From Saprospira grandis str. Lewin (GTDB lineage Bacteria > Bacteroidota > Bacteroidia > Chitinophagales > Saprospiraceae): DNA of 54,948 bases. A program made the position numbers and the translations under genes. Shown piece by piece: positions 1 through 54,948 of the stretch (within the stretch, counting starts at the first letter, position 1; each line of letters begins with the position of its first letter). The stretch covers positions 1 through 54,948 of the forward strand of contig NC_016936.1 in NCBI RefSeq assembly GCF_000250635.1. The letters run 5' to 3'. The notes beneath the pieces are model-generated. The model had not been told where the DNA came from. It made no database searches and saw only the letters and a list, made by a program, of their open reading frames with translations.

Positions 1-40
1 AGTTTTATTAGTTGTGATGATGTTGTTTTAATGTTTTTTT

Positions 41-160
41 GGGGCCTCCGCAGCAAAGCTGCGGCGCTACGTTTCGCAGCTCGCTATTCGCTCGGCCCTG
101 CAGCCGCTTTGCGGCTTTGGTCTGGCCCTGCGGGCCACTGCTGCACATCGCTAGTCCGCT
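41..160 (+). repeat. GC element 1, type A, forward
   Basis: Copy of the GC-rich interspersed element. Fixed blocks GGGGCCTCC, CGCAGCTCGC, CTCGGCCCT, GGTCTGGCC and CATCGCTAG are separated by three hairpins: GCAGCaaaGCTGC, AGCCGctttgCGGCT and GGCCCtgcGGGCC. It is the left part of a composite with the octamer array at 237-316 and the inverted element at 341-503. If the window is circular, it lies between pyrD and pyrEF. Confidence 0.9.
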
Positions 161-236
161 CATCTTTTGTACAAACTTTTGGCTTATCTCGCCGGCCCAA
201 AACCTTAACCCATTGATTTACAGATATTAACCGCAA

Positions 237-316
237 TAAAGAAATCTTTAATTAAAGATTTAACGAAATGAAGATTCCGTTAAATAAAGAATTAAAGAAA
301 TAACGGAATCTTTATT
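237..316. repeat. Octamer array 1 (10 units)
   Basis: Ten consecutive 8-bp units, each a hexamer TAAAGA, TAACGA or TAACGG (or its reverse complement TCTTTA or CCGTTA) followed by a dinucleotide linker. Word order is TAAAGA, TCTTTA, TAAAGA, TAACGA, TGAAGA (variant), CCGTTA, TAAAGA, TAAAGA, TAACGG, TCTTTA. The last five words pair with earlier ones to form a long hairpin. The same ten-word order recurs at 46466, 49345 and 50451. Confidence 0.9.
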
Positions 317-340
317 CCTTCTATGGTCCAATTTTGCAGC

Positions 341-503
341 TAGAGGCGGCTTTGCCGCCTAACTGTGGGTGTTAACCCACAGTATCGGCTGAGGGATGGA
401 CAGCAGTGGCCGAAGGCCAGACCCAGCCGCCGAAGGCGGCGCAGGGCCGAGCGAACAGCGAGCTGCGATACAGCCCGACCCGGCCTTTGGCCGGGGCAGC
501 CCC
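341..503 (-). repeat. GC element 2, type B, reverse
   Basis: Inverted type B copy (ends GGGGCAGCCCC on the + strand). The edge nearest the octamer array carries two extra hairpins, GGCGGctttgCCGCC and CTGTGGGtgttaaCCCACAG. The core stems are GGCCgaaGGCC, GCCGCCgaaGGCGGC and CCGGCCtttGGCCGG. It lies just downstream of the pyrD stop codon. Confidence 0.9.
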
Positions 504-547
504 AAACCCTAAAAAAAAAGACCTTCCAGCCAATAGGCAGAACGTCT

Positions 548-1483
548 TTAAATAGGAGCGGCGGTCTTCAATTTTCCTCGAAAATCTTCTATCGATTGAT
601 AGCCCTTGGCTTGCATAATAGCCGTTAATTCGGCGCTGATTTGCGCAAAACAACTTGGACCAGTTTTCATCAGATGCGTGCCAATTTGTACGGCCTTGGC
701 CCCACATAAAATATGCTCAAAGGCATCTTGGCCCGATTTGATGCCCCCCACGGCCACCACCGAAATCTCTGGCCGCAAGAGCAAATAAAACTGCCGAACA
801 TTGGCCAAGGCGGTGGCTTTGATATAATCGCCGCCCAAACCGCCAAAACCATCTTTGGGCCGAATTAAGGTCTCTTCTTTTTCCCAATCAATCACTAACC
901 CATTGCCAATGCTGTTGATGCAGCTCACAAAAGACAAGGGAAACTGATTGAGAATTTGGGCCATTTGCTCAAAATGCAGCAGGTCGAAATAGGGCGGTAA
1001 TTTGACGCCCAAAGGCTTGTTGTTTTGGGCAAAAACAGCCGCTAACACTTTTTCGGTTTGCTCAAAATCGTAGGCCGTTTGCGGTTTGCCTGGCAAATTG
1101 GGACAAGACAAATTTAGCTCTATGGCCGCAATATTTTCCTCTTCTTGCATCTCCGCAATCATCTTGAGGTTATCGGCCAAACTCATCCCCGAAAGCGAGA
1201 CGATATAAGGCTTTTGAAAACTGGCCAATTCCTTAGCCGCTGCCAAATAATAAGCATGGCCCTTATTGGGCAAGCCCATAGAGTTGATGCTGCCCCAGGG
1301 CGTATCTACATAGCGAGGAGCGGGATTTCCTGCTCTGGGCGCTAGGGTGGCGCTTTTGGACAAAATAGCTCCCGCCGCAGACTGACCAAGGGCTTGCAAC
1401 TCTTCTAAGCTGCTGCAGGCTGGACCAGAAGCATTGTATATACAGTTGGCTAATTTAATGTTCGCTATTTTTGTTTGTAGCAT
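548..1483 (-). CDS. pyrD: Dihydroorotate dehydrogenase, class 1A
   Basis: Oxidises dihydroorotate to orotate, the fourth step of UMP synthesis. The protein is 311 aa, the usual length for the cytosolic, FMN-containing, fumarate-reducing class 1A family. Visible motifs are the catalytic-loop NLSCPN at residues 124-129 (Cys127 is the expected base), SKSATL near residue 42 for FMN and substrate contact, and the C-terminal phosphate-binding VAVGGIKSGQD. There is no N-terminal membrane helix, which argues against class 2. If the window is circular, the next gene on the same strand is pyrEF, so the last three UMP steps are neighbours separated only by repeats. The ATG at 1483 is the only good start. 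Confidence 0.93.
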   Translation of the reverse strand: MLQTKIANIKLANCIYNASGPACSSLEELQALGQSAAGAILSKSATLAPRAGNPAPRYVDTPWGSINSMGLPNKGHAYYLAAAKELASFQKPYIVSLSGMSLADNLKMIAEMQEEENIAAIELNLSCPNLPGKPQTAYDFEQTEKVLAAVFAQNNKPLGVKLPPYFDLLHFEQMAQILNQFPLSFVSCINSIGNGLVIDWEKEETLIRPKDGFGGLGGDYIKATALANVRQFYLLLRPEISVVAVGGIKSGQDAFEHILCGAKAVQIGTHLMKTGPSCFAQISAELTAIMQAKGYQSIEDFRGKLKTAAPI

Positions 1484-1529
1484 TTTTTTTTAAATTAGAT
1501 AATTGAATAACTCAAATCAATATTTAATT

Positions 1530-2033
1530 ATGAGGATTTTATTTTTATTTATGGCTGTTTTGCTAGCAAATACTGCTTTTGCACAAATTCAACCTTCTGA
1601 ATCGAATGATCTAGATGGACCTAAATACAGAATTTTAACTGAGGCAGAACGAGAAGCTTTGGCCCAGAAAGGCTTGCATGTTGTCACCACCCACGATAAC
1701 GGACTCCCAGACGATTGGGTTGAAGTATCTATCGAAGAGCGAGAAGCTTTGGCCAGCAAAGGATTTCAAGTTGTTATCACTACAGATGAAGGACTCCCAG
1801 ACGACTGGGAATTTGCGGATGAAGCCACTATCGCTAAATTAGTTGAAGCGGGTTATTGGAAAGAAAATGCTTCTACTACAACTGGTGCTTGGGCAGATGG
1901 ACAAGCGGGTTCTATAGCATCTGAAGGAGAGTATACGCTTATCCGCCGCAAAAGTGATCCTAAGCAATACGCTATTGTTTGTCAGAAAAAGGATGGTGTT
2001 TTAGAGATCTGCTGCATTAGAAAATTGTTCTAA
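1530..2033 (+). CDS. Small secreted protein with an internal duplication
   Basis: I do not recognise the family. The in-frame ATG at 1530 gives 167 aa that begin directly with a signal peptide (MRILFLFMAVLLANTAFA, then Q). An upstream start at 1503 would add nine polar residues before it, so 1530 is preferred. The mature part holds two imperfect copies of a roughly 35-residue unit with the pattern EREALA-KGxxVVxTxDxGLPDDWE, then a weaker third start (EATIAKLVEAGYW). The C-terminus is basic and has a Cys pair (EICCIRK). It is transcribed divergently from pyrD across a 46-bp gap and ends at a hairpin shared with guaA. Export to periplasm or surface is inferred from the signal peptide only. Confidence 0.7.
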   Translation: MRILFLFMAVLLANTAFAQIQPSESNDLDGPKYRILTEAEREALAQKGLHVVTTHDNGLPDDWVEVSIEEREALASKGFQVVITTDEGLPDDWEFADEATIAKLVEAGYWKENASTTTGAWADGQAGSIASEGEYTLIRRKSDPKQYAIVCQKKDGVLEICCIRKLF

Positions 2034-2045
2034 ACGATATAAAAT

Positions 2046-2069
2046 AAAGGGCTGTATACACAGCCCTTT
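2046..2069. terminator. Bidirectional terminator between the secreted protein gene and guaA
   Basis: Ten-bp perfect stem AAAGGGCTGT / ACAGCCCTTT with a 4-nt loop and T-rich flanks on both strands. It sits between two convergent genes. Confidence 0.8.
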
Positions 2070-2074
2070 TCTAT

Positions 2075-3607
2075 TTATTCCCACTCAATTGTTGCAGGTG
2101 GTTTAGAGGTAATATCATAAACAATGCGATTGACCTGCTCCACCTCATTGACAATGCGGTTAGAGATTTTGGCCAAAAGGGGAAGTGGTAATCTGGACCA
2201 ATCCGCCGTCATGCCATCTACACTAGAGACCGCTCTTAGGCCTAAAGTATAATGATAGGTTCTTTCATCGCCCATAACACCTACAGTTCGGATGCCTGTG
2301 AGTACGGCAAAGTATTGCCAAACCTCTTCTTCTAGATCGGCGGCTTCAATTTCGCTTCGGAAGATATAATCGGCCGCTCTCAAAATGGCCAATTTGGGTT
2401 CTGTTACTTCTCCAATTACTCGAATGGCCAAACCTGGTCCAGGAAAAGGTTGTCTATTGACCAAATAGCTGGGCAAGCCCAAAGCCGCCCCAACGGTCCG
2501 CACCTCATCCTTAAAAAGCAGGCGAAGTGGCTCAATCAGCTCTTTAAAATCGACGACATCGGGAAGACCGCCCACATTATGGTGAGATTTAATCACGGCA
2601 GCATGTCCCGCCCCGCTTTCAATCACATCTGGATAAATCGTTCCTTGGACCAAAAAGTCCACTTCGCCGATTTTCTTGGCCTCATCTTCAAAAACACGGA
2701 TAAAGGTCTCGCCAATGCGTTTTCGCTTCTCTTCTGGATCGCTAACGCCAGCCAATTGATTTAAAAAGCGCTCTTTGGCATCTACACAGATGAGCTGTAG
2801 ATCCAGCTCTTGGCGAAATAGCTGCTCCACCTGCTCCGCCTCATTTTTACGCAACAAGCCATTGTCTACAAAAATGCAGGTCAACTGTTTGCCTACTGCT
2901 TTATGGACCAACATGGCCGCTACCGAAGAATCTACACCTCCAGATAAGGCACAAAGCACTTTCTTATCGCCAATCTTCGCTCGAATTTCGGCCAAACTGG
3001 CCTCAATAAAGTTATCCGTTTGCCAATCGCCTTTTAGGCCCGCCACTTCATAGAGGAAGTTGTGGAGCATTTGCTGGCCAAAGGCCGTATGCATGACCTC
3101 TGGATGATATTGGAAGCCATAAATTTGCTTTTCTTTTTGGGCAAAAGCCGCCACGGGACAATGATCGGTGCTCGCAATGGCTTCAAAGCCCGCTGGCAGT
3201 TCGCTCACTTGATAAGTGTGGCTCATCCAACAATCAGATTGAGCGGGAACCGATTTGAAAATAGCTGTTGGCTGCACTTGCAGCTCTTTTTGGCCATATT
3301 CTCTAGCCAAGGCTGGCGCTACTTTGCCTCCCGACAAATGAACCAAGAGCTGCGCCCCATAACAAATGCCTAAAATGGGTAAACCCAAATCTAAAATAGC
3401 GGGGTCCATAGAGGGCGCGCCCTCTGCATAAACAACTGCGGGCCCACCAGAAAGCACAATAGCTTTGGCGCCTTTGGCCTTGACCTCTTCGGCCGTAATT
3501 TGGCCCGAAACGACCTCTGAGTAAACCGAGGCCTCTCTTAATCTTCGAGCAATGAGTTGATTGTATTGGGCCCCAAAATCAAGGACCAGAACGACTTCTT
3601 TTTGCAT
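2075..3607 (-). CDS. guaA: GMP synthase (glutamine-hydrolysing)
   Basis: Converts XMP to GMP with ATP and glutamine. The 510-aa protein has the standard two-part layout. An N-terminal class I amidotransferase carries the nucleophile in GICYGAQ (Cys82) and the His-Glu pair in HPEVMH (His168, Glu170). The ATP pyrophosphatase domain has the P-loop LSGGVDSS at about 221-228, and the C-terminal dimerisation domain ends in the typical KPPATIEWE. It starts 10 bp after guaB stops, on the same strand, so the two form a guaBA operon that commits IMP to GMP. It ends at the hairpin at 2046-2069. No unusual residues were seen. Confidence 0.97.
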
Positions 3608-3617
3608 AGTTTTATCT

Positions 3618-5156
<1,539 letters not shown>

Positions 5157-5272
5157 CTAGAAAAAGGGGGGCTTTTCGGCCCTAGGCGTTTAACTAATTG
5201 TTAATTCAAATTGTGCCCTTGGGCTAGTCTAGCTAATTATCCCTAGTTTTGCAGCTCATTAAAGACTGAGCT

Positions 5273-5280
5273 CAAAATTA
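5273..5280 (-). promoter_or_regulatory. Candidate -7 box for guaBA
   Basis: CAAAATTA on the + strand reads TAATTTTG on the - strand, a match to the Bacteroidetes TAnnTTTG box. It lies about 190 bp upstream of guaB. No TTTG -33 element was seen at the usual distance, so the call is weak. Confidence 0.3.
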
Positions 5281-5308
5281 TCTATTGATTATCAGTTTTT
5301 TATGTTTT

Positions 5309-5452
5309 GAGGCTGCCCCGCCCTGCGGGCGGGTCGGGCTGTGTCGCAGCTCGCAGGTCTGCTCGGCCCTGCGGCGCTAAAGCGCCTTGGTCTGGCCCTT
5401 CGGGCCACTGCTGTCCATCCCTTAGCCGATACTGTGGGTTAACACCCACAGC
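5309..5452 (+). repeat. GC element 3, type B, forward
   Basis: Type B copy with stems CCGCCCtgcGGGCGG, GGCGCtaaaGCGCC and GGCCCttcGGGCC. It ends in the hairpin CTGTGGGttaacaCCCACAG. Two more hairpins follow at 5460-5510 (ATCGCttcGCGAT and GAGGGttaaaaCCCTC). With the array at 5549-5612 and the element at 5660-5773 it forms a composite in the opposite orientation to the three others in the window. Confidence 0.9.
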
Positions 5453-5548
5453 AATATGGTATCGCTTCGCGATGCCTTATAAATGAGGGTTAAAACCCTC
5501 ATAAATTGACCGCTTTGGGCGGATGGAGATCAGGACGATTGGCCCCAT

Positions 5549-5612
5549 TGACGGAATAAAGATTCCGTTAAATAAAGAATTAAAGATTTAAAGAAATAAC
5601 GGAATCTTTAAT
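5549..5612. repeat. Octamer array 2 (8 units)
   Basis: Eight 8-bp units: TGACGG (variant), TAAAGA, CCGTTA, TAAAGA, TAAAGA, TAAAGA, TAACGG, TCTTTA, each with a 2-nt linker. The outer words TAAAGATTCCGTTA (5557-5570) and TAACGGAATCTTTA (5597-5610) form a perfect 14-bp stem. Confidence 0.88.
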
Positions 5613-5659
5613 GCTTGCAGGCCGGAGCAGAATGCTAAACCTCCGCCCAAAAGAGGAGC

Positions 5660-5773
5660 GGCCTAGCGATGTGCAGCAGTGGCCGTCAGGCCAGACCCAG
5701 GCGGCGCAGCCGCCGCAGGGCCGAGCGAACAGCGAGCTGCGGAACGTAGCGCCTGCCGCAGGCAGGAGGCCCC
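5660..5773 (-). repeat. GC element 4, type A, reverse
   Basis: Inverted type A copy with stems GGCCgtcaGGCC, GCGGCgcaGCCGC and CCTGCCgcaGGCAGG. It ends 57 bp before the purM start and so lies in the probable leader of the purine cluster. Confidence 0.9.
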
Positions 5774-5830
5774 AAAAAAGACAAAAAGTTCTTCCAAAGC
5801 CAGATTTTTGAATCATTAAGAAAAAGCAAT

Positions 5831-6910
5831 ATGCAAAAGAAAGCGGCTAGCGGAATGGATATCAATTTGGGCAATTCCTGTTCTCAGGATGCCTATGCTT
5901 GGGCCAAAAAGACCTTTGTGCAAAGAGCAGGAAAGGCTGGGGCTTTGGCGCCCAATTTAGAAGGCGGATTTTCGAATCTGCTTTTATTTGGCCAAGAGCG
6001 AATTGGTATTGCTTCGGATGGAATCGGGACCAAAATTGAGTTGGCCGAAAGAAGCAAAAAATACGATACTTTGGGTTTTGATTTGTTGGCCATGGTTGCC
6101 GATGATCTGGCCACAGCCGGTTTTGAACCCACCAACTTATCCAATATTATTGATGTAGATCATTTGGACCAAGCGGTCATCAACGAGCTAATGAAAGGCT
6201 TGTCGGAGGCCTGTGCATTTACGGGCGTGAGCATCACGGGAGGCGAAATTGCCGAATTGGGCAATCGCATTTCAGGCTATGGCGATGGGATGCACTTCAA
6301 CTGGTGTTCTACGGCCATTGGGCATCTGCCCTCGCAATTGGCGCAGCCCATAGATGGCAGCCAAATAGAAGAGGGACAAGTTGTTGTGGCCGTAAAGAGC
6401 CGTGGATTTAGAAGCAATGGCTTTTCGCTGATTAGGCGAATCATGGAAAAAAACTTTGGTCCAGATTGGCAGGATGCGCCCTATGATGAAACTTGCAGTT
6501 GGGGCGAAAAACTATTGACGCCCTCACTAATTTGCGCGCCACTCATCAACAAATGGTTAAGCCATGATATTTTGCCCAGCGGCTTGGTCCATATTACAGG
6601 TGGCGGCATAGCCGATAACTTCAGGCGCTTGCTTAAGCGAAAAAATAAGGGGGCTCGTCTAGAAAATCTCTTTGCGCCCTTGCCAATGATGAAAAAAGTC
6701 ATGAGCTTAGGGGAAATTACCTTAGAAGACGCCTACTTATACTGGAACATGGGAAATGCCTTTTTAGCCGTTTTGCCAGCCGAGCAGTTAGATGCTGCTT
6801 TAGCCTTGGCCCAAGATACTCCTTATCAGCTAGTTCGAGCGGGAGAAATTACGGCTACACCCAATATTCAGATTGTCTTGGAGGAAAAAACATTGAACTA
6901 CAATTTCTAA
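5831..6910 (+). CDS. purM: Phosphoribosylformylglycinamidine cyclo-ligase (AIR synthetase)
   Basis: Closes the imidazole ring: FGAM plus ATP gives AIR, step five of purine synthesis. The 359-aa length is typical. Family motifs are visible: the FGGFS-type Gly-rich segment (EGGFSNLLLF), DGIGTKIELA for substrate and ATP, DLLAMVADDLATAGFEPT in the dimer core, and the GGEIAELG loop. The ATG at 5831 is preferred, but the ATG eight codons later (MDINLGN) is possible. It is the first gene of the purM-L-Q-H-C-B-D-N-F cluster. A strong hairpin follows the stop codon. Confidence 0.95.
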   Translation: MQKKAASGMDINLGNSCSQDAYAWAKKTFVQRAGKAGALAPNLEGGFSNLLLFGQERIGIASDGIGTKIELAERSKKYDTLGFDLLAMVADDLATAGFEPTNLSNIIDVDHLDQAVINELMKGLSEACAFTGVSITGGEIAELGNRISGYGDGMHFNWCSTAIGHLPSQLAQPIDGSQIEEGQVVVAVKSRGFRSNGFSLIRRIMEKNFGPDWQDAPYDETCSWGEKLLTPSLICAPLINKWLSHDILPSGLVHITGGGIADNFRRLLKRKNKGARLENLFAPLPMMKKVMSLGEITLEDAYLYWNMGNAFLAVLPAEQLDAALALAQDTPYQLVRAGEITATPNIQIVLEEKTLNYNF

Positions 6911-6917
6911 GCATAGA

Positions 6918-6947
6918 AAAGACTACCCAAATTGGGCAGTCTTTTTT
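6918..6947 (+). terminator. Terminator or attenuator between purM and purL
   Basis: Stem AAAGACTACCCA / TGGGCAGTCTTT (one A-C mismatch) with a 2-3 nt loop, followed by seven T residues. It looks like an intrinsic terminator in front of purL. Either it tunes downstream expression or purL has its own promoter. Confidence 0.75.
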
Positions 6948-6970
6948 TGTTGGACCAGATACCTAATTTA

Positions 6971-9900
6971 ATGAGTAACTACCCACATATATTCCGTTAT
7001 CTGCGCCCCGATTTAGCCGATTGGCAGGGCCAGAAGATTGTGCAAGCAGCAGAGCTACATTTAGGCCTCAAAACGGGCGAAATTCGTTTGGCTCAGCTCT
7101 TTTCTTTGGCCGAAGAGGCCCAAGAGGAGCAGCTATTGGCCTTTGCAGAGGCTTGTATCCAAGATCCTTTGACGGACCAAATCGAGATCAATCAATTAAG
7201 CTGGCCCGCGGGTTTTGCCTCGGCGGTGGCCATTGCCCAATTGCCTGGCGTTACAGATGATGAGGGCCGCTCGGCCCAGATGGCCTGGGCCGATTTCTTC
7301 AATTTGCCCTTCGAGCCAGAAGAACAGCGCATTTTTAGCCAAACCATCTATCTCATAGAAAAGGATTTGACGGCCGAAGAGCTCAAGGCCTTGGCCCAGC
7401 GCCTCTTGGGCAACCCACTAATTCATCATTTTAGCTATTTCAAGGCCCAAGAAGGCGGTTTTGATCGCCCTTTTTATGTTCCTAAAGTACAAATACAAGC
7501 CAATAAAGAGCGTCAACTGATTGATTTGGCCCCTTTGAGCGATGAAGAGCTGCTGCGACTGTCTAAAGAAATGGTTTTGGCCCTCAATTTAGCCGAAATG
7601 CAAGCCATTCGAGACTATTATGGCAGTGAGGCGGTCCAAACATTTAGAGCTACCAAAGGCTTGCCCGCCCAACCGACCGACTGCGAGCTAGAAGTACTGG
7701 CCCAAACTTGGTCCGAGCACTGTAAACACAAGGAATTTAATGCCCTGATTCACTATAAAAACCTAGAAACTGGCGAAGAAAAAGACATTCATTCGCTTTT
7801 TAAGACCTTTATCAAAGGGGCTACCGATAATGTGGCCGCTTCTTTGGCCGAAAAAGGCAATGATTGGCTGGTTAAGGTGTTTTCTGATAATGCTGGAGTG
7901 GTTAAAGCTACGGATAAACATCTGTTTGTCTGGAAAGTAGAAACGCATAACTCGCCTTCTGCGCTTGACCCTTATGGGGGAGCGATTACGGGCATTTTGG
8001 GGAACAATCGCGACCCACTCGGAACGGGTGTAGGGGGCGCTCAACTGCTGTTTAATACGAATGTCCTTTGTTTTGGCCCACCCAACTACAACAAAACCCT
8101 ACTCAAGGGCCAATTGCATCCCCGCCAAATCATGGAAGGGGTGGTTTCGGGGATCGAAGATGGTGGAAATAAGTCGGGCGTGCCCACAGTAAACGGTTCA
8201 ATTGTCTTTGATGAACGCTATAGCGGCAAACCTTTGGTCTATTGTGGTACTGCGGGCATTATGCCCTACGATTATCTGGGAAAAAATAGCTGGGAAAAAC
8301 CAATTGATGCTAATGATCGCATCATTATGGCCGGCGGTAGAGTGGGCAAAGACGGCATTCATGGCGCGACTTTCTCTTCTATCGAGATTGATGAGCATTC
8401 ACCTATGTCAGCGGTCCAAATTGGTAGCCCCATCACCCAAAAAATGCTTTACGATTTTATGCGGGTAGCTACCGCTCAAGGACTCATCAAATGTAGTACG
8501 GATAATGGCGCGGGGGGACTCTCTTCTTCGGTGGGCGAACTGGCCGAAATTAGCGGTGGGGCTTTGGTCCAATTGGAAAAAGTGCCACTAAAATATGCAG
8601 GTCTTCGCCCTTGGGAAATCTTTGTCTCTGAGTCGCAAGAACGCATGACTTTGGTGGTGGAAACAGAAAAATGGCCCGCTTTAGAAAAGCTTGCACAACA
8701 ATATGAAGTGGAGCTCTCTGATATTGGCTATTTCACCAATGATGGCTATCTAGATATTCGCTATGAGGAGGAACAAATTGCCTTGTTGAGTATGCAGTTT
8801 TTGCATGAAGGTGTTCCCCAAAAAGAAATGTGGGCCGAATGGGAAAAACCAGAACTCCAAGAACCAGAGCTTCCCGAAAACTTAGAGTATAATCAACTGC
8901 TCCTAGACCTAATGAGCAGCCTAAATATTTGCTCTAGAGAAAGTATTATCCGCCAATACGACCATGAGGTCAAAGGCAAAACGATTCTCAAGCCGCTGAT
9001 GGGCGCCAAAGGGAAAGCCCCTCAAGATGCGGCCGTTCTCCGCTTTGATTTCTCTGATTATCAGGGGGTGGCCGTCTCTAATGGCATTATTCCCCGCTAT
9101 GGCGATATTGATGCCTACCAGATGTCGGCCAGCGCCTTTGATGAGGCAATCCGCCAAATTATTTCGGTGGGCGGCCGCCTACCCAATATGACAGAAAACG
9201 ATGATATTTTCTGGTCCATTAACGATAATTTTTGTGTTCCCGATTCAGAGTTTCATCCCGAACATAATCCAGATGGCAAACTCAAACTCGCCAAATTGGT
9301 GCAGATGTGCCAAGCCCTTTATGATATGGCCAGCTTTTTCGATATCCCTCTCACTTCGGGCAAGGATAGCATGAAAAACGACTTTAAGGCAGAGGGCCAA
9401 AAGATTTCGGTCCCACCCACTATTCTCTATTCTTTTACGGCCAAAATGAAGGATGTTCGCCAGACCATTAGCGCAGAATTTAAAATGCCTGGCGACCTGA
9501 TTTATCAATTGGGGACTACTTATAATGAATTGGGCGCCTCTGAGTTTTATCAGCTATTTGGCGAGTTGGGCGCTAATGTTCCTAAGGTCCGAAAAGAAGC
9601 CGCCAAAGCCCTTTATCTCAAGGTCATGCAGGCTAATGAAGCTAAGTTGATCGCCTCTAGCCACGATTTATCCGATGGCGGCCTAGCCGTTGCCTTGGCC
9701 GAGTCTTGTTTCGGTGGCGATTTGGGCGCCAATATTCAACTGGACCAATTGGGCGATTTGACGGCCTGGCAACTGCTGTTTTCCGAGTCAAATTCTCGCT
9801 TTTTGGTCTCTATCGCCCCCGAAAATCAAGCTGCTTTTGAAGAAATTATGGGCGATGCCGCCTTTTTCTTGGGCCAAGTAAGCGACGACCAACAGTTGAC

Positions 9901-9982
9901 GATCCAGCTCGGCCAAGAGGAGCTGATCCAATTGAGCAATGAGCAGTTGGAAACGGCCTGGTCGCAAACGCTTTCTCTCTAA
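6971..9982 (+). CDS. purL: Phosphoribosylformylglycinamidine synthase, synthetase subunit with fused PurS-like region
   Basis: Amidates FGAR to FGAM, step four. The ATG at 6971 gives 1003 aa. A TTG further upstream lies inside the terminator hairpin and is rejected. The first 100 or so residues look like a fused PurS-type region. Two PurM-like ATPase halves follow, with the motifs QTWSEHCKHKEFNA, VKVETHNSPSALDPYGGA, GVVSGIEDGGNKSGVPT, and CSTDNGAGGLSSSVGE in the first half, and PLTSGKDSMKND and SSHDLSDGGLAVAL in the second. The glutaminase domain that ends the roughly 1290-aa proteobacterial enzyme is absent. It is encoded as the separate purQ 29 bp downstream. This is intermediate between the single-chain and the three-gene PurS/Q/L forms. 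Confidence 0.93.
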   Translation: MSNYPHIFRYLRPDLADWQGQKIVQAAELHLGLKTGEIRLAQLFSLAEEAQEEQLLAFAEACIQDPLTDQIEINQLSWPAGFASAVAIAQLPGVTDDEGRSAQMAWADFFNLPFEPEEQRIFSQTIYLIEKDLTAEELKALAQRLLGNPLIHHFSYFKAQEGGFDRPFYVPKVQIQANKERQLIDLAPLSDEELLRLSKEMVLALNLAEMQAIRDYYGSEAVQTFRATKGLPAQPTDCELEVLAQTWSEHCKHKEFNALIHYKNLETGEEKDIHSLFKTFIKGATDNVAASLAEKGNDWLVKVFSDNAGVVKATDKHLFVWKVETHNSPSALDPYGGAITGILGNNRDPLGTGVGGAQLLFNTNVLCFGPPNYNKTLLKGQLHPRQIMEGVVSGIEDGGNKSGVPTVNGSIVFDERYSGKPLVYCGTAGIMPYDYLGKNSWEKPIDANDRIIMAGGRVGKDGIHGATFSSIEIDEHSPMSAVQIGSPITQKMLYDFMRVATAQGLIKCSTDNGAGGLSSSVGELAEISGGALVQLEKVPLKYAGLRPWEIFVSESQERMTLVVETEKWPALEKLAQQYEVELSDIGYFTNDGYLDIRYEEEQIALLSMQFLHEGVPQKEMWAEWEKPELQEPELPENLEYNQLLLDLMSSLNICSRESIIRQYDHEVKGKTILKPLMGAKGKAPQDAAVLRFDFSDYQGVAVSNGIIPRYGDIDAYQMSASAFDEAIRQIISVGGRLPNMTENDDIFWSINDNFCVPDSEFHPEHNPDGKLKLAKLVQMCQALYDMASFFDIPLTSGKDSMKNDFKAEGQKISVPPTILYSFTAKMKDVRQTISAEFKMPGDLIYQLGTTYNELGASEFYQLFGELGANVPKVRKEAAKALYLKVMQANEAKLIASSHDLSDGGLAVALAESCFGGDLGANIQLDQLGDLTAWQLLFSESNSRFLVSIAPENQAAFEEIMGDAAFFLGQVSDDQQLTIQLGQEELIQLSNEQLETAWSQTLSL

Positions 9983-10011
9983 TTTCTGGACCTTATATTA
10001 AATATCTTATT

Positions 10012-10827
10012 ATGGTACAAGTTCTTGTGCTGACCGGCTTTGGGATTAACTGCGAAGAAGAAACTGCCGCCGCCTACCAAATGGCGGGCGCCCAAGCCCA
10101 TATCCACCACTTTAATGAGGTCCTTCTAGAGGGCCACGATATTCACCAATATCAATTGATTCACTTCCCCGGCGGCTTCTCTTTTGGAGATGATCTGGCC
10201 TCGGGCAAAGTGATGGCCAATAAAATTCGATATAAAAAGCTTCCCAACGGCAATAGCCTGCTCGATGAACTCAAAATTTTCCTCAATAATGGCCATTTTA
10301 TTATGGGCATTTGCAATGGCTTCCAAATGTTGGTGCGCCTGGGCCTTTTGCCCAATACCCGCCTCAGTTTTGCCCAGCAATCTAGCCTTTTGCCCAATCT
10401 CTCTAGCCAATATGAGGACCGCTGGGTCTACTGTAAGGTCAATCCCGGTTCCGAAAGTCCCTTCCTCAAAGGCATCGATATTATTCCGCTGCCTGTCCGC
10501 CACGGAGAAGGCCGCCTCCTTTTTGGCGATGATACGCTCAAGCAGATTGTCCGCACAAAATCACTCAATTGCCTGAGCTATTGCCTAGAAAATGGCGACT
10601 TGGCCACTGAATATCCCGCTAATCCCAATGGCTCGGAGCTGTCTTGCGCCGGACTTTGCGACCCCACAGGCCAGGTGTTCGGCCTGATGCCCCATCCAGA
10701 AGCTTTTTTAAGCCTCTATAATCACCCAAATTGGCCCAAAATGAAACGCCAAAACCCCCAACTTTCTGAGGAGGGCTGGGGCCTGAAGTTTTTCAAAAAT
10801 ATTGTGCAACATATTCAAGCGAATTAA
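10012..10827 (+). CDS. purQ: Phosphoribosylformylglycinamidine synthase, glutaminase subunit
   Basis: Supplies ammonia from glutamine to PurL. The 271-aa protein is a class I amidotransferase: VLTGFGINCEEE at the N-terminus, oxyanion region FPGGFSFGDDLASGKV, nucleophile Cys in IMGICNGFQMLV (about residue 101), and the His-Glu pair in LMPHPEAF near residue 230. The HGEGR motif used at the PurL interface is present. It lies 29 bp after purL and is followed by a GC element that fills the gap to purH. Confidence 0.95.
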   Translation: MVQVLVLTGFGINCEEETAAAYQMAGAQAHIHHFNEVLLEGHDIHQYQLIHFPGGFSFGDDLASGKVMANKIRYKKLPNGNSLLDELKIFLNNGHFIMGICNGFQMLVRLGLLPNTRLSFAQQSSLLPNLSSQYEDRWVYCKVNPGSESPFLKGIDIIPLPVRHGEGRLLFGDDTLKQIVRTKSLNCLSYCLENGDLATEYPANPNGSELSCAGLCDPTGQVFGLMPHPEAFLSLYNHPNWPKMKRQNPQLSEEGWGLKFFKNIVQHIQAN

Positions 10828-10832
10828 GATTT

Positions 10833-10948
10833 GGGGCCTCCGCAGCAAAGCTGCGGCGCTACGTTTCGCAGCTCGCTGTTCGCTCGGCCCTGCAGCGCTA
10901 AAGCGCTTTGGTCTGGCCCTAAGGGCCACTGCTGCACATCGCTAGGCC
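10833..10948 (+). repeat. GC element 5, type A, forward
   Basis: Type A copy between purQ and purH, inside what should be one transcription unit. Stems are GCAGCaaaGCTGC, AGCGCtaaaGCGCT and GGCCCtaaGGGCC, so the second and third differ in sequence from copy 1 but keep full pairing. Confidence 0.9.
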
Positions 10949-11024
10949 TGCGGGCGCTTTGCGCCCTGCTATACTCAATAATGGACCACTAATTTTTCTC
11001 TCACTTTTCTATCAATTGCTTCTT

Positions 11025-12626
11025 ATGCAGCTTCGCAAAATTAAAAGAGCTCTTCTCTCTGTTTCCGATAAGTCGAATTTGATTCCCTTGGCCCAAGGCC
11101 TTCACGATTTAGGCGTTGAACTGATTTCTACGGGCGGCACAGGCCGAGCCCTCCAAGAGGCCAAAATTCCCTATACCGATATTCAAGCCGTCACGGGAAA
11201 TCCAGAAGCTTTTGGCGGCCGAATGAAAACGATTTCTTTCCAAATTGGCTCTGCCCTTCTGTTCGATCGAGAACGCGATGCCCAAGAGGCCCAAAACCTA
11301 AAAATTGAGGGCATTGATTTGGTGGTTTGCAATCTCTATCCCTTCCAAAAGGTCCAAGAAGCTGGCGCCGATTTCCCTACCCTAATCGAAAATATTGACA
11401 TTGGTGGACCTACGATGATTAGAGCCGCCGCCAAAAACTTTAAGGATGTGGCCGTTTTGGTCCAATCTAGCGATTATGAAGGCTTTTTGGCCGAACTCCA
11501 AAGCCAAAATGGCCAAACAAGCCTAGCCCTCCGCCAACAATTGATGGCCAAAGCCTTCAATCATACAGCCGATTATGATGCCCGCATTGCTATGCGCATG
11601 GATGAAGAGTTGGGCAAAAAGAGCCTCCGCCTAAGCTTTAAACAAGGCCGCTCTTTGCGCTATGGCGAAAATAGCCATCAAGCCGCCGGCTTTTACCGAG
11701 AAAATAGCTCGGCCCTCAGCTTGGCCGATATCCGCATTTTGCATGGCAAGGCCCTTTCTTATAATAATCTTTTGGATGTGCAAGGCGCAGTAGATGCCGT
11801 TCAGGGATTAGGTGGACAAGCGGTGGCGGTGGTCAAACATAGCAATCCTTGTGGCCTAGCCAAAAGTATGGACCAAAGAACAGCCCTAGAAGCCGCTTGG
11901 TCTGGCGACCCCATTTCTGCTTTTGGCTCTATCATCGCCTTCAATCAACCTCTAGAGCTCAAAACTGCCGAGTTTTTTCAATTAGATGCGGAGGACCGCA
12001 GCCAACGCAAGTTTGTAGAGGTCGTTATCGCCCCCAAAATTACGGCTGAAGCCCTAGAATACTTGCAGCAGCACAAAAACTTGCGGGTTTTAGAGCTCGA
12101 TATTGCTGGCCTTGAAAAGGCCGTAGATTATCGCTACCTCTCTGGCAGTTTATTGGTCCAGGAAGCAGACCTTGCGCTCTATAACCAACAAGAATCGGTC
12201 ACGGCCCGCCCATTTCCCAGCGATGAAGCGGCCAAAGGCTTAGTTGAATTTGGTTTGCAGGCCATCAAAAGCATTAAATCTAATGCGATTGTGCTGGTCC
12301 AAGCAGTAAATCAACAGCAGTACCGCATTTTGGGCATGGGAGCAGGACAACCCAACCGCCTAGTTGCTACTAAACTAGCCATTGAAAAGGCCAAAGAAAA
12401 CTTGCAAAGAGAAGGCGCAGAAGATGTAGCTGGCATTTTGGGCCAATGCTACCTAGTCTCTGATGCCTTTTTCCCTTTTGCCGATAATGTAGAACTAGCC
12501 GCCCAAGCAGGTATCCGCTATATTTTGCAGCCCGGCGGCTCTATCCGAGATAAATCGGTAATTGCCGCCTGCGATCAGGCCGATATCGCCATGTTATTTA
12601 CTGGATTGCGTCATTTTAAGCATTAA
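11025..12626 (+). CDS. purH: Bifunctional AICAR transformylase / IMP cyclohydrolase
   Basis: Catalyses the last two steps to IMP: formylation of AICAR, then ring closure. Starting from the ATG at 11025 the protein is 533 aa and begins KIKRALLSVSDKSN, the family N-terminus. The longer open frame starts inside the preceding repeat and is rejected. The N-terminal IMP cyclohydrolase part (about 1-200) shows ELISTGGTGRAL and GGRMKTI. The transformylase part shows LRYGENSHQAA and VVKHSNPCGLA with the catalytic Lys-His pair. The C-terminus RYILQPGGSIRDKSVIAACDQ is typical. Confidence 0.96.
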   Translation: MQLRKIKRALLSVSDKSNLIPLAQGLHDLGVELISTGGTGRALQEAKIPYTDIQAVTGNPEAFGGRMKTISFQIGSALLFDRERDAQEAQNLKIEGIDLVVCNLYPFQKVQEAGADFPTLIENIDIGGPTMIRAAAKNFKDVAVLVQSSDYEGFLAELQSQNGQTSLALRQQLMAKAFNHTADYDARIAMRMDEELGKKSLRLSFKQGRSLRYGENSHQAAGFYRENSSALSLADIRILHGKALSYNNLLDVQGAVDAVQGLGGQAVAVVKHSNPCGLAKSMDQRTALEAAWSGDPISAFGSIIAFNQPLELKTAEFFQLDAEDRSQRKFVEVVIAPKITAEALEYLQQHKNLRVLELDIAGLEKAVDYRYLSGSLLVQEADLALYNQQESVTARPFPSDEAAKGLVEFGLQAIKSIKSNAIVLVQAVNQQQYRILGMGAGQPNRLVATKLAIEKAKENLQREGAEDVAGILGQCYLVSDAFFPFADNVELAAQAGIRYILQPGGSIRDKSVIAACDQADIAMLFTGLRHFKH

Positions 12627-12663
12627 ATGGTCCATTTGCGTTTGGAAGCGGGCGCAGCCCGCT

Positions 12664-12780
12664 GGCCTAGCGATGTGAAGGGGTGGCCCCTAGGGCCAGA
12701 CCGAGGCGGCTTTGCCGCCGAAGGGCCGAGCGAATAGCGAGCCCCGCAACGTAGCGCCGCAGCAAAGCTGCGGAGGCCCC
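12664..12780 (-). repeat. GC element 6, type A, reverse
   Basis: Inverted type A copy between purH and purC. Stems are GGCCCctaGGGCC, GGCGGctttgCCGCC and GCAGCaaaGCTGC. Confidence 0.9.
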
Positions 12781-12802
12781 AAAAAACAAAACAGTCATCA
12801 AT

Positions 12803-13738
12803 ATGCAGCAAATAAAAAAACTGAGCATCAGCGGATTTCCGCTTTTGCATTCGGGAAAAGTTCGGGATAGTTTTGGGGTAGATGAGCAGCGGCGTTTGAT
12901 TGCTTTGAGTGATCGAATTTCTGCTTTTAATCTGAAAATCAAGACGGCAATTCCAGAAAAAGGGGCCATACTAAATAGCCTTGCCAACTTTTGGATGCAG
13001 CAAACGCAGCAGATTATTCCCAATCATTTTTTGGCCCAAATTGACCCCAATTTGACCTTGGTTAAAGAGGCCAAAAGCTTCAAAATTGAGTTGGTGGTCC
13101 GCGCCTATTTGACGGGCTCCATTTGGCGAGATTATGCGGAGGGCAAACGCCTATTTTCGGGCCTAGAATTGCCCGATGGCCTGCGCAAAAATCAGGCTTT
13201 TGAGCAGCCGATTTTGACCCCCACCGCCAAAACGGAAAATGATGAGGAAATGAGTCCAGCCGAAATCATTGCCGCAGGCCTAGCTACTGCTGAGGAATGG
13301 GATTATTTGGCCGAAAAAGCCTTGGCGCTTTTTGCTTTTGGGCAAGAATATTTGGCCCAAAAAGGCATTTTGCTGGTCGATACCAAATATGAATTTGGCA
13401 AAATTGGCGATCAAATCATTTTGATTGATGAAATCCACACCCCAGATTCTTCTCGATTTTGGCGGCAGGCCGATTATGAAAAAGATCCCTTGATCGTCGA
13501 GCAGCTCGATAAGGAATTTTTGCGGCAATGGATGTTGGCCAATAAAATTGAGGGCCAATTGCCTCAAGAACTGCCCGAATCGGTCGCCCAAGAAACTAGT
13601 CGCCGCTATCGTGAAATTTATGAGTGTATTGTAGGCGAAAAATGGTCGCCCTCAAGCGAAGAACCGGCCCAAAGAATGGCCAAAAATCTATTAAAAGCTG
13701 GCTTAGTGGAGCAGCTTCCCACTGTAGAATTAAAATAA
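12803..13738 (+). CDS. purC: Phosphoribosylaminoimidazole-succinocarboxamide synthase (SAICAR synthetase)
   Basis: Ligates aspartate to CAIR with ATP, step seven. The 311-aa protein is of the longer, yeast-like form. Motifs include HSGKVRDSFG at the N-terminus (ATP loop), SDRISAFN, the central ELVVRAYLTGSIWRDY, and LVDTKYEFGKI followed by LIDEIHTPDSSRFW. It follows a GC element and ends 3 bp before purB starts, so the two are co-transcribed. Confidence 0.96.
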   Translation: MQQIKKLSISGFPLLHSGKVRDSFGVDEQRRLIALSDRISAFNLKIKTAIPEKGAILNSLANFWMQQTQQIIPNHFLAQIDPNLTLVKEAKSFKIELVVRAYLTGSIWRDYAEGKRLFSGLELPDGLRKNQAFEQPILTPTAKTENDEEMSPAEIIAAGLATAEEWDYLAEKALALFAFGQEYLAQKGILLVDTKYEFGKIGDQIILIDEIHTPDSSRFWRQADYEKDPLIVEQLDKEFLRQWMLANKIEGQLPQELPESVAQETSRRYREIYECIVGEKWSPSSEEPAQRMAKNLLKAGLVEQLPTVELK

Positions 13739-13741
13739 ACT

Positions 13742-15106
13742 ATGAATCATAAAGCGATCTCTCCTTTAGATGGGCGCTATGCCCGAAAACTACCCCAACA
13801 TGGCGACTATTTTTCTGAATTTGCCTTGATGTACAATCGCTGCAAACTAGAATTGCGCTACGCTTTGGCCCTAGATAAACTGGGCATTTTTCCGGCCCTT
13901 TCTGCCCAAGAACGGCAGCGACTAGAAGCCCTCATCGAGCATTTTTCAGAAGAAGATTATCAGGCCATCAAAGCCATTGAGCGAAAAACAATGCATGATG
14001 TCAAGGCTTGCGAAATCTTCTTGCGAGAGAAAACCCAGATCAGTCAGGACCAACTTTTTCATTTTGCCCTGACCTCTGAGGATGCCAATAATATGGCCTA
14101 CAATTATATGCTCAAAGGCTATTTGGAAGAGGTCCAATTGCCTCAAATTGAGCAGCTTTTGCAAAAGCTTATGCAATTGGCCGAAGATTGGAAAAGCATC
14201 CCTTTTCCCACAAAAACCCATGGACAAAAAGCTTCGCCTTCTACGGTGGGCAAAGAGTTGGCGGTTTATATCAATCGCATCGCTCGGGTTTATGAAAAGC
14301 TGAAAAATCATCGCTTTTATGCCAAATTGAGCGGGGCTGTGGGTAATTATTCGGCCATGTTGGCCGCTTTTCCAGAGGTGGATTGGCTAGATTTTGCCCA
14401 AAATTTCTTGGCCCAAGAAGGCTTTGCATTGAACTTGGCCACCACTCAAATTGAGGATCATGATAGCTGGGCCGAATACTTCGATCTCAGTCGCCGCCTC
14501 AACAATATCGTTATGGACCTAGATGTCGATTGCTGGCTCTATATTTCTTATGAGCTTTTTTATGAGCGCAGCAAGGCTGGCGAGGTCGGCTCTTCGACTA
14601 TGCCACATAAGGTCAACCCGATCAATTTTGAAAATAGCGAGGGCAATATGATGCTCTCTAATGGCCTGTTGACGGTGCTTTCCGATAAACTTTGCCGCTC
14701 CAGAATGCAGCGAGACCTTTCCGACTCTACGGTGGAGCGTAATATGGGCGTGGCCCTGGCCCATGCCTATATGGCCATCGGCGAGACCTTGAGAGGATTG
14801 AATAAATTGGCCGTAAATGAGGCCCAATGCGCGGCCGTTTTGGACCAAAGTCCGGAGCTTTTGGCCGAGCCCATCCAAACCATTCTCAAAATTGCTGGCG
14901 TAGAAGATCCTTATAATCTCCTCAAGGCCGCTTCTCGAGGCAAAAAACCCACCCTAGACAGCCTTTTTGCCTTGGTGGACGGACTCGATATTTCTGAAGA
15001 GATTAAAAACCGCTGTAAGGCCCTGCGCCCAGATACTTATGTAGGCGATGCCATTCGCATTTGTGAGCTCGTTTTGGAACAAACGCAGACGCTTTTAAAG
15101 CAGTAG
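13742..15106 (+). CDS. purB: Adenylosuccinate lyase
   Basis: Releases fumarate from SAICAR (step eight) and from adenylosuccinate on the way to AMP. The 454-aa protein starts with SPLDGRYARKL and shows HDVKACE, the substrate loop LTSEDANNMAY, and the fumarase/aspartase-superfamily signature GSSTMPHKVNPINFENSEG with the mobile catalytic Ser. It belongs to the subgroup of the E. coli enzyme. The gene begins 3 bp after purC. The PurA needed for its AMP role is not in the window. Confidence 0.96.
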   Translation: MNHKAISPLDGRYARKLPQHGDYFSEFALMYNRCKLELRYALALDKLGIFPALSAQERQRLEALIEHFSEEDYQAIKAIERKTMHDVKACEIFLREKTQISQDQLFHFALTSEDANNMAYNYMLKGYLEEVQLPQIEQLLQKLMQLAEDWKSIPFPTKTHGQKASPSTVGKELAVYINRIARVYEKLKNHRFYAKLSGAVGNYSAMLAAFPEVDWLDFAQNFLAQEGFALNLATTQIEDHDSWAEYFDLSRRLNNIVMDLDVDCWLYISYELFYERSKAGEVGSSTMPHKVNPINFENSEGNMMLSNGLLTVLSDKLCRSRMQRDLSDSTVERNMGVALAHAYMAIGETLRGLNKLAVNEAQCAAVLDQSPELLAEPIQTILKIAGVEDPYNLLKAASRGKKPTLDSLFALVDGLDISEEIKNRCKALRPDTYVGDAIRICELVLEQTQTLLKQ

Positions 15107-15111
15107 GATTT

Positions 15112-15244
15112 GGGGCTGCCCCGCCCTTTGGGCGGGTCGGGCCATTTCGCAGCTCGCAGGTTTGCTCGGCCCTGCAGGCTTTTTCGCTTCGCTACAAAAG
15201 CCTTTGGTCTGCCGCCTTCGGCGGCCCTGCTACAGCCCCTCAGC
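15112..15244 (+). repeat. GC element 7, type B-like, forward
   Basis: Type B-like copy that begins 5 bp after the purB stop and ends before purD. Stems are CCGCCCtttGGGCGG, an enlarged AGGCTTTT/AAAAGCCT stem with the loop tcgcttcgctac, and GCCGCCttcGGCGGC. Confidence 0.85.
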
Positions 15245-15287
15245 CAGATTTCATTCTCTAAACGACATTGATAAATATTCTTGATCT

Positions 15288-16553
15288 ATGCGTATTGCCA
15301 TTTTAGGAAGTGGGGGCAGAGAACATGCCCTAAGCTGGAAATTTGCCCAAGAATTGGGGCAAGAAAATGTTTTTTGCTGGCCCGGGAATGCGGGCATTCC
15401 CAATTCAGCCGCTATTGATATTCAAGACTTTGAAGCTTTGGCCCAATATAGCCAAGCTCAGCAAATCGATTATATTTTTGTGGGGCCAGAACAGCCCCTC
15501 ACCGATGGCATTGTCGATTATTTTCGGGCAGATACCAATATTCAAATTGTTGGGCCAACTCAGGCAGCGGCCCAGCTGGAAGCCTCAAAGATTTTTGCCA
15601 AAAACTTCATGCAAAAGTATGGGGTCAGCACCGCCAAGTTTAAGGCTTTTTCGGGCCAAGAATTGGTTGAGGCCAAAGCATTTGCCGCCCAGTATTCGGG
15701 CAATTTGGTCCTAAAATTTGATGGTCTAGCAGGCGGCAAAGGCGTTTTTGTCTGCAGCAATATGGACGAACTGGAAAACGCCTTAGAAGAGCTGATTAAA
15801 AAATATGGTCCCAGCGCTCGCTTTTTATTAGAAGAAAAAATCATTGGCGACGAGATTTCCATTTTGGGCTTTACCGATGGCCAAAACTGCAAATTGTTTC
15901 CCCCAGCACAGGACCACAAACAGCTATTGGATGGCGATTTGGGGCCAAATACGGGAGGAATGGGCGTAATTTCTCCTGTTCCAGCTTGTCATGAGGACAT
16001 TTTGGCCCAAATTCAAGAAGAAATTATTGCCCCTACTATGGCTGGCCTAGCCGCCGAAAACCTAGACTACAAAGGGGTTATTTATTTTGGCGTCATGCTT
16101 TCAAAAGAAGGCCCCAAGCTCTTAGAATACAATGTTCGTTTTGGGGATCCAGAAACAGAAGTGCTTTTGCCACAGCTCAAAACGCCACTTTTGCCCTTAG
16201 TGCAAGCTTGTTTATCGGGGGAATTGGCTGAGGCGAAGATGGAATTTTGGCCGGGCTACTTTGTGGATCTGGTCCAAGTTGCCCCAGGTTACCCTGGCGC
16301 TTATCCCAAAGGGATGCCCCTAGTTTGTCGGGGCCAAATGCCTGAAGGAGTCCTTGTTTTTTATGCTGGCGTCAGTCGAATAGATGGACAACTTTGCAGC
16401 AGTGGCGGAAGAGTATTGAACATGCTGGCCCAAGCGCCTACTTTAAAAGAGGCCCAAGAAAAAGCCTATGCAGCTTGTCAGCAACTGAGTTTTGAGGGCG
16501 CCTTTTACCGTAAAGATATTGGGCAGAGAGTCTATAAAGTATTAAAAGCCTAA
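15288..16553 (+). CDS. purD: Phosphoribosylamine-glycine ligase (GAR synthetase)
   Basis: Joins glycine to phosphoribosylamine with ATP, step two. The 421-aa protein begins MRIAILGSGGREHALSWK, diagnostic of the family. It has an ATP-grasp domain with LVLKFDGLAGGKGVFV and EEKIIGDEISILGFTDG, then the metal-binding LEYNVRFGDPETEVLLPQL. The residues DHKQLLDGDLGPNTGGMG are also family-typical. It lies between two GC elements in the purine cluster and is read in the same direction as its neighbours. Confidence 0.96.
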   Translation: MRIAILGSGGREHALSWKFAQELGQENVFCWPGNAGIPNSAAIDIQDFEALAQYSQAQQIDYIFVGPEQPLTDGIVDYFRADTNIQIVGPTQAAAQLEASKIFAKNFMQKYGVSTAKFKAFSGQELVEAKAFAAQYSGNLVLKFDGLAGGKGVFVCSNMDELENALEELIKKYGPSARFLLEEKIIGDEISILGFTDGQNCKLFPPAQDHKQLLDGDLGPNTGGMGVISPVPACHEDILAQIQEEIIAPTMAGLAAENLDYKGVIYFGVMLSKEGPKLLEYNVRFGDPETEVLLPQLKTPLLPLVQACLSGELAEAKMEFWPGYFVDLVQVAPGYPGAYPKGMPLVCRGQMPEGVLVFYAGVSRIDGQLCSSGGRVLNMLAQAPTLKEAQEKAYAACQQLSFEGAFYRKDIGQRVYKVLKA

Positions 16554-16572
16554 AACACAGCCAGGCCCTCAT

Positions 16573-16692
16573 GGCCTAGCGCTGTGCAAGGGTGGCCCGA
16601 AGGGCCAGACCAAAGCCGCCATAGGCGGCTGCAGGGCCGAGCAGACTTGCGAGCCCTGGAACATAGCGCCGCAGCTTTGCTGCGGAGGCCCC
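16573..16692 (-). repeat. GC element 8, type A, reverse
   Basis: Inverted type A copy between purD and purN. Stems are GGCCCgaaGGGCC, GCCGCCataGGCGGC and GCAGCtttGCTGC. It ends 14 bp before the purN start codon. Confidence 0.9.
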
Positions 16693-16706
16693 AAAACATC
16701 AAAAAA

Positions 16707-17291
16707 ATGAAAAAAATAGCCCTATTTGCCTCTGGACGGGGGTCCAATTTGATGAACATTTTGGCAAGCATGCAAAATGGATGCTTAGCGAATTTGGCCG
16801 AGGCCGTTTTGGTCTTTTCCAACCAGCCCCAAGCGCCTGTTTTGGCCAAAGCGGAGGCCTTGGGTTTGGCGGTACACTGCATTCCGAGTCGGGGCAAAAA
16901 GCGCCTTGACTTTGATGCTGAAGTCTTGGATTTATTAGAAAAATATCGGCCCGACTACATTGTTTTAGCGGGCTATATGCGGGTTTTATCGGCTCCTTTT
17001 GTAGCCGCTTATGCGGGAAGAATCGTCAATATTCATCCCGCTGACACCCAAGTTCATCAGGGATTGGGGGCCTATAAATGGGCCTTTGAGCAGGGACTGG
17101 AAGAAACAAAAATCACCGTGCATTTGGTCGATCAGGGCTTAGATACAGGTCCAATAATCGCTCAGGCCCCAGTAAATTTGGCGGGCGTCAAAGATTTAGC
17201 GGAGGTAGAGCGGAGAGGTTTGGCGGTAGAGCATCAGCTTTATCCTCAGGCCTTGTATCAACTTTTTAGCAGCAGCAAAAACAAGCAATAA
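16707..17291 (+). CDS. purN: Phosphoribosylglycinamide formyltransferase
   Basis: Transfers formyl from 10-formyl-THF to GAR, step three. From the ATG at 16707 the protein is 194 aa and starts KKIALFASGRGSNLMNIL, the nucleotide-binding start of the family. The longer open frame begins inside the preceding repeat and is rejected. Catalytic Asn-His are in VNIHPADT (about residues 105-108) and the Asp is in VDQGLDTGPII (about 145). The segment after HP, ADTQVHQGLGAYKWAFE, differs from the common LLPxFxGxxAHxxA pattern but keeps the loop length. It ends 2 bp before purF. Confidence 0.93.
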   Translation: MKKIALFASGRGSNLMNILASMQNGCLANLAEAVLVFSNQPQAPVLAKAEALGLAVHCIPSRGKKRLDFDAEVLDLLEKYRPDYIVLAGYMRVLSAPFVAAYAGRIVNIHPADTQVHQGLGAYKWAFEQGLEETKITVHLVDQGLDTGPIIAQAPVNLAGVKDLAEVERRGLAVEHQLYPQALYQLFSSSKNKQ

Positions 17292-17293
17292 AT

Positions 17294-18727
17294 ATGTGTG
17301 GAATTGTCGGTTTTTATGGAAAGCCCAATATTGTCTATGACTTAATGTTGGGGTTGAGTGCTTTGCAGCATCGGGGACAAGATGCGGCGGGCATTATTAC
17401 CTTTGAAAAAAGCTTTCATATCAAAAAGGGATTGGGCTTAGTCAATGATGTTTTTGCGCAGCGGCATGCCGATCGTTTGCGGGGAAATATTGGTTTGGGG
17501 CATGTGCGTTACACCACCCATGGCAGCAATGAACTCATTAACGCCCAGCCCATTGCGGCCAACTATCCTTTTGGGATTGCGATGGTGCACAACGGCAATG
17601 TGAGCAACTTTGAAGAAGTGCATAATCGCTTGTATAAGGAGTATCATATTTTGCCAGCGACCAGCAATGACCTAGAGCTTTTGCTCTATACTTTTAGCTC
17701 GGAATTGAATAAAAAAGACCTGGCCCAAATTGGTCCAGCCGATATATTTGATGCCGTTAGTGAGACCCAAAAAAAGGTCCATGGGGCTTATTCGGTCATT
17801 GCGGCCATTGCCAATCATGGACTTTTGGCCTTTTGCGACCCCAATGGGATTCGGCCCTTGGTTTTGGGCCAAAAAGAAGGGCCTGATGGGCAGCCCGTTT
17901 ATGGTTTTGCTTCGGAAAGCGTTTGTTTTGATCATTTGGGCTATACGCCCATTCGAGAATTGAAGGCGGGAGAAATTGTCTTTATTGATGAAAATCGCCA
18001 ATTGCATAGCAGCTTGGGCCATAAAACGGCCGATAAATTCTGTGTATTTGAGTTTATCTACTTTGCCCGAGAAGATAGCGAGCTGCAGGGCAAATTAGTA
18101 GCGGGCCAAAGAGTGAAGATGGGCAGAATGCTGGCCCAAAAAGTTCGAGAAATGGGCCTAGAAGCCGATATGGTTATTGATGTGCCTAGCTCGGGCTATT
18201 TTGCTGCATCGGGCTTGGCCGAGGCCTTAGACATTCCGTACAAAAGAGGCTTAGTCAAAAGCAATTATATTGGCCGCAGTTTTATTTCGCCTTCACAGGT
18301 AGAGCGAGAAGCCCTAGTTAAACGCAAGCTCAATCCTATAGCAAGGACCATCAAGGGGAAAAAATTATTGGTGGTCGATGATTCTATTGTTCGGGGCACC
18401 ACCTCCAAGCGGATCGTCCAAATTTTGCGAGAAGCTGGGGCCGAAAAAGTCTATTTTGTTTCGGCGGCGCCAGCCATCAAGCACCCTTGTATTTATGGCA
18501 TTGATATGTCGGTGAGTACAGAGTTACTGGCGGTGGGCCGCAGTGATGAAGAGATCTGCGATTACATTGGGGCCGATGCCTTGATTTATCAAAAATTAGA
18601 GGACCTAAAAGCTATTTTCGAGCATGCTGGTTTCTGCATGGCTTGTCTTGATGGGGCCTATCCCACTCCTGCCGCAAAAGAGGCTTTGGCCCAAATTGAA
18701 GCCGAGCGTTTGGCGATAAAGAAATAA
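17294..18727 (+). CDS. purF: Amidophosphoribosyltransferase
   Basis: First committed step of purine synthesis: PRPP plus glutamine gives phosphoribosylamine. The 477-aa protein starts MCGIVGFYG, with Cys2 as N-terminal nucleophile, so no propeptide. The Ntn glutaminase domain shows HRGQDAAGI, GHVRYTTHGSN and AMVHNGNVSN. The phosphoribosyltransferase domain has the PRPP loop VVDDSIVRGTTSKRIV near residues 360-375. Last gene of the cluster. Its TAA stop (18725-18727) is the first three bases of octamer array 3, so the repeat supplies the stop codon. PurF is normally feedback-inhibited by AMP and GMP. Confidence 0.97.
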   Translation: MCGIVGFYGKPNIVYDLMLGLSALQHRGQDAAGIITFEKSFHIKKGLGLVNDVFAQRHADRLRGNIGLGHVRYTTHGSNELINAQPIAANYPFGIAMVHNGNVSNFEEVHNRLYKEYHILPATSNDLELLLYTFSSELNKKDLAQIGPADIFDAVSETQKKVHGAYSVIAAIANHGLLAFCDPNGIRPLVLGQKEGPDGQPVYGFASESVCFDHLGYTPIRELKAGEIVFIDENRQLHSSLGHKTADKFCVFEFIYFAREDSELQGKLVAGQRVKMGRMLAQKVREMGLEADMVIDVPSSGYFAASGLAEALDIPYKRGLVKSNYIGRSFISPSQVEREALVKRKLNPIARTIKGKKLLVVDDSIVRGTTSKRIVQILREAGAEKVYFVSAAPAIKHPCIYGIDMSVSTELLAVGRSDEEICDYIGADALIYQKLEDLKAIFEHAGFCMACLDGAYPTPAAKEALAQIEAERLAIKK

Positions 18728-18796
18728 AGATTCCGTTATTTCTTTAATTAACGGAATCTTTATTTCGTTAAATCTTTAATTAAAGATTTCTTTATT
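18725..18796. repeat. Octamer array 3 (9 units)
   Basis: Nine 8-bp units: TAAAGA, CCGTTA, TCTTTA, TAACGG, TCTTTA, TCGTTA, TCTTTA, TAAAGA, TCTTTA with 2-nt linkers. Including the preceding AA, 18723-18738 and 18749-18764 form a perfect 16-bp stem with a 10-nt loop, which could end the purine transcript. It begins at the purF stop codon. Confidence 0.9.
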
Positions 18797-18856
18797 GACA
18801 CAAACAGCTATAAAACAGCCAGTTAACTAAAAACTGTATTTTATTATTTAGGATTT

Positions 18857-18989
18857 GGGGCCCGCGGCCGGCTAGCCTTTGGCTAGGTCGGCCGCCGCTA
18901 TGCTACGCGGCTCGCAGGTCTGCTCGGCCCTGCGGCGGCTGCGCCGCCTGGGTCTGGCCCTTCGGGCCACCGCTGCGCAGCGCTGGGCC
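18857..18989 (+). repeat. GC element 9, type C, forward
   Basis: Type C copy, recognised by GGGGCCCGCGGCC at the left and CCGCTGCGCAGCGCTGGGCC at the right. Stems are GGCCG/CGGCC with an inner GGCTAGCC/GGCTAGG-type helix, GGCGGctgcgCCGCC and GGCCCttcGGGCC. Confidence 0.88.
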
Positions 18990-19026
18990 AAAGGGAGGCC
19001 TAAGGGGGCCGAAAAAAGCAGAATAG

Positions 19027-19063
19027 AAAAGGGGAGCGCCTAAAAAATCAGGGCTCCCCTTTT
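19027..19063. terminator. Terminator-like hairpin after the purine cluster
   Basis: Stem AAAAGGGGAGC / GCTCCCCTTTT with a 15-nt loop, T-rich on the + strand exit. A second hairpin, GGCCGCTaaaaAGCGGCC, is at 19119-19136. Both lie between convergent units (purF and the secreted protein gene at 19201). The rest of 18990-19200 shows no gene. Confidence 0.65.
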
Positions 19064-19169
19064 GCTGTATTTCGGTTCTTTTTTGGCTCTATTTTGTCGC
19101 TTGTTTTTCCTGTTTTGAGGCCGCTAAAAAGCGGCCCAATAAGCTCTTTTTTCTGCCTTAAAATTTAAC

Positions 19170-19194
19170 AGGAAAAAGTTGAGGGACTAATAAA
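19170..19194 (+). repeat. 25-bp repeat shared with 46079-46103
   Basis: A 25-bp stretch containing GGAAAAAGTTGAGGGACTAA is found here and, inverted, at 46079-46103. Both copies lie within 200 bp of a type C GC element. The significance is unknown. Confidence 0.6.
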
Positions 19195-19200
19195 AACCCT

Positions 19201-20193
19201 TTACCAATTTAATTTAAAATTTTGGGTGATTGGATAATTTTGCAGAAACTCTTCTTTGGCCTCTGGGCCTTTGGCGGCCTTATAGACCTGCCAGAAAAAC
19301 TGCCAGAAGCTTTCTTTTTGGGCCACATAATCCTTGTGTTTTCGGGCAAAGGCATCTAGGCTAAAGATATCGGCTTTTTGCATACTGAGGCGATAAATAT
19401 AGAGATAGGCCAAATCGGACCAATAGCCTTTGGGGTGGCCCAGGCGATAGGTTTCAAAATCGCGGATGTTTGTACTATTGGCAATTTTGATAAAATCTTC
19501 GGCGGCCTGTTCATTTTGGATCGCCTTATTTTTAGGGAAGCGTTCTTCAAAACTGCCGTAGCTGCTCCAGCCGTAGAGTTGGGTATAGCTATCGAGCAGC
19601 GCCATTTGGAAGAGGCTATCTTCTTTGGGCGAGACAGAATCTAGGCTAGCTTGATGTTTTCTAAAATAGCGTTCATAGGTTCTAAAATCGTTAGTCATTT
19701 GGGCCAGAATCCAAGCTCGTTGATTTCGGGCATTTTCGATATGTTCTCGATGAGATTGAGAGGGAAATTTAAAGTTTTCGATGAGTTCTTGATAGGCGGC
19801 ATAGCTATTTTCTTTTTCGGCCTGGGCTTGGGCTTTTTGCAAAAGTTGGAGCTGCAGGCCCTCAATTTCTAGATGGCTCAACTTATTTTTTTGCAATTTG
19901 CGGATCCCTTTAGCATCTAGGGTAGCATATCGTCTTTGGGCTGATTTGGCATATTGAAAAGCCTGTTTGAGATTGAAGAACTCCTTGTATTTGGGGTTGG
20001 CAAAAATGCGGGCCAACTGATATTCGGCTTCTACGCCAATATATACTTTGGGGTCTAGGATACGGGCTTCAAAAAGTGTGATCGCCTCTTCGACCTCTCC
20101 TTTTTTGAGGGCCTTGTAGGCAGACTTAAACTGAGCAAAAAGCGGAGTTGCCCCTAAAAAAAGGGCAGCAATAAGAAGCAATTTAATTTTCAT
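19201..20193 (-). CDS. Secreted TPR-like protein of unknown function
   Basis: 330 aa, unrecognised at family level. The N-terminus MKIKLLLIAALFLGATPLFA followed by QF is a clear signal peptide. The mature protein is Lys/Glu-rich and helical, with A-K-x-G-E-x-EEAI and AEYQLARIFANPKYK segments that look like tetratricopeptide-type helix pairs near residues 25-80, and a repeated 'Y..F...H' theme later (AAYQELIENF, FRTYERYFRKH, FETYRLGHPKGYWSDLAY). No Cys-rich or enzymatic motif is visible. It could be a periplasmic scaffold. It is convergent with purF and separated from it by repeats. Confidence 0.7.
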   Translation of the reverse strand: MKIKLLLIAALFLGATPLFAQFKSAYKALKKGEVEEAITLFEARILDPKVYIGVEAEYQLARIFANPKYKEFFNLKQAFQYAKSAQRRYATLDAKGIRKLQKNKLSHLEIEGLQLQLLQKAQAQAEKENSYAAYQELIENFKFPSQSHREHIENARNQRAWILAQMTNDFRTYERYFRKHQASLDSVSPKEDSLFQMALLDSYTQLYGWSSYGSFEERFPKNKAIQNEQAAEDFIKIANSTNIRDFETYRLGHPKGYWSDLAYLYIYRLSMQKADIFSLDAFARKHKDYVAQKESFWQFFWQVYKAAKGPEAKEEFLQNYPITQNFKLNW

Positions 20194-20238
20194 AAAGCAC
20201 TATTTATCAGCAATTAAAATTTGTATATTTAATAGTGT

Positions 20239-20302
20239 TAAAGATTCCGTTATTTCTTTAAATCTTTAATTCTTTATTTAACGGAATCTTTATTTCGTTA
20301 AG
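20239..20302. repeat. Octamer array 4 (8 units)
   Basis: Eight units: TAAAGA, CCGTTA, TCTTTA, TCTTTA, TCTTTA, TAACGG, TCTTTA, TCGTTA with 2-nt linkers. 20239-20252 and 20279-20292 form a perfect 14-bp stem. It lies 45 bp upstream of the start of the secreted protein gene (20193). Confidence 0.88.
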
Positions 20303-20347
20303 TGATTGGGCAGGCGGCTTTGCCGCCTTGGCCTGCAGGGCCAAAAC

Positions 20348-20506
20348 GGCCTAGCGATGTGGAAGGGGGGCCGTTAGGCCAGACCGAGCCAGCTTGCTGG
20401 CGAAGGGCCGAGCAGGCCTGCGAGCCCTGAAACGACAACAAGGACTTTAGTCCGCAGTTCGACGACCAAAGGGAGTAACCGCCGCAGCTTCGCTGCGGCG
20501 GCCCCT
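20348..20506 (-). repeat. GC element 10, type A, reverse, with inserted cassette
   Basis: Inverted type A copy with stems GGCCgttaGGCC, CCAGCttGCTGG and GCCGCAGCttcGCTGCGGC. Between the last two is a segment of about 48 bp (20432-20479) containing CGACAACAAGG, an ACTTTAGT linker, CCGCAGTTCGACGACC and AAAGGGAGTAAC. The same cassette occurs twice in element 13. Confidence 0.85.
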
Positions 20507-20526
20507 AAAAAAGGGATAGATAAAAG

Positions 20527-20561
20527 AAATGCCCTAGTCCGGCAAAGGGATTAGGGCATTT
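20527..20561 (-). terminator. Terminator of the 43-aa membrane protein gene
   Basis: Ten-bp stem AAATGCCCTA / TAGGGCATTT with an inner short helix, followed on the - strand by a T-rich stretch. It starts 20 bp after the stop codon of the small gene at 20581. Confidence 0.7.
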
Positions 20562-20580
20562 CAAGAAAGGGGCCTAAAAA

Positions 20581-20712
20581 CTAGTTAGGCATAGGGAGCG
20601 AGTCGCCATTCATGCTATACACATAGGCCCAAAGGCTAATAAAAAGGATAAGAAAGAGGGCGAGGCCGAGGAGAAACTTTTCGGTTCCCCATACTTTTTG
20701 ATGATTGCTCAT
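20581..20712 (-). CDS. Small single-pass membrane protein (43 aa)
   Basis: A short gene with its own terminator. It reads MSNHQKVWGTEKFLLGLAL, then a hydrophobic run (LFLILFISLWAYVYS), then a polar tail MNGDSLPMPN. That gives one predicted membrane helix at about residues 13-33. The family is unknown. The flanking hairpin right after the stop codon and the clean helix make it a better candidate than chance. It could be a subunit of a membrane complex. A similar context of unattached small membrane proteins exists in Bacteroidetes, but I cannot assign one here. Confidence 0.55.
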   Translation of the reverse strand: MSNHQKVWGTEKFLLGLALFLILFISLWAYVYSMNGDSLPMPN

Positions 20713-20813
20713 TGTGGTTGTATTTTCAATAGTCAGAAATCTAAAGATTCAAGTGAAGGGCAAATTAAAGAAATAAGTCTAAAGAAGGCTTATTGGGAGG
20801 GGCAAAATTTGGC

Positions 20814-21770
20814 TTACTGCATGGCTTTTATTTTTTGAAAAATGCTTTTGAAGGCTCCTTTTCGGATCAATTGGCCGAGTTGTTTCCATCGGAGGCGTTT
20901 AAAGTAGAGCTTCATTTTTTCGGATACTATTTGATGTTGTTTTTGGCCATTTTTGGGGTGTATTTTTGTTAATTTCAGTGGTGTTTGAAGCATTTTTTGG
21001 CCTAATTCGATATCATCACAATTAGTTCCGCTACCATCTAGTCCAATATTTTTGACCAAAGATTGATAAGGGTGTAGAGCTAAGCCATTTTGGAGAAAAA
21101 TGCTAGCATGCCAATGACAATCCCAATTATCAAGTTCGCCAGAAATATTTTTTTTCAATTGTTTATAGAAACTATCTTTTTGTCCTCCATTAAAGGTAAA
21201 AGGGTCATAATTTTCATTGATTTGGGCTAAAATATTGGCTGTATCGTCTTGATAATATTTCCAGGCTCTTTGCCAGCTAGCCCAGCCCCAGCAGCTATTG
21301 ACATTATAAAAAAAGCTAGTTCCCAAGTCTTTTTCTTTTAGATTTAGGGGATAAATAAAGCCTCCGATATGCATTACTTCTTCAACATCTTGATAAAGGT
21401 CAAGTGCTTGATTCATATATTGAAGAAAATATGGGCTAACAACGATATCATTTTCTAGAATGATTGCTCTTCCGTGTTTTTCCATTACTTCGGTTACACC
21501 AGAAACGATATTATTAGATAAGCCCCAATTTTCTTTTCGCTCAATAATTTCGAGTTGTTTGGCCCATGTCTGTTGTCTAATCAACTGACGGACAGCCATA
21601 ATTTCAGCCAAATCCTCAGGACTAGCATCTGCCTTTGGTCCATCTGAATAAATGTAGATGGGGGTTTGGCTGGCCTCTTCATTTTTAGATAGCGCTGCTA
21701 ATGTCTGTGTCAAATGAGAAGGTCGTTGATAAGTAAAAAGGACAACTGGGGCCAAGGTTGATAAAGACAT
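20814..21770 (-). CDS. Glycosyltransferase, GT2/GT13-like
   Basis: 318 aa. The N-terminus APVVLFTYQRPSHLTQTLAAL is the start of a GT-A fold nucleotide-sugar-binding domain. IYSDGPK and RKENWGLSNNIVSGV follow. The acidic metal site is probably ILENDIVVSPYFL (about residues 97-109) in place of a DxD. CWGWASWQRAWKYY further on is seen in relatives annotated as sugar transferases similar to GNT-I. No membrane segment is present, so it is probably cytosolic and acts on a lipid-linked or surface glycan. The gene stands alone among non-glycan genes. The acceptor and sugar cannot be inferred. The coding sequence is more AT-rich in places than its neighbours, which may suggest separate acquisition. 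Confidence 0.8.
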   Translation of the reverse strand: MSLSTLAPVVLFTYQRPSHLTQTLAALSKNEEASQTPIYIYSDGPKADASPEDLAEIMAVRQLIRQQTWAKQLEIIERKENWGLSNNIVSGVTEVMEKHGRAIILENDIVVSPYFLQYMNQALDLYQDVEEVMHIGGFIYPLNLKEKDLGTSFFYNVNSCWGWASWQRAWKYYQDDTANILAQINENYDPFTFNGGQKDSFYKQLKKNISGELDNWDCHWHASIFLQNGLALHPYQSLVKNIGLDGSGTNCDDIELGQKMLQTPLKLTKIHPKNGQKQHQIVSEKMKLYFKRLRWKQLGQLIRKGAFKSIFQKIKAMQ

Positions 21771-21831
21771 AAGTTTATGGGTTGAAGCTAATTTTAAAAT
21801 TTGTGTTAGGCAGTTAAGCGTAAAAATGTTA

Positions 21832-21839
21832 CAAACATA
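21832..21839 (-). promoter_or_regulatory. Candidate -7 box for the glycosyltransferase gene
   Basis: CAAACATA on the + strand reads TATGTTTG on the - strand, a perfect TAnnTTTG match about 62 bp upstream of the start codon. No clear -33 TTTG was seen. Confidence 0.4.
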
Positions 21840-21959
21840 TCAAAAAAGTTTGTTATAAATTATCATCTAGACTCTATTTGAACGTTAGTTTCATCAGCTG
21901 TTAATAATACTATTACTGCTTGAAAAGAACGCCTATTTTCACAACTTAATAACTAGATC

Positions 21960-22106
21960 GCAAGGCTTTTTACAAAGCCTTCTTAGAGATAGCCAAAGTA
22001 ATTAGTTGGAAAACTGTAGTGATTAAATTAGACAGCGCTTCACTACTCAAAAAAGTAGTTTAACTTGCCACAAGTTCTACTATTGAATTATATATAGAAG
22101 CGCTGT
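21960..22106. other. Candidate structured RNA or leader upstream of the OmpA-family gene
   Basis: No gene is visible in 21771-22152. Within it are a hairpin AAGGCTTtttacAAAGCCTT (about 21962-21981) and a longer fold. A perfect 10-bp outer stem ACAGCGCTTC (22032-22041) / GAAGCGCTGT (22097-22106) encloses two hairpins, ACTACTcaaaaaAGTAGT and AACTTgccacAAGTT. That is a three-way-junction layout. It could be a leader of the gene at 22153 or a small RNA. Confidence 0.4.
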
Positions 22107-22152
22107 ATCTTAAAGGCCCCGATATCAGAACACCTATAATTTATTATTACAA

Positions 22153-23052
22153 ATGAGAAGAATAAGCTTTTGGCTCTTTTTGCTCCTCCTATTATGCAGT
22201 ACAAAAAGTTGGGGCCAAAAAACAGCTTTTGCTGTAGAACTAGCCGCCTTTGAACAACAAGTAGAACTCAATTATTTTGGTCCAATCAAAGGAGTTTATG
22301 AGCTCTATGATGTCAATGACTTTTATCGCTATCAAATTCCGGCCAAAACAAAAGCCGAGGCCGAAGTCTTATTGGCCGAAGTAAGAGCGGGTAAATTCCC
22401 CTATGCTCGCATCATTGATTTTAAGGCCAGAGAAGAGGCTTGTAAAAATTCTTGTGGCTTTTGGGCCCCAAAATATACTGGTCGAAACAATGATAATGAC
22501 CAACAAGAAGAAGCTTGGGCCAATACCCCAAAAGCCAATCCCCCCAATCAACTTTTGGCCCCCAAACCCAAAAAAACAGCCCTAGCCGCCCCCAAAGAAA
22601 AACGAAGTTTGGGCAGTTTGGCCGCCCCAGAAAGAGGGCTGAGCTCGGCTATATTTTTTGATTTTAATAGCAGCGATATTCCCGCAGAAGAAGGCTATAA
22701 GATCAACTATATCAGCGATCTGATGATCAAAAACCCAGAATATACTTTGGTGCTCGATGGTCATTCGGATGCCATTGGGGAAGAAGATAAAAACCTTAAT
22801 CTCTCTAAAGAACGACTCGAAAAAGTAATGCTCAGCCTCTTTATGAAAGGAGTAGAAGGCGAACGCATGCGAATTCGCCCCCAAGGCGAATTGGCTCCCA
22901 TTGCCATCAATGAGTATCCCAATGGCAGCGATAGCCCAGAAGGCCGGCGATATAATCGCCGAGTTCAGCTTCAATTATTAGATGAAAATGGAGAAGAATT
23001 GCCCGTTTTGGCCCCCATTGAGATTCCCGCACAGCTTAAAATTGAAGAATAA
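22153..23052 (+). CDS. OmpA-family outer-membrane-associated protein
   Basis: 299 aa. A signal peptide (RRISFWLFLLLLLCSTKSWG, then Q) is followed by a region of about 70 residues resembling a SPOR-like fold (YELYDVNDFYRYQI, then AKTKAEAEVLLAEVRAGKFPYARI). A Pro/Lys-rich linker comes next (about 115-155). The C-terminal OmpA domain (about 165-285) includes AIFFDFNSSDIP, LVLDGHSDAIGEEDKNLNLSKERLEKV and the closing GRRYNRRVQLQ. The OmpA domain binds peptidoglycan, with the Asp of GHSD and the Arg of NRR as expected contacts. It probably ties the outer membrane to the cell wall. It is convergent with kynA. Confidence 0.85.
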   Translation: MRRISFWLFLLLLLCSTKSWGQKTAFAVELAAFEQQVELNYFGPIKGVYELYDVNDFYRYQIPAKTKAEAEVLLAEVRAGKFPYARIIDFKAREEACKNSCGFWAPKYTGRNNDNDQQEEAWANTPKANPPNQLLAPKPKKTALAAPKEKRSLGSLAAPERGLSSAIFFDFNSSDIPAEEGYKINYISDLMIKNPEYTLVLDGHSDAIGEEDKNLNLSKERLEKVMLSLFMKGVEGERMRIRPQGELAPIAINEYPNGSDSPEGRRYNRRVQLQLLDENGEELPVLAPIEIPAQLKIEE

Positions 23053-23073
23053 AACAGCATTTTTAAGCAAAAA

Positions 23074-23103
23074 AAGGGCCTTTCGACAAGTCGAAAGGCC
23101 CTT
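23074..23103. terminator. Terminator between the OmpA-family gene and kynA
   Basis: Fourteen-bp perfect stem AAGGGCCTTTCGAC / GTCGAAAGGCCCTT with a 2-nt loop. The poly-T run is on the - strand exit, so it mainly serves kynA and may also stop the convergent gene. Confidence 0.85.
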
Positions 23104-23117
23104 GCTATTTCCCCAAA

Positions 23118-24176
23118 TTAAAGTCTAAAGGATAAGTCTTTAACCAGTTTTTGATCCAATTCAGGCAGCAAATTTCTCGGAATGAGGTAGGTGGCCAAAC
23201 TGGCCAAATCGCCAAAAATATGGTGTTTATTCATGGCTCCTTCTAGGTATCCTGCCCCAGAAGACCCCCCAGTTCCAGCACGCATACCAATCATTCTGCG
23301 CACCATAATCATGTGGCGATAACGGAAAGTAGACATCAATTCATCCAACTCCAAGAGCTTATTTAAGAGCTGAAATGGCTGCTGCAATAAGGGATATTCT
23401 CGGTACAAATAGATAAATAATGCCGAGCGACAAGCCTTTTCACTCAATCGAACTGGGCGATTTTCTTGGGCAAAAAAGAGCTCATCAAAGGCTTTCATGC
23501 TAATTTCTGAACGCTCAGAACCCTTTAATCCCGCCAAATAAATGCCTCGATAATGGGCCCAAAATGGATGCATTTCTGCGTTTTCGCCCGCTTTTTGCTC
23601 AAAGTTTTGCCAATAATCCAATTGCCAAAAAGGCATCCGAGCCAACCAATTATCCAATAATTCAAATAAAGAAAGACTGTTTTCTGCCGCTTTTATGGCC
23701 TCAATATGCTCCGCTCTAAGCTGCTTTTCATAGTACTTTTTGGCATGACGATGGTCCATTTTTAAGCCCAAACGAGTCTCAATTAAACGAAATTGAAAGC
23801 TCTGAAAACCCGAAGCAGGAGTCAATAAATCTCTAAAATCTAAGAAATCCATAGGCGTCATGGTCTCCATAACTCGCACCTGAGCCACCAATAATTTCCA
23901 AATTTCTACCACCCGATTCAAACGATGTGTAGCCACCTGCAAGCCCTTAGAATTGTCATTGATGTACTGCTCATCAAAGATTTTTAAGATAGAACTCAAC
24001 TCATGCTGAACCTGCTTGAACCAAAGCTCATATGCCTGATGCACAATGATAAACAACATCTCATCATGCGCATCTACCCCCTGGGCCTCACTTTCCAATT
24101 GCTGGGCCGACAAAATTTTATCCAAGCCCAAATAGTCGTTGTAATACTGCTCTTTGCCAGTATAAGAGTTTTTCAT
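23118..24176 (-). CDS. kynA: Tryptophan 2,3-dioxygenase
   Basis: Haem enzyme that opens the indole ring of L-Trp to N-formylkynurenine, the first step of the kynurenine route. From the ATG at 24176 the protein is 352 aa and starts TGKEQYYNDYLGLDKIL. A longer frame to 24275 adds 33 unlike residues and is rejected. Family signatures are DEMLFIIVHQAYELWFKQ near the N-terminus (substrate site), SFQFRLIETRLGLK, and FRYRHMIMVRRMIGMRAGTGGSSGAGYL-type residues near 300-325, where the His is the expected haem ligand and GTGGSSG holds the carboxylate loop. No other kynurenine genes are in the window. Confidence 0.95.
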   Translation of the reverse strand: MKNSYTGKEQYYNDYLGLDKILSAQQLESEAQGVDAHDEMLFIIVHQAYELWFKQVQHELSSILKIFDEQYINDNSKGLQVATHRLNRVVEIWKLLVAQVRVMETMTPMDFLDFRDLLTPASGFQSFQFRLIETRLGLKMDHRHAKKYYEKQLRAEHIEAIKAAENSLSLFELLDNWLARMPFWQLDYWQNFEQKAGENAEMHPFWAHYRGIYLAGLKGSERSEISMKAFDELFFAQENRPVRLSEKACRSALFIYLYREYPLLQQPFQLLNKLLELDELMSTFRYRHMIMVRRMIGMRAGTGGSSGAGYLEGAMNKHHIFGDLASLATYLIPRNLLPELDQKLVKDLSFRL

Positions 24177-24336
24177 AGTAGCTGTTTTAGTGCGACTCTC
24201 CGCCGCGTTTCCTGCAACTTTAGGCAATTTTAAGCAGCTCTCCAATTCCAAATCAAAATTCTCGACCAACAACAATTATTCGGCTTTTGAGCATACGTTT
24301 TTCTAATTTTTTTCCCTTTTATCATCCGTTTTTTTA

Positions 24337-24455
24337 GGGGCCTCCGCAGCAAAGCTGCGGCGCTACGTTGCGGGGCTCGCAAGCCTGCTCGGCCCTTCGG
24401 CGGCTTTGGCCGCCTCGGTCTGCCGCTTCGCGGCCCCCCTCCACATCGCTAGGCC
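24337..24455 (+). repeat. GC element 11, type A, forward
   Basis: Type A copy between the divergent kynA and parA. Stems are GCAGCaaaGCTGC, GGCGGctttggCCGCC and GCCGCttcGCGGC. The third stem here is completely different in sequence from the usual GGCCC/GGGCC yet remains paired. Confidence 0.88.
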
Positions 24456-24509
24456 AATGCCCAAGCCTGGGCAAAAAACAAAATCCCGATTCTATGGGCC
24501 TTTGTGCCA

Positions 24510-24565
24510 TAAAGAATTAAAGAAATAAAGAATTCTTTATTTCTTTAATTCTTTATTTCTTTATT
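24510..24565. repeat. Octamer array 5 (7 units, near-perfect palindrome)
   Basis: Seven units: TAAAGA, TAAAGA, TAAAGA, TCTTTA, TCTTTA, TCTTTA, TCTTTA with 2-nt linkers. It contains no TAACGG words. 24510-24532 and 24533-24555 are exact reverse complements, giving a 23-bp perfect palindrome with no loop. It lies 82 bp upstream of the parA start. Confidence 0.9.
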
Positions 24566-24647
24566 GGATTTCCCAAGCCAAATCCTTAGCTTTAAGCTAG
24601 ACAACAAGCCCTTTTTGGGCCATTTTTTTGCCTCAAAATATTATCGT

Positions 24648-25286
24648 ATGCCCGTCAAAATAGGGGTCGTCTCCCAAAAAGGAGGCGTCGGAAAAAGTAC
24701 GCTCTGCCGCCTGCTCGCCAGAGAATATGCCGCCAACGACTGGGAAGTCAAAATTGCCGATATGGACGTCTCTCAGTCCACTTCTTTCAATTGGAATAGC
24801 CGCCGATTACAACAAAATATTCAACCCGCTATCTCTGTAGAACAGTTTGCCGAGGTCAAAAGAGCCCTCAAACTTAGCCAAAATCACGACCTCATTATCT
24901 TTGATGGCGCCCCCAGTTCTAACCGCCTTACCCTAGAAATTGCCCAAACTGCCGACCTCATTCTACTGCCTACTGGCACCGCTCTAGACGATCTAGAACC
25001 CACCATTAAGTTGGCCCATGAACTCAAAAAACGTAAGATTCCACGCCAAAAAATTGCCCTGGTCCTCTCCAGAATCGGTACCTCCAAAGCCGAAATCGAA
25101 GAGGCCAAAGATTATATTTCTATCACCGGATATACCCTAATTGATGGCCTGCTAGAAGAAAAAACAGCCTACCGTAGAGCTAGCGATTTAGGCCAAGCAC
25201 TTACCGAAACACCCTACCCCAGCCTCAATGAAAAAGCCGATTTTTTGGTCCAAAATATTATCAATTATCTCAATAAATTAGGCTGA
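24648..25286 (+). CDS. parA: ParA-type partition ATPase
   Basis: Deviant Walker ATPase that moves plasmid copies apart. From the ATG at 24648 the protein is 212 aa. An upstream frame to 24564 runs into the octamer array and is rejected. The deviant Walker A is SQKGGVGKSTLCR at about residues 9-21, A' is ADMDVSQSTSFNW (about 41-53), and Walker B is LIIFDGAPSS (about 85-94). There is no N-terminal helix-turn-helix, so this is the short type Ib form, which works with a ribbon-helix-helix partner. The downstream 76-aa protein fits that role. The space between the two carries regularly spaced AAAACGAC repeats. It is the first gene of a replication and partition module. Confidence 0.9.
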   Translation: MPVKIGVVSQKGGVGKSTLCRLLAREYAANDWEVKIADMDVSQSTSFNWNSRRLQQNIQPAISVEQFAEVKRALKLSQNHDLIIFDGAPSSNRLTLEIAQTADLILLPTGTALDDLEPTIKLAHELKKRKIPRQKIALVLSRIGTSKAEIEEAKDYISITGYTLIDGLLEEKTAYRRASDLGQALTETPYPSLNEKADFLVQNIINYLNKLG

Positions 25287-25319
25287 TTTTTTAACCCAAA
25301 TTAGCCTCATTTTCTCCCT

Positions 25320-25393
25320 AAAACGACCCTTTTTAACCCCCAAAACGACAAAAATACAAGCCCAAAACGACCAAAAGACGACTCAAAAACGAC
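25320..25393 (+). repeat. Candidate centromere: AAAACGAC repeats at 22-bp pitch
   Basis: Four exact AAAACGAC boxes start at 25320, 25342, 25364 and 25386, each exactly 22 bp apart. A one-mismatch copy, AAGACGAC, starts at 25375, half a pitch (11 bp) from its neighbour. All boxes therefore face the same side of the helix. Direct repeats between a ParA gene and an RHH gene are what partition sites look like. No gene is visible between 25287 and 25585. Confidence 0.75.
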
Positions 25394-25494
25394 TTTTTTT
25401 TAAAAAACAAACGCTTATCTCTCCCCTTTATTTTCGACGTTTTTCAACAAGTCGCCTAAACTTTTATCTCTTTTTTTTTAGGCCCAAAAATGTT

Positions 25495-25507
25495 AACAAC
25501 TGTTGTT
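25495..25507. promoter_or_regulatory. Candidate operator upstream of the RHH gene
   Basis: Interrupted palindrome AACAAC-T-GTTGTT, 79 bp before the start codon of the ribbon-helix-helix gene. It may be an autoregulatory site. The same AACAAC motif recurs at 26203-26230. Confidence 0.3.
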
Positions 25508-25585
25508 TTGCATTAAAAACCCATAGCGTTAATCACTTTTCGTAAATAATTTTACATCCATTTTTTTAGATATAAATATGTAATT

Positions 25586-25816
25586 ATGGCCAAAATACCC
25601 GCTCCAAAAAAGCTAAAAAGTAGCAAAGGACAGCCCCCAAAAGAAGAAAATAGCAGCAAAAATTTGGAAAAAAGACCAAAAAAAGAACGTGTCGCACTCA
25701 ATTTTTCAGTCGATGCTGACTTCAGAAAAGCTCTAAAATCCGCTGCCCTAGAAGAGGAAATTTCTATGGTAGAGTTACTCAAAAAAATGTTCGATTTTTA
25801 TCAAAATAAACCCTAA
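25586..25816 (+). CDS. Ribbon-helix-helix partition protein (ParB/ParG-like)
   Basis: 76 aa. The first 33 residues are Lys/Pro-rich and probably disordered. Then comes RVALNFSVDADFRKALKSAALEEEISMVELLKKMFDFY, which fits a ribbon (VALNFSV) followed by two helices, the MetJ/Arc/CopG fold. Such proteins bind direct repeats as dimers and stimulate ParA through a flexible basic N-terminal tail, which matches the layout here. It lies 299 bp after parA, with the 22-bp-pitch repeats in the gap, and is followed by a terminator. Its role as centromere binder is inferred from fold and position. Confidence 0.8.
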   Translation: MAKIPAPKKLKSSKGQPPKEENSSKNLEKRPKKERVALNFSVDADFRKALKSAALEEEISMVELLKKMFDFYQNKP

Positions 25817-25845
25817 AAAAATAAGCCGACTTTTGGCCCTTTTTT

Positions 25846-25879
25846 AAGCCGTCGTTTCTAAAAAACGACGGCTTTTTTT
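25846..25879 (+). terminator. Terminator of the partition unit
   Basis: Twelve-bp stem AAGCCGTCGTTT / AAACGACGGCTT with a 5-nt loop and seven T residues. The arms include the AAACGAC box also seen in the centromere and the iterons, so the site could also be bound by the RHH protein. Confidence 0.85.
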
Positions 25880-25900
25880 AGTCATTTTTCTCGAAATCTT

Positions 25901-25979
25901 GTCGTTTTTAACATTTAACCTAAAAACGACAAAACTAAATGCATACACAAAAAAATAGCTTCAAACGACCTAAATATCG
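25901..25979. repeat. Second cluster of AAACGAC boxes
   Basis: Boxes GTCGTTTT at 25901 (inverted), AAAACGAC at 25923 (22 bp later) and CAAACGAC at 25972. They lie downstream of the RHH gene and upstream of the origin. Confidence 0.5.
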
Positions 25980-26016
25980 CCTATTTTAAAGAATTTACAG
26001 TTTATTAAAATTTATA

Positions 26017-26024
26017 TATTTTTG
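26017..26024 (+). promoter_or_regulatory. Candidate -7 box in the origin region
   Basis: TATTTTTG matches TAnnTTTG. It could start a leader or RNA reading towards rep, which begins about 620 bp later. No -33 element was identified. Confidence 0.25.
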
Positions 26025-26035
26025 CCTAAAAACAA

Positions 26036-26169
26036 GATATACGAAAAAAACGCTTTTTAAAATTTAGTTTTAAAACTTTTTCTCGTTTCTAAGCGGTAGA
26101 AACTGCTTTTTTGAGCGCTGGAAAACTTGGTTTTTCGTATACAGTTTTAAGCGGATAGAAATTGCGTTA
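26036..26169. repeat. Inverted and direct repeats upstream of the origin
   Basis: TATACGAAAAA near 26038 is matched inverted by TTTTTCGTATA near 26131. Inside lie the hairpin GTTTCTAagcggTAGAAAC (26085-26103) and a direct repeat, TAAGCGGTAGAAACTGC (26090) and TAAGCGGATAGAAATTGC (26148), 58 bp apart. Confidence 0.5.
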
Positions 26170-26199
26170 GCTTGGCAAAAAAAATTTTAATTTTTTAAA

Positions 26200-26330
26200 A
26201 CAAACAACAACAAAAAAACAAACAACAACAAAATAAACGAAAAGTCAAGGGCCAGCCCGAGCACATGGGCGCGCGCTCGCGCGCGTACGCATGAGACCAG
26301 GCTCTTGGTAATACCCTTTTGTTGTTGTTT
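26200..26330. repeat. Cruciform- and Z-DNA-prone block near the origin
   Basis: Two direct copies of ACAAACAACAACAAAA (26200 and 26218, pitch 18) are followed by 83 bp and then TTTTGTTGTTGTTT (26317-26330), the exact reverse complement of 26220-26233. At the centre GCGCGCG-CT-CGCGCGC (26269-26284) is a perfect inverted repeat, and 26278-26293 is a 16-bp alternating pyrimidine-purine run. It may be a structural part of the origin, a single-strand origin or a transfer origin. Confidence 0.6.
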
Positions 26331-26404
26331 TCTTTAACAACAATACTTTTCTATATTTTCCGACCCCGCAACTAGTTGATTGTCAGCGAGTTACAAAGGC
26401 TAAC

Positions 26405-26522
26405 AACGACGGATTTGGGGTGTTCGAACGACGGATTTGGGGTGTTTTTGGTTTTTAACGACGACGGATTTGGGGTGTCGAACGACGGATTTGGGGTTAA
26501 AAACGACAAATTTGGGGTGTTT
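26405..26522 (+). repeat. Replication origin iterons (five copies)
   Basis: Five copies of an iteron with core ACGACGGATTTGGGGTGT. The ACGAC of each starts at 26406, 26428, 26461, 26482 and 26503, so steps are 22, 33, 21 and 21 bp, all close to whole helical turns. The last copy has AAA in place of GGA. They lie immediately upstream of two DnaA boxes and the Rep gene, the classic iteron-plasmid origin. Confidence 0.9.
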
Positions 26523-26576
26523 TTTACCCTTCAAATTGCAGTTTTTTTTTGGCGCTGCGTTGATAATGCCGTTTTT

Positions 26577-26607
26577 TGTGGATAACTTAGCCCAAAATTG
26601 TGGATAA
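26577..26607 (-). other. Two perfect DnaA boxes
   Basis: TGTGGATAA at 26577-26585 and at 26599-26607 is the reverse complement of TTATCCACA, the consensus DnaA box. The two are spaced 22 bp apart, in phase with the iterons, and end 39 bp before the rep start codon. Confidence 0.85.
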
Positions 26608-26646
26608 CTGCCTCAAACGCCCATTTTCCGTAAATAACGTTAAAAT

Positions 26647-28017
26647 ATGGAACGAAAAAACGAAAGACAAGTCTCCTCAACAGTTAGAGAAGCCAACGAG
26701 CTGATTGAAGCCAGCTACCGATTTTCGGTCTGGGAGGATCGGATTTTTTTGCTCACCCTCTCGCAGATTCAAGCCGAGGATGACGACTTCAAAATTTACA
26801 AAATCTACGTCAAGGATCTGGCCCGAGAATATGGGTTGGCCACCAAAAGCGTCTACGAGAATATTCGGGAGGCGGTCTCTTCCCTGCAGCGCAAAACCAT
26901 CAGCATCCCTTTTCGCTTTGACGAGGGGCCCGGAAAACTGACCACCAGCTTTTTCACTTCCTTCGGCGAATTGGATCAATCGGATTTTAGCCACATCCTG
27001 GTGGAGCTGCACCCCAAGCTCAAGCCCTACCTGCTGCAGCTCAAGGAGCGATTCACCCAGTACAACATCTCCTTCCTCGTCCGCATGCAGAGCCACTACT
27101 CCAAGCGGATCTACAAACTTCTCAAACAGTACCACCCTTTGAGTAAACGCAGAATTAGTATTCAGCAGCTCAAGCAAATTTTGCAAATCGAGCCCGAGGA
27201 GTACAAGCGCTACTTCGACTTCAAGCGCAGGGTAATCCTCAAGGCCCAAGAAGACCTGGCCGAGTACACGGACCTGAAGTTTGAGTTTGAGGAGGAGCGA
27301 AAGGGCCGAAAGGTGCAGGCCATTTTGTTCACAATTGCTACCAACGAGAAAAACGAAATTGAGAGTAGCCCCGCCCCCAAAAGCAAATCTCCCAAAAAAT
27401 TGCAAGCCGCCCCCAGCCAAGGCAAGCTCTCGGCCGAGGCCAAAAAACTTTTTGAGCAAGTGGAGCATTGGGGGCTCTCGCAGCAGGATTTTGAAAAATA
27501 CCTCAAGCAGAAAACCCAAGAGGAATTTCAAACTTGCATCGACCTAACCCTGCAAAACGAAAAAGTCAAAAATCGGGTGGCTTACTTGGTGAGTTTACTT
27601 AAAAAAGAAAATTTGAAGGCCGTCAAAAAGTTACCTGATTCTGGCAAACGACCTGTGCTCAAAAATTCCTTTCACGAGGAATTCAAAAAATTGGAGAAGG
27701 AGCACCAGCAGCAGGTGAGCCAATGCCGAGCGCATTACCACCGGCTGGCCCAAGCCGAGATTCAGCGCCAGCTCCAAGATGGCCCAAGCATCGAGCGCTT
27801 CATCAGCCAGTTTAGAGCCCAGAACTCCTGGATGCCCCTCAACCTGCAGGCCTTCCGCCAAGAGTTTGCCGAGAGCCGAATGTTTCAGGGGCGGGTCTAC
27901 AACCTCTTCCGGCTGGTGCTACCCAAATTGCCCGAACTGGAGCAAAAACGAGAATTGAAGATCAAAACGATGGAAAAAGAATTCTGGGCTTTGGTTCGCA
28001 AGCTGAGGAATGCCTAA
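26647..28017 (+). CDS. Plasmid replication initiator, Rep_3 (RepB/RepE-like) family
   Basis: Binds the iterons and opens the origin. 456 aa. The N-terminal half matches the two winged-helix domains of Rep_3 initiators: ANELIEASYRFSVWEDRIFLLTLSQI, then YKIYVKDLAREYGL, YENIREAVSSLQRKTI, and LLQLKERFTQYNISFLVRM-QSHYSKRIYKLLKQY, with QILQIEPEEYKRYFDFKRRVILKAQEDL-type residues in the second domain. The C-terminal 200 residues are Lys/Gln-rich and helical and exceed the usual length of about 230-330 aa. Codon use is richer in C/G-ending codons than in the metabolic genes, which may mean a different origin. Five iterons and two DnaA boxes precede it. Three 210-bp repeats follow it. Confidence 0.92.
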   Translation: MERKNERQVSSTVREANELIEASYRFSVWEDRIFLLTLSQIQAEDDDFKIYKIYVKDLAREYGLATKSVYENIREAVSSLQRKTISIPFRFDEGPGKLTTSFFTSFGELDQSDFSHILVELHPKLKPYLLQLKERFTQYNISFLVRMQSHYSKRIYKLLKQYHPLSKRRISIQQLKQILQIEPEEYKRYFDFKRRVILKAQEDLAEYTDLKFEFEEERKGRKVQAILFTIATNEKNEIESSPAPKSKSPKKLQAAPSQGKLSAEAKKLFEQVEHWGLSQQDFEKYLKQKTQEEFQTCIDLTLQNEKVKNRVAYLVSLLKKENLKAVKKLPDSGKRPVLKNSFHEEFKKLEKEHQQQVSQCRAHYHRLAQAEIQRQLQDGPSIERFISQFRAQNSWMPLNLQAFRQEFAESRMFQGRVYNLFRLVLPKLPELEQKRELKIKTMEKEFWALVRKLRNA

Positions 28018-28025
28018 GAGGTGCC

Positions 28026-28544
28026 TAGCGGCCCGCCTAAGCGCTTTAAATCCCTTTAGGGTATGTTGGGTCCAGACGGTTGGCAAAAGGCCCTTAGGAG
28101 CGAACTGAGGGCCTTTTGCGCAAAAGTGCGTCTTGGCCCTAGAGGAAATTAGGGGCTGCAGCTGGATGTGGAAAAAAATGGCCCAGTTTGTTCTTGAACT
28201 TTGAATTTGGGACCCAGTTTGCCGTTTAAGGCCCCTAGTAGCCCGTCTAAGCGCATCAAATCCCTTTGGGGTGTATTGGGTCCAGACGGTTGGCAAAAGG
28301 CCCTTAGGAGCGAACTGAGGGCCTTTTGCGCAAAAGTGCGTCTTGGCCCTAGAGAAAATTAGGGGCTGCAGCTGGATGTGGAAAAAATGGCCCAGTTTGT
28401 TCCTGGACTTTGGGTCTGGGGCCCAGCCTGCCGTTTAAGGCCCCTAGTAGCCCATCTAAGCGCATCAAATCCCTTTGTGGTGTATTGGGTCCAGACGGTT
28501 GGCAAAAGGCCCTTAGGGGCGAAATGAGGGCCTTCTGCGGTCAC
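28026..28544 (+). repeat. Three tandem repeats of about 210 bp after rep
   Basis: The landmark TCCAGACGGTTGGCAAAAGG occurs at 28071, 28281 and 28490, so the periods are 210 and 209 bp. The first two copies are full. The third is cut at about 28544. Each copy holds a hairpin AAAAGGCCCT / AGGGCCTTTT around TAGGAGCGAACTG. Differences between copies are point changes. No gene is evident in 28018-28897. Candidates are a second binding array, a regulatory RNA locus or remnants of an element. Confidence 0.85.
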
Positions 28545-28561
28545 TGGCCTCATCCTGCGCT

Positions 28562-28723
28562 TAGAGGCGAGCGCAGCGAGCCGGCTTAGGGATGGGCAGC
28601 AGTGGCCCTCGGGCCAGACCCAGCCCCAAAAACGCCCTGCGTTTTTTGGGGCGCAGGGCCGAGCGAACAGCGAGCTGCGAGACAGCCCGACCCGCAGGCC
28701 CATCGGGCCGGAGGGGAAGCCCC
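28562..28723 (-). repeat. GC element 12, type B, reverse
   Basis: Inverted type B copy. Stems are GGCCCtcGGGCC, a long GCCCCAAAAA / TTTTTGGGGC helix, and GGCCCatcGGGCC. The middle stem is AT-containing and unlike any other copy, yet fully paired. Confidence 0.87.
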
Positions 28724-28819
28724 TAAACAGCGTTATGAAATGACTTAAAACTTTGCTGCTTGTAAAATGATTAGCGGCTACCCCTTTAGTTTTTCGGCCT
28801 AAAGCATTGATTTTCAGTA

Positions 28820-28883
28820 TAAAGATTTCTTTATTTAACGGAATCTTTATTTCTTTAAATCTTTAATTAAAGAATTCGTTAAA
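28820..28883. repeat. Octamer array 6 (8 units)
   Basis: Eight units: TAAAGA, TCTTTA, TAACGG, TCTTTA, TCTTTA, TCTTTA, TAAAGA, TCGTTA with 2-nt linkers. It ends 14 bp before the stop codon of the Hpt-like gene on the - strand, where it may act as a terminator. Confidence 0.88.
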
Positions 28884-28897
28884 TATACGAAAATTGT

Positions 28898-29245
28898 TTA
28901 TTTGGGCCAGTTTTCGGCCTCTAGTTCTATGCTTTTGAGCAGGCTTAAAAAGTCTTGAAAGCTCTCTATAAATAGGCTCATTTTTGGAGATTTCAGTTGA
29001 GTAAAAGCCTCTAAATCTTGGGCCATTTGATAAGCTTCTAGGCAGCCAAACAAATGCAAATTGCTTTTTAGTTGATGTAGGAGTTGGCCAATTTTGGACC
29101 AATTCTTATTGATTTTGGCGTTTTTTAGGGCCATTTGCATCTGTTGAAGTTCTTGGGCAAAATCGATAAGAAAGGGGCGCCATTGCTTGTCTTCTTGGCC
29201 CACCAACTGTTTTAGGCGATCTAATTGGAGGTGTAGAGCAGTCAT
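28898..29245 (-). CDS. Hpt-like phosphotransfer protein (tentative)
   Basis: 115 aa, almost entirely helical. LLHQLKSNLHLFGC at about residues 56-69 resembles the H-x-LK-(G/S)-x-x-x-x-hG motif of histidine phosphotransfer domains, with His58 as possible phosphosite. The flanking helices (RPFLIDFAQELQQMQMAL and SLFIESFQDFLSLLKSIELE) fit a four-helix bundle. It starts 10 bp after the regulator gene upstream on the same strand, so the two are likely co-expressed. No histidine kinase or receiver is in the window. The call is moderate because the His motif is not canonical. Confidence 0.5.
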   Translation of the reverse strand: MTALHLQLDRLKQLVGQEDKQWRPFLIDFAQELQQMQMALKNAKINKNWSKIGQLLHQLKSNLHLFGCLEAYQMAQDLEAFTQLKSPKMSLFIESFQDFLSLLKSIELEAENWPK

Positions 29246-29255
29246 ATTTTGCTAT

Positions 29256-30533
29256 TTATTCTTCTTGTTCTAAGATGCGGTAAATGGTAGATTTTCCGAT
29301 GCCTAGGGCTTGAGCGGCTTTGACAACATGGTTCTTTTGGACATAGAGTTGATGCCTAATAATTTGCCGCTGGTACTCCTGCATGCTGCTTCCGTTTTTG
29401 ATCCATTGTTGGACCTCTTGTTTAAAGTCATCTTCTAGCCAAAGGTCCTTGCCCTTAATAAATCGGCCAGTGCTCAGTAGGGCCGAGCGTTCGATCAGTT
29501 GTTTGAGCTCGCGGAGGTTTTCGCTAAAGTACCAATTTTTCAGGCGGTTTTGTGCCGATTTATGCAGGCTCTTTAGTTGCAAACCCTGCTCTTCGCAAAA
29601 CTGTCTTAAAAACTGCTGGCTAAGTTGAATCAGTTCACCTTTTCCTCTTTCTGACAAAGAGGGGATCCGCAATTTTCTAGTTTTGAGTTGTTGGAGCAGT
29701 TGGCTAGAAAACTTCTTTTGCTCTTGCAAATAATCCAGATCTTTGCTGCTACTTAGATACAGTTTCTGGTTGAGAAAAACGGGGCTATCGCCTTGGGGTA
29801 AAATGTATTTTCCCTCCTTTAATAATTTGGCCAATAGCTCTTGTAAGTCAAAGGGCAGCAGCTCAATATGCTGAATCAAGAGGGCCTGAAACCCTCGGCT
29901 AGAGAGTAGGCCAAAATGCCGCTCATGGCCTTTTTTTTTGCCTTGGCCAAAAAGCAAACGCTCCAAATCTTCTCGTTTGTGGTCCATCAAGTTGACCGTT
30001 ATAAAGGGCTGTTGCTCGAAGGGAGAAAGGCCGTGCATGGCCCCCGCCAACCAGCTTTTTCCGCTGCCTGCTGGCCCTTGCAAAAAGACAAAGTCCTTGT
30101 TTTGGGCCAAAAGTTTGGCTCGTTTAAATAGGCGAATCATCAGTTTGCTTTGTCCCCAAAGCCCCAGCTCGGCAAATTCGGTTAAAATAGCTTCTTCTTC
30201 CTGAGCCAAGGCTATTTGCTCCTTCCACCAAGCCTGAAGAAAGGGCAAAAGCTGCTGTAGAAAAATGGGAAAAGGCGCCCGAAATACCAGCACCTGCCGA
30301 GCCAATAAATCTTGATAATCTTCCCAGCTGATTTCGGGCGCCCAGCAAAATATTTGCCCCAATTGGCGAACTTGGCTGGCGCTCAAATTGGCCAAAGCCG
30401 AAAAAGGCAGAATAGAAGCCCCTAATTTTTCTTCGCCCAGTTCCCAATGCTTTATGCTTTGCAAACTGCCCAGTAGCGCTTGCTTTTTTGCTTTGGGCCA
30501 AGCCCATAATCCCAGTCGTAAAGGCGCTTTCAT
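29256..30533 (-). CDS. Degenerate NtrC-type AAA+ regulator with Fis-type HTH
   Basis: 425 aa. Residues 1-120 replace the usual receiver with a domain I cannot assign. The AAA+ core keeps Walker A (GPAGSGKS, 153-160), the ERLLFG segment (191-196) and the sensor II helix NLRELKQLIERSALLS. The C-terminus (about 385-425) is a Fis-type helix-turn-helix, HVVKAAQALGIGKSTIYRIL. Two hallmark parts are gone: GAFTGA, which contacts sigma-54, is replaced by KGHERHF at about 201-207, and the Walker B LFLDEI is replaced by LLIQHI at about 218-223. It probably binds DNA and perhaps ATP but cannot hydrolyse ATP normally or activate sigma-54. It may act as a repressor or scaffold with the downstream Hpt-like protein. 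Confidence 0.8.
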   Translation of the reverse strand: MKAPLRLGLWAWPKAKKQALLGSLQSIKHWELGEEKLGASILPFSALANLSASQVRQLGQIFCWAPEISWEDYQDLLARQVLVFRAPFPIFLQQLLPFLQAWWKEQIALAQEEEAILTEFAELGLWGQSKLMIRLFKRAKLLAQNKDFVFLQGPAGSGKSWLAGAMHGLSPFEQQPFITVNLMDHKREDLERLLFGQGKKKGHERHFGLLSSRGFQALLIQHIELLPFDLQELLAKLLKEGKYILPQGDSPVFLNQKLYLSSSKDLDYLQEQKKFSSQLLQQLKTRKLRIPSLSERGKGELIQLSQQFLRQFCEEQGLQLKSLHKSAQNRLKNWYFSENLRELKQLIERSALLSTGRFIKGKDLWLEDDFKQEVQQWIKNGSSMQEYQRQIIRHQLYVQKNHVVKAAQALGIGKSTIYRILEQEE

Positions 30534-30573
30534 CGGATAAAAATTGAAGAAATAAGAGGATGTTTGTTTTTTT

Positions 30574-30770
30574 GGGGCCTCCTGCCTGCGGCAGGCGGTT
30601 ACTCCCTTTGGTCGTCGAACTGCGGCCTAAAGGCCTTGTTGTCGTTCCGCAGCTCGCAGGTCTGCTCGGCCGTTATTCCCTTTGGTCATCGAACTGCGGC
30701 TTTCAGCCTTGTTGTCGCCAGCAAGCTGGCTCGGTCTGGCCTGACGGCCACTGCTGCACATCGCTAGGCC
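30574..30770 (+). repeat. GC element 13, type A, forward, with two inserted cassettes
   Basis: Type A copy enlarged to about 197 bp. Stems are CCTGCCtgcGGCAGG, CCAGCaaGCTGG and GGCCtgacGGCC. Two cassettes are inserted (about 30597-30646 and 30671-30717), each with GTTAnTCCCTTTGGTC, a TCGAACTGCGG arm, a short hairpin (GGCCtaaaGGCC in the first) and CCTTGTTGTCG. Both match the insert in element 10. Confidence 0.85.
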
Positions 30771-30813
30771 AAGGGCCATTTCCAAGCCTTAGGCAAAAGT
30801 TGAGGCTTTTTTG

Positions 30814-30821
30814 TAATTTTG
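30814..30821 (+). promoter_or_regulatory. Candidate -7 box for the TetR gene
   Basis: TAATTTTG, a perfect TAnnTTTG match, 28 bp before the ATG of the TetR-family gene. It is just outside GC element 13. Confidence 0.45.
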
Positions 30822-30849
30822 GAGGACGCTCGATTTCCTTTGGGCCAAA

Positions 30850-31446
30850 ATGAAAATAAAACTTATGCCTAGTTTAGAAAAAGAAAGCAAAAAATCTCAA
30901 ATCTATCGAGCCGCCGCTCAACTCTTTAAAGAAAAAGGCTATCAAGCTGCTTCTATGCGCGACCTAGCCGAGCGAGTAGAGCTGCGAGCCTCTAGTCTAT
31001 ATAATCACATCGGTTCCAAAGAAGAGATTTTGCAGCAAATTTGTTTTGAGCATGCCCAAGATTTTCTCAAAGCCATGCAAGAGGTCGAGCAGCTACCCAT
31101 TAGCCAAGGCCAAAAAATTGAACGCCTGCTGCGCTTCCATATTCGCAAGGCGCTCAAGGAGGTAAGCAGCCTAACGGTCTTCAATGATGAGTGGAAACAC
31201 CTCAGCAGCCCCCAGCTCGAAGAGTTTAGAGACCTGCGCAAAGATTATGAAAATCGCTTTAGGGCCATTATTGAGCAAGCTGTAGCTAGCGGAGAATTGC
31301 CAAATTTAGATACAGAGCTCTTGCTTTATGCCCTGCTCAATGCTATTCACTGGCTACCCAATTGGAACCATCGGAATAGTGAGCTTACCGCCAGCGAATT
31401 AGAGGAACAAGTGCTGCGCATTCTGCTAAAAGGAATTCAAAAATAA
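30850..31446 (+). CDS. TetR-family repressor, probable regulator of the E1-paa genes
   Basis: 198 aa. The N-terminal DNA-binding domain is clear: KSQIYRAAAQLFKEKGYQAASMRDLAERVELRASSLYNHIGSKEEIL has the TetR helix-turn-helix. The C-terminal ligand domain includes LTVFNDEWKHLSSPQLEEFRDLRKDYENRFRAII, typical of regulators of CoA-ester pathways. An internal ATG five codons in is an alternative start. It lies just upstream of the E1 gene, and the palindrome ACGAAC-N4-GTTCGT occurs between them and again before paaA. By analogy with PaaR-type TetR regulators, I infer it represses both units and is released by a CoA thioester, perhaps phenylacetyl-CoA. Confidence 0.85.
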   Translation: MKIKLMPSLEKESKKSQIYRAAAQLFKEKGYQAASMRDLAERVELRASSLYNHIGSKEEILQQICFEHAQDFLKAMQEVEQLPISQGQKIERLLRFHIRKALKEVSSLTVFNDEWKHLSSPQLEEFRDLRKDYENRFRAIIEQAVASGELPNLDTELLLYALLNAIHWLPNWNHRNSELTASELEEQVLRILLKGIQK

Positions 31447-31464
31447 ATGCTTGAAGGCCTTTTT

Positions 31465-31501
31465 TTTGAAGCCAAATTTATAGAAACGAACATTTGTTCG
31501 T
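31465..31501 (+). promoter_or_regulatory. E1 promoter overlapped by TetR operator
   Basis: TTTG at 31465-31468 and AACATTTG at 31489-31496 (one mismatch to TAnnTTTG) are 20 bp apart, a good Bacteroidetes promoter. The palindrome ACGAAC-ATTT-GTTCGT (31486-31501) covers the -7 box, so binding there would block initiation. The E1 start codon is at 31545. Confidence 0.6.
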
Positions 31502-31544
31502 ATTATTTAGCTCGCCCAATTCAATCAAGAGAAACAAACTACTT

Positions 31545-33623
31545 ATGGAAAGCAATATTAGCACCCAAATCGATAAGGCGACTTTGCGCCAATCTTTCTT
31601 TTTGGCCAGCCAAGCTAGAGCCATGGCGGCCCTTTATGAAGATAATTTCAAGTTGGTCTCTAAGTATGTGCATGCCACTTCTAGAGGGCATGAAGTTTTG
31701 CAAGTGGCCTTAGGTAGCCAATTGCTTCCTCAAGATTTTGTGGCCCCTTATTATCGAGATGATGCGCTTTTGCTGGCTATTGGTATGCAGCCCTATGATT
31801 TGATGCTACAGCTACTCGCCAAGCGAAATGATCCCTTTTCTGGTGGCCGAACTTATTATTCGCATCCCAGCCTAAAGGATGAGGATAAACCCAAAATTCC
31901 CCATCAGTCTTCGGCCACAGGCATGCAGGCTATTCCCACCACTGGGGTGGCCATGGGCATCCAGTACAAAGAAAAAATGGGCCTTTATACCGAAGATTTT
32001 CAGGGCCAATTGCCTATTGCAGTCTGCTCTTTGGGTGATGCCTCGGTAACAGAGGGCGAGGTGGCGGAGGCTTTCCAAATGGCCGCCCTCAAACAGTTTC
32101 CCATTTTGTATGTGGTCCAAGATAACGGCTGGGACATTTCTGCCAATGCCGAAGAAACCCGCGCCCAAAATGCTTTTGAATATATTCAAGGTTTTCATGG
32201 CATCGAGGCCCGCCAAATTCAAGGTAATAATTTCTTAGAAAGCTATCTCGAGATTCAAGATATTTTGCGCATCATGCGCAAAGAACGCCGCCCCTTTTTG
32301 TTGCACGCTTCGGTGCCCTTGCTCAATCACCATACTTCTGGGGTGCGCATGGAGTGGTACCGAGACGACCTGGAGGAACAGCGTAAATTAGATCCTACCC
32401 CCATTTTTATCCGCCAAATGCTGGCCGAAGGCTTTAGCCAAAGCGATATTGAGGAGATCGAGCAGGCCGCCAAAGAAAAGGTGCAAGCCGATTTTGAGCG
32501 CGCCTTGGCCCAAGAAGATCCTCAAGCAGAAGATATTTTTAAGCATGTGTATGCCCCCACGCCTGTTACCAGCGAACAAGGCGAACGCCGCCCCACCAAT
32601 GGAGAGGAAAAAGTAATGGTCGATTCGGCCCTTTTTGCCGTTCAAGAACTGATGGAGGATCATCCCGAATGTTTGCTTTATGGCCAAGATGTAGGCGGCC
32701 GTCTAGGCGGGGTCTTCCGCGAAGCGGCCACCCTGGCCCAAAAGTTTGGCGATGACCGAGTGTTTAATACGCCCATCCAAGAGGCTTTTATTATTGGAAG
32801 TACGGTGGGTATGGCCGCTACTGGCCTCCGTCCCATCGTAGAGGTGCAGTTTGCCGATTATATCTGGCCAGGCCTCAATCAATTGTTCACCGAGTTAAGC
32901 CGATCTTATTATCTCTCTAACGGAAAATGGCCCGCAAGCATGATTCTCCGCGTGCCTATCGGCGCTTATGGAAGTGGTGGCCCCTATCACTCTTCTAGTG
33001 TAGAGTCGGTCCTCACCAATATCAAGGGAATCAAAATCGCTTATCCTAGCAATGGCGCCGATCTAAAAGGCTTGATGAAGTCGGCTTATTTAGATCCCAA
33101 TCCCGTCGTTATTTTTGAACATAAAGGGCTGTATTGGTCTAAGGTGCCTGGCACTGCCGCCGCCCGAACCATTATGCCCGACCGCGATTATGCTTTGCCC
33201 TTTGGCCAAGCGAATATGGTCCTTGAAGCCACAAAAGAGAAGAAGGCGGAAGGCCCTGTGGCTTTGGTCGTTTCTTATGGTATGGGCGTGCATTGGGCCC
33301 TTAATGCGGCCAAGGCTTTCCCCGGCCAAGTTTCCATTCTGGATCTCCGCACTTTGGCCCCCCTCGATACCGAAATGATTTATGCCCAGCTCAAAAAACA
33401 TCATCGCTGCCTAGTCCTCACCGAGGAGCCTGTAAATTGCACTTTTGCCCAAAGTATCGCCGCCCGAATCCAAGAAAATTGCTTTGAGTCGCTCGATGCC
33501 CCCGTCCAAACTTTAGGCGCAGAAGATTTACCCGCTATTCCTTTGCACGAAAATCTAGAAAAAGCCATGCTCCCTTCTAGCCAAAAGGTCCAAACTGCTT
33601 TAGAAAAGTTGCTGAAGTATTAG
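31545..33623 (+). CDS. 2-oxoacid dehydrogenase E1, fused alpha and beta subunits
   Basis: Thiamine-diphosphate enzyme that decarboxylates a 2-oxoacid and passes the acyl group to a lipoyl E2. From the ATG at 31545 it is 692 aa. The longer frame covers the operator and is rejected. The alpha half (1-350) has YYRDDALLLAIGM, HQSSATGMQAIPTTGVAMG, and the ThDP motif GDASVTEGEVAEAF...VVQDNGWDIS (GDA in place of GDG). The beta half (from about 365) has LYGQDVGGRLGGVFR, NTPIQEAFIIGSTVGMAATGLRPIVEVQFADY. The branched-chain type is closest. E2 and E3 are not in the window. Its operator is shared with paaA, and no paaK ligase is present, so it may make phenylacetyl-CoA from phenylpyruvate. That substrate is inference. 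Confidence 0.88.
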   Translation: MESNISTQIDKATLRQSFFLASQARAMAALYEDNFKLVSKYVHATSRGHEVLQVALGSQLLPQDFVAPYYRDDALLLAIGMQPYDLMLQLLAKRNDPFSGGRTYYSHPSLKDEDKPKIPHQSSATGMQAIPTTGVAMGIQYKEKMGLYTEDFQGQLPIAVCSLGDASVTEGEVAEAFQMAALKQFPILYVVQDNGWDISANAEETRAQNAFEYIQGFHGIEARQIQGNNFLESYLEIQDILRIMRKERRPFLLHASVPLLNHHTSGVRMEWYRDDLEEQRKLDPTPIFIRQMLAEGFSQSDIEEIEQAAKEKVQADFERALAQEDPQAEDIFKHVYAPTPVTSEQGERRPTNGEEKVMVDSALFAVQELMEDHPECLLYGQDVGGRLGGVFREAATLAQKFGDDRVFNTPIQEAFIIGSTVGMAATGLRPIVEVQFADYIWPGLNQLFTELSRSYYLSNGKWPASMILRVPIGAYGSGGPYHSSSVESVLTNIKGIKIAYPSNGADLKGLMKSAYLDPNPVVIFEHKGLYWSKVPGTAAARTIMPDRDYALPFGQANMVLEATKEKKAEGPVALVVSYGMGVHWALNAAKAFPGQVSILDLRTLAPLDTEMIYAQLKKHHRCLVLTEEPVNCTFAQSIAARIQENCFESLDAPVQTLGAEDLPAIPLHENLEKAMLPSSQKVQTALEKLLKY

Positions 33624-33625
33624 TA

Positions 33626-33741
33626 GGGGCCTCCGCAGCAAAGCTGCGGCGCTACGTTTCAGGGCTCGCTATTCGCTCGGCCCTTCGCCGCTTTCAGCGG
33701 CTCGGTCTGGCCTGACGGCCACCCTTGCACATCGCTAGGCC
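33626..33741 (+). repeat. GC element 14, type A, forward
   Basis: Type A copy 2 bp after the E1 stop codon. Stems are GCAGCaaaGCTGC, GCCGCtttcaGCGGC and GGCCtgacGGCC. Confidence 0.9.
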
Positions 33742-33822
33742 GCTCCACCAAATAGCTAAGGCTGGGCCTTTTTCTTCGGCCGCCTAACCACTGAGTTTGA
33801 ATTTAAAAAACACTGACTATAT

Positions 33823-34893
33823 ATGACCGAATTATATCCACTCCAATTGTCGGATGTTCGCCAAGAAACTGAGGATTGCCGCTCTTTGGCTTTTGCTATC
33901 CCCCAAAACCTCCAAGAGAAGTTTAAGTTTGTTCAGGGCCAATACCTGACCCTGCAAGCTAAAATCAATGGAGAAGATGTTCGCCGTAGTTACTCGATTT
34001 GTTCTAGCCCCTTGGACCAAGAACTTCGGGTGGCCGTCAAGTTATTGCCTGGCGGTAAGTTCTCTACTTTTGCCAATGAAACGCTAAAGGTGGGCGATGA
34101 GCTCTTGGCTATGCCGCCTATGGGAAATTTCTATACAGATTTAGATCCCCAACAAAGTAAACACTATTTCTGTGTGGCCGCAGGTAGCGGCATCACACCT
34201 ATGATGTCGATTATCAAAACGACCCTAGAAACAGAGCCCAATAGCCAGATTACTTTGCTTTATGGCAATAAAAATACCCGAAATATTATTTTTCATGAGC
34301 AACTAGAAGGCCTGAAAAATAAGTACTTAGAGCGCTTTACGATCATTTATATCCTCAGCCGTGAAAAACTAGATGAGGATATCCTTTTTGGCCGCATCGA
34401 TGCCCAAAAGTTTGAGGCGATTAGCCAAACTTTGGTCGATCTCAACACAGTTGATGAATGTTTCCTTTGTGGACCAGAAACCATGATTCTCGCCCTCAAA
34501 GAAGGCTTGGCCAATAAGGGCATTCCTCAAAAAAATATTCACTTTGAGCTCTTTGGGACCAACCAAAAGGGCCAGAAAAAACCAGAAATCAAAAAAGAGA
34601 ACCAAGGCAAAGCCGCCAAAGTAGAGGTCCGCGTAGATGGCCGCAGCTTTATGTTTGATTTGCCCTTTGGTCAAGATAATCTACTAGATGCCTCTATGAA
34701 AGAGGGGGCCGATCTTCCCTTTGCTTGTAAAGGTGGGGTTTGCTGCACTTGTAAGGCCCGAGTAAAAAAAGGCGAAGTGGAGATGATGGTCAATTATGCT
34801 CTAGAACCAGAAGAGGTCGCCGATGGACTGATTCTCAGCTGCCAAGCTTACCCCAAATCAGAAGAAATCATGCTCGATTTTGACGATATTTAA
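33823..34893 (+). CDS. paaE: Phenylacetyl-CoA epoxidase reductase
   Basis: Passes electrons from NAD(P)H to the di-iron epoxidase PaaAC. 356 aa, the expected length. An FAD domain comes first, with RRSYSIC at 54-60 and GGKFSTF. The NAD domain follows (VAAGSGITPMMSII near 117-130, FLCGPETMI). A C-terminal plant-type 2Fe-2S ferredoxin domain (about 272-356) has the Cys cluster CKGGVCCTCKARV and a fourth Cys in LILSCQAYP. The linker between the two parts is Lys-rich. In E. coli paaE is the last gene of paaABCDE, while here it precedes paaA and lies upstream of the second operator. Confidence 0.93.
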   Translation: MTELYPLQLSDVRQETEDCRSLAFAIPQNLQEKFKFVQGQYLTLQAKINGEDVRRSYSICSSPLDQELRVAVKLLPGGKFSTFANETLKVGDELLAMPPMGNFYTDLDPQQSKHYFCVAAGSGITPMMSIIKTTLETEPNSQITLLYGNKNTRNIIFHEQLEGLKNKYLERFTIIYILSREKLDEDILFGRIDAQKFEAISQTLVDLNTVDECFLCGPETMILALKEGLANKGIPQKNIHFELFGTNQKGQKKPEIKKENQGKAAKVEVRVDGRSFMFDLPFGQDNLLDASMKEGADLPFACKGGVCCTCKARVKKGEVEMMVNYALEPEEVADGLILSCQAYPKSEEIMLDFDDI

Positions 34894-34901
34894 CTAAGCG
34901 T

Positions 34902-34917
34902 ACGAACAAGCGTTCGT
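34902..34917. promoter_or_regulatory. TetR operator upstream of paaA
   Basis: ACGAAC-AAGC-GTTCGT, with the same arms and the same 4-nt spacer as the site at 31486. It lies 8 bp after the paaE stop codon and 68 bp before paaA. A possible -7 box TATTTTG (34953-34959, one base short of consensus spacing) is downstream. Confidence 0.7.
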
Positions 34918-34984
34918 ATTTTTCCTTATATTAAAGAATCAAGCCTTAAGTCTATTTTGACTAAGATGATAAAATAGAATACTT

Positions 34985-35947
34985 ATGACTAAGTCAATCA
35001 ATATCGCAAAATTAGAAGAGCGTTTTCAAGCTAAGGTAGATGCAGAGCAGAAAATCGAGCCTAAAGATTGGATGCCAGAGGCTTACCGCAAAACGCTAAT
35101 TCGCCAGATTTCTCAGCATGCACACTCTGAAGTAGTGGGGATGCTGCCCGAGGGAAACTGGATTTTGAGAGCGCCCAGCCTCCGCCGCAAAGTGGCCCTT
35201 TTGGCCAAGGTGCAAGATGAAGCCGGCCACGGTCTTTACCTATATAGCGCTGCCGAAACCTTGGGCATCGACAGAGAGGAGCTCTATGAGCAGTTGCTTT
35301 CGGGCAAGGCTAAATATTCCAGCATCTTTAATTACCCCACCCAAACTTGGGCCGATATCGGAACGGTGGGCTGGTTGGTTGATGGTGCAGCTATTATGAA
35401 TCAAGTGATGCTCACCCGCACCTCTTATGGTCCTTATGCCCGCGCTATGGTGCGCATTTGTAAGGAAGAGAGTTTCCATCAGCGCCAAGGATACGAAATT
35501 CTTTTGGCCCTTAGTCAGGGGACCGAAGAGCAGCGCCAAATGCTACAAGATGCGGTAAATCGCTGGTGGTGGCCCTCTTTGATGATGTTTGGACCCAGTG
35601 ATGCAGCTTCTACGCATTCTGCCCAATCTATGGCCTGGAAAATCAAGCGAAAATCAAATGATCAACTCCGCCAAGAGTTTGTCGATGCAACGGTCCGCCA
35701 AGCCGAATATTTGGGCGTGACTTTGCCCGATCCAGACCTCAAATGGAATGAAGAAAGAGGCCATTACGATTTTGGCGAAATCAATTGGGATGAATTCTGG
35801 GCCGTGGTTAAAGGCCGAGGACGTTGCAATAAAAACCGCCTGAAAACAAGACGCAAAGCGCATGAAAATGGCGCCTGGGTTAGAGAAGCCGCTATGGCTC
35901 ATGCCGAGAAGCGAGCCGCTCGCCAAAAGGAAGAGGGCATCGCCTAA
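34985..35947 (+). CDS. paaA: Phenylacetyl-CoA 1,2-epoxidase, catalytic subunit A
   Basis: Carries the di-iron site that converts phenylacetyl-CoA to the 1,2-epoxide. 320 aa. Iron ligands fit DEAGH (Glu79, His82) and EESFH (Glu162, His165), each an ExxH pair, with other carboxylates in the bundle. The C-terminal part [25 protein letters not shown] is typical. It is followed by paaB after a GC element that interrupts the gene pair. The operator at 34902 suggests its own promoter. Confidence 0.95.
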
Positions 35948-35956
35948 AACGGAATT

Positions 35957-36081
35957 GGCCTAGCGATGTGAAAGGGTGGCGCAAAGCGCCAGACCAAAGC
36001 CGCCAAAGGCGGCTGAAGGGCCGAGCAGACCTGCGAGCCCTGTAACGTAGCGCCGCAAGGCGAAGCCGCAGCGGAGGCCCC
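35957..36081 (-). repeat. GC element 15, type A, reverse
   Basis: Inverted type A copy between paaA and paaB, ending 22 bp before the paaB start. Stems are GGCGCaaaGCGCC, GCCGCCaaaGGCGGC and a longer imperfect third stem. Confidence 0.88.
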
Positions 36082-36103
36082 AAAACATTAAAAATAACAA
36101 GCA

Positions 36104-36388
36104 ATGGATAAGAAATCATGGCCTCTATGGGAGGTGTTTATCAGAAGTAAATCGGGTTTGCAGCACAAACATGTGGGCAGCCTGCATGCCGTAGATGCGC
36201 AAATGGCCCTAGAAAATGCCAGAGATGTATACACGCGCAGAAATGAAGGTTTGAGCATTTGGGTGATCCCCTCTAGCCAAATTGTGGCCTCTGAACCCGA
36301 AGACGAATATATCTTCGAGGCGGCCAAATCTAAGGTGTACCGCCACCCCACTTTCTATGATATTCCCGATGAAGTGGGCCATATGTAG
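36104..36388 (+). CDS. paaB: Phenylacetyl-CoA epoxidase subunit B
   Basis: 94 aa, the usual length of about 95. Motifs are WPLWEVFIRSKSGLQHKHVGSLHA and the central AARDVYTRR-like ENARDVYTRRNEGLSIWVIPSSQI. PaaB bridges PaaAC dimers in the epoxidase complex. It ends 33 bp before the paaC start. Confidence 0.95.
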   Translation: MDKKSWPLWEVFIRSKSGLQHKHVGSLHAVDAQMALENARDVYTRRNEGLSIWVIPSSQIVASEPEDEYIFEAAKSKVYRHPTFYDIPDEVGHM

Positions 36389-36421
36389 CCCTATTTGCTC
36401 AGACCAAAAAAACTGAATCTT

Positions 36422-37180
36422 ATGGATCAAGCTGCCGCCTTACTGGACTATGTCCTCCGATTGGCAGATACCAACCTCGTTTTGGGCCAACGCCTAGCAG
36501 AATGCTGCGGACATGCCCCAGAATTAGAGCTAGATATTGCACTCACCAATATTTCTTTGGACCTAATGGGCCAAGCGCGCTCACTTTATCAATATGCCGC
36601 CGAGCTGAAGGGCGAGGGCTGCACAGAAGATGATTTGGCCTATTTGCGGACCGAAAGAGAGTTTCGCAACCCCCTCTTGGTGGAGTACCCCAATGAGGAT
36701 TTTGCCTATACCATTTTGCGCCAATTTCTCTTCGATGTCTATAATCAACTCTTTTATCAGGCCTTGCAAAATAGCAGCGATGCCCGCTTAGCAGAAATCG
36801 CCCGCAAGTCGATTAAAGAAATTCGCTACCACCTTCGCTTTAGCGCCGAATGGTGCATCCGCCTAGGCGATGGCACCGAATTGAGCCGCCAAAAAATGCA
36901 AACGGCCCTAGATGACCTTTGGGATTACACCGCCGAGCTTTGCACGCCCAATGCTACAGATCAGACGCTTTTGTCTAGCGGCATTGCCGTAGATCTCGAA
37001 CAGCTCAAAGTCCCTTATTTTGAACGAGTAGAAGAAATTTTGACCAAAGCTACCCTCGAAAAACCCGATTATGAACCCTTCCAACAAGGAGGAAAAGAGG
37101 GCAGCCATACCGAATTTTTAGGCCACCTTTTGGCCGAATTGCAGGTGCTTCAAAGAACCTATCCAGGAGCAGAATGGTAA
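36422..37180 (+). CDS. paaC: Phenylacetyl-CoA epoxidase structural subunit C
   Basis: 252 aa from the ATG at 36422, which begins MDQAAALLDYVLRLADTNLVLGQRL. An upstream TTG at 36395 is possible but less likely. It is a ferritin-like four-helix-bundle protein that pairs with PaaA. The motifs LGQRLAECCGHAPELELDIALTNISLDLMGQAR and IRYHLRFSAEWCIRLGDGTELS are family-typical, with the iron ligands degenerate as in other PaaC. It ends GSHTEFLGHLLAELQVLQRTYPGAEW, the usual C-terminus. Confidence 0.94.
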   Translation: MDQAAALLDYVLRLADTNLVLGQRLAECCGHAPELELDIALTNISLDLMGQARSLYQYAAELKGEGCTEDDLAYLRTEREFRNPLLVEYPNEDFAYTILRQFLFDVYNQLFYQALQNSSDARLAEIARKSIKEIRYHLRFSAEWCIRLGDGTELSRQKMQTALDDLWDYTAELCTPNATDQTLLSSGIAVDLEQLKVPYFERVEEILTKATLEKPDYEPFQQGGKEGSHTEFLGHLLAELQVLQRTYPGAEW

Positions 37181-37186
37181 TGTTTT

Positions 37187-37310
37187 GGGGCCTCCGCCTC
37201 GCTTCGCTCGTCGGCGCTACGCTACAGGGCTCGCAGGTCTGCTCGGCCCTGCAGCCGCCTCTGGCGGCTTTGGTCTGGCGCTTTGCGCCACCCTTTCGCA
37301 TCGCTAGGCC
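37187..37310 (+). repeat. GC element 16, type A, forward
   Basis: Type A copy between paaC and paaD. Second and third stems are GCCGCCtctGGCGGC and GGCGCtttGCGCC. The first stem is enlarged around CGCCTCgcttcgctcGTCGGCG. Confidence 0.88.
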
Positions 37311-37329
37311 AGGCCTGCTCTTGGCCCAT

Positions 37330-37393
37330 TAAAGAAATAAAGATTCCGTTATTTCTTTAATCCGTTAATTCTTTATTTAAAGAAATCTTTATC
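37330..37393. repeat. Octamer array 7 (8 units)
   Basis: Eight units: TAAAGA, TAAAGA, CCGTTA, TCTTTA, CCGTTA, TCTTTA, TAAAGA, TCTTTA with 2-nt linkers. It ends 5 bp before the paaD start codon, so it would occupy the ribosome landing region of the mRNA. Confidence 0.9.
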
Positions 37394-37398
37394 CAATT

Positions 37399-37890
37399 AT
37401 GGCGGTACAAATCGCAGAAGTAGAAGGCTATTTGGCCCAGGTCAAAGATCCCGAAATTCCGGTCCTATCGGTTTTGGATATGGGGGTGGTTCGGGCCATT
37501 CGCCCTTTTGAAGAAGAGGGGGTAGAAATCGACTTGACACCGACTTATTCGGGCTGTCCCGCTATGAGTACGATTTCATTTGATATTGTAGCGGAACTAG
37601 AGGCTCAAGGCATTCATCCCGTAAAAATCAATATGGTCCTTAGTCCAGCTTGGACCACCGACTGGCTCACAGAAGAGGGCCGAAAAAAACTGCGGGCCTA
37701 TGGCATTGCTCCTCCCGAGGGGCAGGCGGGCCGCATCGATGCCCTTTTTGGAGAGGCGCCACAACCCGCCTGCCCCCGTTGCGATTCTAGAAATACAAAG
37801 CAGTTGAGCCAATTTGGTTCTACCGCTTGCAAGGCCTTGTATCAATGCCAAGATTGCAAAGAGCCTTTTGACTACTTTAAATGTCATTAA
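37399..37890 (+). CDS. paaD: Phenylacetyl-CoA epoxidase assembly protein PaaD
   Basis: 163 aa with an N-terminal MIP18/DUF59 domain: VKDPEIPVLSVLDMGVVR and YSGCPAMSTISFDI. The C-terminal zinc-like Cys motif CPRCDSRNTKQLSQFGSTACKALYQC..C is typical of PaaD and separates it from plain SufT-like proteins. It is needed for iron-site maturation of the epoxidase. It ends 9 bp before paaG. Confidence 0.93.
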   Translation: MAVQIAEVEGYLAQVKDPEIPVLSVLDMGVVRAIRPFEEEGVEIDLTPTYSGCPAMSTISFDIVAELEAQGIHPVKINMVLSPAWTTDWLTEEGRKKLRAYGIAPPEGQAGRIDALFGEAPQPACPRCDSRNTKQLSQFGSTACKALYQCQDCKEPFDYFKCH

Positions 37891-37899
37891 AAAGCAAAT

Positions 37900-38685
37900 A
37901 TGTCTGACTTACTACTGAAAAAACAAGAAGGGGCCATTTTAGAGCTGTCGCTCAATCGGCCCAAACAATATAATAGTTTCAATCGCCCGATGGCTTTGGC
38001 CCTTATTGCTGCTCTAGAAGAAGCCGCTGTGGACCAAACTGTTCGGGTGATTGTGTTAACGGCCCAAGGCAAAGGCTTTTGCGCCGGCCAAGACCTCAAT
38101 GAAGTGACCGACCCCAATAATGGGATTAACTTTGAGGCTATTTTAGAAGAGCATTACAATCCCATTATTCGCTTAATTCGCCAGACCGAAAAGCCCATTA
38201 TTGCCGCTTTGCAAGGGGTGGCTGCTGGCGCTGGAGCAAATATCGCTTTGGCTTGTGATTTTGTGGTTTGTAGCGAAAAGGCCAGTTTTACCCAAGCCTT
38301 TAGCAAAATTGGTTTGGTGCCCGATAGCGGCGGAAGCTATATTTTGCCCCGTTTGGTGGGCTGGCAAAGAGCCAACGCTATGCTCATGCTCAGCGAGAAG
38401 TTTACTGCTCAAGAAGCCCTAGAGCTAGGCATGATTTATAAAGTAGTGGCCGCAGAAGAACTAAACTCCGCCACTCAACAATTGGCAGAGCGCTTGGCCA
38501 ATATGCCCGGCCAAGCTTTGGGCTGGACCAAACGCCTGCTCAATGCTTCTATTACTAATACCTTAGAAGAACAGCTCAAACTAGAATCAGACCTACAAAT
38601 TAAAGCAGGCTATTCGGCTGACTTTAAGGAAGGGGTGGCCGCCTTTTTAGAAAAACGCGCCCCAAAATTTAATCAAGACAAATAA
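37900..38685 (+). CDS. paaG: 1,2-epoxyphenylacetyl-CoA isomerase
   Basis: Crotonase-family enzyme of 261 aa. It isomerises the ring epoxide to the oxepin-CoA. It has the oxyanion-hole segment FCAGQDL (about 60-66), [15 protein letters not shown] (106-120), and [15 protein letters not shown], where Asp142 is the PaaG-type catalytic residue in place of Glu. It is followed after 10 bp by paaH. The other crotonase at 44207 is more divergent, so this one is the better PaaG. Confidence 0.85.
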
Positions 38686-38695
38686 AGTAATTTCC

Positions 38696-39853
38696 ATGAA
38701 AGTTGCTGTTATCGGAGCAGGGGCTATGGGCAGCGGCATTGCTCAAATTGCCGCCACTCAAGGCCATTCCGTATATTTATATGACAAGTTTCCGCAGGCG
38801 CTAGAAAAGGCCCTCGGAAAGCTAAAGAAAATTCTCAATCGCCTAGTTGAAAAAGGGCGTTTGGGCCAAGAAGAGGCCGAGGCCATTTATGGCCGAATTG
38901 AGCCCATCTCTGAACTTGAAAAATTGGCTGATTCGGGCCTAGTGATTGAGGCCATTGTTGAAAATCTGGAGATTAAGAAGGCCGTTTTTCAAGAGCTAGA
39001 AAGTCTAGTAGCTAAGGATTGTATTTTGGCCTCTAATACCTCATCACTCTCTATTGCTTCTATTGCGGCAGCTTGCCAGCAATCGGAGCGCGTATTGGGC
39101 ATCCACTTTTTCAATCCAGCTCCCTTGATGAAGCTGGTCGAAATTATTCCAGCGGTCCAAACCGCCGATGCAGTGACCCAAAAGGCCAAAGCAATTATTG
39201 ATGGCTGGGGCAAACTGACTGTATTGGCCAAGGATACTCCCGGCTTTATTGTCAATCGTGTGGCCCGCCCATTTTATGGCGAAGCCCTTCGCATTTTAGA
39301 AGAGGGCATTGCTGATGTGGCCACCATTGATTGGGCCATGAAGGAGTTGGGAGGCTTTAGAATGGGGCCTTTTACCCTTATGGATTATATCGGGAATGAT
39401 ATCAATTATACGGTGACCGAAACCGTTTTTAAAGCCTTTTATTACGATCCTCGCTATAAGCCCGCTTTTACACAAAAGCGCTTGGCTGAGGCTGGATTTT
39501 TGGGCCGAAAAACGGGCCGTGGCTATTATGATTATGCAGAAGGCGCAACTGCCCCGGCTCCACAAAAAGAGGAGATTTTGGGCCAGCAGATTTTGCACCG
39601 CATTGTAGTCATGTTAATCAATGAAGCGGCCGATGCTCTATTTTGGCAGGTGGCTAGCGCCAAGGATATTGATTTGGCCATGACCAAGGGCGTTAATTAC
39701 CCCAAAGGATTATTGGCTTGGGCCAATGAGTTGGGCGCAGCTCATTGTGTAGAGCAACTCGATGCCCTTTATGATACTTACCGAGAAGATCGTTATCGCT
39801 GTTCGCCTTTGTTGAGAAGAATGGCCCAAGAAAATACCTCTTTCGATGTCTAA
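38696..39853 (+). CDS. paaH: 3-hydroxyacyl-CoA dehydrogenase of the phenylacetate pathway
   Basis: 385 aa. The NAD-binding [14 protein letters not shown] is at 7-20, followed by YDKFPQAL. The catalytic His is in [18 protein letters not shown] and the 3HCDH C-terminal domain starts at [17 protein letters not shown] second half-C-domain ([17 protein letters not shown]) is present as in PaaH, though the protein is shorter than the roughly 475-aa E. coli form. It oxidises 3-hydroxyadipyl-CoA to 3-oxoadipyl-CoA. The last eight bases overlap paaI (ATGTCTAA). Confidence 0.92.
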
Positions 39854-40280
39854 AGAAAAAGCAGAATGGATTGTGGGCGAACAGATGTTGGCCAAAGATG
39901 CCTTTAGCCAATGGCTAGGCATTCAGGTGGATGAAATTCGCCCAGGATTTGCCGAGCTAAGCATGCGGGTTCGTCCCGAAATGACCAATGGTTTTGGCAT
40001 TGCGCATGGCGGCATTTGCTATTCTTTGGCCGATACGGCCTTGGCTTTTGCAGCTAATGCACATGGTCCAAAAAGCCGCTCGATCAATACCTCTATTGTA
40101 CATACTTTGGCGGTAGCTGAGGGCGAAAAATTATTAGCGAGGGCCGAAGAAGAATATTTGCACCCCAAATTGGCCCATTATAAGGTCCATATTTATAACG
40201 GAAAAGGCGAACAAGTGGCCATTTTCCAAGGCTCGGTTTATCGCTCTTCTAAAAGCTGGACCCCAGAGGAGCTGGCCTAG
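39846..40280 (+). CDS. paaI: Hydroxyphenylacetyl-CoA thioesterase PaaI
   Basis: 144-aa hotdog-fold thioesterase. The motif [23 protein letters not shown] contains the HGG and the catalytic Asp of the PaaI group. It removes dead-end CoA esters and so protects the CoA pool. The start codon overlaps the paaH stop, indicating translational coupling. Confidence 0.93.
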
Positions 40281-40284
40281 CCGA

Positions 40285-40424
40285 GACAGGCGGCGAAGCC
40301 GCCGCAGGCTTAGGGATGGATAGCAGTGGCCGTTAGGCCAGACCGAAGCGCTTTAGCGCTGAAGGGCCGAGCGATCAGCGAGCTGCGACACAGCCCGACC
40401 CGCCTGAAAGGCGGGGAAGCCCCC
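40285..40424 (-). repeat. GC element 17, type B, reverse
   Basis: Inverted type B copy between paaI and paaJ. Stems are GGCCgttaGGCC, AGCGCtttaGCGCT and CGCCTgaaAGGCG. Confidence 0.88.
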
Positions 40425-40465
40425 TATTTTAAATGCGTTCTAAGAGAACAACAAGCAACAACAAT

Positions 40466-41683
40466 ATGTCTAAAGCAAGTTTTTTGGTGGATGGTGTACG
40501 CACGGCCATCGGTAATTTTGGCGGGACTTTATCGCCTGTTCGGACCGATGATTTGGCGGCCCATGTGATTAAGGAATTGGTGGCCCGCCATCCCAATATT
40601 CCGCAAGATAGTTATGATGATGTGATTTTGGGCTGCGCCAATCAGGCCGGAGAAGACAACCGAAATGTGGCCCGTATGGCGCTTTTGTTGGCGGGTTTGC
40701 CTTATTCGGTGCCTGGCGAAACGGTGAATCGACTTTGTGCTTCGGGCATGTCGGCCGCTATTCATGCGCACCGAGCCATTATGGCGGGCGATGGGGATCT
40801 GTTTTTGGCTGGCGGTGTAGAGCATATGACCCGCGGTCCTTGGGTCATTTCTAAGGTCTCTAAACCTTTTGGCCGAGATGCGCAGATGCATGATTCTAGC
40901 TTCGGTTGGCGCTTTGTGAACCCCAAAATGAAGGAAATTTATGGGGTGGATGGCATGGGCGTAACTGCCGAGAATTTGGTGGATTTGCACCAAATTTCAA
41001 GAGCCGATCAAGATCTTTTTGCCTATCGTTCTCAAATGAAGGCGGCTGCGGCTCAAGAAAAAGGCATTTTGGCCGAAGAAATTGTGCCGATTGCCATTAA
41101 GCGGCGCAAGCAAGAGGACCTTATTTTTGATCAAGATGAGTTCATCAAACCCAATTCTAGTCTAGAGGTTTTGGGCAAGTTGCGGGCGGCTTTTCGCAAA
41201 GAAGGCGGTAGCGTGACGGCGGGCAATTCTTCTGGCCTCAATGATGGTGCAGCGGTCAATCTAATCGCTTCTGCCGAGGCTGTGGAGCGCTATCAATTGC
41301 AGCCTTTGGCCCAAATTATTAGCTCGGCTGTGGTGGGCGTAGAGCCTCGAATTATGGGAATCGGTCCCGTAGAAGCTAGCCGAAAAGCCTTGGCCAAAGC
41401 TGGGCTCCGCCTCGATCAAATGGATGTGATTGAGCTCAATGAGGCCTTTGCTGCCCAAAGTTTGGCTTGCACCCGCAGCCTCGGTCTAGCCGATGACGAT
41501 CCTCGCATCAATCCCAATGGCGGCGCAATTGCCATTGGCCACCCCTTGGGGGTAACGGGCGCCCGAATTTTGTTGGCGGCCGCTAGAGAGTTGCAGCGCA
41601 AAGGCGGAAAATACGCTTTGGTGACGATGTGTATTGGCGTGGGTCAAGGCTATGCAACTATCATCAAAAATGTAAATGTCTAA
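40466..41683 (+). CDS. paaJ: 3-oxoadipyl-CoA/3-oxo-5,6-dehydrosuberyl-CoA thiolase
   Basis: 405 aa from the ATG at 40466. An 11-codon upstream extension is less likely. Thiolase signatures are [11 protein letters not shown] (nucleophile Cys91), [18 protein letters not shown] (His near 360) and CIGVGQG (Cys near 390). It cleaves 3-oxoadipyl-CoA to succinyl-CoA plus acetyl-CoA, and the C8 intermediate one turn earlier. This is the terminal carbon-releasing step of the pathway. Confidence 0.92.
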
Positions 41684-41691
41684 ATAGTTTT

Positions 41692-41807
41692 GGGGCCTCC
41701 TGCCTACGGCAGGCGCTACGTTTCGCAGCTCGCAGGTCTGCTCGGCCCTTCGCAGCTTTCAGCGGCTCGGTCTGGCCCTGCGGGCCACTGCTGCACATCG
41801 CTAGGCC
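41692..41807 (+). repeat. GC element 18, type A, forward
   Basis: Type A copy between paaJ and paaZ. Stems are CCTGCCtacGGCAGG, GCAGCtttcaGCGGC (one mismatch) and GGCCCtgcGGGCC. Confidence 0.88.
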
Positions 41808-41888
41808 GCTCCTCTTTGGGGCTCGCTCTGAGCGGTCTGCTCTGGCCCTTAAATTTACAACTAGCTGATAAGTAGCTTTTTGGATCAA

Positions 41889-41952
41889 TAAAGATTTCTT
41901 TAATTAAAGAAATAAAGAATTAACGGATTAAAGATTTAAAGAAATAAAGAAG
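41889..41952. repeat. Octamer array 8 (8 units), abutting the paaZ start codon
   Basis: Eight units: TAAAGA, TCTTTA, TAAAGA, TAAAGA, TAACGG, TAAAGA, TAAAGA, TAAAGA with 2-nt linkers. The last unit (TAAAGAAG) is followed directly by the ATG of paaZ, so the array is the 5' UTR. It is mostly one-directional and can form only a short hairpin. Confidence 0.9.
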
Positions 41953-44019
41953 ATGTCAACAACTCCCAATATTTCCAACTTTGCGTTGGGGCAGTGGCAG
42001 CCGCATGAAGGTGAAGGCATTGCACAATACAATGCCGTTACGGGCCAATTGATTAGCACCGTAGGCAGCCAAGGTTTAGATTATGCGGCCATGGCCCAAT
42101 ACGCCAGAGAAGTCGGTAACCGCAATTTGCGCAAAATGACTTTCCACCAAAGAGGTAGAATGCTCAAGAAATTGGCTTTGCACCTTTACGGAATGCGCAA
42201 AAAATATTATCCCCTGAGTTACCAAACTGGGGCCACCAAAGTCGATAGCTGGATTGATATTGATGGGGGAATTGGGACGCTCTTCGCTTATGCTTCTTTG
42301 CGTAAAAAGTTTCAAGACCAACCCTATTTTGTAGATGGCGAAACGGCTCCTTTGTCTAAAGAAGGGACCTTTGTGGGCCAACATATTATGGTGCCTCGTC
42401 GTGGGGTGGCCATTCATATCAATGCCTTTAATTTTCCCATTTGGGGAATGCTAGAAAAATTGGCGGTTAATCTTTTGGCGGGTATGCCAGCTATTGTCAA
42501 ACCTGCTGAGCAAACTTCTTATTTGACCCAAGCCATGGTGCAAGATATTGTGGCTTCTGGCATTTTGCCCGAAGGCGCCTTGCAGTTGGTTTGTGGTTCT
42601 GGTGTTGGCATTTTGGATTCAGTGACTTCTCAAGATGTGGTGACCTTTACGGGCTCGGCTAGTACGGGTCGTATGCTTAAGAGCTTGCCCCAGATTGTAG
42701 AGCAGGCCGTTCCCTTTAATATGGAAGCCGACTCTTTGAACTGTTCTGTTTTGGGCCTCAATGCCTTGCCAGGCACGCCCGAATTTGATCTATTTATCAA
42801 AGAGGTGCGCAAAGAGATGACCGTAAAAGCAGGGCAAAAATGTACGGCTATTCGCCGCATTTTGGTCCCTCGCCAGCAAATGGATGCGGTCCAAGAGGCT
42901 TTGAGCCAACAATTGGCCAAAACTGTAGTGGGTGACCCTCAGCTAGAGGGAGTGCGTATGGGCGCCTTGGCCAGCAAAGAACAGGTTGCCGAAGTGCGCA
43001 AGCAAGTTGGCCTTTTGGCTGAAGAAAACGAATTAGTTTTTGGCCAAATGACCGATTTTGAAGTGATGGGCGCTTCTGCAGAAACAGGGGCATTTTTGGC
43101 CCCCATGCTGATGCGTTCTGCAGATGGTTTTAAAGCCAGCCGAGTACATGAACTAGAAGCTTTTGGTCCAGCCAGCACTTTGATTCCTTATGATAATACA
43201 GAAGAAGCTGCGGCCTTGGCCCGAATGGGAAAAGGTTCTTTAGTGGCCTCTATTGTTACTGCAGACGACCAAGAAGCCAGAGAATTTGTCATGGAGGCGG
43301 CTAGCCATCATGGTCGAATTTTGATTCTCAACCGCGATTCGGCTAAAGAAAGTACTGGACATGGTTCGCCTATGCCTTTATTGAGCCATGGTGGTCCTGG
43401 CCGAGCAGGAGGTGGAGAAGAAATGGGCGGAATGCGTGGCGTTAAGCATTATTTACAGCGGACCGCCTTGCAGGGAAGTCCAACCACTCTTTCTAATGTT
43501 ACGCAGACTTATCAATATGGCGGTCGCTATATTGAGGACCAAGTTCACCCTTTCCGCAAGCACTTTGAAGAATTGCAGGTTGGCGAAACTTGGATCACGC
43601 ATAAACATACCGTTAGCGAGACCGATATTACCAATTTTGCGAATGTGAGTGGCGACAACTTTTATGCGCATATGGATGCCACTTCTTTAGAGGGGACCAT
43701 TTTTGAGCAGCGAGTGGCGCATGGTTATTTTGTCTTGGCCAAGGCGGCCGGCTTATTTGTTGAGCCCAGAAAAGGGCCCGTTTTGCTTAATTATGGTTTA
43801 GAAGAATGCCGCTTTGTCAAGCCCGTTTATCCAGGAATGACGATTGGCGTACGCTTGACGGTTAAGGAAAAAGTGGCCCAAGAAAAGCGGGAGCCAGAAG
43901 ATATTGCCAAGGGCATTGTCAAGTTTTTGGTAGATGTCTATGATGAAACTGGCGAAAGTGTGGCCATTGCCACTATTTTGACTATGGTCAAGATGTTGGA
44001 CCAAAACGGAATTGACTAA
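41953..44019 (+). CDS. paaZ: Oxepin-CoA hydrolase / 3-oxo-5,6-dehydrosuberyl-CoA semialdehyde dehydrogenase
   Basis: Bifunctional ring-opening enzyme, 688 aa. The N-terminal aldehyde dehydrogenase has Glu258 (FNMEADSLN) and Cys297 ([10 protein letters not shown]), as well as [13 protein letters not shown]. The C-terminal MaoC-type R-specific hydratase domain (about 540-688) has [22 protein letters not shown] with the catalytic Asp and His. Both active sites look intact, so the product is channelled to the acid rather than lost as toxic semialdehyde. It starts directly after octamer array 8. Confidence 0.95.
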
Positions 44020-44052
44020 ATTTGGGCGTAGAGGCGGGCCGAAGGCCCGCCT

Positions 44053-44172
44053 GGCCTAGCGATGTGCAGCAGTGGCCGTCAGGCCAGACCGAGCCAGTTT
44101 TACTGGCGAAGGGCCGAGCGAACAGCGAGCTGCGAAACGTAGCGCCGACGAGCGAAGTGAGGCGGAGGCCCC
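44053..44172 (-). repeat. GC element 19, type A, reverse
   Basis: Inverted type A copy between paaZ and the crotonase gene. Stems are GGCCgtcaGGCC, CCAGttttaCTGG and a longer imperfect third stem. Confidence 0.87.
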
Positions 44173-44206
44173 AAAACATTAAAATATAGTATAAAAACGA
44201 GATAGC

Positions 44207-44980
44207 ATGGAAGATAAGACGCAATTAGGAAAAGTAGAATTGACGGTAGAGAAAGGCGTGGCAAAAATTAGTTTTTACCATCCTGCACATAACTCTTTGC
44301 CTGGAAAGTTGCTGGCCAAATTGGCCAATACGATCACGGAAGTATCGGCTATGGAGGCGGTAAAACTGATTGTTTTGCAGAGTGAGGGCAATCGCACATT
44401 TTGTGCGGGAGCTAGCTTTGACGAATTGATTTCGATTAAGGATTTGGAGACCGGAAAAGCCTTTTTTATGGGTTTTGCCAATGTCATCAATGCTTGCCGC
44501 AAATCTTCAAAATTGATTATTGGCCGAGTACAGGGTAAAGCTGTAGGTGGCGGAGTTGGTTTGGCTTCTGCCTGTGATTATTGTTTTGCCACCAAATACG
44601 CCTCCGTAAAATTGAGCGAATTGGCCATTGGTATTGGTCCTTTTGTGGTAGGGCCAGCAGTAGAGCGCAAAGTTGGCCTATCTGCCTTTTCGCAAATGGC
44701 CATCAATGCCACCCAATGGTATTCGGCAGAATGGGCCAGAGAAAAAGGACTTTTTACGGAAGTATTTGAGAGCGCAGAATTGATGGATGAGGCCATCTTG
44801 AAATTGAGCTTCAACTTGTCCAATTCTAGCCCTGAGGCCATGCAAGAGCTCAAAGGAATTTGCTGGAAAGGCACCGAAAATTGGGATGAGCTTTTGGCAG
44901 AGCGAGCGGCCATTAGTGGGCGTTTGGTCCTTTCTGATTTTACGGTAAATGCCATCAATGACTTTAAGGCCAAGGCCTAA
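44207..44980 (+). CDS. Enoyl-CoA hydratase/isomerase family protein (PaaF-like position)
   Basis: 257-aa crotonase. Oxyanion-hole segment FCAGASFDEL and GKAVGGGVGLASACDY are normal. One Glu is kept (KLSELAIGIGP), but by my hand alignment to rat enoyl-CoA hydratase the second catalytic Glu is a Met (FSQMAINA). The Gly-Gly of PGAGG is replaced by GPFVVGP. So it may hydrate slowly or act as an isomerase. By position it could be PaaF (2,3-dehydroadipyl-CoA hydratase), but I leave the symbol open. paaY follows after 15 bp. Confidence 0.75.
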   Translation: MEDKTQLGKVELTVEKGVAKISFYHPAHNSLPGKLLAKLANTITEVSAMEAVKLIVLQSEGNRTFCAGASFDELISIKDLETGKAFFMGFANVINACRKSSKLIIGRVQGKAVGGGVGLASACDYCFATKYASVKLSELAIGIGPFVVGPAVERKVGLSAFSQMAINATQWYSAEWAREKGLFTEVFESAELMDEAILKLSFNLSNSSPEAMQELKGICWKGTENWDELLAERAAISGRLVLSDFTVNAINDFKAKA

Positions 44981-44995
44981 GCAAAAGCGAAAAAG

Positions 44996-45598
44996 ATGTT
45001 TTACGAGTTTAGAGGATACCGCCCGGTGGTGCATGAAACGGCTTTTGTGCATCCTCAGGCCAATGTAACGGGTAATGTGTTCATTGGGGCGCATTGTTAT
45101 ATTGGGCCAGGGGCTGTTTTGCGTGGAGATTGGGGCGAAATTCGCTTAGAGGATGGCTGCAATATTCAGGAAAACTGTGTGGTCCATATGTTTCCGGGCC
45201 GCTCGGCTTATTTTGGCGCTGGGGCGCATGTGGGACATGGAGCCATTATTCATGGGGCGCATTTGGAAGAAAATACCATGGTCGGTATGAATGCGGTTTT
45301 GATGGATGATGTTCGCCTAGGGGCCCATAGTATTGTGGGCGCTTTGAGTTTTTTAAAAGGCGAAATGCAGATTCCGCCTCGCTCTTTGGTGGTTGGAAAT
45401 CCGGCCAGAATTATCAAAGAGCTAAGCGATGAAATGATCGCTTGGAAGCGAAAAGGAACCGGACTTTACCAGCAATTGCCCAAAGATTGCCAAGAGAGTT
45501 TAAACGTTTGTGAGCCTCTACGGCAAGCAGAAGAAGGGCGGCCTGGCCGTCAAGCTTTTGCCGAATTTGAAAGCCTTAAGCGAACAAAGCGGAAATAA
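44996..45598 (+). CDS. paaY: PaaY-type hexapeptide-repeat (gamma-carbonic anhydrase fold) protein
   Basis: 200 aa with a left-handed beta-helix of hexapeptide repeats (ANVTGNVFIGAHCYIGPGAVLRGD...). Metal ligand His residues are in ENCVVHMFPG, GAHVGHGAIIHG. In characterised systems PaaY is a thioesterase that clears dead-end CoA esters. The C-terminus is extended and basic. It is the last gene before a strong terminator, closing the paa unit. Confidence 0.9.
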   Translation: MFYEFRGYRPVVHETAFVHPQANVTGNVFIGAHCYIGPGAVLRGDWGEIRLEDGCNIQENCVVHMFPGRSAYFGAGAHVGHGAIIHGAHLEENTMVGMNAVLMDDVRLGAHSIVGALSFLKGEMQIPPRSLVVGNPARIIKELSDEMIAWKRKGTGLYQQLPKDCQESLNVCEPLRQAEEGRPGRQAFAEFESLKRTKRK

Positions 45599-45601
45599 AT
45601 G

Positions 45602-45631
45602 AAAAAGCCCCTACAATTGTAGGGGCTTTTT
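45602..45631 (+). terminator. Terminator of the paa unit
   Basis: Perfect palindrome AAAAAGCCCCTACAA / TTGTAGGGGCTTTTT followed by more T and A. It begins 4 bp after the paaY stop codon and also faces the convergent XRE gene. Confidence 0.9.
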
Positions 45632-45636
45632 TATGG

Positions 45637-46005
45637 CTAAGTTGTTTCTGTTTCTCTAAAAGAGAATTGAATATCAATGTTTAATCCAGCTAAAATCTTT
45701 AAAAGAGAGGAGAATTGAATATCTGCCTTTTTATTTTCTACTCTTGAGATATAGCTTGCTTTTAGTCCTGTTTTTTCGGCTATATTTTCTTGCGTGAGCC
45801 CTGCCTGCTCCCTTATTTCTTTGATTAGCCCAAATATTTCCATGGCTTTGTCTTGACGAGCACTAATATTTTCGGCAGGAATTTCATTCATCTCCTCATT
45901 AAAATGCATAAGCAAACTAGCAGTGCTAAAATTTGCTCTTTCCTTTGTATTAGGAGCGCCATACTTTTGACTAATTAGTTCATTGACAGTAGTTATTTTC
46001 TTCAT
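45637..46005 (-). CDS. XRE-family HTH protein, orphan HigA-like
   Basis: 122 aa. The C-terminal half contains a Cro/CI helix-turn-helix, IREQAGLTQENIAEKTGLKASYISRVENKKADIQFSSLLKIL, then LNIDIQFSF. Such proteins are often antitoxins of HigBA type. I looked for a RelE/HigB partner upstream (46006-46170) and found none; that stretch only has short frames. So it may be an orphan antitoxin or a stand-alone regulator. It is convergent with paaY. Confidence 0.75.
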   Translation of the reverse strand: MKKITTVNELISQKYGAPNTKERANFSTASLLMHFNEEMNEIPAENISARQDKAMEIFGLIKEIREQAGLTQENIAEKTGLKASYISRVENKKADIQFSSLLKILAGLNIDIQFSFRETETT

Positions 46006-46078
46006 AGAATTTTATTTTTTGCTTGTTTGCAATAGCTATGTGCCTGTTATAATCTTTAGTTCCTTTTTTTGTCTAAAA

Positions 46079-46103
46079 TTTATTAGTCCCTCAACTTTTT
46101 CCT
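46079..46103 (-). repeat. 25-bp repeat shared with 19170-19194
   Basis: Exact inverted copy of the 25-bp sequence at 19170, 68 bp before type C element 20. The flanks do not match. Confidence 0.6.
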
Positions 46104-46170
46104 TTTAATAAAAAGAAGTGGAAAAGCCATTAAAGCTGCTTTTATAGGAGGGGAGCTAGCTGTATAATTT

Positions 46171-46294
46171 GGGGCCCGCGGCCAGCAAAGCTGGCCGCCG
46201 CTATGCTGCGCGGCTCGCAGGTCTGCTCGGCCCTGCAGCCGCCTTTGGCGGCTTGGGTCTGGCCCTTTGGGCCACCGCTGCGCAGCGCTGGGCC
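46171..46294 (+). repeat. GC element 20, type C, forward
   Basis: Type C copy and left arm of a composite (46171-46735). Stems are GGCCagcaaagctGGCC, AGCCGCCtttGGCGGCT and GGCCCtttGGGCC. The remaining stretches of 46006-46801 hold arrays and element 21 but no gene. Confidence 0.9.
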
Positions 46295-46465
46295 GCTCAT
46301 CCATTTTTTTCAGTCTATCTTTTCTCTTTGGCCGTCTTTTGATAAAAATTTTAAGCTGGTCAAGGCATTTTTTTAAGGCATGACTGCTCATCTTTTGTAC
46401 AAACTTTTGGTCCAATGGTTTCGGCTTTTAGTGCTAAATTCTTGATTTATAGGGGTTAATAGCAA

Positions 46466-46545
46466 TAAAGAAATCTTTAATTAAAGAAATAACGAAATAA
46501 AGATTCCGTTAAATAAAGAATTAAAGAAATAACGGAATCTTTATT
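46466..46545. repeat. Octamer array 9 (10 units)
   Basis: Ten units in the order TAAAGA, TCTTTA, TAAAGA, TAACGA, TAAAGA, CCGTTA, TAAAGA, TAAAGA, TAACGG, TCTTTA with 2-nt linkers. 46496-46511 and 46530-46545 form a perfect 16-bp stem. Same word order as arrays 1, 10 and 11. Confidence 0.92.
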
Positions 46546-46569
46546 GCCTACATGGACCAATTTTGCATC

Positions 46570-46735
46570 TAGAGGCGGCTTTGCCGCCTAGCTGTGGGTG
46601 TTCACCCACAGCATCGGCTGAGGGATGGGCAGCAGTGGCCCGAAGGGCCAGACCCAGGCGGCGCAGCCGCCGCAGGGCCGAGCAGACCTGCGAGCTGCGA
46701 CACAGCCCGACCCGCCCGCAGGGCGGGGCAGCCCC
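46570..46735 (-). repeat. GC element 21, type B, reverse
   Basis: Inverted type B copy and right arm of the composite. Extra hairpins GGCGGctttgCCGCC and CTGTGGGtgttcaCCCACAG are at its left. Core stems are GGCCCgaaGGGCC, GGCGGCgcaGCCGCC and CCGCCCgcaGGGCGG. Confidence 0.9.
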
Positions 46736-46801
46736 AAAAGAAAAAAGCCCTTCCCCAAAAAAGGAAGAGCTTTATAAACTGAGTATTTTGCTTGCCCTAA
46801 A

Positions 46802-47455
46802 TTAGGGAGTGGCTACGGCCAAAGAGGGAAAAATACCGGCCAAAATGGGGCGCAAACCGCTGAGGAAAAACTCTACGGCGATCACCATAACGATGAGGCC
46901 CATTAGGCGGAGCATAATTTTATTGCCCGTTTCGCCCAGCCATTTCGAGATAGTTGAAGAGGTATATAAAATGGCATAAGTGAGGGCTAGAATAAGGGCC
47001 ATACTGCCAATGAGAATAAATTTTTGAGCAATATTATCGGCATCCTGCATCAGGATGATCGAGTTGGTGATTGCGCCGGGGCCACAAATAAGCGGAATGG
47101 CCAGGGGCGTAATGGAAATATCGGTAACATAAGATTTTACCTCTTCCTCTCGGACCTTAATGCGGCCCAAGCGGGCTTGCAACATATCGGAGCCCATTTG
47201 GAAAAAGATGATTCCGCCCACAATGCGAAAAGCATTGGCCGAAATACCAAAAAAGGAAAACAAAAGCTGCCCAGAAAGAGCAAAGGCCAACATGGTTAGG
47301 AAGGCGGCAATGACGGCTTTTTTTGCTGTGGCCCGCTGCTGTTGTTTTGTCAATTCGCTGGTCATGGTCATAAAGACAGGCATTGTGCTTAGCGGATTGA
47401 CAATAGAAAAGTAGGAGGTGAAGGCCAAAAGGCCAAAAGCCAAGTTTTCGCTCAT
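46802..47455 (-). CDS. MarC-family integral membrane protein
   Basis: 217 aa with about six membrane helices. Family motifs are FSIVNPLSTMPVFMTMT near the N-terminus and DISITPLAIPLICGPGAITNSIILM in the middle. These repeats (NPxxxxP and PLAIPxxxGPGAI) define the MarC/UPF0056 group, whose transport role is not established. A TAnnTTTG box lies 46 bp upstream. It stands apart from its neighbours and is divergent from the Lrp gene. Confidence 0.9.
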   Translation of the reverse strand: MSENLAFGLLAFTSYFSIVNPLSTMPVFMTMTSELTKQQQRATAKKAVIAAFLTMLAFALSGQLLFSFFGISANAFRIVGGIIFFQMGSDMLQARLGRIKVREEEVKSYVTDISITPLAIPLICGPGAITNSIILMQDADNIAQKFILIGSMALILALTYAILYTSSTISKWLGETGNKIMLRLMGLIVMVIAVEFFLSGLRPILAGIFPSLAVATP

Positions 47456-47500
47456 TGTAGTTGTTTTTTATTGCGAATTAGTTGGATTTGTTTTGCGGGG

Positions 47501-47508
47501 CAAATCTA
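47501..47508 (-). promoter_or_regulatory. Candidate -7 box for the MarC gene
   Basis: CAAATCTA on the + strand reads TAGATTTG on the - strand, a perfect TAnnTTTG match, giving a leader of about 40 nt. No clear -33 TTTG was seen. Confidence 0.4.
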
Positions 47509-47668
47509 GAGCAGCGGACTAGATTTTTAGCGTTTTTTTCTGAAAAAAATCTATATTTAGAAAATTGAACTGCTAAACTACTTTTTAGCAGGAAATATTT
47601 TCTTTTACCTACTCAAAAAGGCCCTGCCAAAGTAATTTTCCCCTTATTTAAAGAAAACATTAAGCCGC

Positions 47669-48130
47669 ATGAAACTGGACCCCACTGATTTGAAGATTTT
47701 GCAACTTTTGCAAGCCGACGCCAAGTTAAGCATCAAAGAAATCTCGGCCGATTTGGGCCTGAGCAGCACGCCTGTCTACGAGCGCATCAAGCGCTTGGAA
47801 AAGCGAGGATATATTAAAGGTTATGTGGCCTTGGTCAATCGGCGAAAAGTAGAAATGGGCCTAATGGCCTTTCTCTCGGTCTCCCTAAAAGAGCATTCGC
47901 AAATGGCCCTACTCAAATTTGAGCAAGAGATCATAAAATTCCCTAAAGTGATGGAGTGTTATCATATTGCGGGACAATATGACTTCATCCTCAAGATTGT
48001 GGTCCGCGATATGCAAGATTATCACGACTTCACTTTTAATCGCTTAGCGGCCATGGATAATATTGGGCATGTGCAGACCGATTTTGTGATGAATGACATT
48101 AAGTACTCGACAGAAATCCCTTTAGATTAA
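47669..48130 (+). CDS. Lrp/AsnC-family transcription regulator
   Basis: 153 aa. The N-terminal HTH is LKILQLLQADAKLSIKEISADLGLSSTPVYERIKRLEKRGYIKGYVALV. The C-terminal RAM (ligand) domain has MECYHIAGQYDFILKIVVRDMQDYHDF. The asnC/lrp family senses amino acids or related ligands. The gene is the first of its direction and has no obvious operon partner. It may regulate neighbouring genes, but no operator was found. Confidence 0.92.
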   Translation: MKLDPTDLKILQLLQADAKLSIKEISADLGLSSTPVYERIKRLEKRGYIKGYVALVNRRKVEMGLMAFLSVSLKEHSQMALLKFEQEIIKFPKVMECYHIAGQYDFILKIVVRDMQDYHDFTFNRLAAMDNIGHVQTDFVMNDIKYSTEIPLD

Positions 48131-48264
48131 AACAATATGTTTTAAAAAAGGACCAGTATTTTTTTCAAGCAGCAACAACTTGCTGAAAACTAGGCTGTAA
48201 AGCGCTTTTAGCTTCTTTTTGGACCAACATACAGCAGAGCGATAGCGGCAAAAAGTTGGAATTT

Positions 48265-48297
48265 CTTGCGGAATTGAAACAAATTGTTTTAAATTTG
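48265..48297 (+). promoter_or_regulatory. Candidate promoter of the glucosaminidase gene
   Basis: TAAATTTG (48290-48297) matches TAnnTTTG perfectly. CTTG at 48265-48268 is a 3/4 match to -33 TTTG at 21-bp spacing. The start codon is 47 bp further. Confidence 0.45.
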
Positions 48298-48343
48298 TGT
48301 AGGAAATGGCAACTCATCTTGCTCACCAATCAAAACAATCGCT

Positions 48344-49258
48344 ATGCTTGAAAAAAATCTCAGCCTTTTGCGCCACAATATTGCTGTGGTCTGGAAAAAC
48401 CCCAAAAGCTTGCTCATTTATCCACGACAAATGAGCAGAAAAGCCAAATTTCAATGGGTAGTTTTAGGCAGTTTGGCCTTTTTGCTCTCTCAAAGAGAAC
48501 TGTCTTTTCAGTTATCTTTATCTGTACCCGAAGTTTTAGAAACTGGCCAAGCCGAATTGCCCCCAAGCACAGCTCGTCCACAACTTGCTGCAATACAAGC
48601 TGTTGCCAAGCCTTGGTGGAAACAGATTAAAGAAAAATCTAAAGACATTAGAGATAAACTCAATTTGGCCAATGCCGCAACTGCTGTAGGTGCCGCTTTG
48701 AGCACAGAACAACAAGCCGAGGCCGCCAAATATTCTAATTTGGGCTTTGTGCTCAATCCAACTTTACCCAAACGCTTGGGCGTATCGGCTGAAGTCGTTG
48801 CTTTTAAGACAAAAAAGTGTACAGATTATGTAGATAAATACGCCAAAATTGCTGTAGAAGAAATGGAGCTTTACGGTATACCCGCAAGTATTACTTTGGC
48901 TCAGGGTTTATTGGAAAGCAATGCCGGCGATAGCCGATTGGCCAAAAATGAAAACAATCATTTTGGCATCAAATGCAAGAAAAAATGTTTAGGCTGCCGA
49001 TGTGCTAACTATACCGACGACGATAAATATGATATGTTTCGCATTTTTGAATCGCCCTGGTACAGCTTTAGAGAACATAGCAAATTGCTACAAGGCAAAC
49101 GTTATAAGCACTTATTAAAACTAGAAATTACAGATTATAAAAACTGGGCCCGTGGCTTACAATCTGCTGGCTATGCGACCAATCCAAAATATGGCGTTAC
49201 CCTTATCGAAATTATAGAAAAACTGAACCTACAACGTTTTGACAAGGCTGCAAATTAG
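48344..49258 (+). CDS. Membrane-anchored glucosaminidase (FlgJ/LytD-like)
   Basis: 304 aa. There is a single membrane segment near residues 36-50 (FQWVVLGSLAFLLS), a linker with an Ala-rich stretch, and a C-terminal glucosaminidase domain (about 160-300). The domain shows YAKIAVEEMELYGIPASITLAQGLLESNAG, with Glu191 as expected acid catalyst, and FGIKCKKKCLGCRC, RIFESPWYSFREHSKLL. The four Cys in 211-220 (CKKKCLGCRC) are unusual and may form disulfides or bind metal. It likely trims peptidoglycan in the periplasm. A terminator follows. Confidence 0.9.
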   Translation: MLEKNLSLLRHNIAVVWKNPKSLLIYPRQMSRKAKFQWVVLGSLAFLLSQRELSFQLSLSVPEVLETGQAELPPSTARPQLAAIQAVAKPWWKQIKEKSKDIRDKLNLANAATAVGAALSTEQQAEAAKYSNLGFVLNPTLPKRLGVSAEVVAFKTKKCTDYVDKYAKIAVEEMELYGIPASITLAQGLLESNAGDSRLAKNENNHFGIKCKKKCLGCRCANYTDDDKYDMFRIFESPWYSFREHSKLLQGKRYKHLLKLEITDYKNWARGLQSAGYATNPKYGVTLIEIIEKLNLQRFDKAAN

Positions 49259-49286
49259 AGCTGCTGATTGTTAATTTTTCAAGCCG

Positions 49287-49320
49287 AAGGGCCCTAGATT
49301 TTTTCTAGGGCCCTTTTTTG
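49287..49320 (+). terminator. Terminator of the glucosaminidase gene
   Basis: Twelve-bp perfect stem AAGGGCCCTAGA / TCTAGGGCCCTT with a 5-nt T loop and six T residues. Confidence 0.9.
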
Positions 49321-49344
49321 TTGGTTTTCAACTACTTAGATCAA

Positions 49345-49424
49345 TAAAGAAATCTTTAATTAAAGATTTAACGAAATAAAGATTCCGTTAAATAAAGAAT
49401 TAAAGAAATAACGGAATCTTTATT
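49345..49424. repeat. Octamer array 10 (10 units), supplies the resolvase stop codon
   Basis: Ten units in the order of arrays 1, 9 and 11: TAAAGA, TCTTTA, TAAAGA, TAACGA, TAAAGA, CCGTTA, TAAAGA, TAAAGA, TAACGG, TCTTTA. 49375-49390 and 49409-49424 form a perfect 16-bp stem. It stands without flanking GC elements. The TTA at 49420-49422 is the stop codon of the resolvase gene on the - strand. Confidence 0.92.
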
Positions 49425-50085
49425 TTTTTGGTTCATCTTTTTTACGCCAGCCCTTTTGTTTGAGCCATCGATTGAGGTTGGAGGGGGTGGTTTTATAGCG
49501 GTCGGCAATATAACGTTGGCTGCTGCCCTGGGCCAAAAGCGCTTGAATTTCGGGCCAAAAAGGATCGAGTTTAGAGCGGCCGGGTCCTTTGGGGCGGCCC
49601 AAAGGCAGGCCCTTAGCTTTGCGTGCGGCCAGGGCTTCTTTGGTTCGCTGGGCAATCAGGTCGCGCTCAATTTCGGCGGCCATAGAAAAGACCAGGGCCA
49701 TAATTTTACTCTGCAAACTTTCGTCGAGTTGCCAGCCGCCCTTGACCGCATAAATCCGAATTCCTTTTTTGAGGGCCAATTGCAAGACCTCCATAATTTC
49801 CAACATCGAGCGGCCAATCCGAGAGAGCTCATTGACGATGATCGTATCGCCTTGCTCCAATTCTTCAATAATTTGGCCCAGCCAGCGCTCCCGCCAATTT
49901 TTTCGGCCCGATACTTTTTCGGCAATAAAAAAGACCTTGCCCAAATTTTTATCATTGGCCAAAAAGAGAATCTCGGCCTTATTTTTCTCTAAATTTTGTT
50001 CTTTTGTAGACACCCGCAGGTAGGCCAATGCCTTTGCGCCTTTTTGCTGCTTAAATTTTTGCCAAACGGCCTGATTTTCTGCCAT
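49420..50085 (-). CDS. Serine recombinase / resolvase
   Basis: 221 aa from the ATG at 50085. The N-terminal catalytic domain has ALAYLRVSTKEQ with nucleophile Ser26, then DTIIVNELSRIGRSMLEIMEVL with the Arg residues of the active site, and the long helix SMAAEIERDLIAQRTKEALAARKAKG. The C-terminal HTH is SQRYIADRYKTTPSNLNRWLKQKGW. This is the small resolvase/invertase type, suited to resolving plasmid multimers or inverting DNA. The stop codon lies inside octamer array 10. A 10-bp inverted repeat lies upstream and might be a recombination or operator site. Confidence 0.9.
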   Translation of the reverse strand: MAENQAVWQKFKQQKGAKALAYLRVSTKEQNLEKNKAEILFLANDKNLGKVFFIAEKVSGRKNWRERWLGQIIEELEQGDTIIVNELSRIGRSMLEIMEVLQLALKKGIRIYAVKGGWQLDESLQSKIMALVFSMAAEIERDLIAQRTKEALAARKAKGLPLGRPKGPGRSKLDPFWPEIQALLAQGSSQRYIADRYKTTPSNLNRWLKQKGWRKKDEPKK

Positions 50086-50167
50086 AATGCTGCTTTTGCT
50101 CCAAAATTCGCTAAAAACCATTAAAGCCCTAGTTTTTAGACAACTTTTATTGTTAATTTATCCGTGA

Positions 50168-50197
50168 ATTATTTTATCATTTTTATTATAAAATAAT
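50168..50197. repeat. Inverted repeat upstream of the resolvase gene
   Basis: ATTATTTTAT (50168-50177) and ATAAAATAAT (50188-50197) are exact inverted copies around a 10-bp spacer, 83 bp upstream of the resolvase start. It is a candidate res subsite or operator. Confidence 0.45.
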
Positions 50198-50227
50198 GGA
50201 GGGTTTTTAATGAATTTTTTTGGATTT

Positions 50228-50351
50228 GGGGCCCGCGGCCAGCTTTGCTGGCCGCCGCTATGCTTCGCGGCTCGCAGGTTTGCTCGGCCCTGCAGCCGCC
50301 TGTGGCGGCTTTGGTCTGGCCCTTCGGGCCACCGCTGCGCAGCGCTGGGCC
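50228..50351 (+). repeat. GC element 22, type C, forward
   Basis: Type C copy and left arm of a composite (50228-50759). Stems are GGCCagctttgctGGCC, GCCGCCtgtGGCGGC and GGCCCttcGGGCC. There is no gene in 50122-50775. Confidence 0.9.
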
Positions 50352-50450
50352 AAATAAACGCTTTGCGCTTTGGCCATTTTTTGTATAAAATTTTGGTCCA
50401 ATTGCTTCAACGCAAAAGCTAAACAGCTGATTTATAGCATTTAGCAGCAA

Positions 50451-50530
50451 TAAAGAAATCTTTGATTAAAGATTTAACGAAATAAAGATTCCGTTAAATA
50501 AAGAATTAAAGAAATAACGGAATCTTTATT
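50451..50530. repeat. Octamer array 11 (10 units)
   Basis: Same ten-word order as arrays 1, 9 and 10, with one base change in the second word (TCTTTG). 50481-50496 and 50515-50530 form a perfect 16-bp stem. Confidence 0.92.
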
Positions 50531-50554
50531 GCCGCCATGGACCAATTTTGCATC

Positions 50555-50759
50555 TAGAGGCGAGTTCATGAGGGCTTTAGCCCTCATTTATAAATCATCG
50601 CGAAGCGATAGCATTTTGCTGTGGGTTTCAACCCACAGTATCGGCTGAGGGATGGACAGCAGTGGCCGAAGGCCAGACCCAGCCGCCGAAGGCGGCGCAG
50701 GGCCGAGCGAACAGCGAGCTGCGATACAGCCCGACCCGCCCGCAGGGCGGGGCAGCCCC
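50555..50759 (-). repeat. GC element 23, type B, reverse
   Basis: Inverted type B copy, enlarged on its left by hairpins GAGGGctttagCCCTC, ATCGCgaaGCGAT and CTGTGGGtttcaaCCCACAG. The first two also occur, inverted, after element 3. Core stems are GGCCgaaGGCC, GCCGCCgaaGGCGGC and CCGCCCgcaGGGCGG. It ends 16 bp before the next gene. Confidence 0.9.
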
Positions 50760-50775
50760 AAAACATCAAAAAACT

Positions 50776-51834
50776 ATGAAAACAAATCTTTTTATCCTCA
50801 GTATATTGCTTCTTTTTGCGGCCTGTAGAGGGCCAAAACCCCAAAACCAAAAAGAAGCCGCAGCTTTTGTCCTGGCGCAATTGGATTCGGGCCGCATAGA
50901 TTGCTTTGCCCCTCATTTTGACTCGATCGAGCAGCGCTGGACCTTCTGCGAGGGCTCGGCTTTGGCCTATTGGGCCGATCATTTTTATTTGGTTTCGGAT
51001 AAGTCTTTGCCGCCAAATTTGGGTAGTCCTTTGCTCAAAATGGATGCTCCATTAGGGGGAAAAGCCCAGTATTTTCCCACCAATTATTTGGCCGAAGTCG
51101 AAAAGCTGGAAGCCCTGGCCACTGGGCCAAAAGGACTTTGGGCCATGACAGCATTTGATCGCTTGAAAGATGATGATTGGGCGGGCTACAACCAACTTTG
51201 GTTTTGGAAAAATGGCGAAAAACAGCCCTTTTTAGTGGGGGCAGAAGTGCAAGAAGAGAGTGGGCAAAAGGGGAGTTTGGCCCTGCAAAAGGCCATTAAA
51301 GACTATTTGGGCCAACCTTATTTTAAGCTAGAAGGCTTGGCAGAAGGGCCAGAGCAACAACTGTTTTTGGGCCTGCGGGCCTTGGGCAAAAGCTATAAAG
51401 AATTTGATTATCAGCTGCGGATTTTATCTTTGAAATACGACTATAATGCAGCGGGCATGCCCGTTTTGGACCTCAATATCGAGGAGTTAGCGCTTGACTT
51501 GCCCGCTTGGGCCAAAGACCTTCCTTTGGGACTTTCCTCCTTAGATTATCGAGCAGAAGAGCAGGCCTTTTATTTAGCGACGAGCATGGAAGTCGAGGGC
51601 CAAGCCTTGAGCAGCTACGTTTGGCGTTTTCCCTACCAAAAAGGGCAAAAAAAGGCCAATTTAGCGGTTTTGCAAGGGGTCAAAAAACAGCCTTTTAAGG
51701 TTCCGCATAAGGCAGAAGGCCTTTGTTTTGGGCCAAAAGGCGAGCTTTACCTCCTTTTTGATGATGATCGGGAGTTGCTCTGGGGGCGGCAGCCGCATCA
51801 GTTGGATTATTATCGTTTGCGCTTAGATAAATAG
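50776..51834 (+). CDS. Lipoprotein, possibly beta-propeller (SMP-30/phytase-like)
   Basis: 352 aa from the ATG at 50776. The longer frame begins in the repeat and is rejected. A signal peptide MKTNLFILSILLLFAAC ends in a lipobox-like FAAC, so it is probably an outer-membrane or periplasmic lipoprotein. The mature part has repeated short beta segments ending in residues like LEALATGPKGLWAMTAF, LEGLAEGPEQQLFLGLR and AEGLCFGPKGELYLLFDDD. The three 'xEGL-x-x-GP-x-G-x-L' returns suggest propeller blades. The family is unassigned; the esterase-like-phytase or SMP-30 fold is a guess. It is convergent with the KilA-N gene. Confidence 0.75.
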   Translation: MKTNLFILSILLLFAACRGPKPQNQKEAAAFVLAQLDSGRIDCFAPHFDSIEQRWTFCEGSALAYWADHFYLVSDKSLPPNLGSPLLKMDAPLGGKAQYFPTNYLAEVEKLEALATGPKGLWAMTAFDRLKDDDWAGYNQLWFWKNGEKQPFLVGAEVQEESGQKGSLALQKAIKDYLGQPYFKLEGLAEGPEQQLFLGLRALGKSYKEFDYQLRILSLKYDYNAAGMPVLDLNIEELALDLPAWAKDLPLGLSSLDYRAEEQAFYLATSMEVEGQALSSYVWRFPYQKGQKKANLAVLQGVKKQPFKVPHKAEGLCFGPKGELYLLFDDDRELLWGRQPHQLDYYRLRLDK

Positions 51835-51841
51835 TTTGGCC

Positions 51842-52687
51842 TTAGTTGCCTAAGCGTTTTGGATCTTCCATTTTGGGCAAGGATCTAGAGGTCAAAAGAG
51901 ATTGCATTTGTTTGATGGCCGCTTGATTGAGGATATCGGCCCGTTCATCTTGACTCAATTGCATCCGAATCAATTCTGCATTAACAGCTTCTAAGTTGGC
52001 GAGGACCAATAGCTGTTCGGTGCTTGCATAATCTCTAATATTTCCTTTTAAATCGGGGTTTTGTTGTCGCCAAAACTTAGCTGTTAGGCCAAAAACAGCC
52101 ACATTTAGAATATCGGCTTCTCCAGCATAGATAAATCCTTGTCCACTTACTCTAGGTGGAATCAACTCTTCTTTGATGGCATCGGTATGCACCGTATAAT
52201 TGACTTTGGTCAGCATACGCTTGAGGTTCCAGCCTAAAGCCTCTTGTTTTTTGGCTTCATCAAGCTGTTTGAGGCGCTGAAACTCCTTGAAAACATAGAG
52301 TTTAAAGGTAGGGCTGAGGTAAGATAGAAACTCAAAAGCAATATCCTGATGCGCATAGGTCCCACCATAGCGCCCTTTTTTAGAGCGGATACCAAGTGCG
52401 CCCGTTTTCTCAATCCACTCGGTCAAACTTAGCGTAAAGGTTGGATCGCCAGTCTGATTTTTAATGTTCTCAAATTCGAGTACATTAAAATTGGGGTTGT
52501 GTAGGCTTTCCCAGGCCCCCAAAAAGCTAATGCTGCTTCTATTGCGCAACCAGTTGAGGATCAACTGCCCTGTTTTGGGGTTGAATTTGCGTGCAATATC
52601 GGTTAGTGAGATAAAATCTTCTTTTTGCTCACGGTATAATCGAATTTCGCTGCCTTGTACTTTAAGTATTCCCTGTTTTTTTGCCAT
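51842..52687 (-). CDS. KilA-N domain protein
   Basis: 281 aa from the ATG at 52687. An open frame extends to 52795, but it covers the pyrEF terminator and is rejected. The N-terminal KilA-N DNA-binding domain (about 10-140) has DFISLTDIARKFNP and ILNWLRNRSSISFLGAWE, then FTLSLTEWIEKTGALGIRSKKGRYGGTYAHQDIAFEFLSYLSPTFKLYVFKEFQRLK. A C-terminal region with LNVAVFGLTAKFWRQQNPDLKGNIRDYAS follows. KilA-N is common in phages and mobile elements. The 5' part (about 134 codons) is duplicated upstream together with the pyrEF 3' end. This is the intact copy. Confidence 0.88.
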   Translation of the reverse strand: MAKKQGILKVQGSEIRLYREQKEDFISLTDIARKFNPKTGQLILNWLRNRSSISFLGAWESLHNPNFNVLEFENIKNQTGDPTFTLSLTEWIEKTGALGIRSKKGRYGGTYAHQDIAFEFLSYLSPTFKLYVFKEFQRLKQLDEAKKQEALGWNLKRMLTKVNYTVHTDAIKEELIPPRVSGQGFIYAGEADILNVAVFGLTAKFWRQQNPDLKGNIRDYASTEQLLVLANLEAVNAELIRMQLSQDERADILNQAAIKQMQSLLTSRSLPKMEDPKRLGN

Positions 52688-52703
52688 CTCTATAAAACTA
52701 AAA

Positions 52704-52730
52704 AGCAGTATGGGCAACTCCCATACTGCT
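52704..52730 (-). terminator. Terminator after the pyrEF fragment (copy 1)
   Basis: Eleven-bp perfect stem AGCAGTATGGG / CCCATACTGCT with a 5-nt loop and T-rich exit on the - strand. It lies 38 bp after the stop codon of the duplicated pyrF tail and 17 bp before the KilA-N start. The equivalent in copy 2 is at 53481-53507. Confidence 0.85.
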
Positions 52731-52767
52731 TGCATAATAAGTATTTTATTCCACTTTTTTGCTTGTT

Positions 52768-53060
52768 TTACAAGCGCTTCAAATAGGCTTCCCAACCTAC
52801 TTTTCGGTATTCGGCGGCCTTTTGGGCGGGCTGTTCATCTTGGTAAATTCCTCGGCCCACAATCATCAAATCAATGCCTCTTTTTTCAAAGGCTTCTGTG
52901 GGATGATTGTATTGCTGGCCCAAATTATCAGAGCCACCGCCTAGCTTAATGCCTGGAGTAAACATCAAAAGTCCCGCATCTCTTGGCCGTTTGTTTTGAC
53001 TAACCACACCCACAACCACTTCTTGCTGATCTTGGGCAATAGCCAAGGCTTTTTTCATGT
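52768..53060 (-). pseudogene. Duplicated C-terminal fragment of pyrEF
   Basis: 97 codons of the pyrF part (KKALAIAQDQQEVVVGVVSQNKRP to YLKRL) left by the tandem duplication. It lacks the OMP decarboxylase active site, since DRKFADIG lies upstream of the unit. A readable frame starts at 53190 but its first part is KilA-N sequence out of frame. It is presumably non-functional. Confidence 0.85.
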
Positions 53061-53464
53061 TCCTTGAAAACATAGAGTTTAAAGGTAGGGCTGAGGTAAG
53101 ATAGAAACTCAAAAGCAATATCCTGATGCGCATAGGTCCCACCATAGCGCCCTTTTTTAGAGCGGATACCAAGTGCGCCCGTTTTCTCAATCCACTCGGT
53201 CAAACTTAGCGTAAAGGTTGGATCGCCAGTCTGATTTTTAATGTTCTCAAATTCGAGTACATTAAAATTGGGGTTGTGTAGGCTTTCCCAGGCCCCCAAA
53301 AAGCTAATGCTGCTTCTATTGCGCAACCAGTTGAGGATCAACTGCCCTGTTTTGGGGTTGAATTTGCGTGCAATATCGGTTAGTGAGATAAAATCTTCTT
53401 TTTGCTCACGGTATAATCGAATTTCGCTGCCTTGTACTTTAAGTATTCCCTGTTTTTTTGCCAT
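53000..53464 (-). pseudogene. Truncated duplicate of the KilA-N gene
   Basis: From the ATG at 53464, the first 134 or so residues are identical to the intact KilA-N protein. At 53060/53061 the frame crosses into the pyrF fragment and ends after 19 unrelated residues (HEKSLGYCPRSARSG...). The N-terminal DNA-binding domain is almost complete, so a short product could still bind DNA and compete with the full protein. Expression is unknown. Confidence 0.8.
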
Positions 53465-53837
53465 CTCTATAAAACTAAAAAGCAGTATGGGCAACTCCCA
53501 TACTGCTTGCATAATAAGTATTTTATTCCACTTTTTTGCTTGTTTTACAAGCGCTTCAAATAGGCTTCCCAACCTACTTTTCGGTATTCGGCGGCCTTTT
53601 GGGCGGGCTGTTCATCTTGGTAAATTCCTCGGCCCACAATCATCAAATCAATGCCTCTTTTTTCAAAGGCTTCTGTGGGATGATTGTATTGCTGGCCCAA
53701 ATTATCAGAGCCACCGCCTAGCTTAATGCCTGGAGTAAACATCAAAAGTCCCGCATCTCTTGGCCGTTTGTTTTGACTAACCACACCCACAACCACTTCT
53801 TGCTGATCTTGGGCAATAGCCAAGGCTTTTTTCATGT
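53061..53837. repeat. 777-bp tandem duplication, copy 2
   Basis: Matches 52284-53060 without a visible difference. This copy provides the real 3' end of pyrEF. A CATGT / TCCTTG boundary marks the join. There is no obvious microhomology beyond one or two bases. Confidence 0.95.
53481..53507 (-). terminator. Terminator of pyrEF
   Basis: Same hairpin as 52704-52730 in the other copy, 38 bp after the pyrEF stop codon. Confidence 0.85.
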
Positions 53838-54948
53838 ACTCTCTGCTAGTTAAAGTATCTACGGTCGACATTTGGGCCACCACAATCAAACCCACATTTT
53901 TCTGCAGCGCAATTTGCTTTAAGGCGTCTACACTAGAAGCGCCAGCCACCACATGCACGGTAATCAAATCGGCCCAATCGGCAATGCAGTAAGGGGCAGC
54001 TTTAAATTGTTGTTGAACGATATGCCCAATATCGGCAAATTTGCGGTCCTCAAACAAGAGAAAGTTATGGCGTTTTGCCAAAGCTTGTAGCTCAATAACC
54101 AGCTCTTGGTCAAAGTCTTCAATGCTGTCCATATGCGTTTTCAAAACGGCAATATATGGTCCCACTTCTTGGGCCAATTGCAGCAATTTGGCTTTGGTCC
54201 CCACATCCGCAGAGCAACAAAGGTTGGTTTGTTTTTGCTCCATGATGTCGATCAGGCGCTTGGTCACCCCATTTTGCGTATTCACTTTGATGGTCGAGTA
54301 GTTGAGGCGGGGAACAGCCTTGCGCTGCAAACGCAATTGCTCATAACCAATCTGGTTATTTTGCACAAAGGCCAAGGTCAGATTATACATCTGCTCATCT
54401 ATGCGATCATGTCGATACAAAATGTCCAAAATCTCCGCAATGGTATAGACCGACAAAGCCTGATAACCTTGTTTTTCCAAGGTCGATACGCCCCCTTGCA
54501 TACGGTCCACAATCGAAATGACATAGTCCACTTCCAAACCTTCGGCTTCAATGACTTCCAAGGTCTCAATCATCGAGATACCACTACTAATGACGTCATC
54601 AATAACAACGGCTTTTTGGCCCTCTTCAAAGACGCCTTCCACCATTTTTTTGGTCCCATGTTTTTTCACTTCCTTGCGCTTGACGATCATCGGTTTGTTG
54701 TGCATCATCGACAAGGCCGAGCTGAGTGAAAGGGCCGCATAAGGCACCCCACACAAATGGTCAAATTCCAAATCTTTGATCAATTCCCAAAGTTGCTCGC
54801 TAATTTCTTTAAGCAGTTGGGGGTAGGCCACCACTCGTCTAAAATCCAAATAAAAAGGCGAGGACAAGCCGCTCTTTAGCGTAAACTGCCCAAATTGCAA
54901 TACGCCCAATTCTTCCAATTTCAGTAAAAGCGCTTCTTTCTTTTGCAT
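53545..54948 (-). CDS. pyrEF: Fused orotate phosphoribosyltransferase / OMP decarboxylase (UMP synthase)
   Basis: Bifunctional enzyme of 467 aa for the last two UMP steps. The first 205 residues are orotate phosphoribosyltransferase with the PRPP loop VVIDDVISSGISM (114-126) and the Lys-rich IVKRKEVKKHGTKK. A short linker leads to OMP decarboxylase (about 220-467) with KTHMD (270-274), EDRKFADIG (Asp301, Lys303, Asp306) and the phosphate-loop IVGRGIYQ. This order and the DRKFADIG context resemble the animal and plant UMP synthases more than typical bacterial PyrF. The start codon is the last three bases of the window, so an extension upstream cannot be excluded unless the sequence is circular. 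The 3' end lies in the 777-bp duplication. Confidence 0.93.
   Translation of the reverse strand: MQKKEALLLKLEELGVLQFGQFTLKSGLSSPFYLDFRRVVAYPQLLKEISEQLWELIKDLEFDHLCGVPYAALSLSSALSMMHNKPMIVKRKEVKKHGTKKMVEGVFEEGQKAVVIDDVISSGISMIETLEVIEAEGLEVDYVISIVDRMQGGVSTLEKQGYQALSVYTIAEILDILYRHDRIDEQMYNLTLAFVQNNQIGYEQLRLQRKAVPRLNYSTIKVNTQNGVTKRLIDIMEQKQTNLCCSADVGTKAKLLQLAQEVGPYIAVLKTHMDSIEDFDQELVIELQALAKRHNFLLFEDRKFADIGHIVQQQFKAAPYCIADWADLITVHVVAGASSVDALKQIALQKNVGLIVVAQMSTVDTLTSREYMKKALAIAQDQQEVVVGVVSQNKRPRDAGLLMFTPGIKLGGGSDNLGQQYNHPTEAFEKRGIDLMIVGRGIYQDEQPAQKAAEYRKVGWEAYLKRL

Follow-up and report, generated by a model that had tools for sequence, protein, structure and literature searches.

Among the closest known systems is that of plasmid pSM19035, which, according to the available part of its description, has six parS sites, each made of 7–10 consecutive non-palindromic 7-bp repeats in either orientation, that overlap the promoters of copS, delta and omega; full activation of the ParA ATPase there needs at least four contiguous repeats (PMC9499535). 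The excerpts at hand on TP228 describe ParG as a ribbon-helix-helix (RHH) protein with unstructured N-terminal tails and its centromere parH as degenerate tetramer boxes with AT-rich spacers. Partition sites scattered over a replicon are known from the distributed centromeres of N15 (bound by SopB) and the KorB sites of RK2, both of which involve HTH-type ParB proteins and palindromic sites. MatP carries an extra helical domain beside its RHH part, and its matS sites lie on the chromosome.

Here we compare with these systems a set of repeat arrays on a plasmid of Saprospira grandis str. Lewin. The window is the entire plasmid contig (54,948 bases), one of two contigs in a genome of 4,400,185 bases.

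Octad arrays on the Saprospira plasmid

Eleven gapless arrays in an 8-bp register had been proposed from the sequence, and all eleven are present, comprising 96 units at an exact 8-bp period, of which 94 are exact words by the detector's count; the two imperfect units are TGAAGA in array 1 and TCTTTG in array 11. The arrays are almost wholly intergenic. The proposed makeup of three words or their reverse complements plus an A/T linker was borne out: the words are TAAAGA/TCTTTA, TAACGG/CCGTTA and TAACGA/TCGTTA, and the linkers are AA, TT or AT. Most of the original start positions also stood, except that the array placed at 18725 really begins at 18717 and the one placed at 5549 is exact only from 5557. 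The arrays, listed without strand, are as follows.

237..314: array 1, 10 units, one imperfect
5549..5610: array 2, 7 exact units from 5557, plus TGACGG at 5549 (one mismatch, outside the 96); divergent gap between guaB and purine genes (context read in the sister plasmid WH)
18717..18794: array 3, 10 units, runs into the end of purF
20239..20300: array 4, 8 units
24510..24563: array 5, 7 units, with the parA start 84 bp downstream; candidate operator of parA and centromere
28820..28881: array 6, 8 units, convergent gap
37330..37391: array 7, 8 units, 7 bp upstream of paaD
41889..41950: array 8, 8 units, 2 bp upstream of paaZ
46466..46543: array 9, 10 units, convergent gap
49345..49422: array 10, 10 units, convergent gap next to a recombinase gene
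50451..50528: array 11, 10 units (one imperfect), divergent gap

As had been noticed, arrays 1, 9, 10 and 11 have one word order in common, save one linker and two mismatched units, and arrays 1, 9 and 11 also share a downstream flank. The shuffled-sequence check proposed with the original prediction went in its favor, as Markov shuffles of the window at order 1 and order 5 (24 per order, eight at each threshold of three, four or five exact words) contained no arrays. The proposed whole-genome search recovered the pattern on the plasmid, which held 41 of 41 matches to a two-unit pattern (same direction only), and found none on the other contig (4.35 Mb); as a control, the same pattern read backwards gave three matches in the genome.

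In PLSDB, the window has close relatives in two plasmids, NZ_CP110855.1 (53,161 bp) from Saprospira grandis WH and NZ_CP116809.1 (53,242 bp) from Saprospira sp. CCB-QB6; S. grandis DSM 2844 contributes a further sister, a contig of 56,635 bp. The search among relatives gave exactly eleven arrays for every one of the four plasmids, or 44 arrays with 364 units in all, 359 of these units being exact words. Arrays have 7–10 units in the window and 5–11 over the four plasmids, so that every Saprospira array has at least five, and among 320 linkers there are 129 AA, 107 TT, 82 AT, one CT, one CA and no TA. Besides a phenylacetate operon, purine and pyrimidine genes are found on the sister plasmids. 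A search for purH found one copy per genome in all six genomes of the genus, and that copy is on the array-bearing contig in all four genomes that have such a contig.

The parA gene, its small neighbor and octads in other lineages

Array 5 is followed by parA and then by a gene for a 76-aa protein, with the replication functions further downstream.

24648..25286, plus strand: parA, Walker-box ATPase, 212 aa, KGGVGKS; AAA_31 46.2 bits (cut-off 27)
25586..25816, plus strand: small probable RHH gene, 76 aa, putative centromere-binding ParB; profile and fold matches
26393..26518, plus strand: putative origin of five iteron-like repeats, four with ACGACGGATTTGGGGT, the fifth two bases off
26647..28017, plus strand: Rep3-type replication initiator, 456 aa

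Two hallmarks of RHH-type ParABS loci are found here, namely a small Walker-type ParA (212 aa, KGGVGKS, AAA_31 above its cut-off) and a repeat array near the par genes (24510–24563, with octads near par in relatives as well). The match of the parA product to ParA_partition (98.7 bits) is below the cut-off of 180. For the 76-aa protein, a monomer model predicts a disordered tail and two helices (44–56 and 61–73) in RHH order and contains no strand; in RHH proteins, two chains together make up the strand. Foldseek lists ParG (1p94, 76 residues; E 1.1) in its first row, and most of the best 50 of 58 rows bear the names of RHH proteins, at E-values greater than 1; the RHH part of MatP is among the fold matches. 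The A2 profile gave just three PDB matches at E ≤1, comprising 9kkd (RHH, CopG family), ParG 1p94 (E 0.13, below significance) and 2kel, which is titled "Uncharacterized protein 56B," while the best NCBIfam row is PrgO (15.6 bits, where the cut-off is 100; E 0.014). Fold and profile, with weak scores, point to the RHH fold, which we consider probable for this protein.

Within the genus, the RHH gene is present in four of six genomes and the arrays in those same four (Fisher p 0.067); the two genomes without the gene, both drafts, have one isolated match and none. Across the order, an RHH relative is found in 13 of 396 genomes. The nine RHH-bearing genomes outside the genus have 20 of their 22 two-unit matches on the RHH contig (3/3, 3/3, 8/8, 5/5, 1/1, 0/1 and 0/1, with two genomes lacking matches), and three genomes without the RHH gene have 0, 1 and 0 matches. 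A three-unit pattern occurs in 6 of the 13 genomes with the RHH gene versus 10 of the 383 without it (Fisher p 2e-6). Neither an RHH match nor a P-loop ORF was found in 16 stretches at the matches in these ten RHH-less genomes or in three stretches at two-unit matches in other genomes. Uniform octamer tandems thus occur in genomes lacking the RHH gene and apart from par genes, and therefore a tandem octamer alone is no proof of a par system.

A scan of genome contigs identified 32 RHH relatives, with titles naming Saprospiraceae, Acidobacteria, Gamma- and Alphaproteobacteria, Chlorobi and others, and in 28 of them the RHH gene is preceded by a ParA P-loop. Near the RHH gene, period 8 is the best of periods 6–14 at 19 of the 32 loci, one of which is tied and four of which are near-duplicates. 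When Saprospira and four near-duplicates are dropped, 266 of 392 word spacings (6–85 bp) within 1.5 kb of the RHH gene are multiples of 8 at the remaining 27 loci, which are not 27 independent cases because several are close kin. Runs of at least three octads (exact words, one missing unit allowed) are present in 14 of the 32 relatives and absent in 18. Outside Saprospira, 47 of 52 such runs are no farther than 1.5 kb from the RHH gene (expectation 0.0); the arrays of Shewanella sairae, for example, consist of three to six direct TAACGAAT units. By eye, some RHH relatives without octad runs seem to use other words.

In PLSDB, 14 records contain an RHH relative, annotated in every case as "hypothetical protein." Seven non-Saprospira records, Asticcacaulis among them, were read, and period 8 is best near the RHH gene in six of the seven, one tied. 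The word scan found 2, 1 and 3 runs at three Nostoc loci and 3 in Halomonas, all near par, and none in Tunicatimonas or in the one E. coli plasmid with an RHH relative that was examined; a stretch of Vibrio phage VPHZ6 has one run (0.15 expected). With one mismatch tolerated in each unit and a wider word set than in the scan of the 32 relatives, we found 7 runs over 41 kb in the Vibrio sp. HDW18 phage-plasmid (0.05 expected), 7 over 40.6 kb in Aliivibrio phage H905 (0.2 expected) and 10 over 15.6 kb in a 40-kb stretch with phage genes of a V. campbellii plasmid (0.15 expected). The arrays of HDW18 and H905 are mostly between genes, where intergenic DNA amounts to just 13% and 10%, respectively; one H905 array has 18 of its 38 bases inside genes. 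Dispersal in these Vibrio and Aliivibrio phage-plasmids is similar to that in the Saprospira plasmid. The adjacent parA–RHH pair and the octads that accompany such pairs in other lineages support two of the ideas first attached to the arrays, a protein-binding array and a segregation mark.

Possible roles of the arrays

Taken together, these results make it likely that the arrays are parS sites and operators of the RHH protein. One RHH dimer would occupy each 8-bp word, whichever way the word points, and adjacent dimers would cooperate in binding along the gapless array. Array 5, before parA, would be both par operator and centromere, and the ten other arrays would be further, dispersed parS sites round the plasmid. 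Many partition complexes per molecule could then engage nucleoid-bound ParA, whose ATPase the RHH protein would stimulate, and their multiplicity may secure a replicon that holds the sole purH copy.

It is rather unlikely that the RHH protein binds the arrays mainly for transcription control away from parA, with a plasmid-wide regulon being repressed or buffered. The model for this would be omega, which controls genes whose promoters overlap parS, as the parS sites of pSM19035 do in the portion of the source that covers them (PMC9499535). Array 8 stops 2 bp short of paaZ and array 7 stops 7 bp short of paaD, and three arrays are in divergent gaps, as regulation would have it; against this, 4 of the 11 arrays are in convergent gaps. 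In the sister WH, the gene context is tandem for four arrays, convergent for four and divergent for three, and therefore promoter control would not be their sole use. This split is near that of intergenic length by type, so array placement seems to ignore gene direction.

Alternatively, the protein might fold, bridge or compact the plasmid via the arrays, as MatP does at matS, with partition a by-product. Sites spread round the replicon and the MatP RHH part among the fold matches are in keeping with such a role, whereas the modeled tail and two helices, which leave no room for a second domain, and the position of the gene behind a ParA P-loop in 28 of the 32 relatives speak against it; we regard this reading as unlikely.

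The arrays might also be selfish or neutral tandem octamers, spread by recombination and bound by no protein. The word order common to four arrays and the downstream flank common to three would fit such spread, as would the uniform octamer tandems of RHH-less genomes. A rearrangement end also coincides with an array in DSM 2844, which has an inverted segment with one junction at the array at 27410–27495 of its contig, an array bordered on its two sides by sequence that matches what lies to the left of arrays 237 and 18717 in the window; the second junction is less clear and is also near an array (47597–47682). The arrays themselves change slowly, however. Substitutions between the window and WH amount to 0.9% in arrays versus 7.0% in 150-bp flanks, and between the window and CCB-QB6 to 2.1% versus 12.8%, a rate 6–8 times below that of the flanks. 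Alignment gaps are divisible by 8 in 12 of 16 cases in arrays versus 1 of 22 in flanks (alignments over arrays and 40-bp flanks for 30 of 33 array pairs in three plasmids). The arrays thus maintain their words and their register as units are gained and lost. Given this slow change, the mixed words in both orientations, the eleven arrays in each of four plasmids and the parA–RHH association in other lineages, we consider an origin as selfish or neutral repeats quite improbable.

Five of the eleven window arrays were folded as RNA. The perfect stems that the original prediction gave for many arrays hold strongly relative to shuffles for two (24510, z -7.7; 46466, z -5.2) and moderately for two more (28820, z -2.9; 37330, z -2.3), and fail for array 41889, with no folding beyond shuffles (z -1.25). 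Nor does folding exceed that of shuffles in a related array whose units are all direct (L062:2893–2938). Despite the first two arrays, which fold far below shuffles, that the arrays are RNA hairpins such as terminators is very improbable in view of array 41889, the unstructured L062 array and the two arrays just before start codons (2 and 7 bp), and the idea of a transcription end is therefore disfavored.

Returning to the reading of the arrays as parS sites, we tentatively suggest a wider picture of "many-centromere" replicons, which is possible rather than likely. A ParA–RHH family with an octad code (TAAMGR plus variants) would extend over Bacteroidota, Cyanobacteria, Gammaproteobacteria and phage-plasmids, and some replicons would tile dozens of octads over the molecule; partition, plasmid shape and par-linked gene control might form one distributed system in which word type and orientation set site strength. 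The octads offer a candidate code, open to reading, by which a broad family of partition proteins may bind DNA, together with natural replicons in which the putative centromere number ranges from local to plasmid-wide. Two questions thereby become testable, namely why a sole-purH replicon or a phage-plasmid should spread its centromere, and whether RHH partition complexes are multiplied in place of spreading into flanking DNA, which they cannot do according to the part of the pSM19035 study available (PMC9499535).

Comparison with known centromeres

Overall, the original interpretation is partly supported, and its statement that no described family has this structure was too strong in view of pSM19035, whose parS sites, as far as the source text at hand goes, are contiguous 7-bp repeats in either orientation, 7–10 per site. 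Like delta and omega of that plasmid, the Saprospira pair comprises a small ParA and an RHH ParB (the RHH assignment being probable here), and the arrays likewise consist of contiguous repeats in both orientations, 7–10 per site in the window, at several sites. Unlike the 7-bp WATCACW repeat, the Saprospira repeat has a period of 8, the words TAAAGA, TAACGG and TAACGA, and A/T linkers; instead of six sites there are eleven round the whole replicon, with 96 units.

TP228 ParG is the first Foldseek row (E 1.1) of the Saprospira RHH protein and a weak profile match (E 0.13) to it, and, going by the description of parH alone, the octad could be taken for a 4-bp core with A/T bases added. Dispersed sites are a feature of the Saprospira plasmid, and the portion of text consulted on TP228 makes no mention of dispersal. 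From the PrgP/PrgO system, PrgO is the best NCBIfam row, far under its cut-off (15.6 versus 100 bits). Scattered partition sites are shared with N15 and RK2, unlike which the Saprospira plasmid has a putative RHH protein and non-palindromic octads. The features of MatP and matS differ from those seen here, in that the protein has 76 aa with a predicted tail and two helices and the two-unit pattern is absent from the other contig. The arrays are best read as sites of the plasmid's own ParA–RHH system, close to known RHH centromeres, from which they differ in the octad, in the word set and, above all, in their spread round the replicon.

Repeats and rearrangement at the arrays

The flanks of six arrays (those starting at 237, 5557, 37330, 41889, 46466 and 50451) each have matches at several sites of the sister plasmids, and thus repeats adjoin these arrays. 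The DSM 2844 plasmid also carries an inversion with at least one end inside an array, whose two flanks match the left flanks of window arrays 237 and 18717; this looks as if arrays had recombined.

purH and the putative origin region

Features of the window:
10962-12626, purH
26393-26518, five iteron-like repeats spaced 21-33 bp, ahead of a Rep3-type initiator gene
26576 and 26598, two copies of TTGTGGATAACT, near the iteron-like repeats

Because purH is present in a single copy per genome, and in four genomes that copy is located on the plasmid with the arrays, cells short of purines may depend on this plasmid. The interval from parA to the probable ribbon-helix-helix (RHH) gene downstream of it likewise contains recurring ACGAC motifs.

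Octads in other replicons

One further contig, of 9 kb, contains octads:
L085, 2302-2347, six direct TCGTTATT units

No match to the RHH protein was identified in the genome of this contig, and the contig itself lacks an open reading frame with a P-loop. Dispersed octad arrays with the same words as those of the window are present in Vibrio and Aliivibrio phage-plasmids (L078, L081 and L082).
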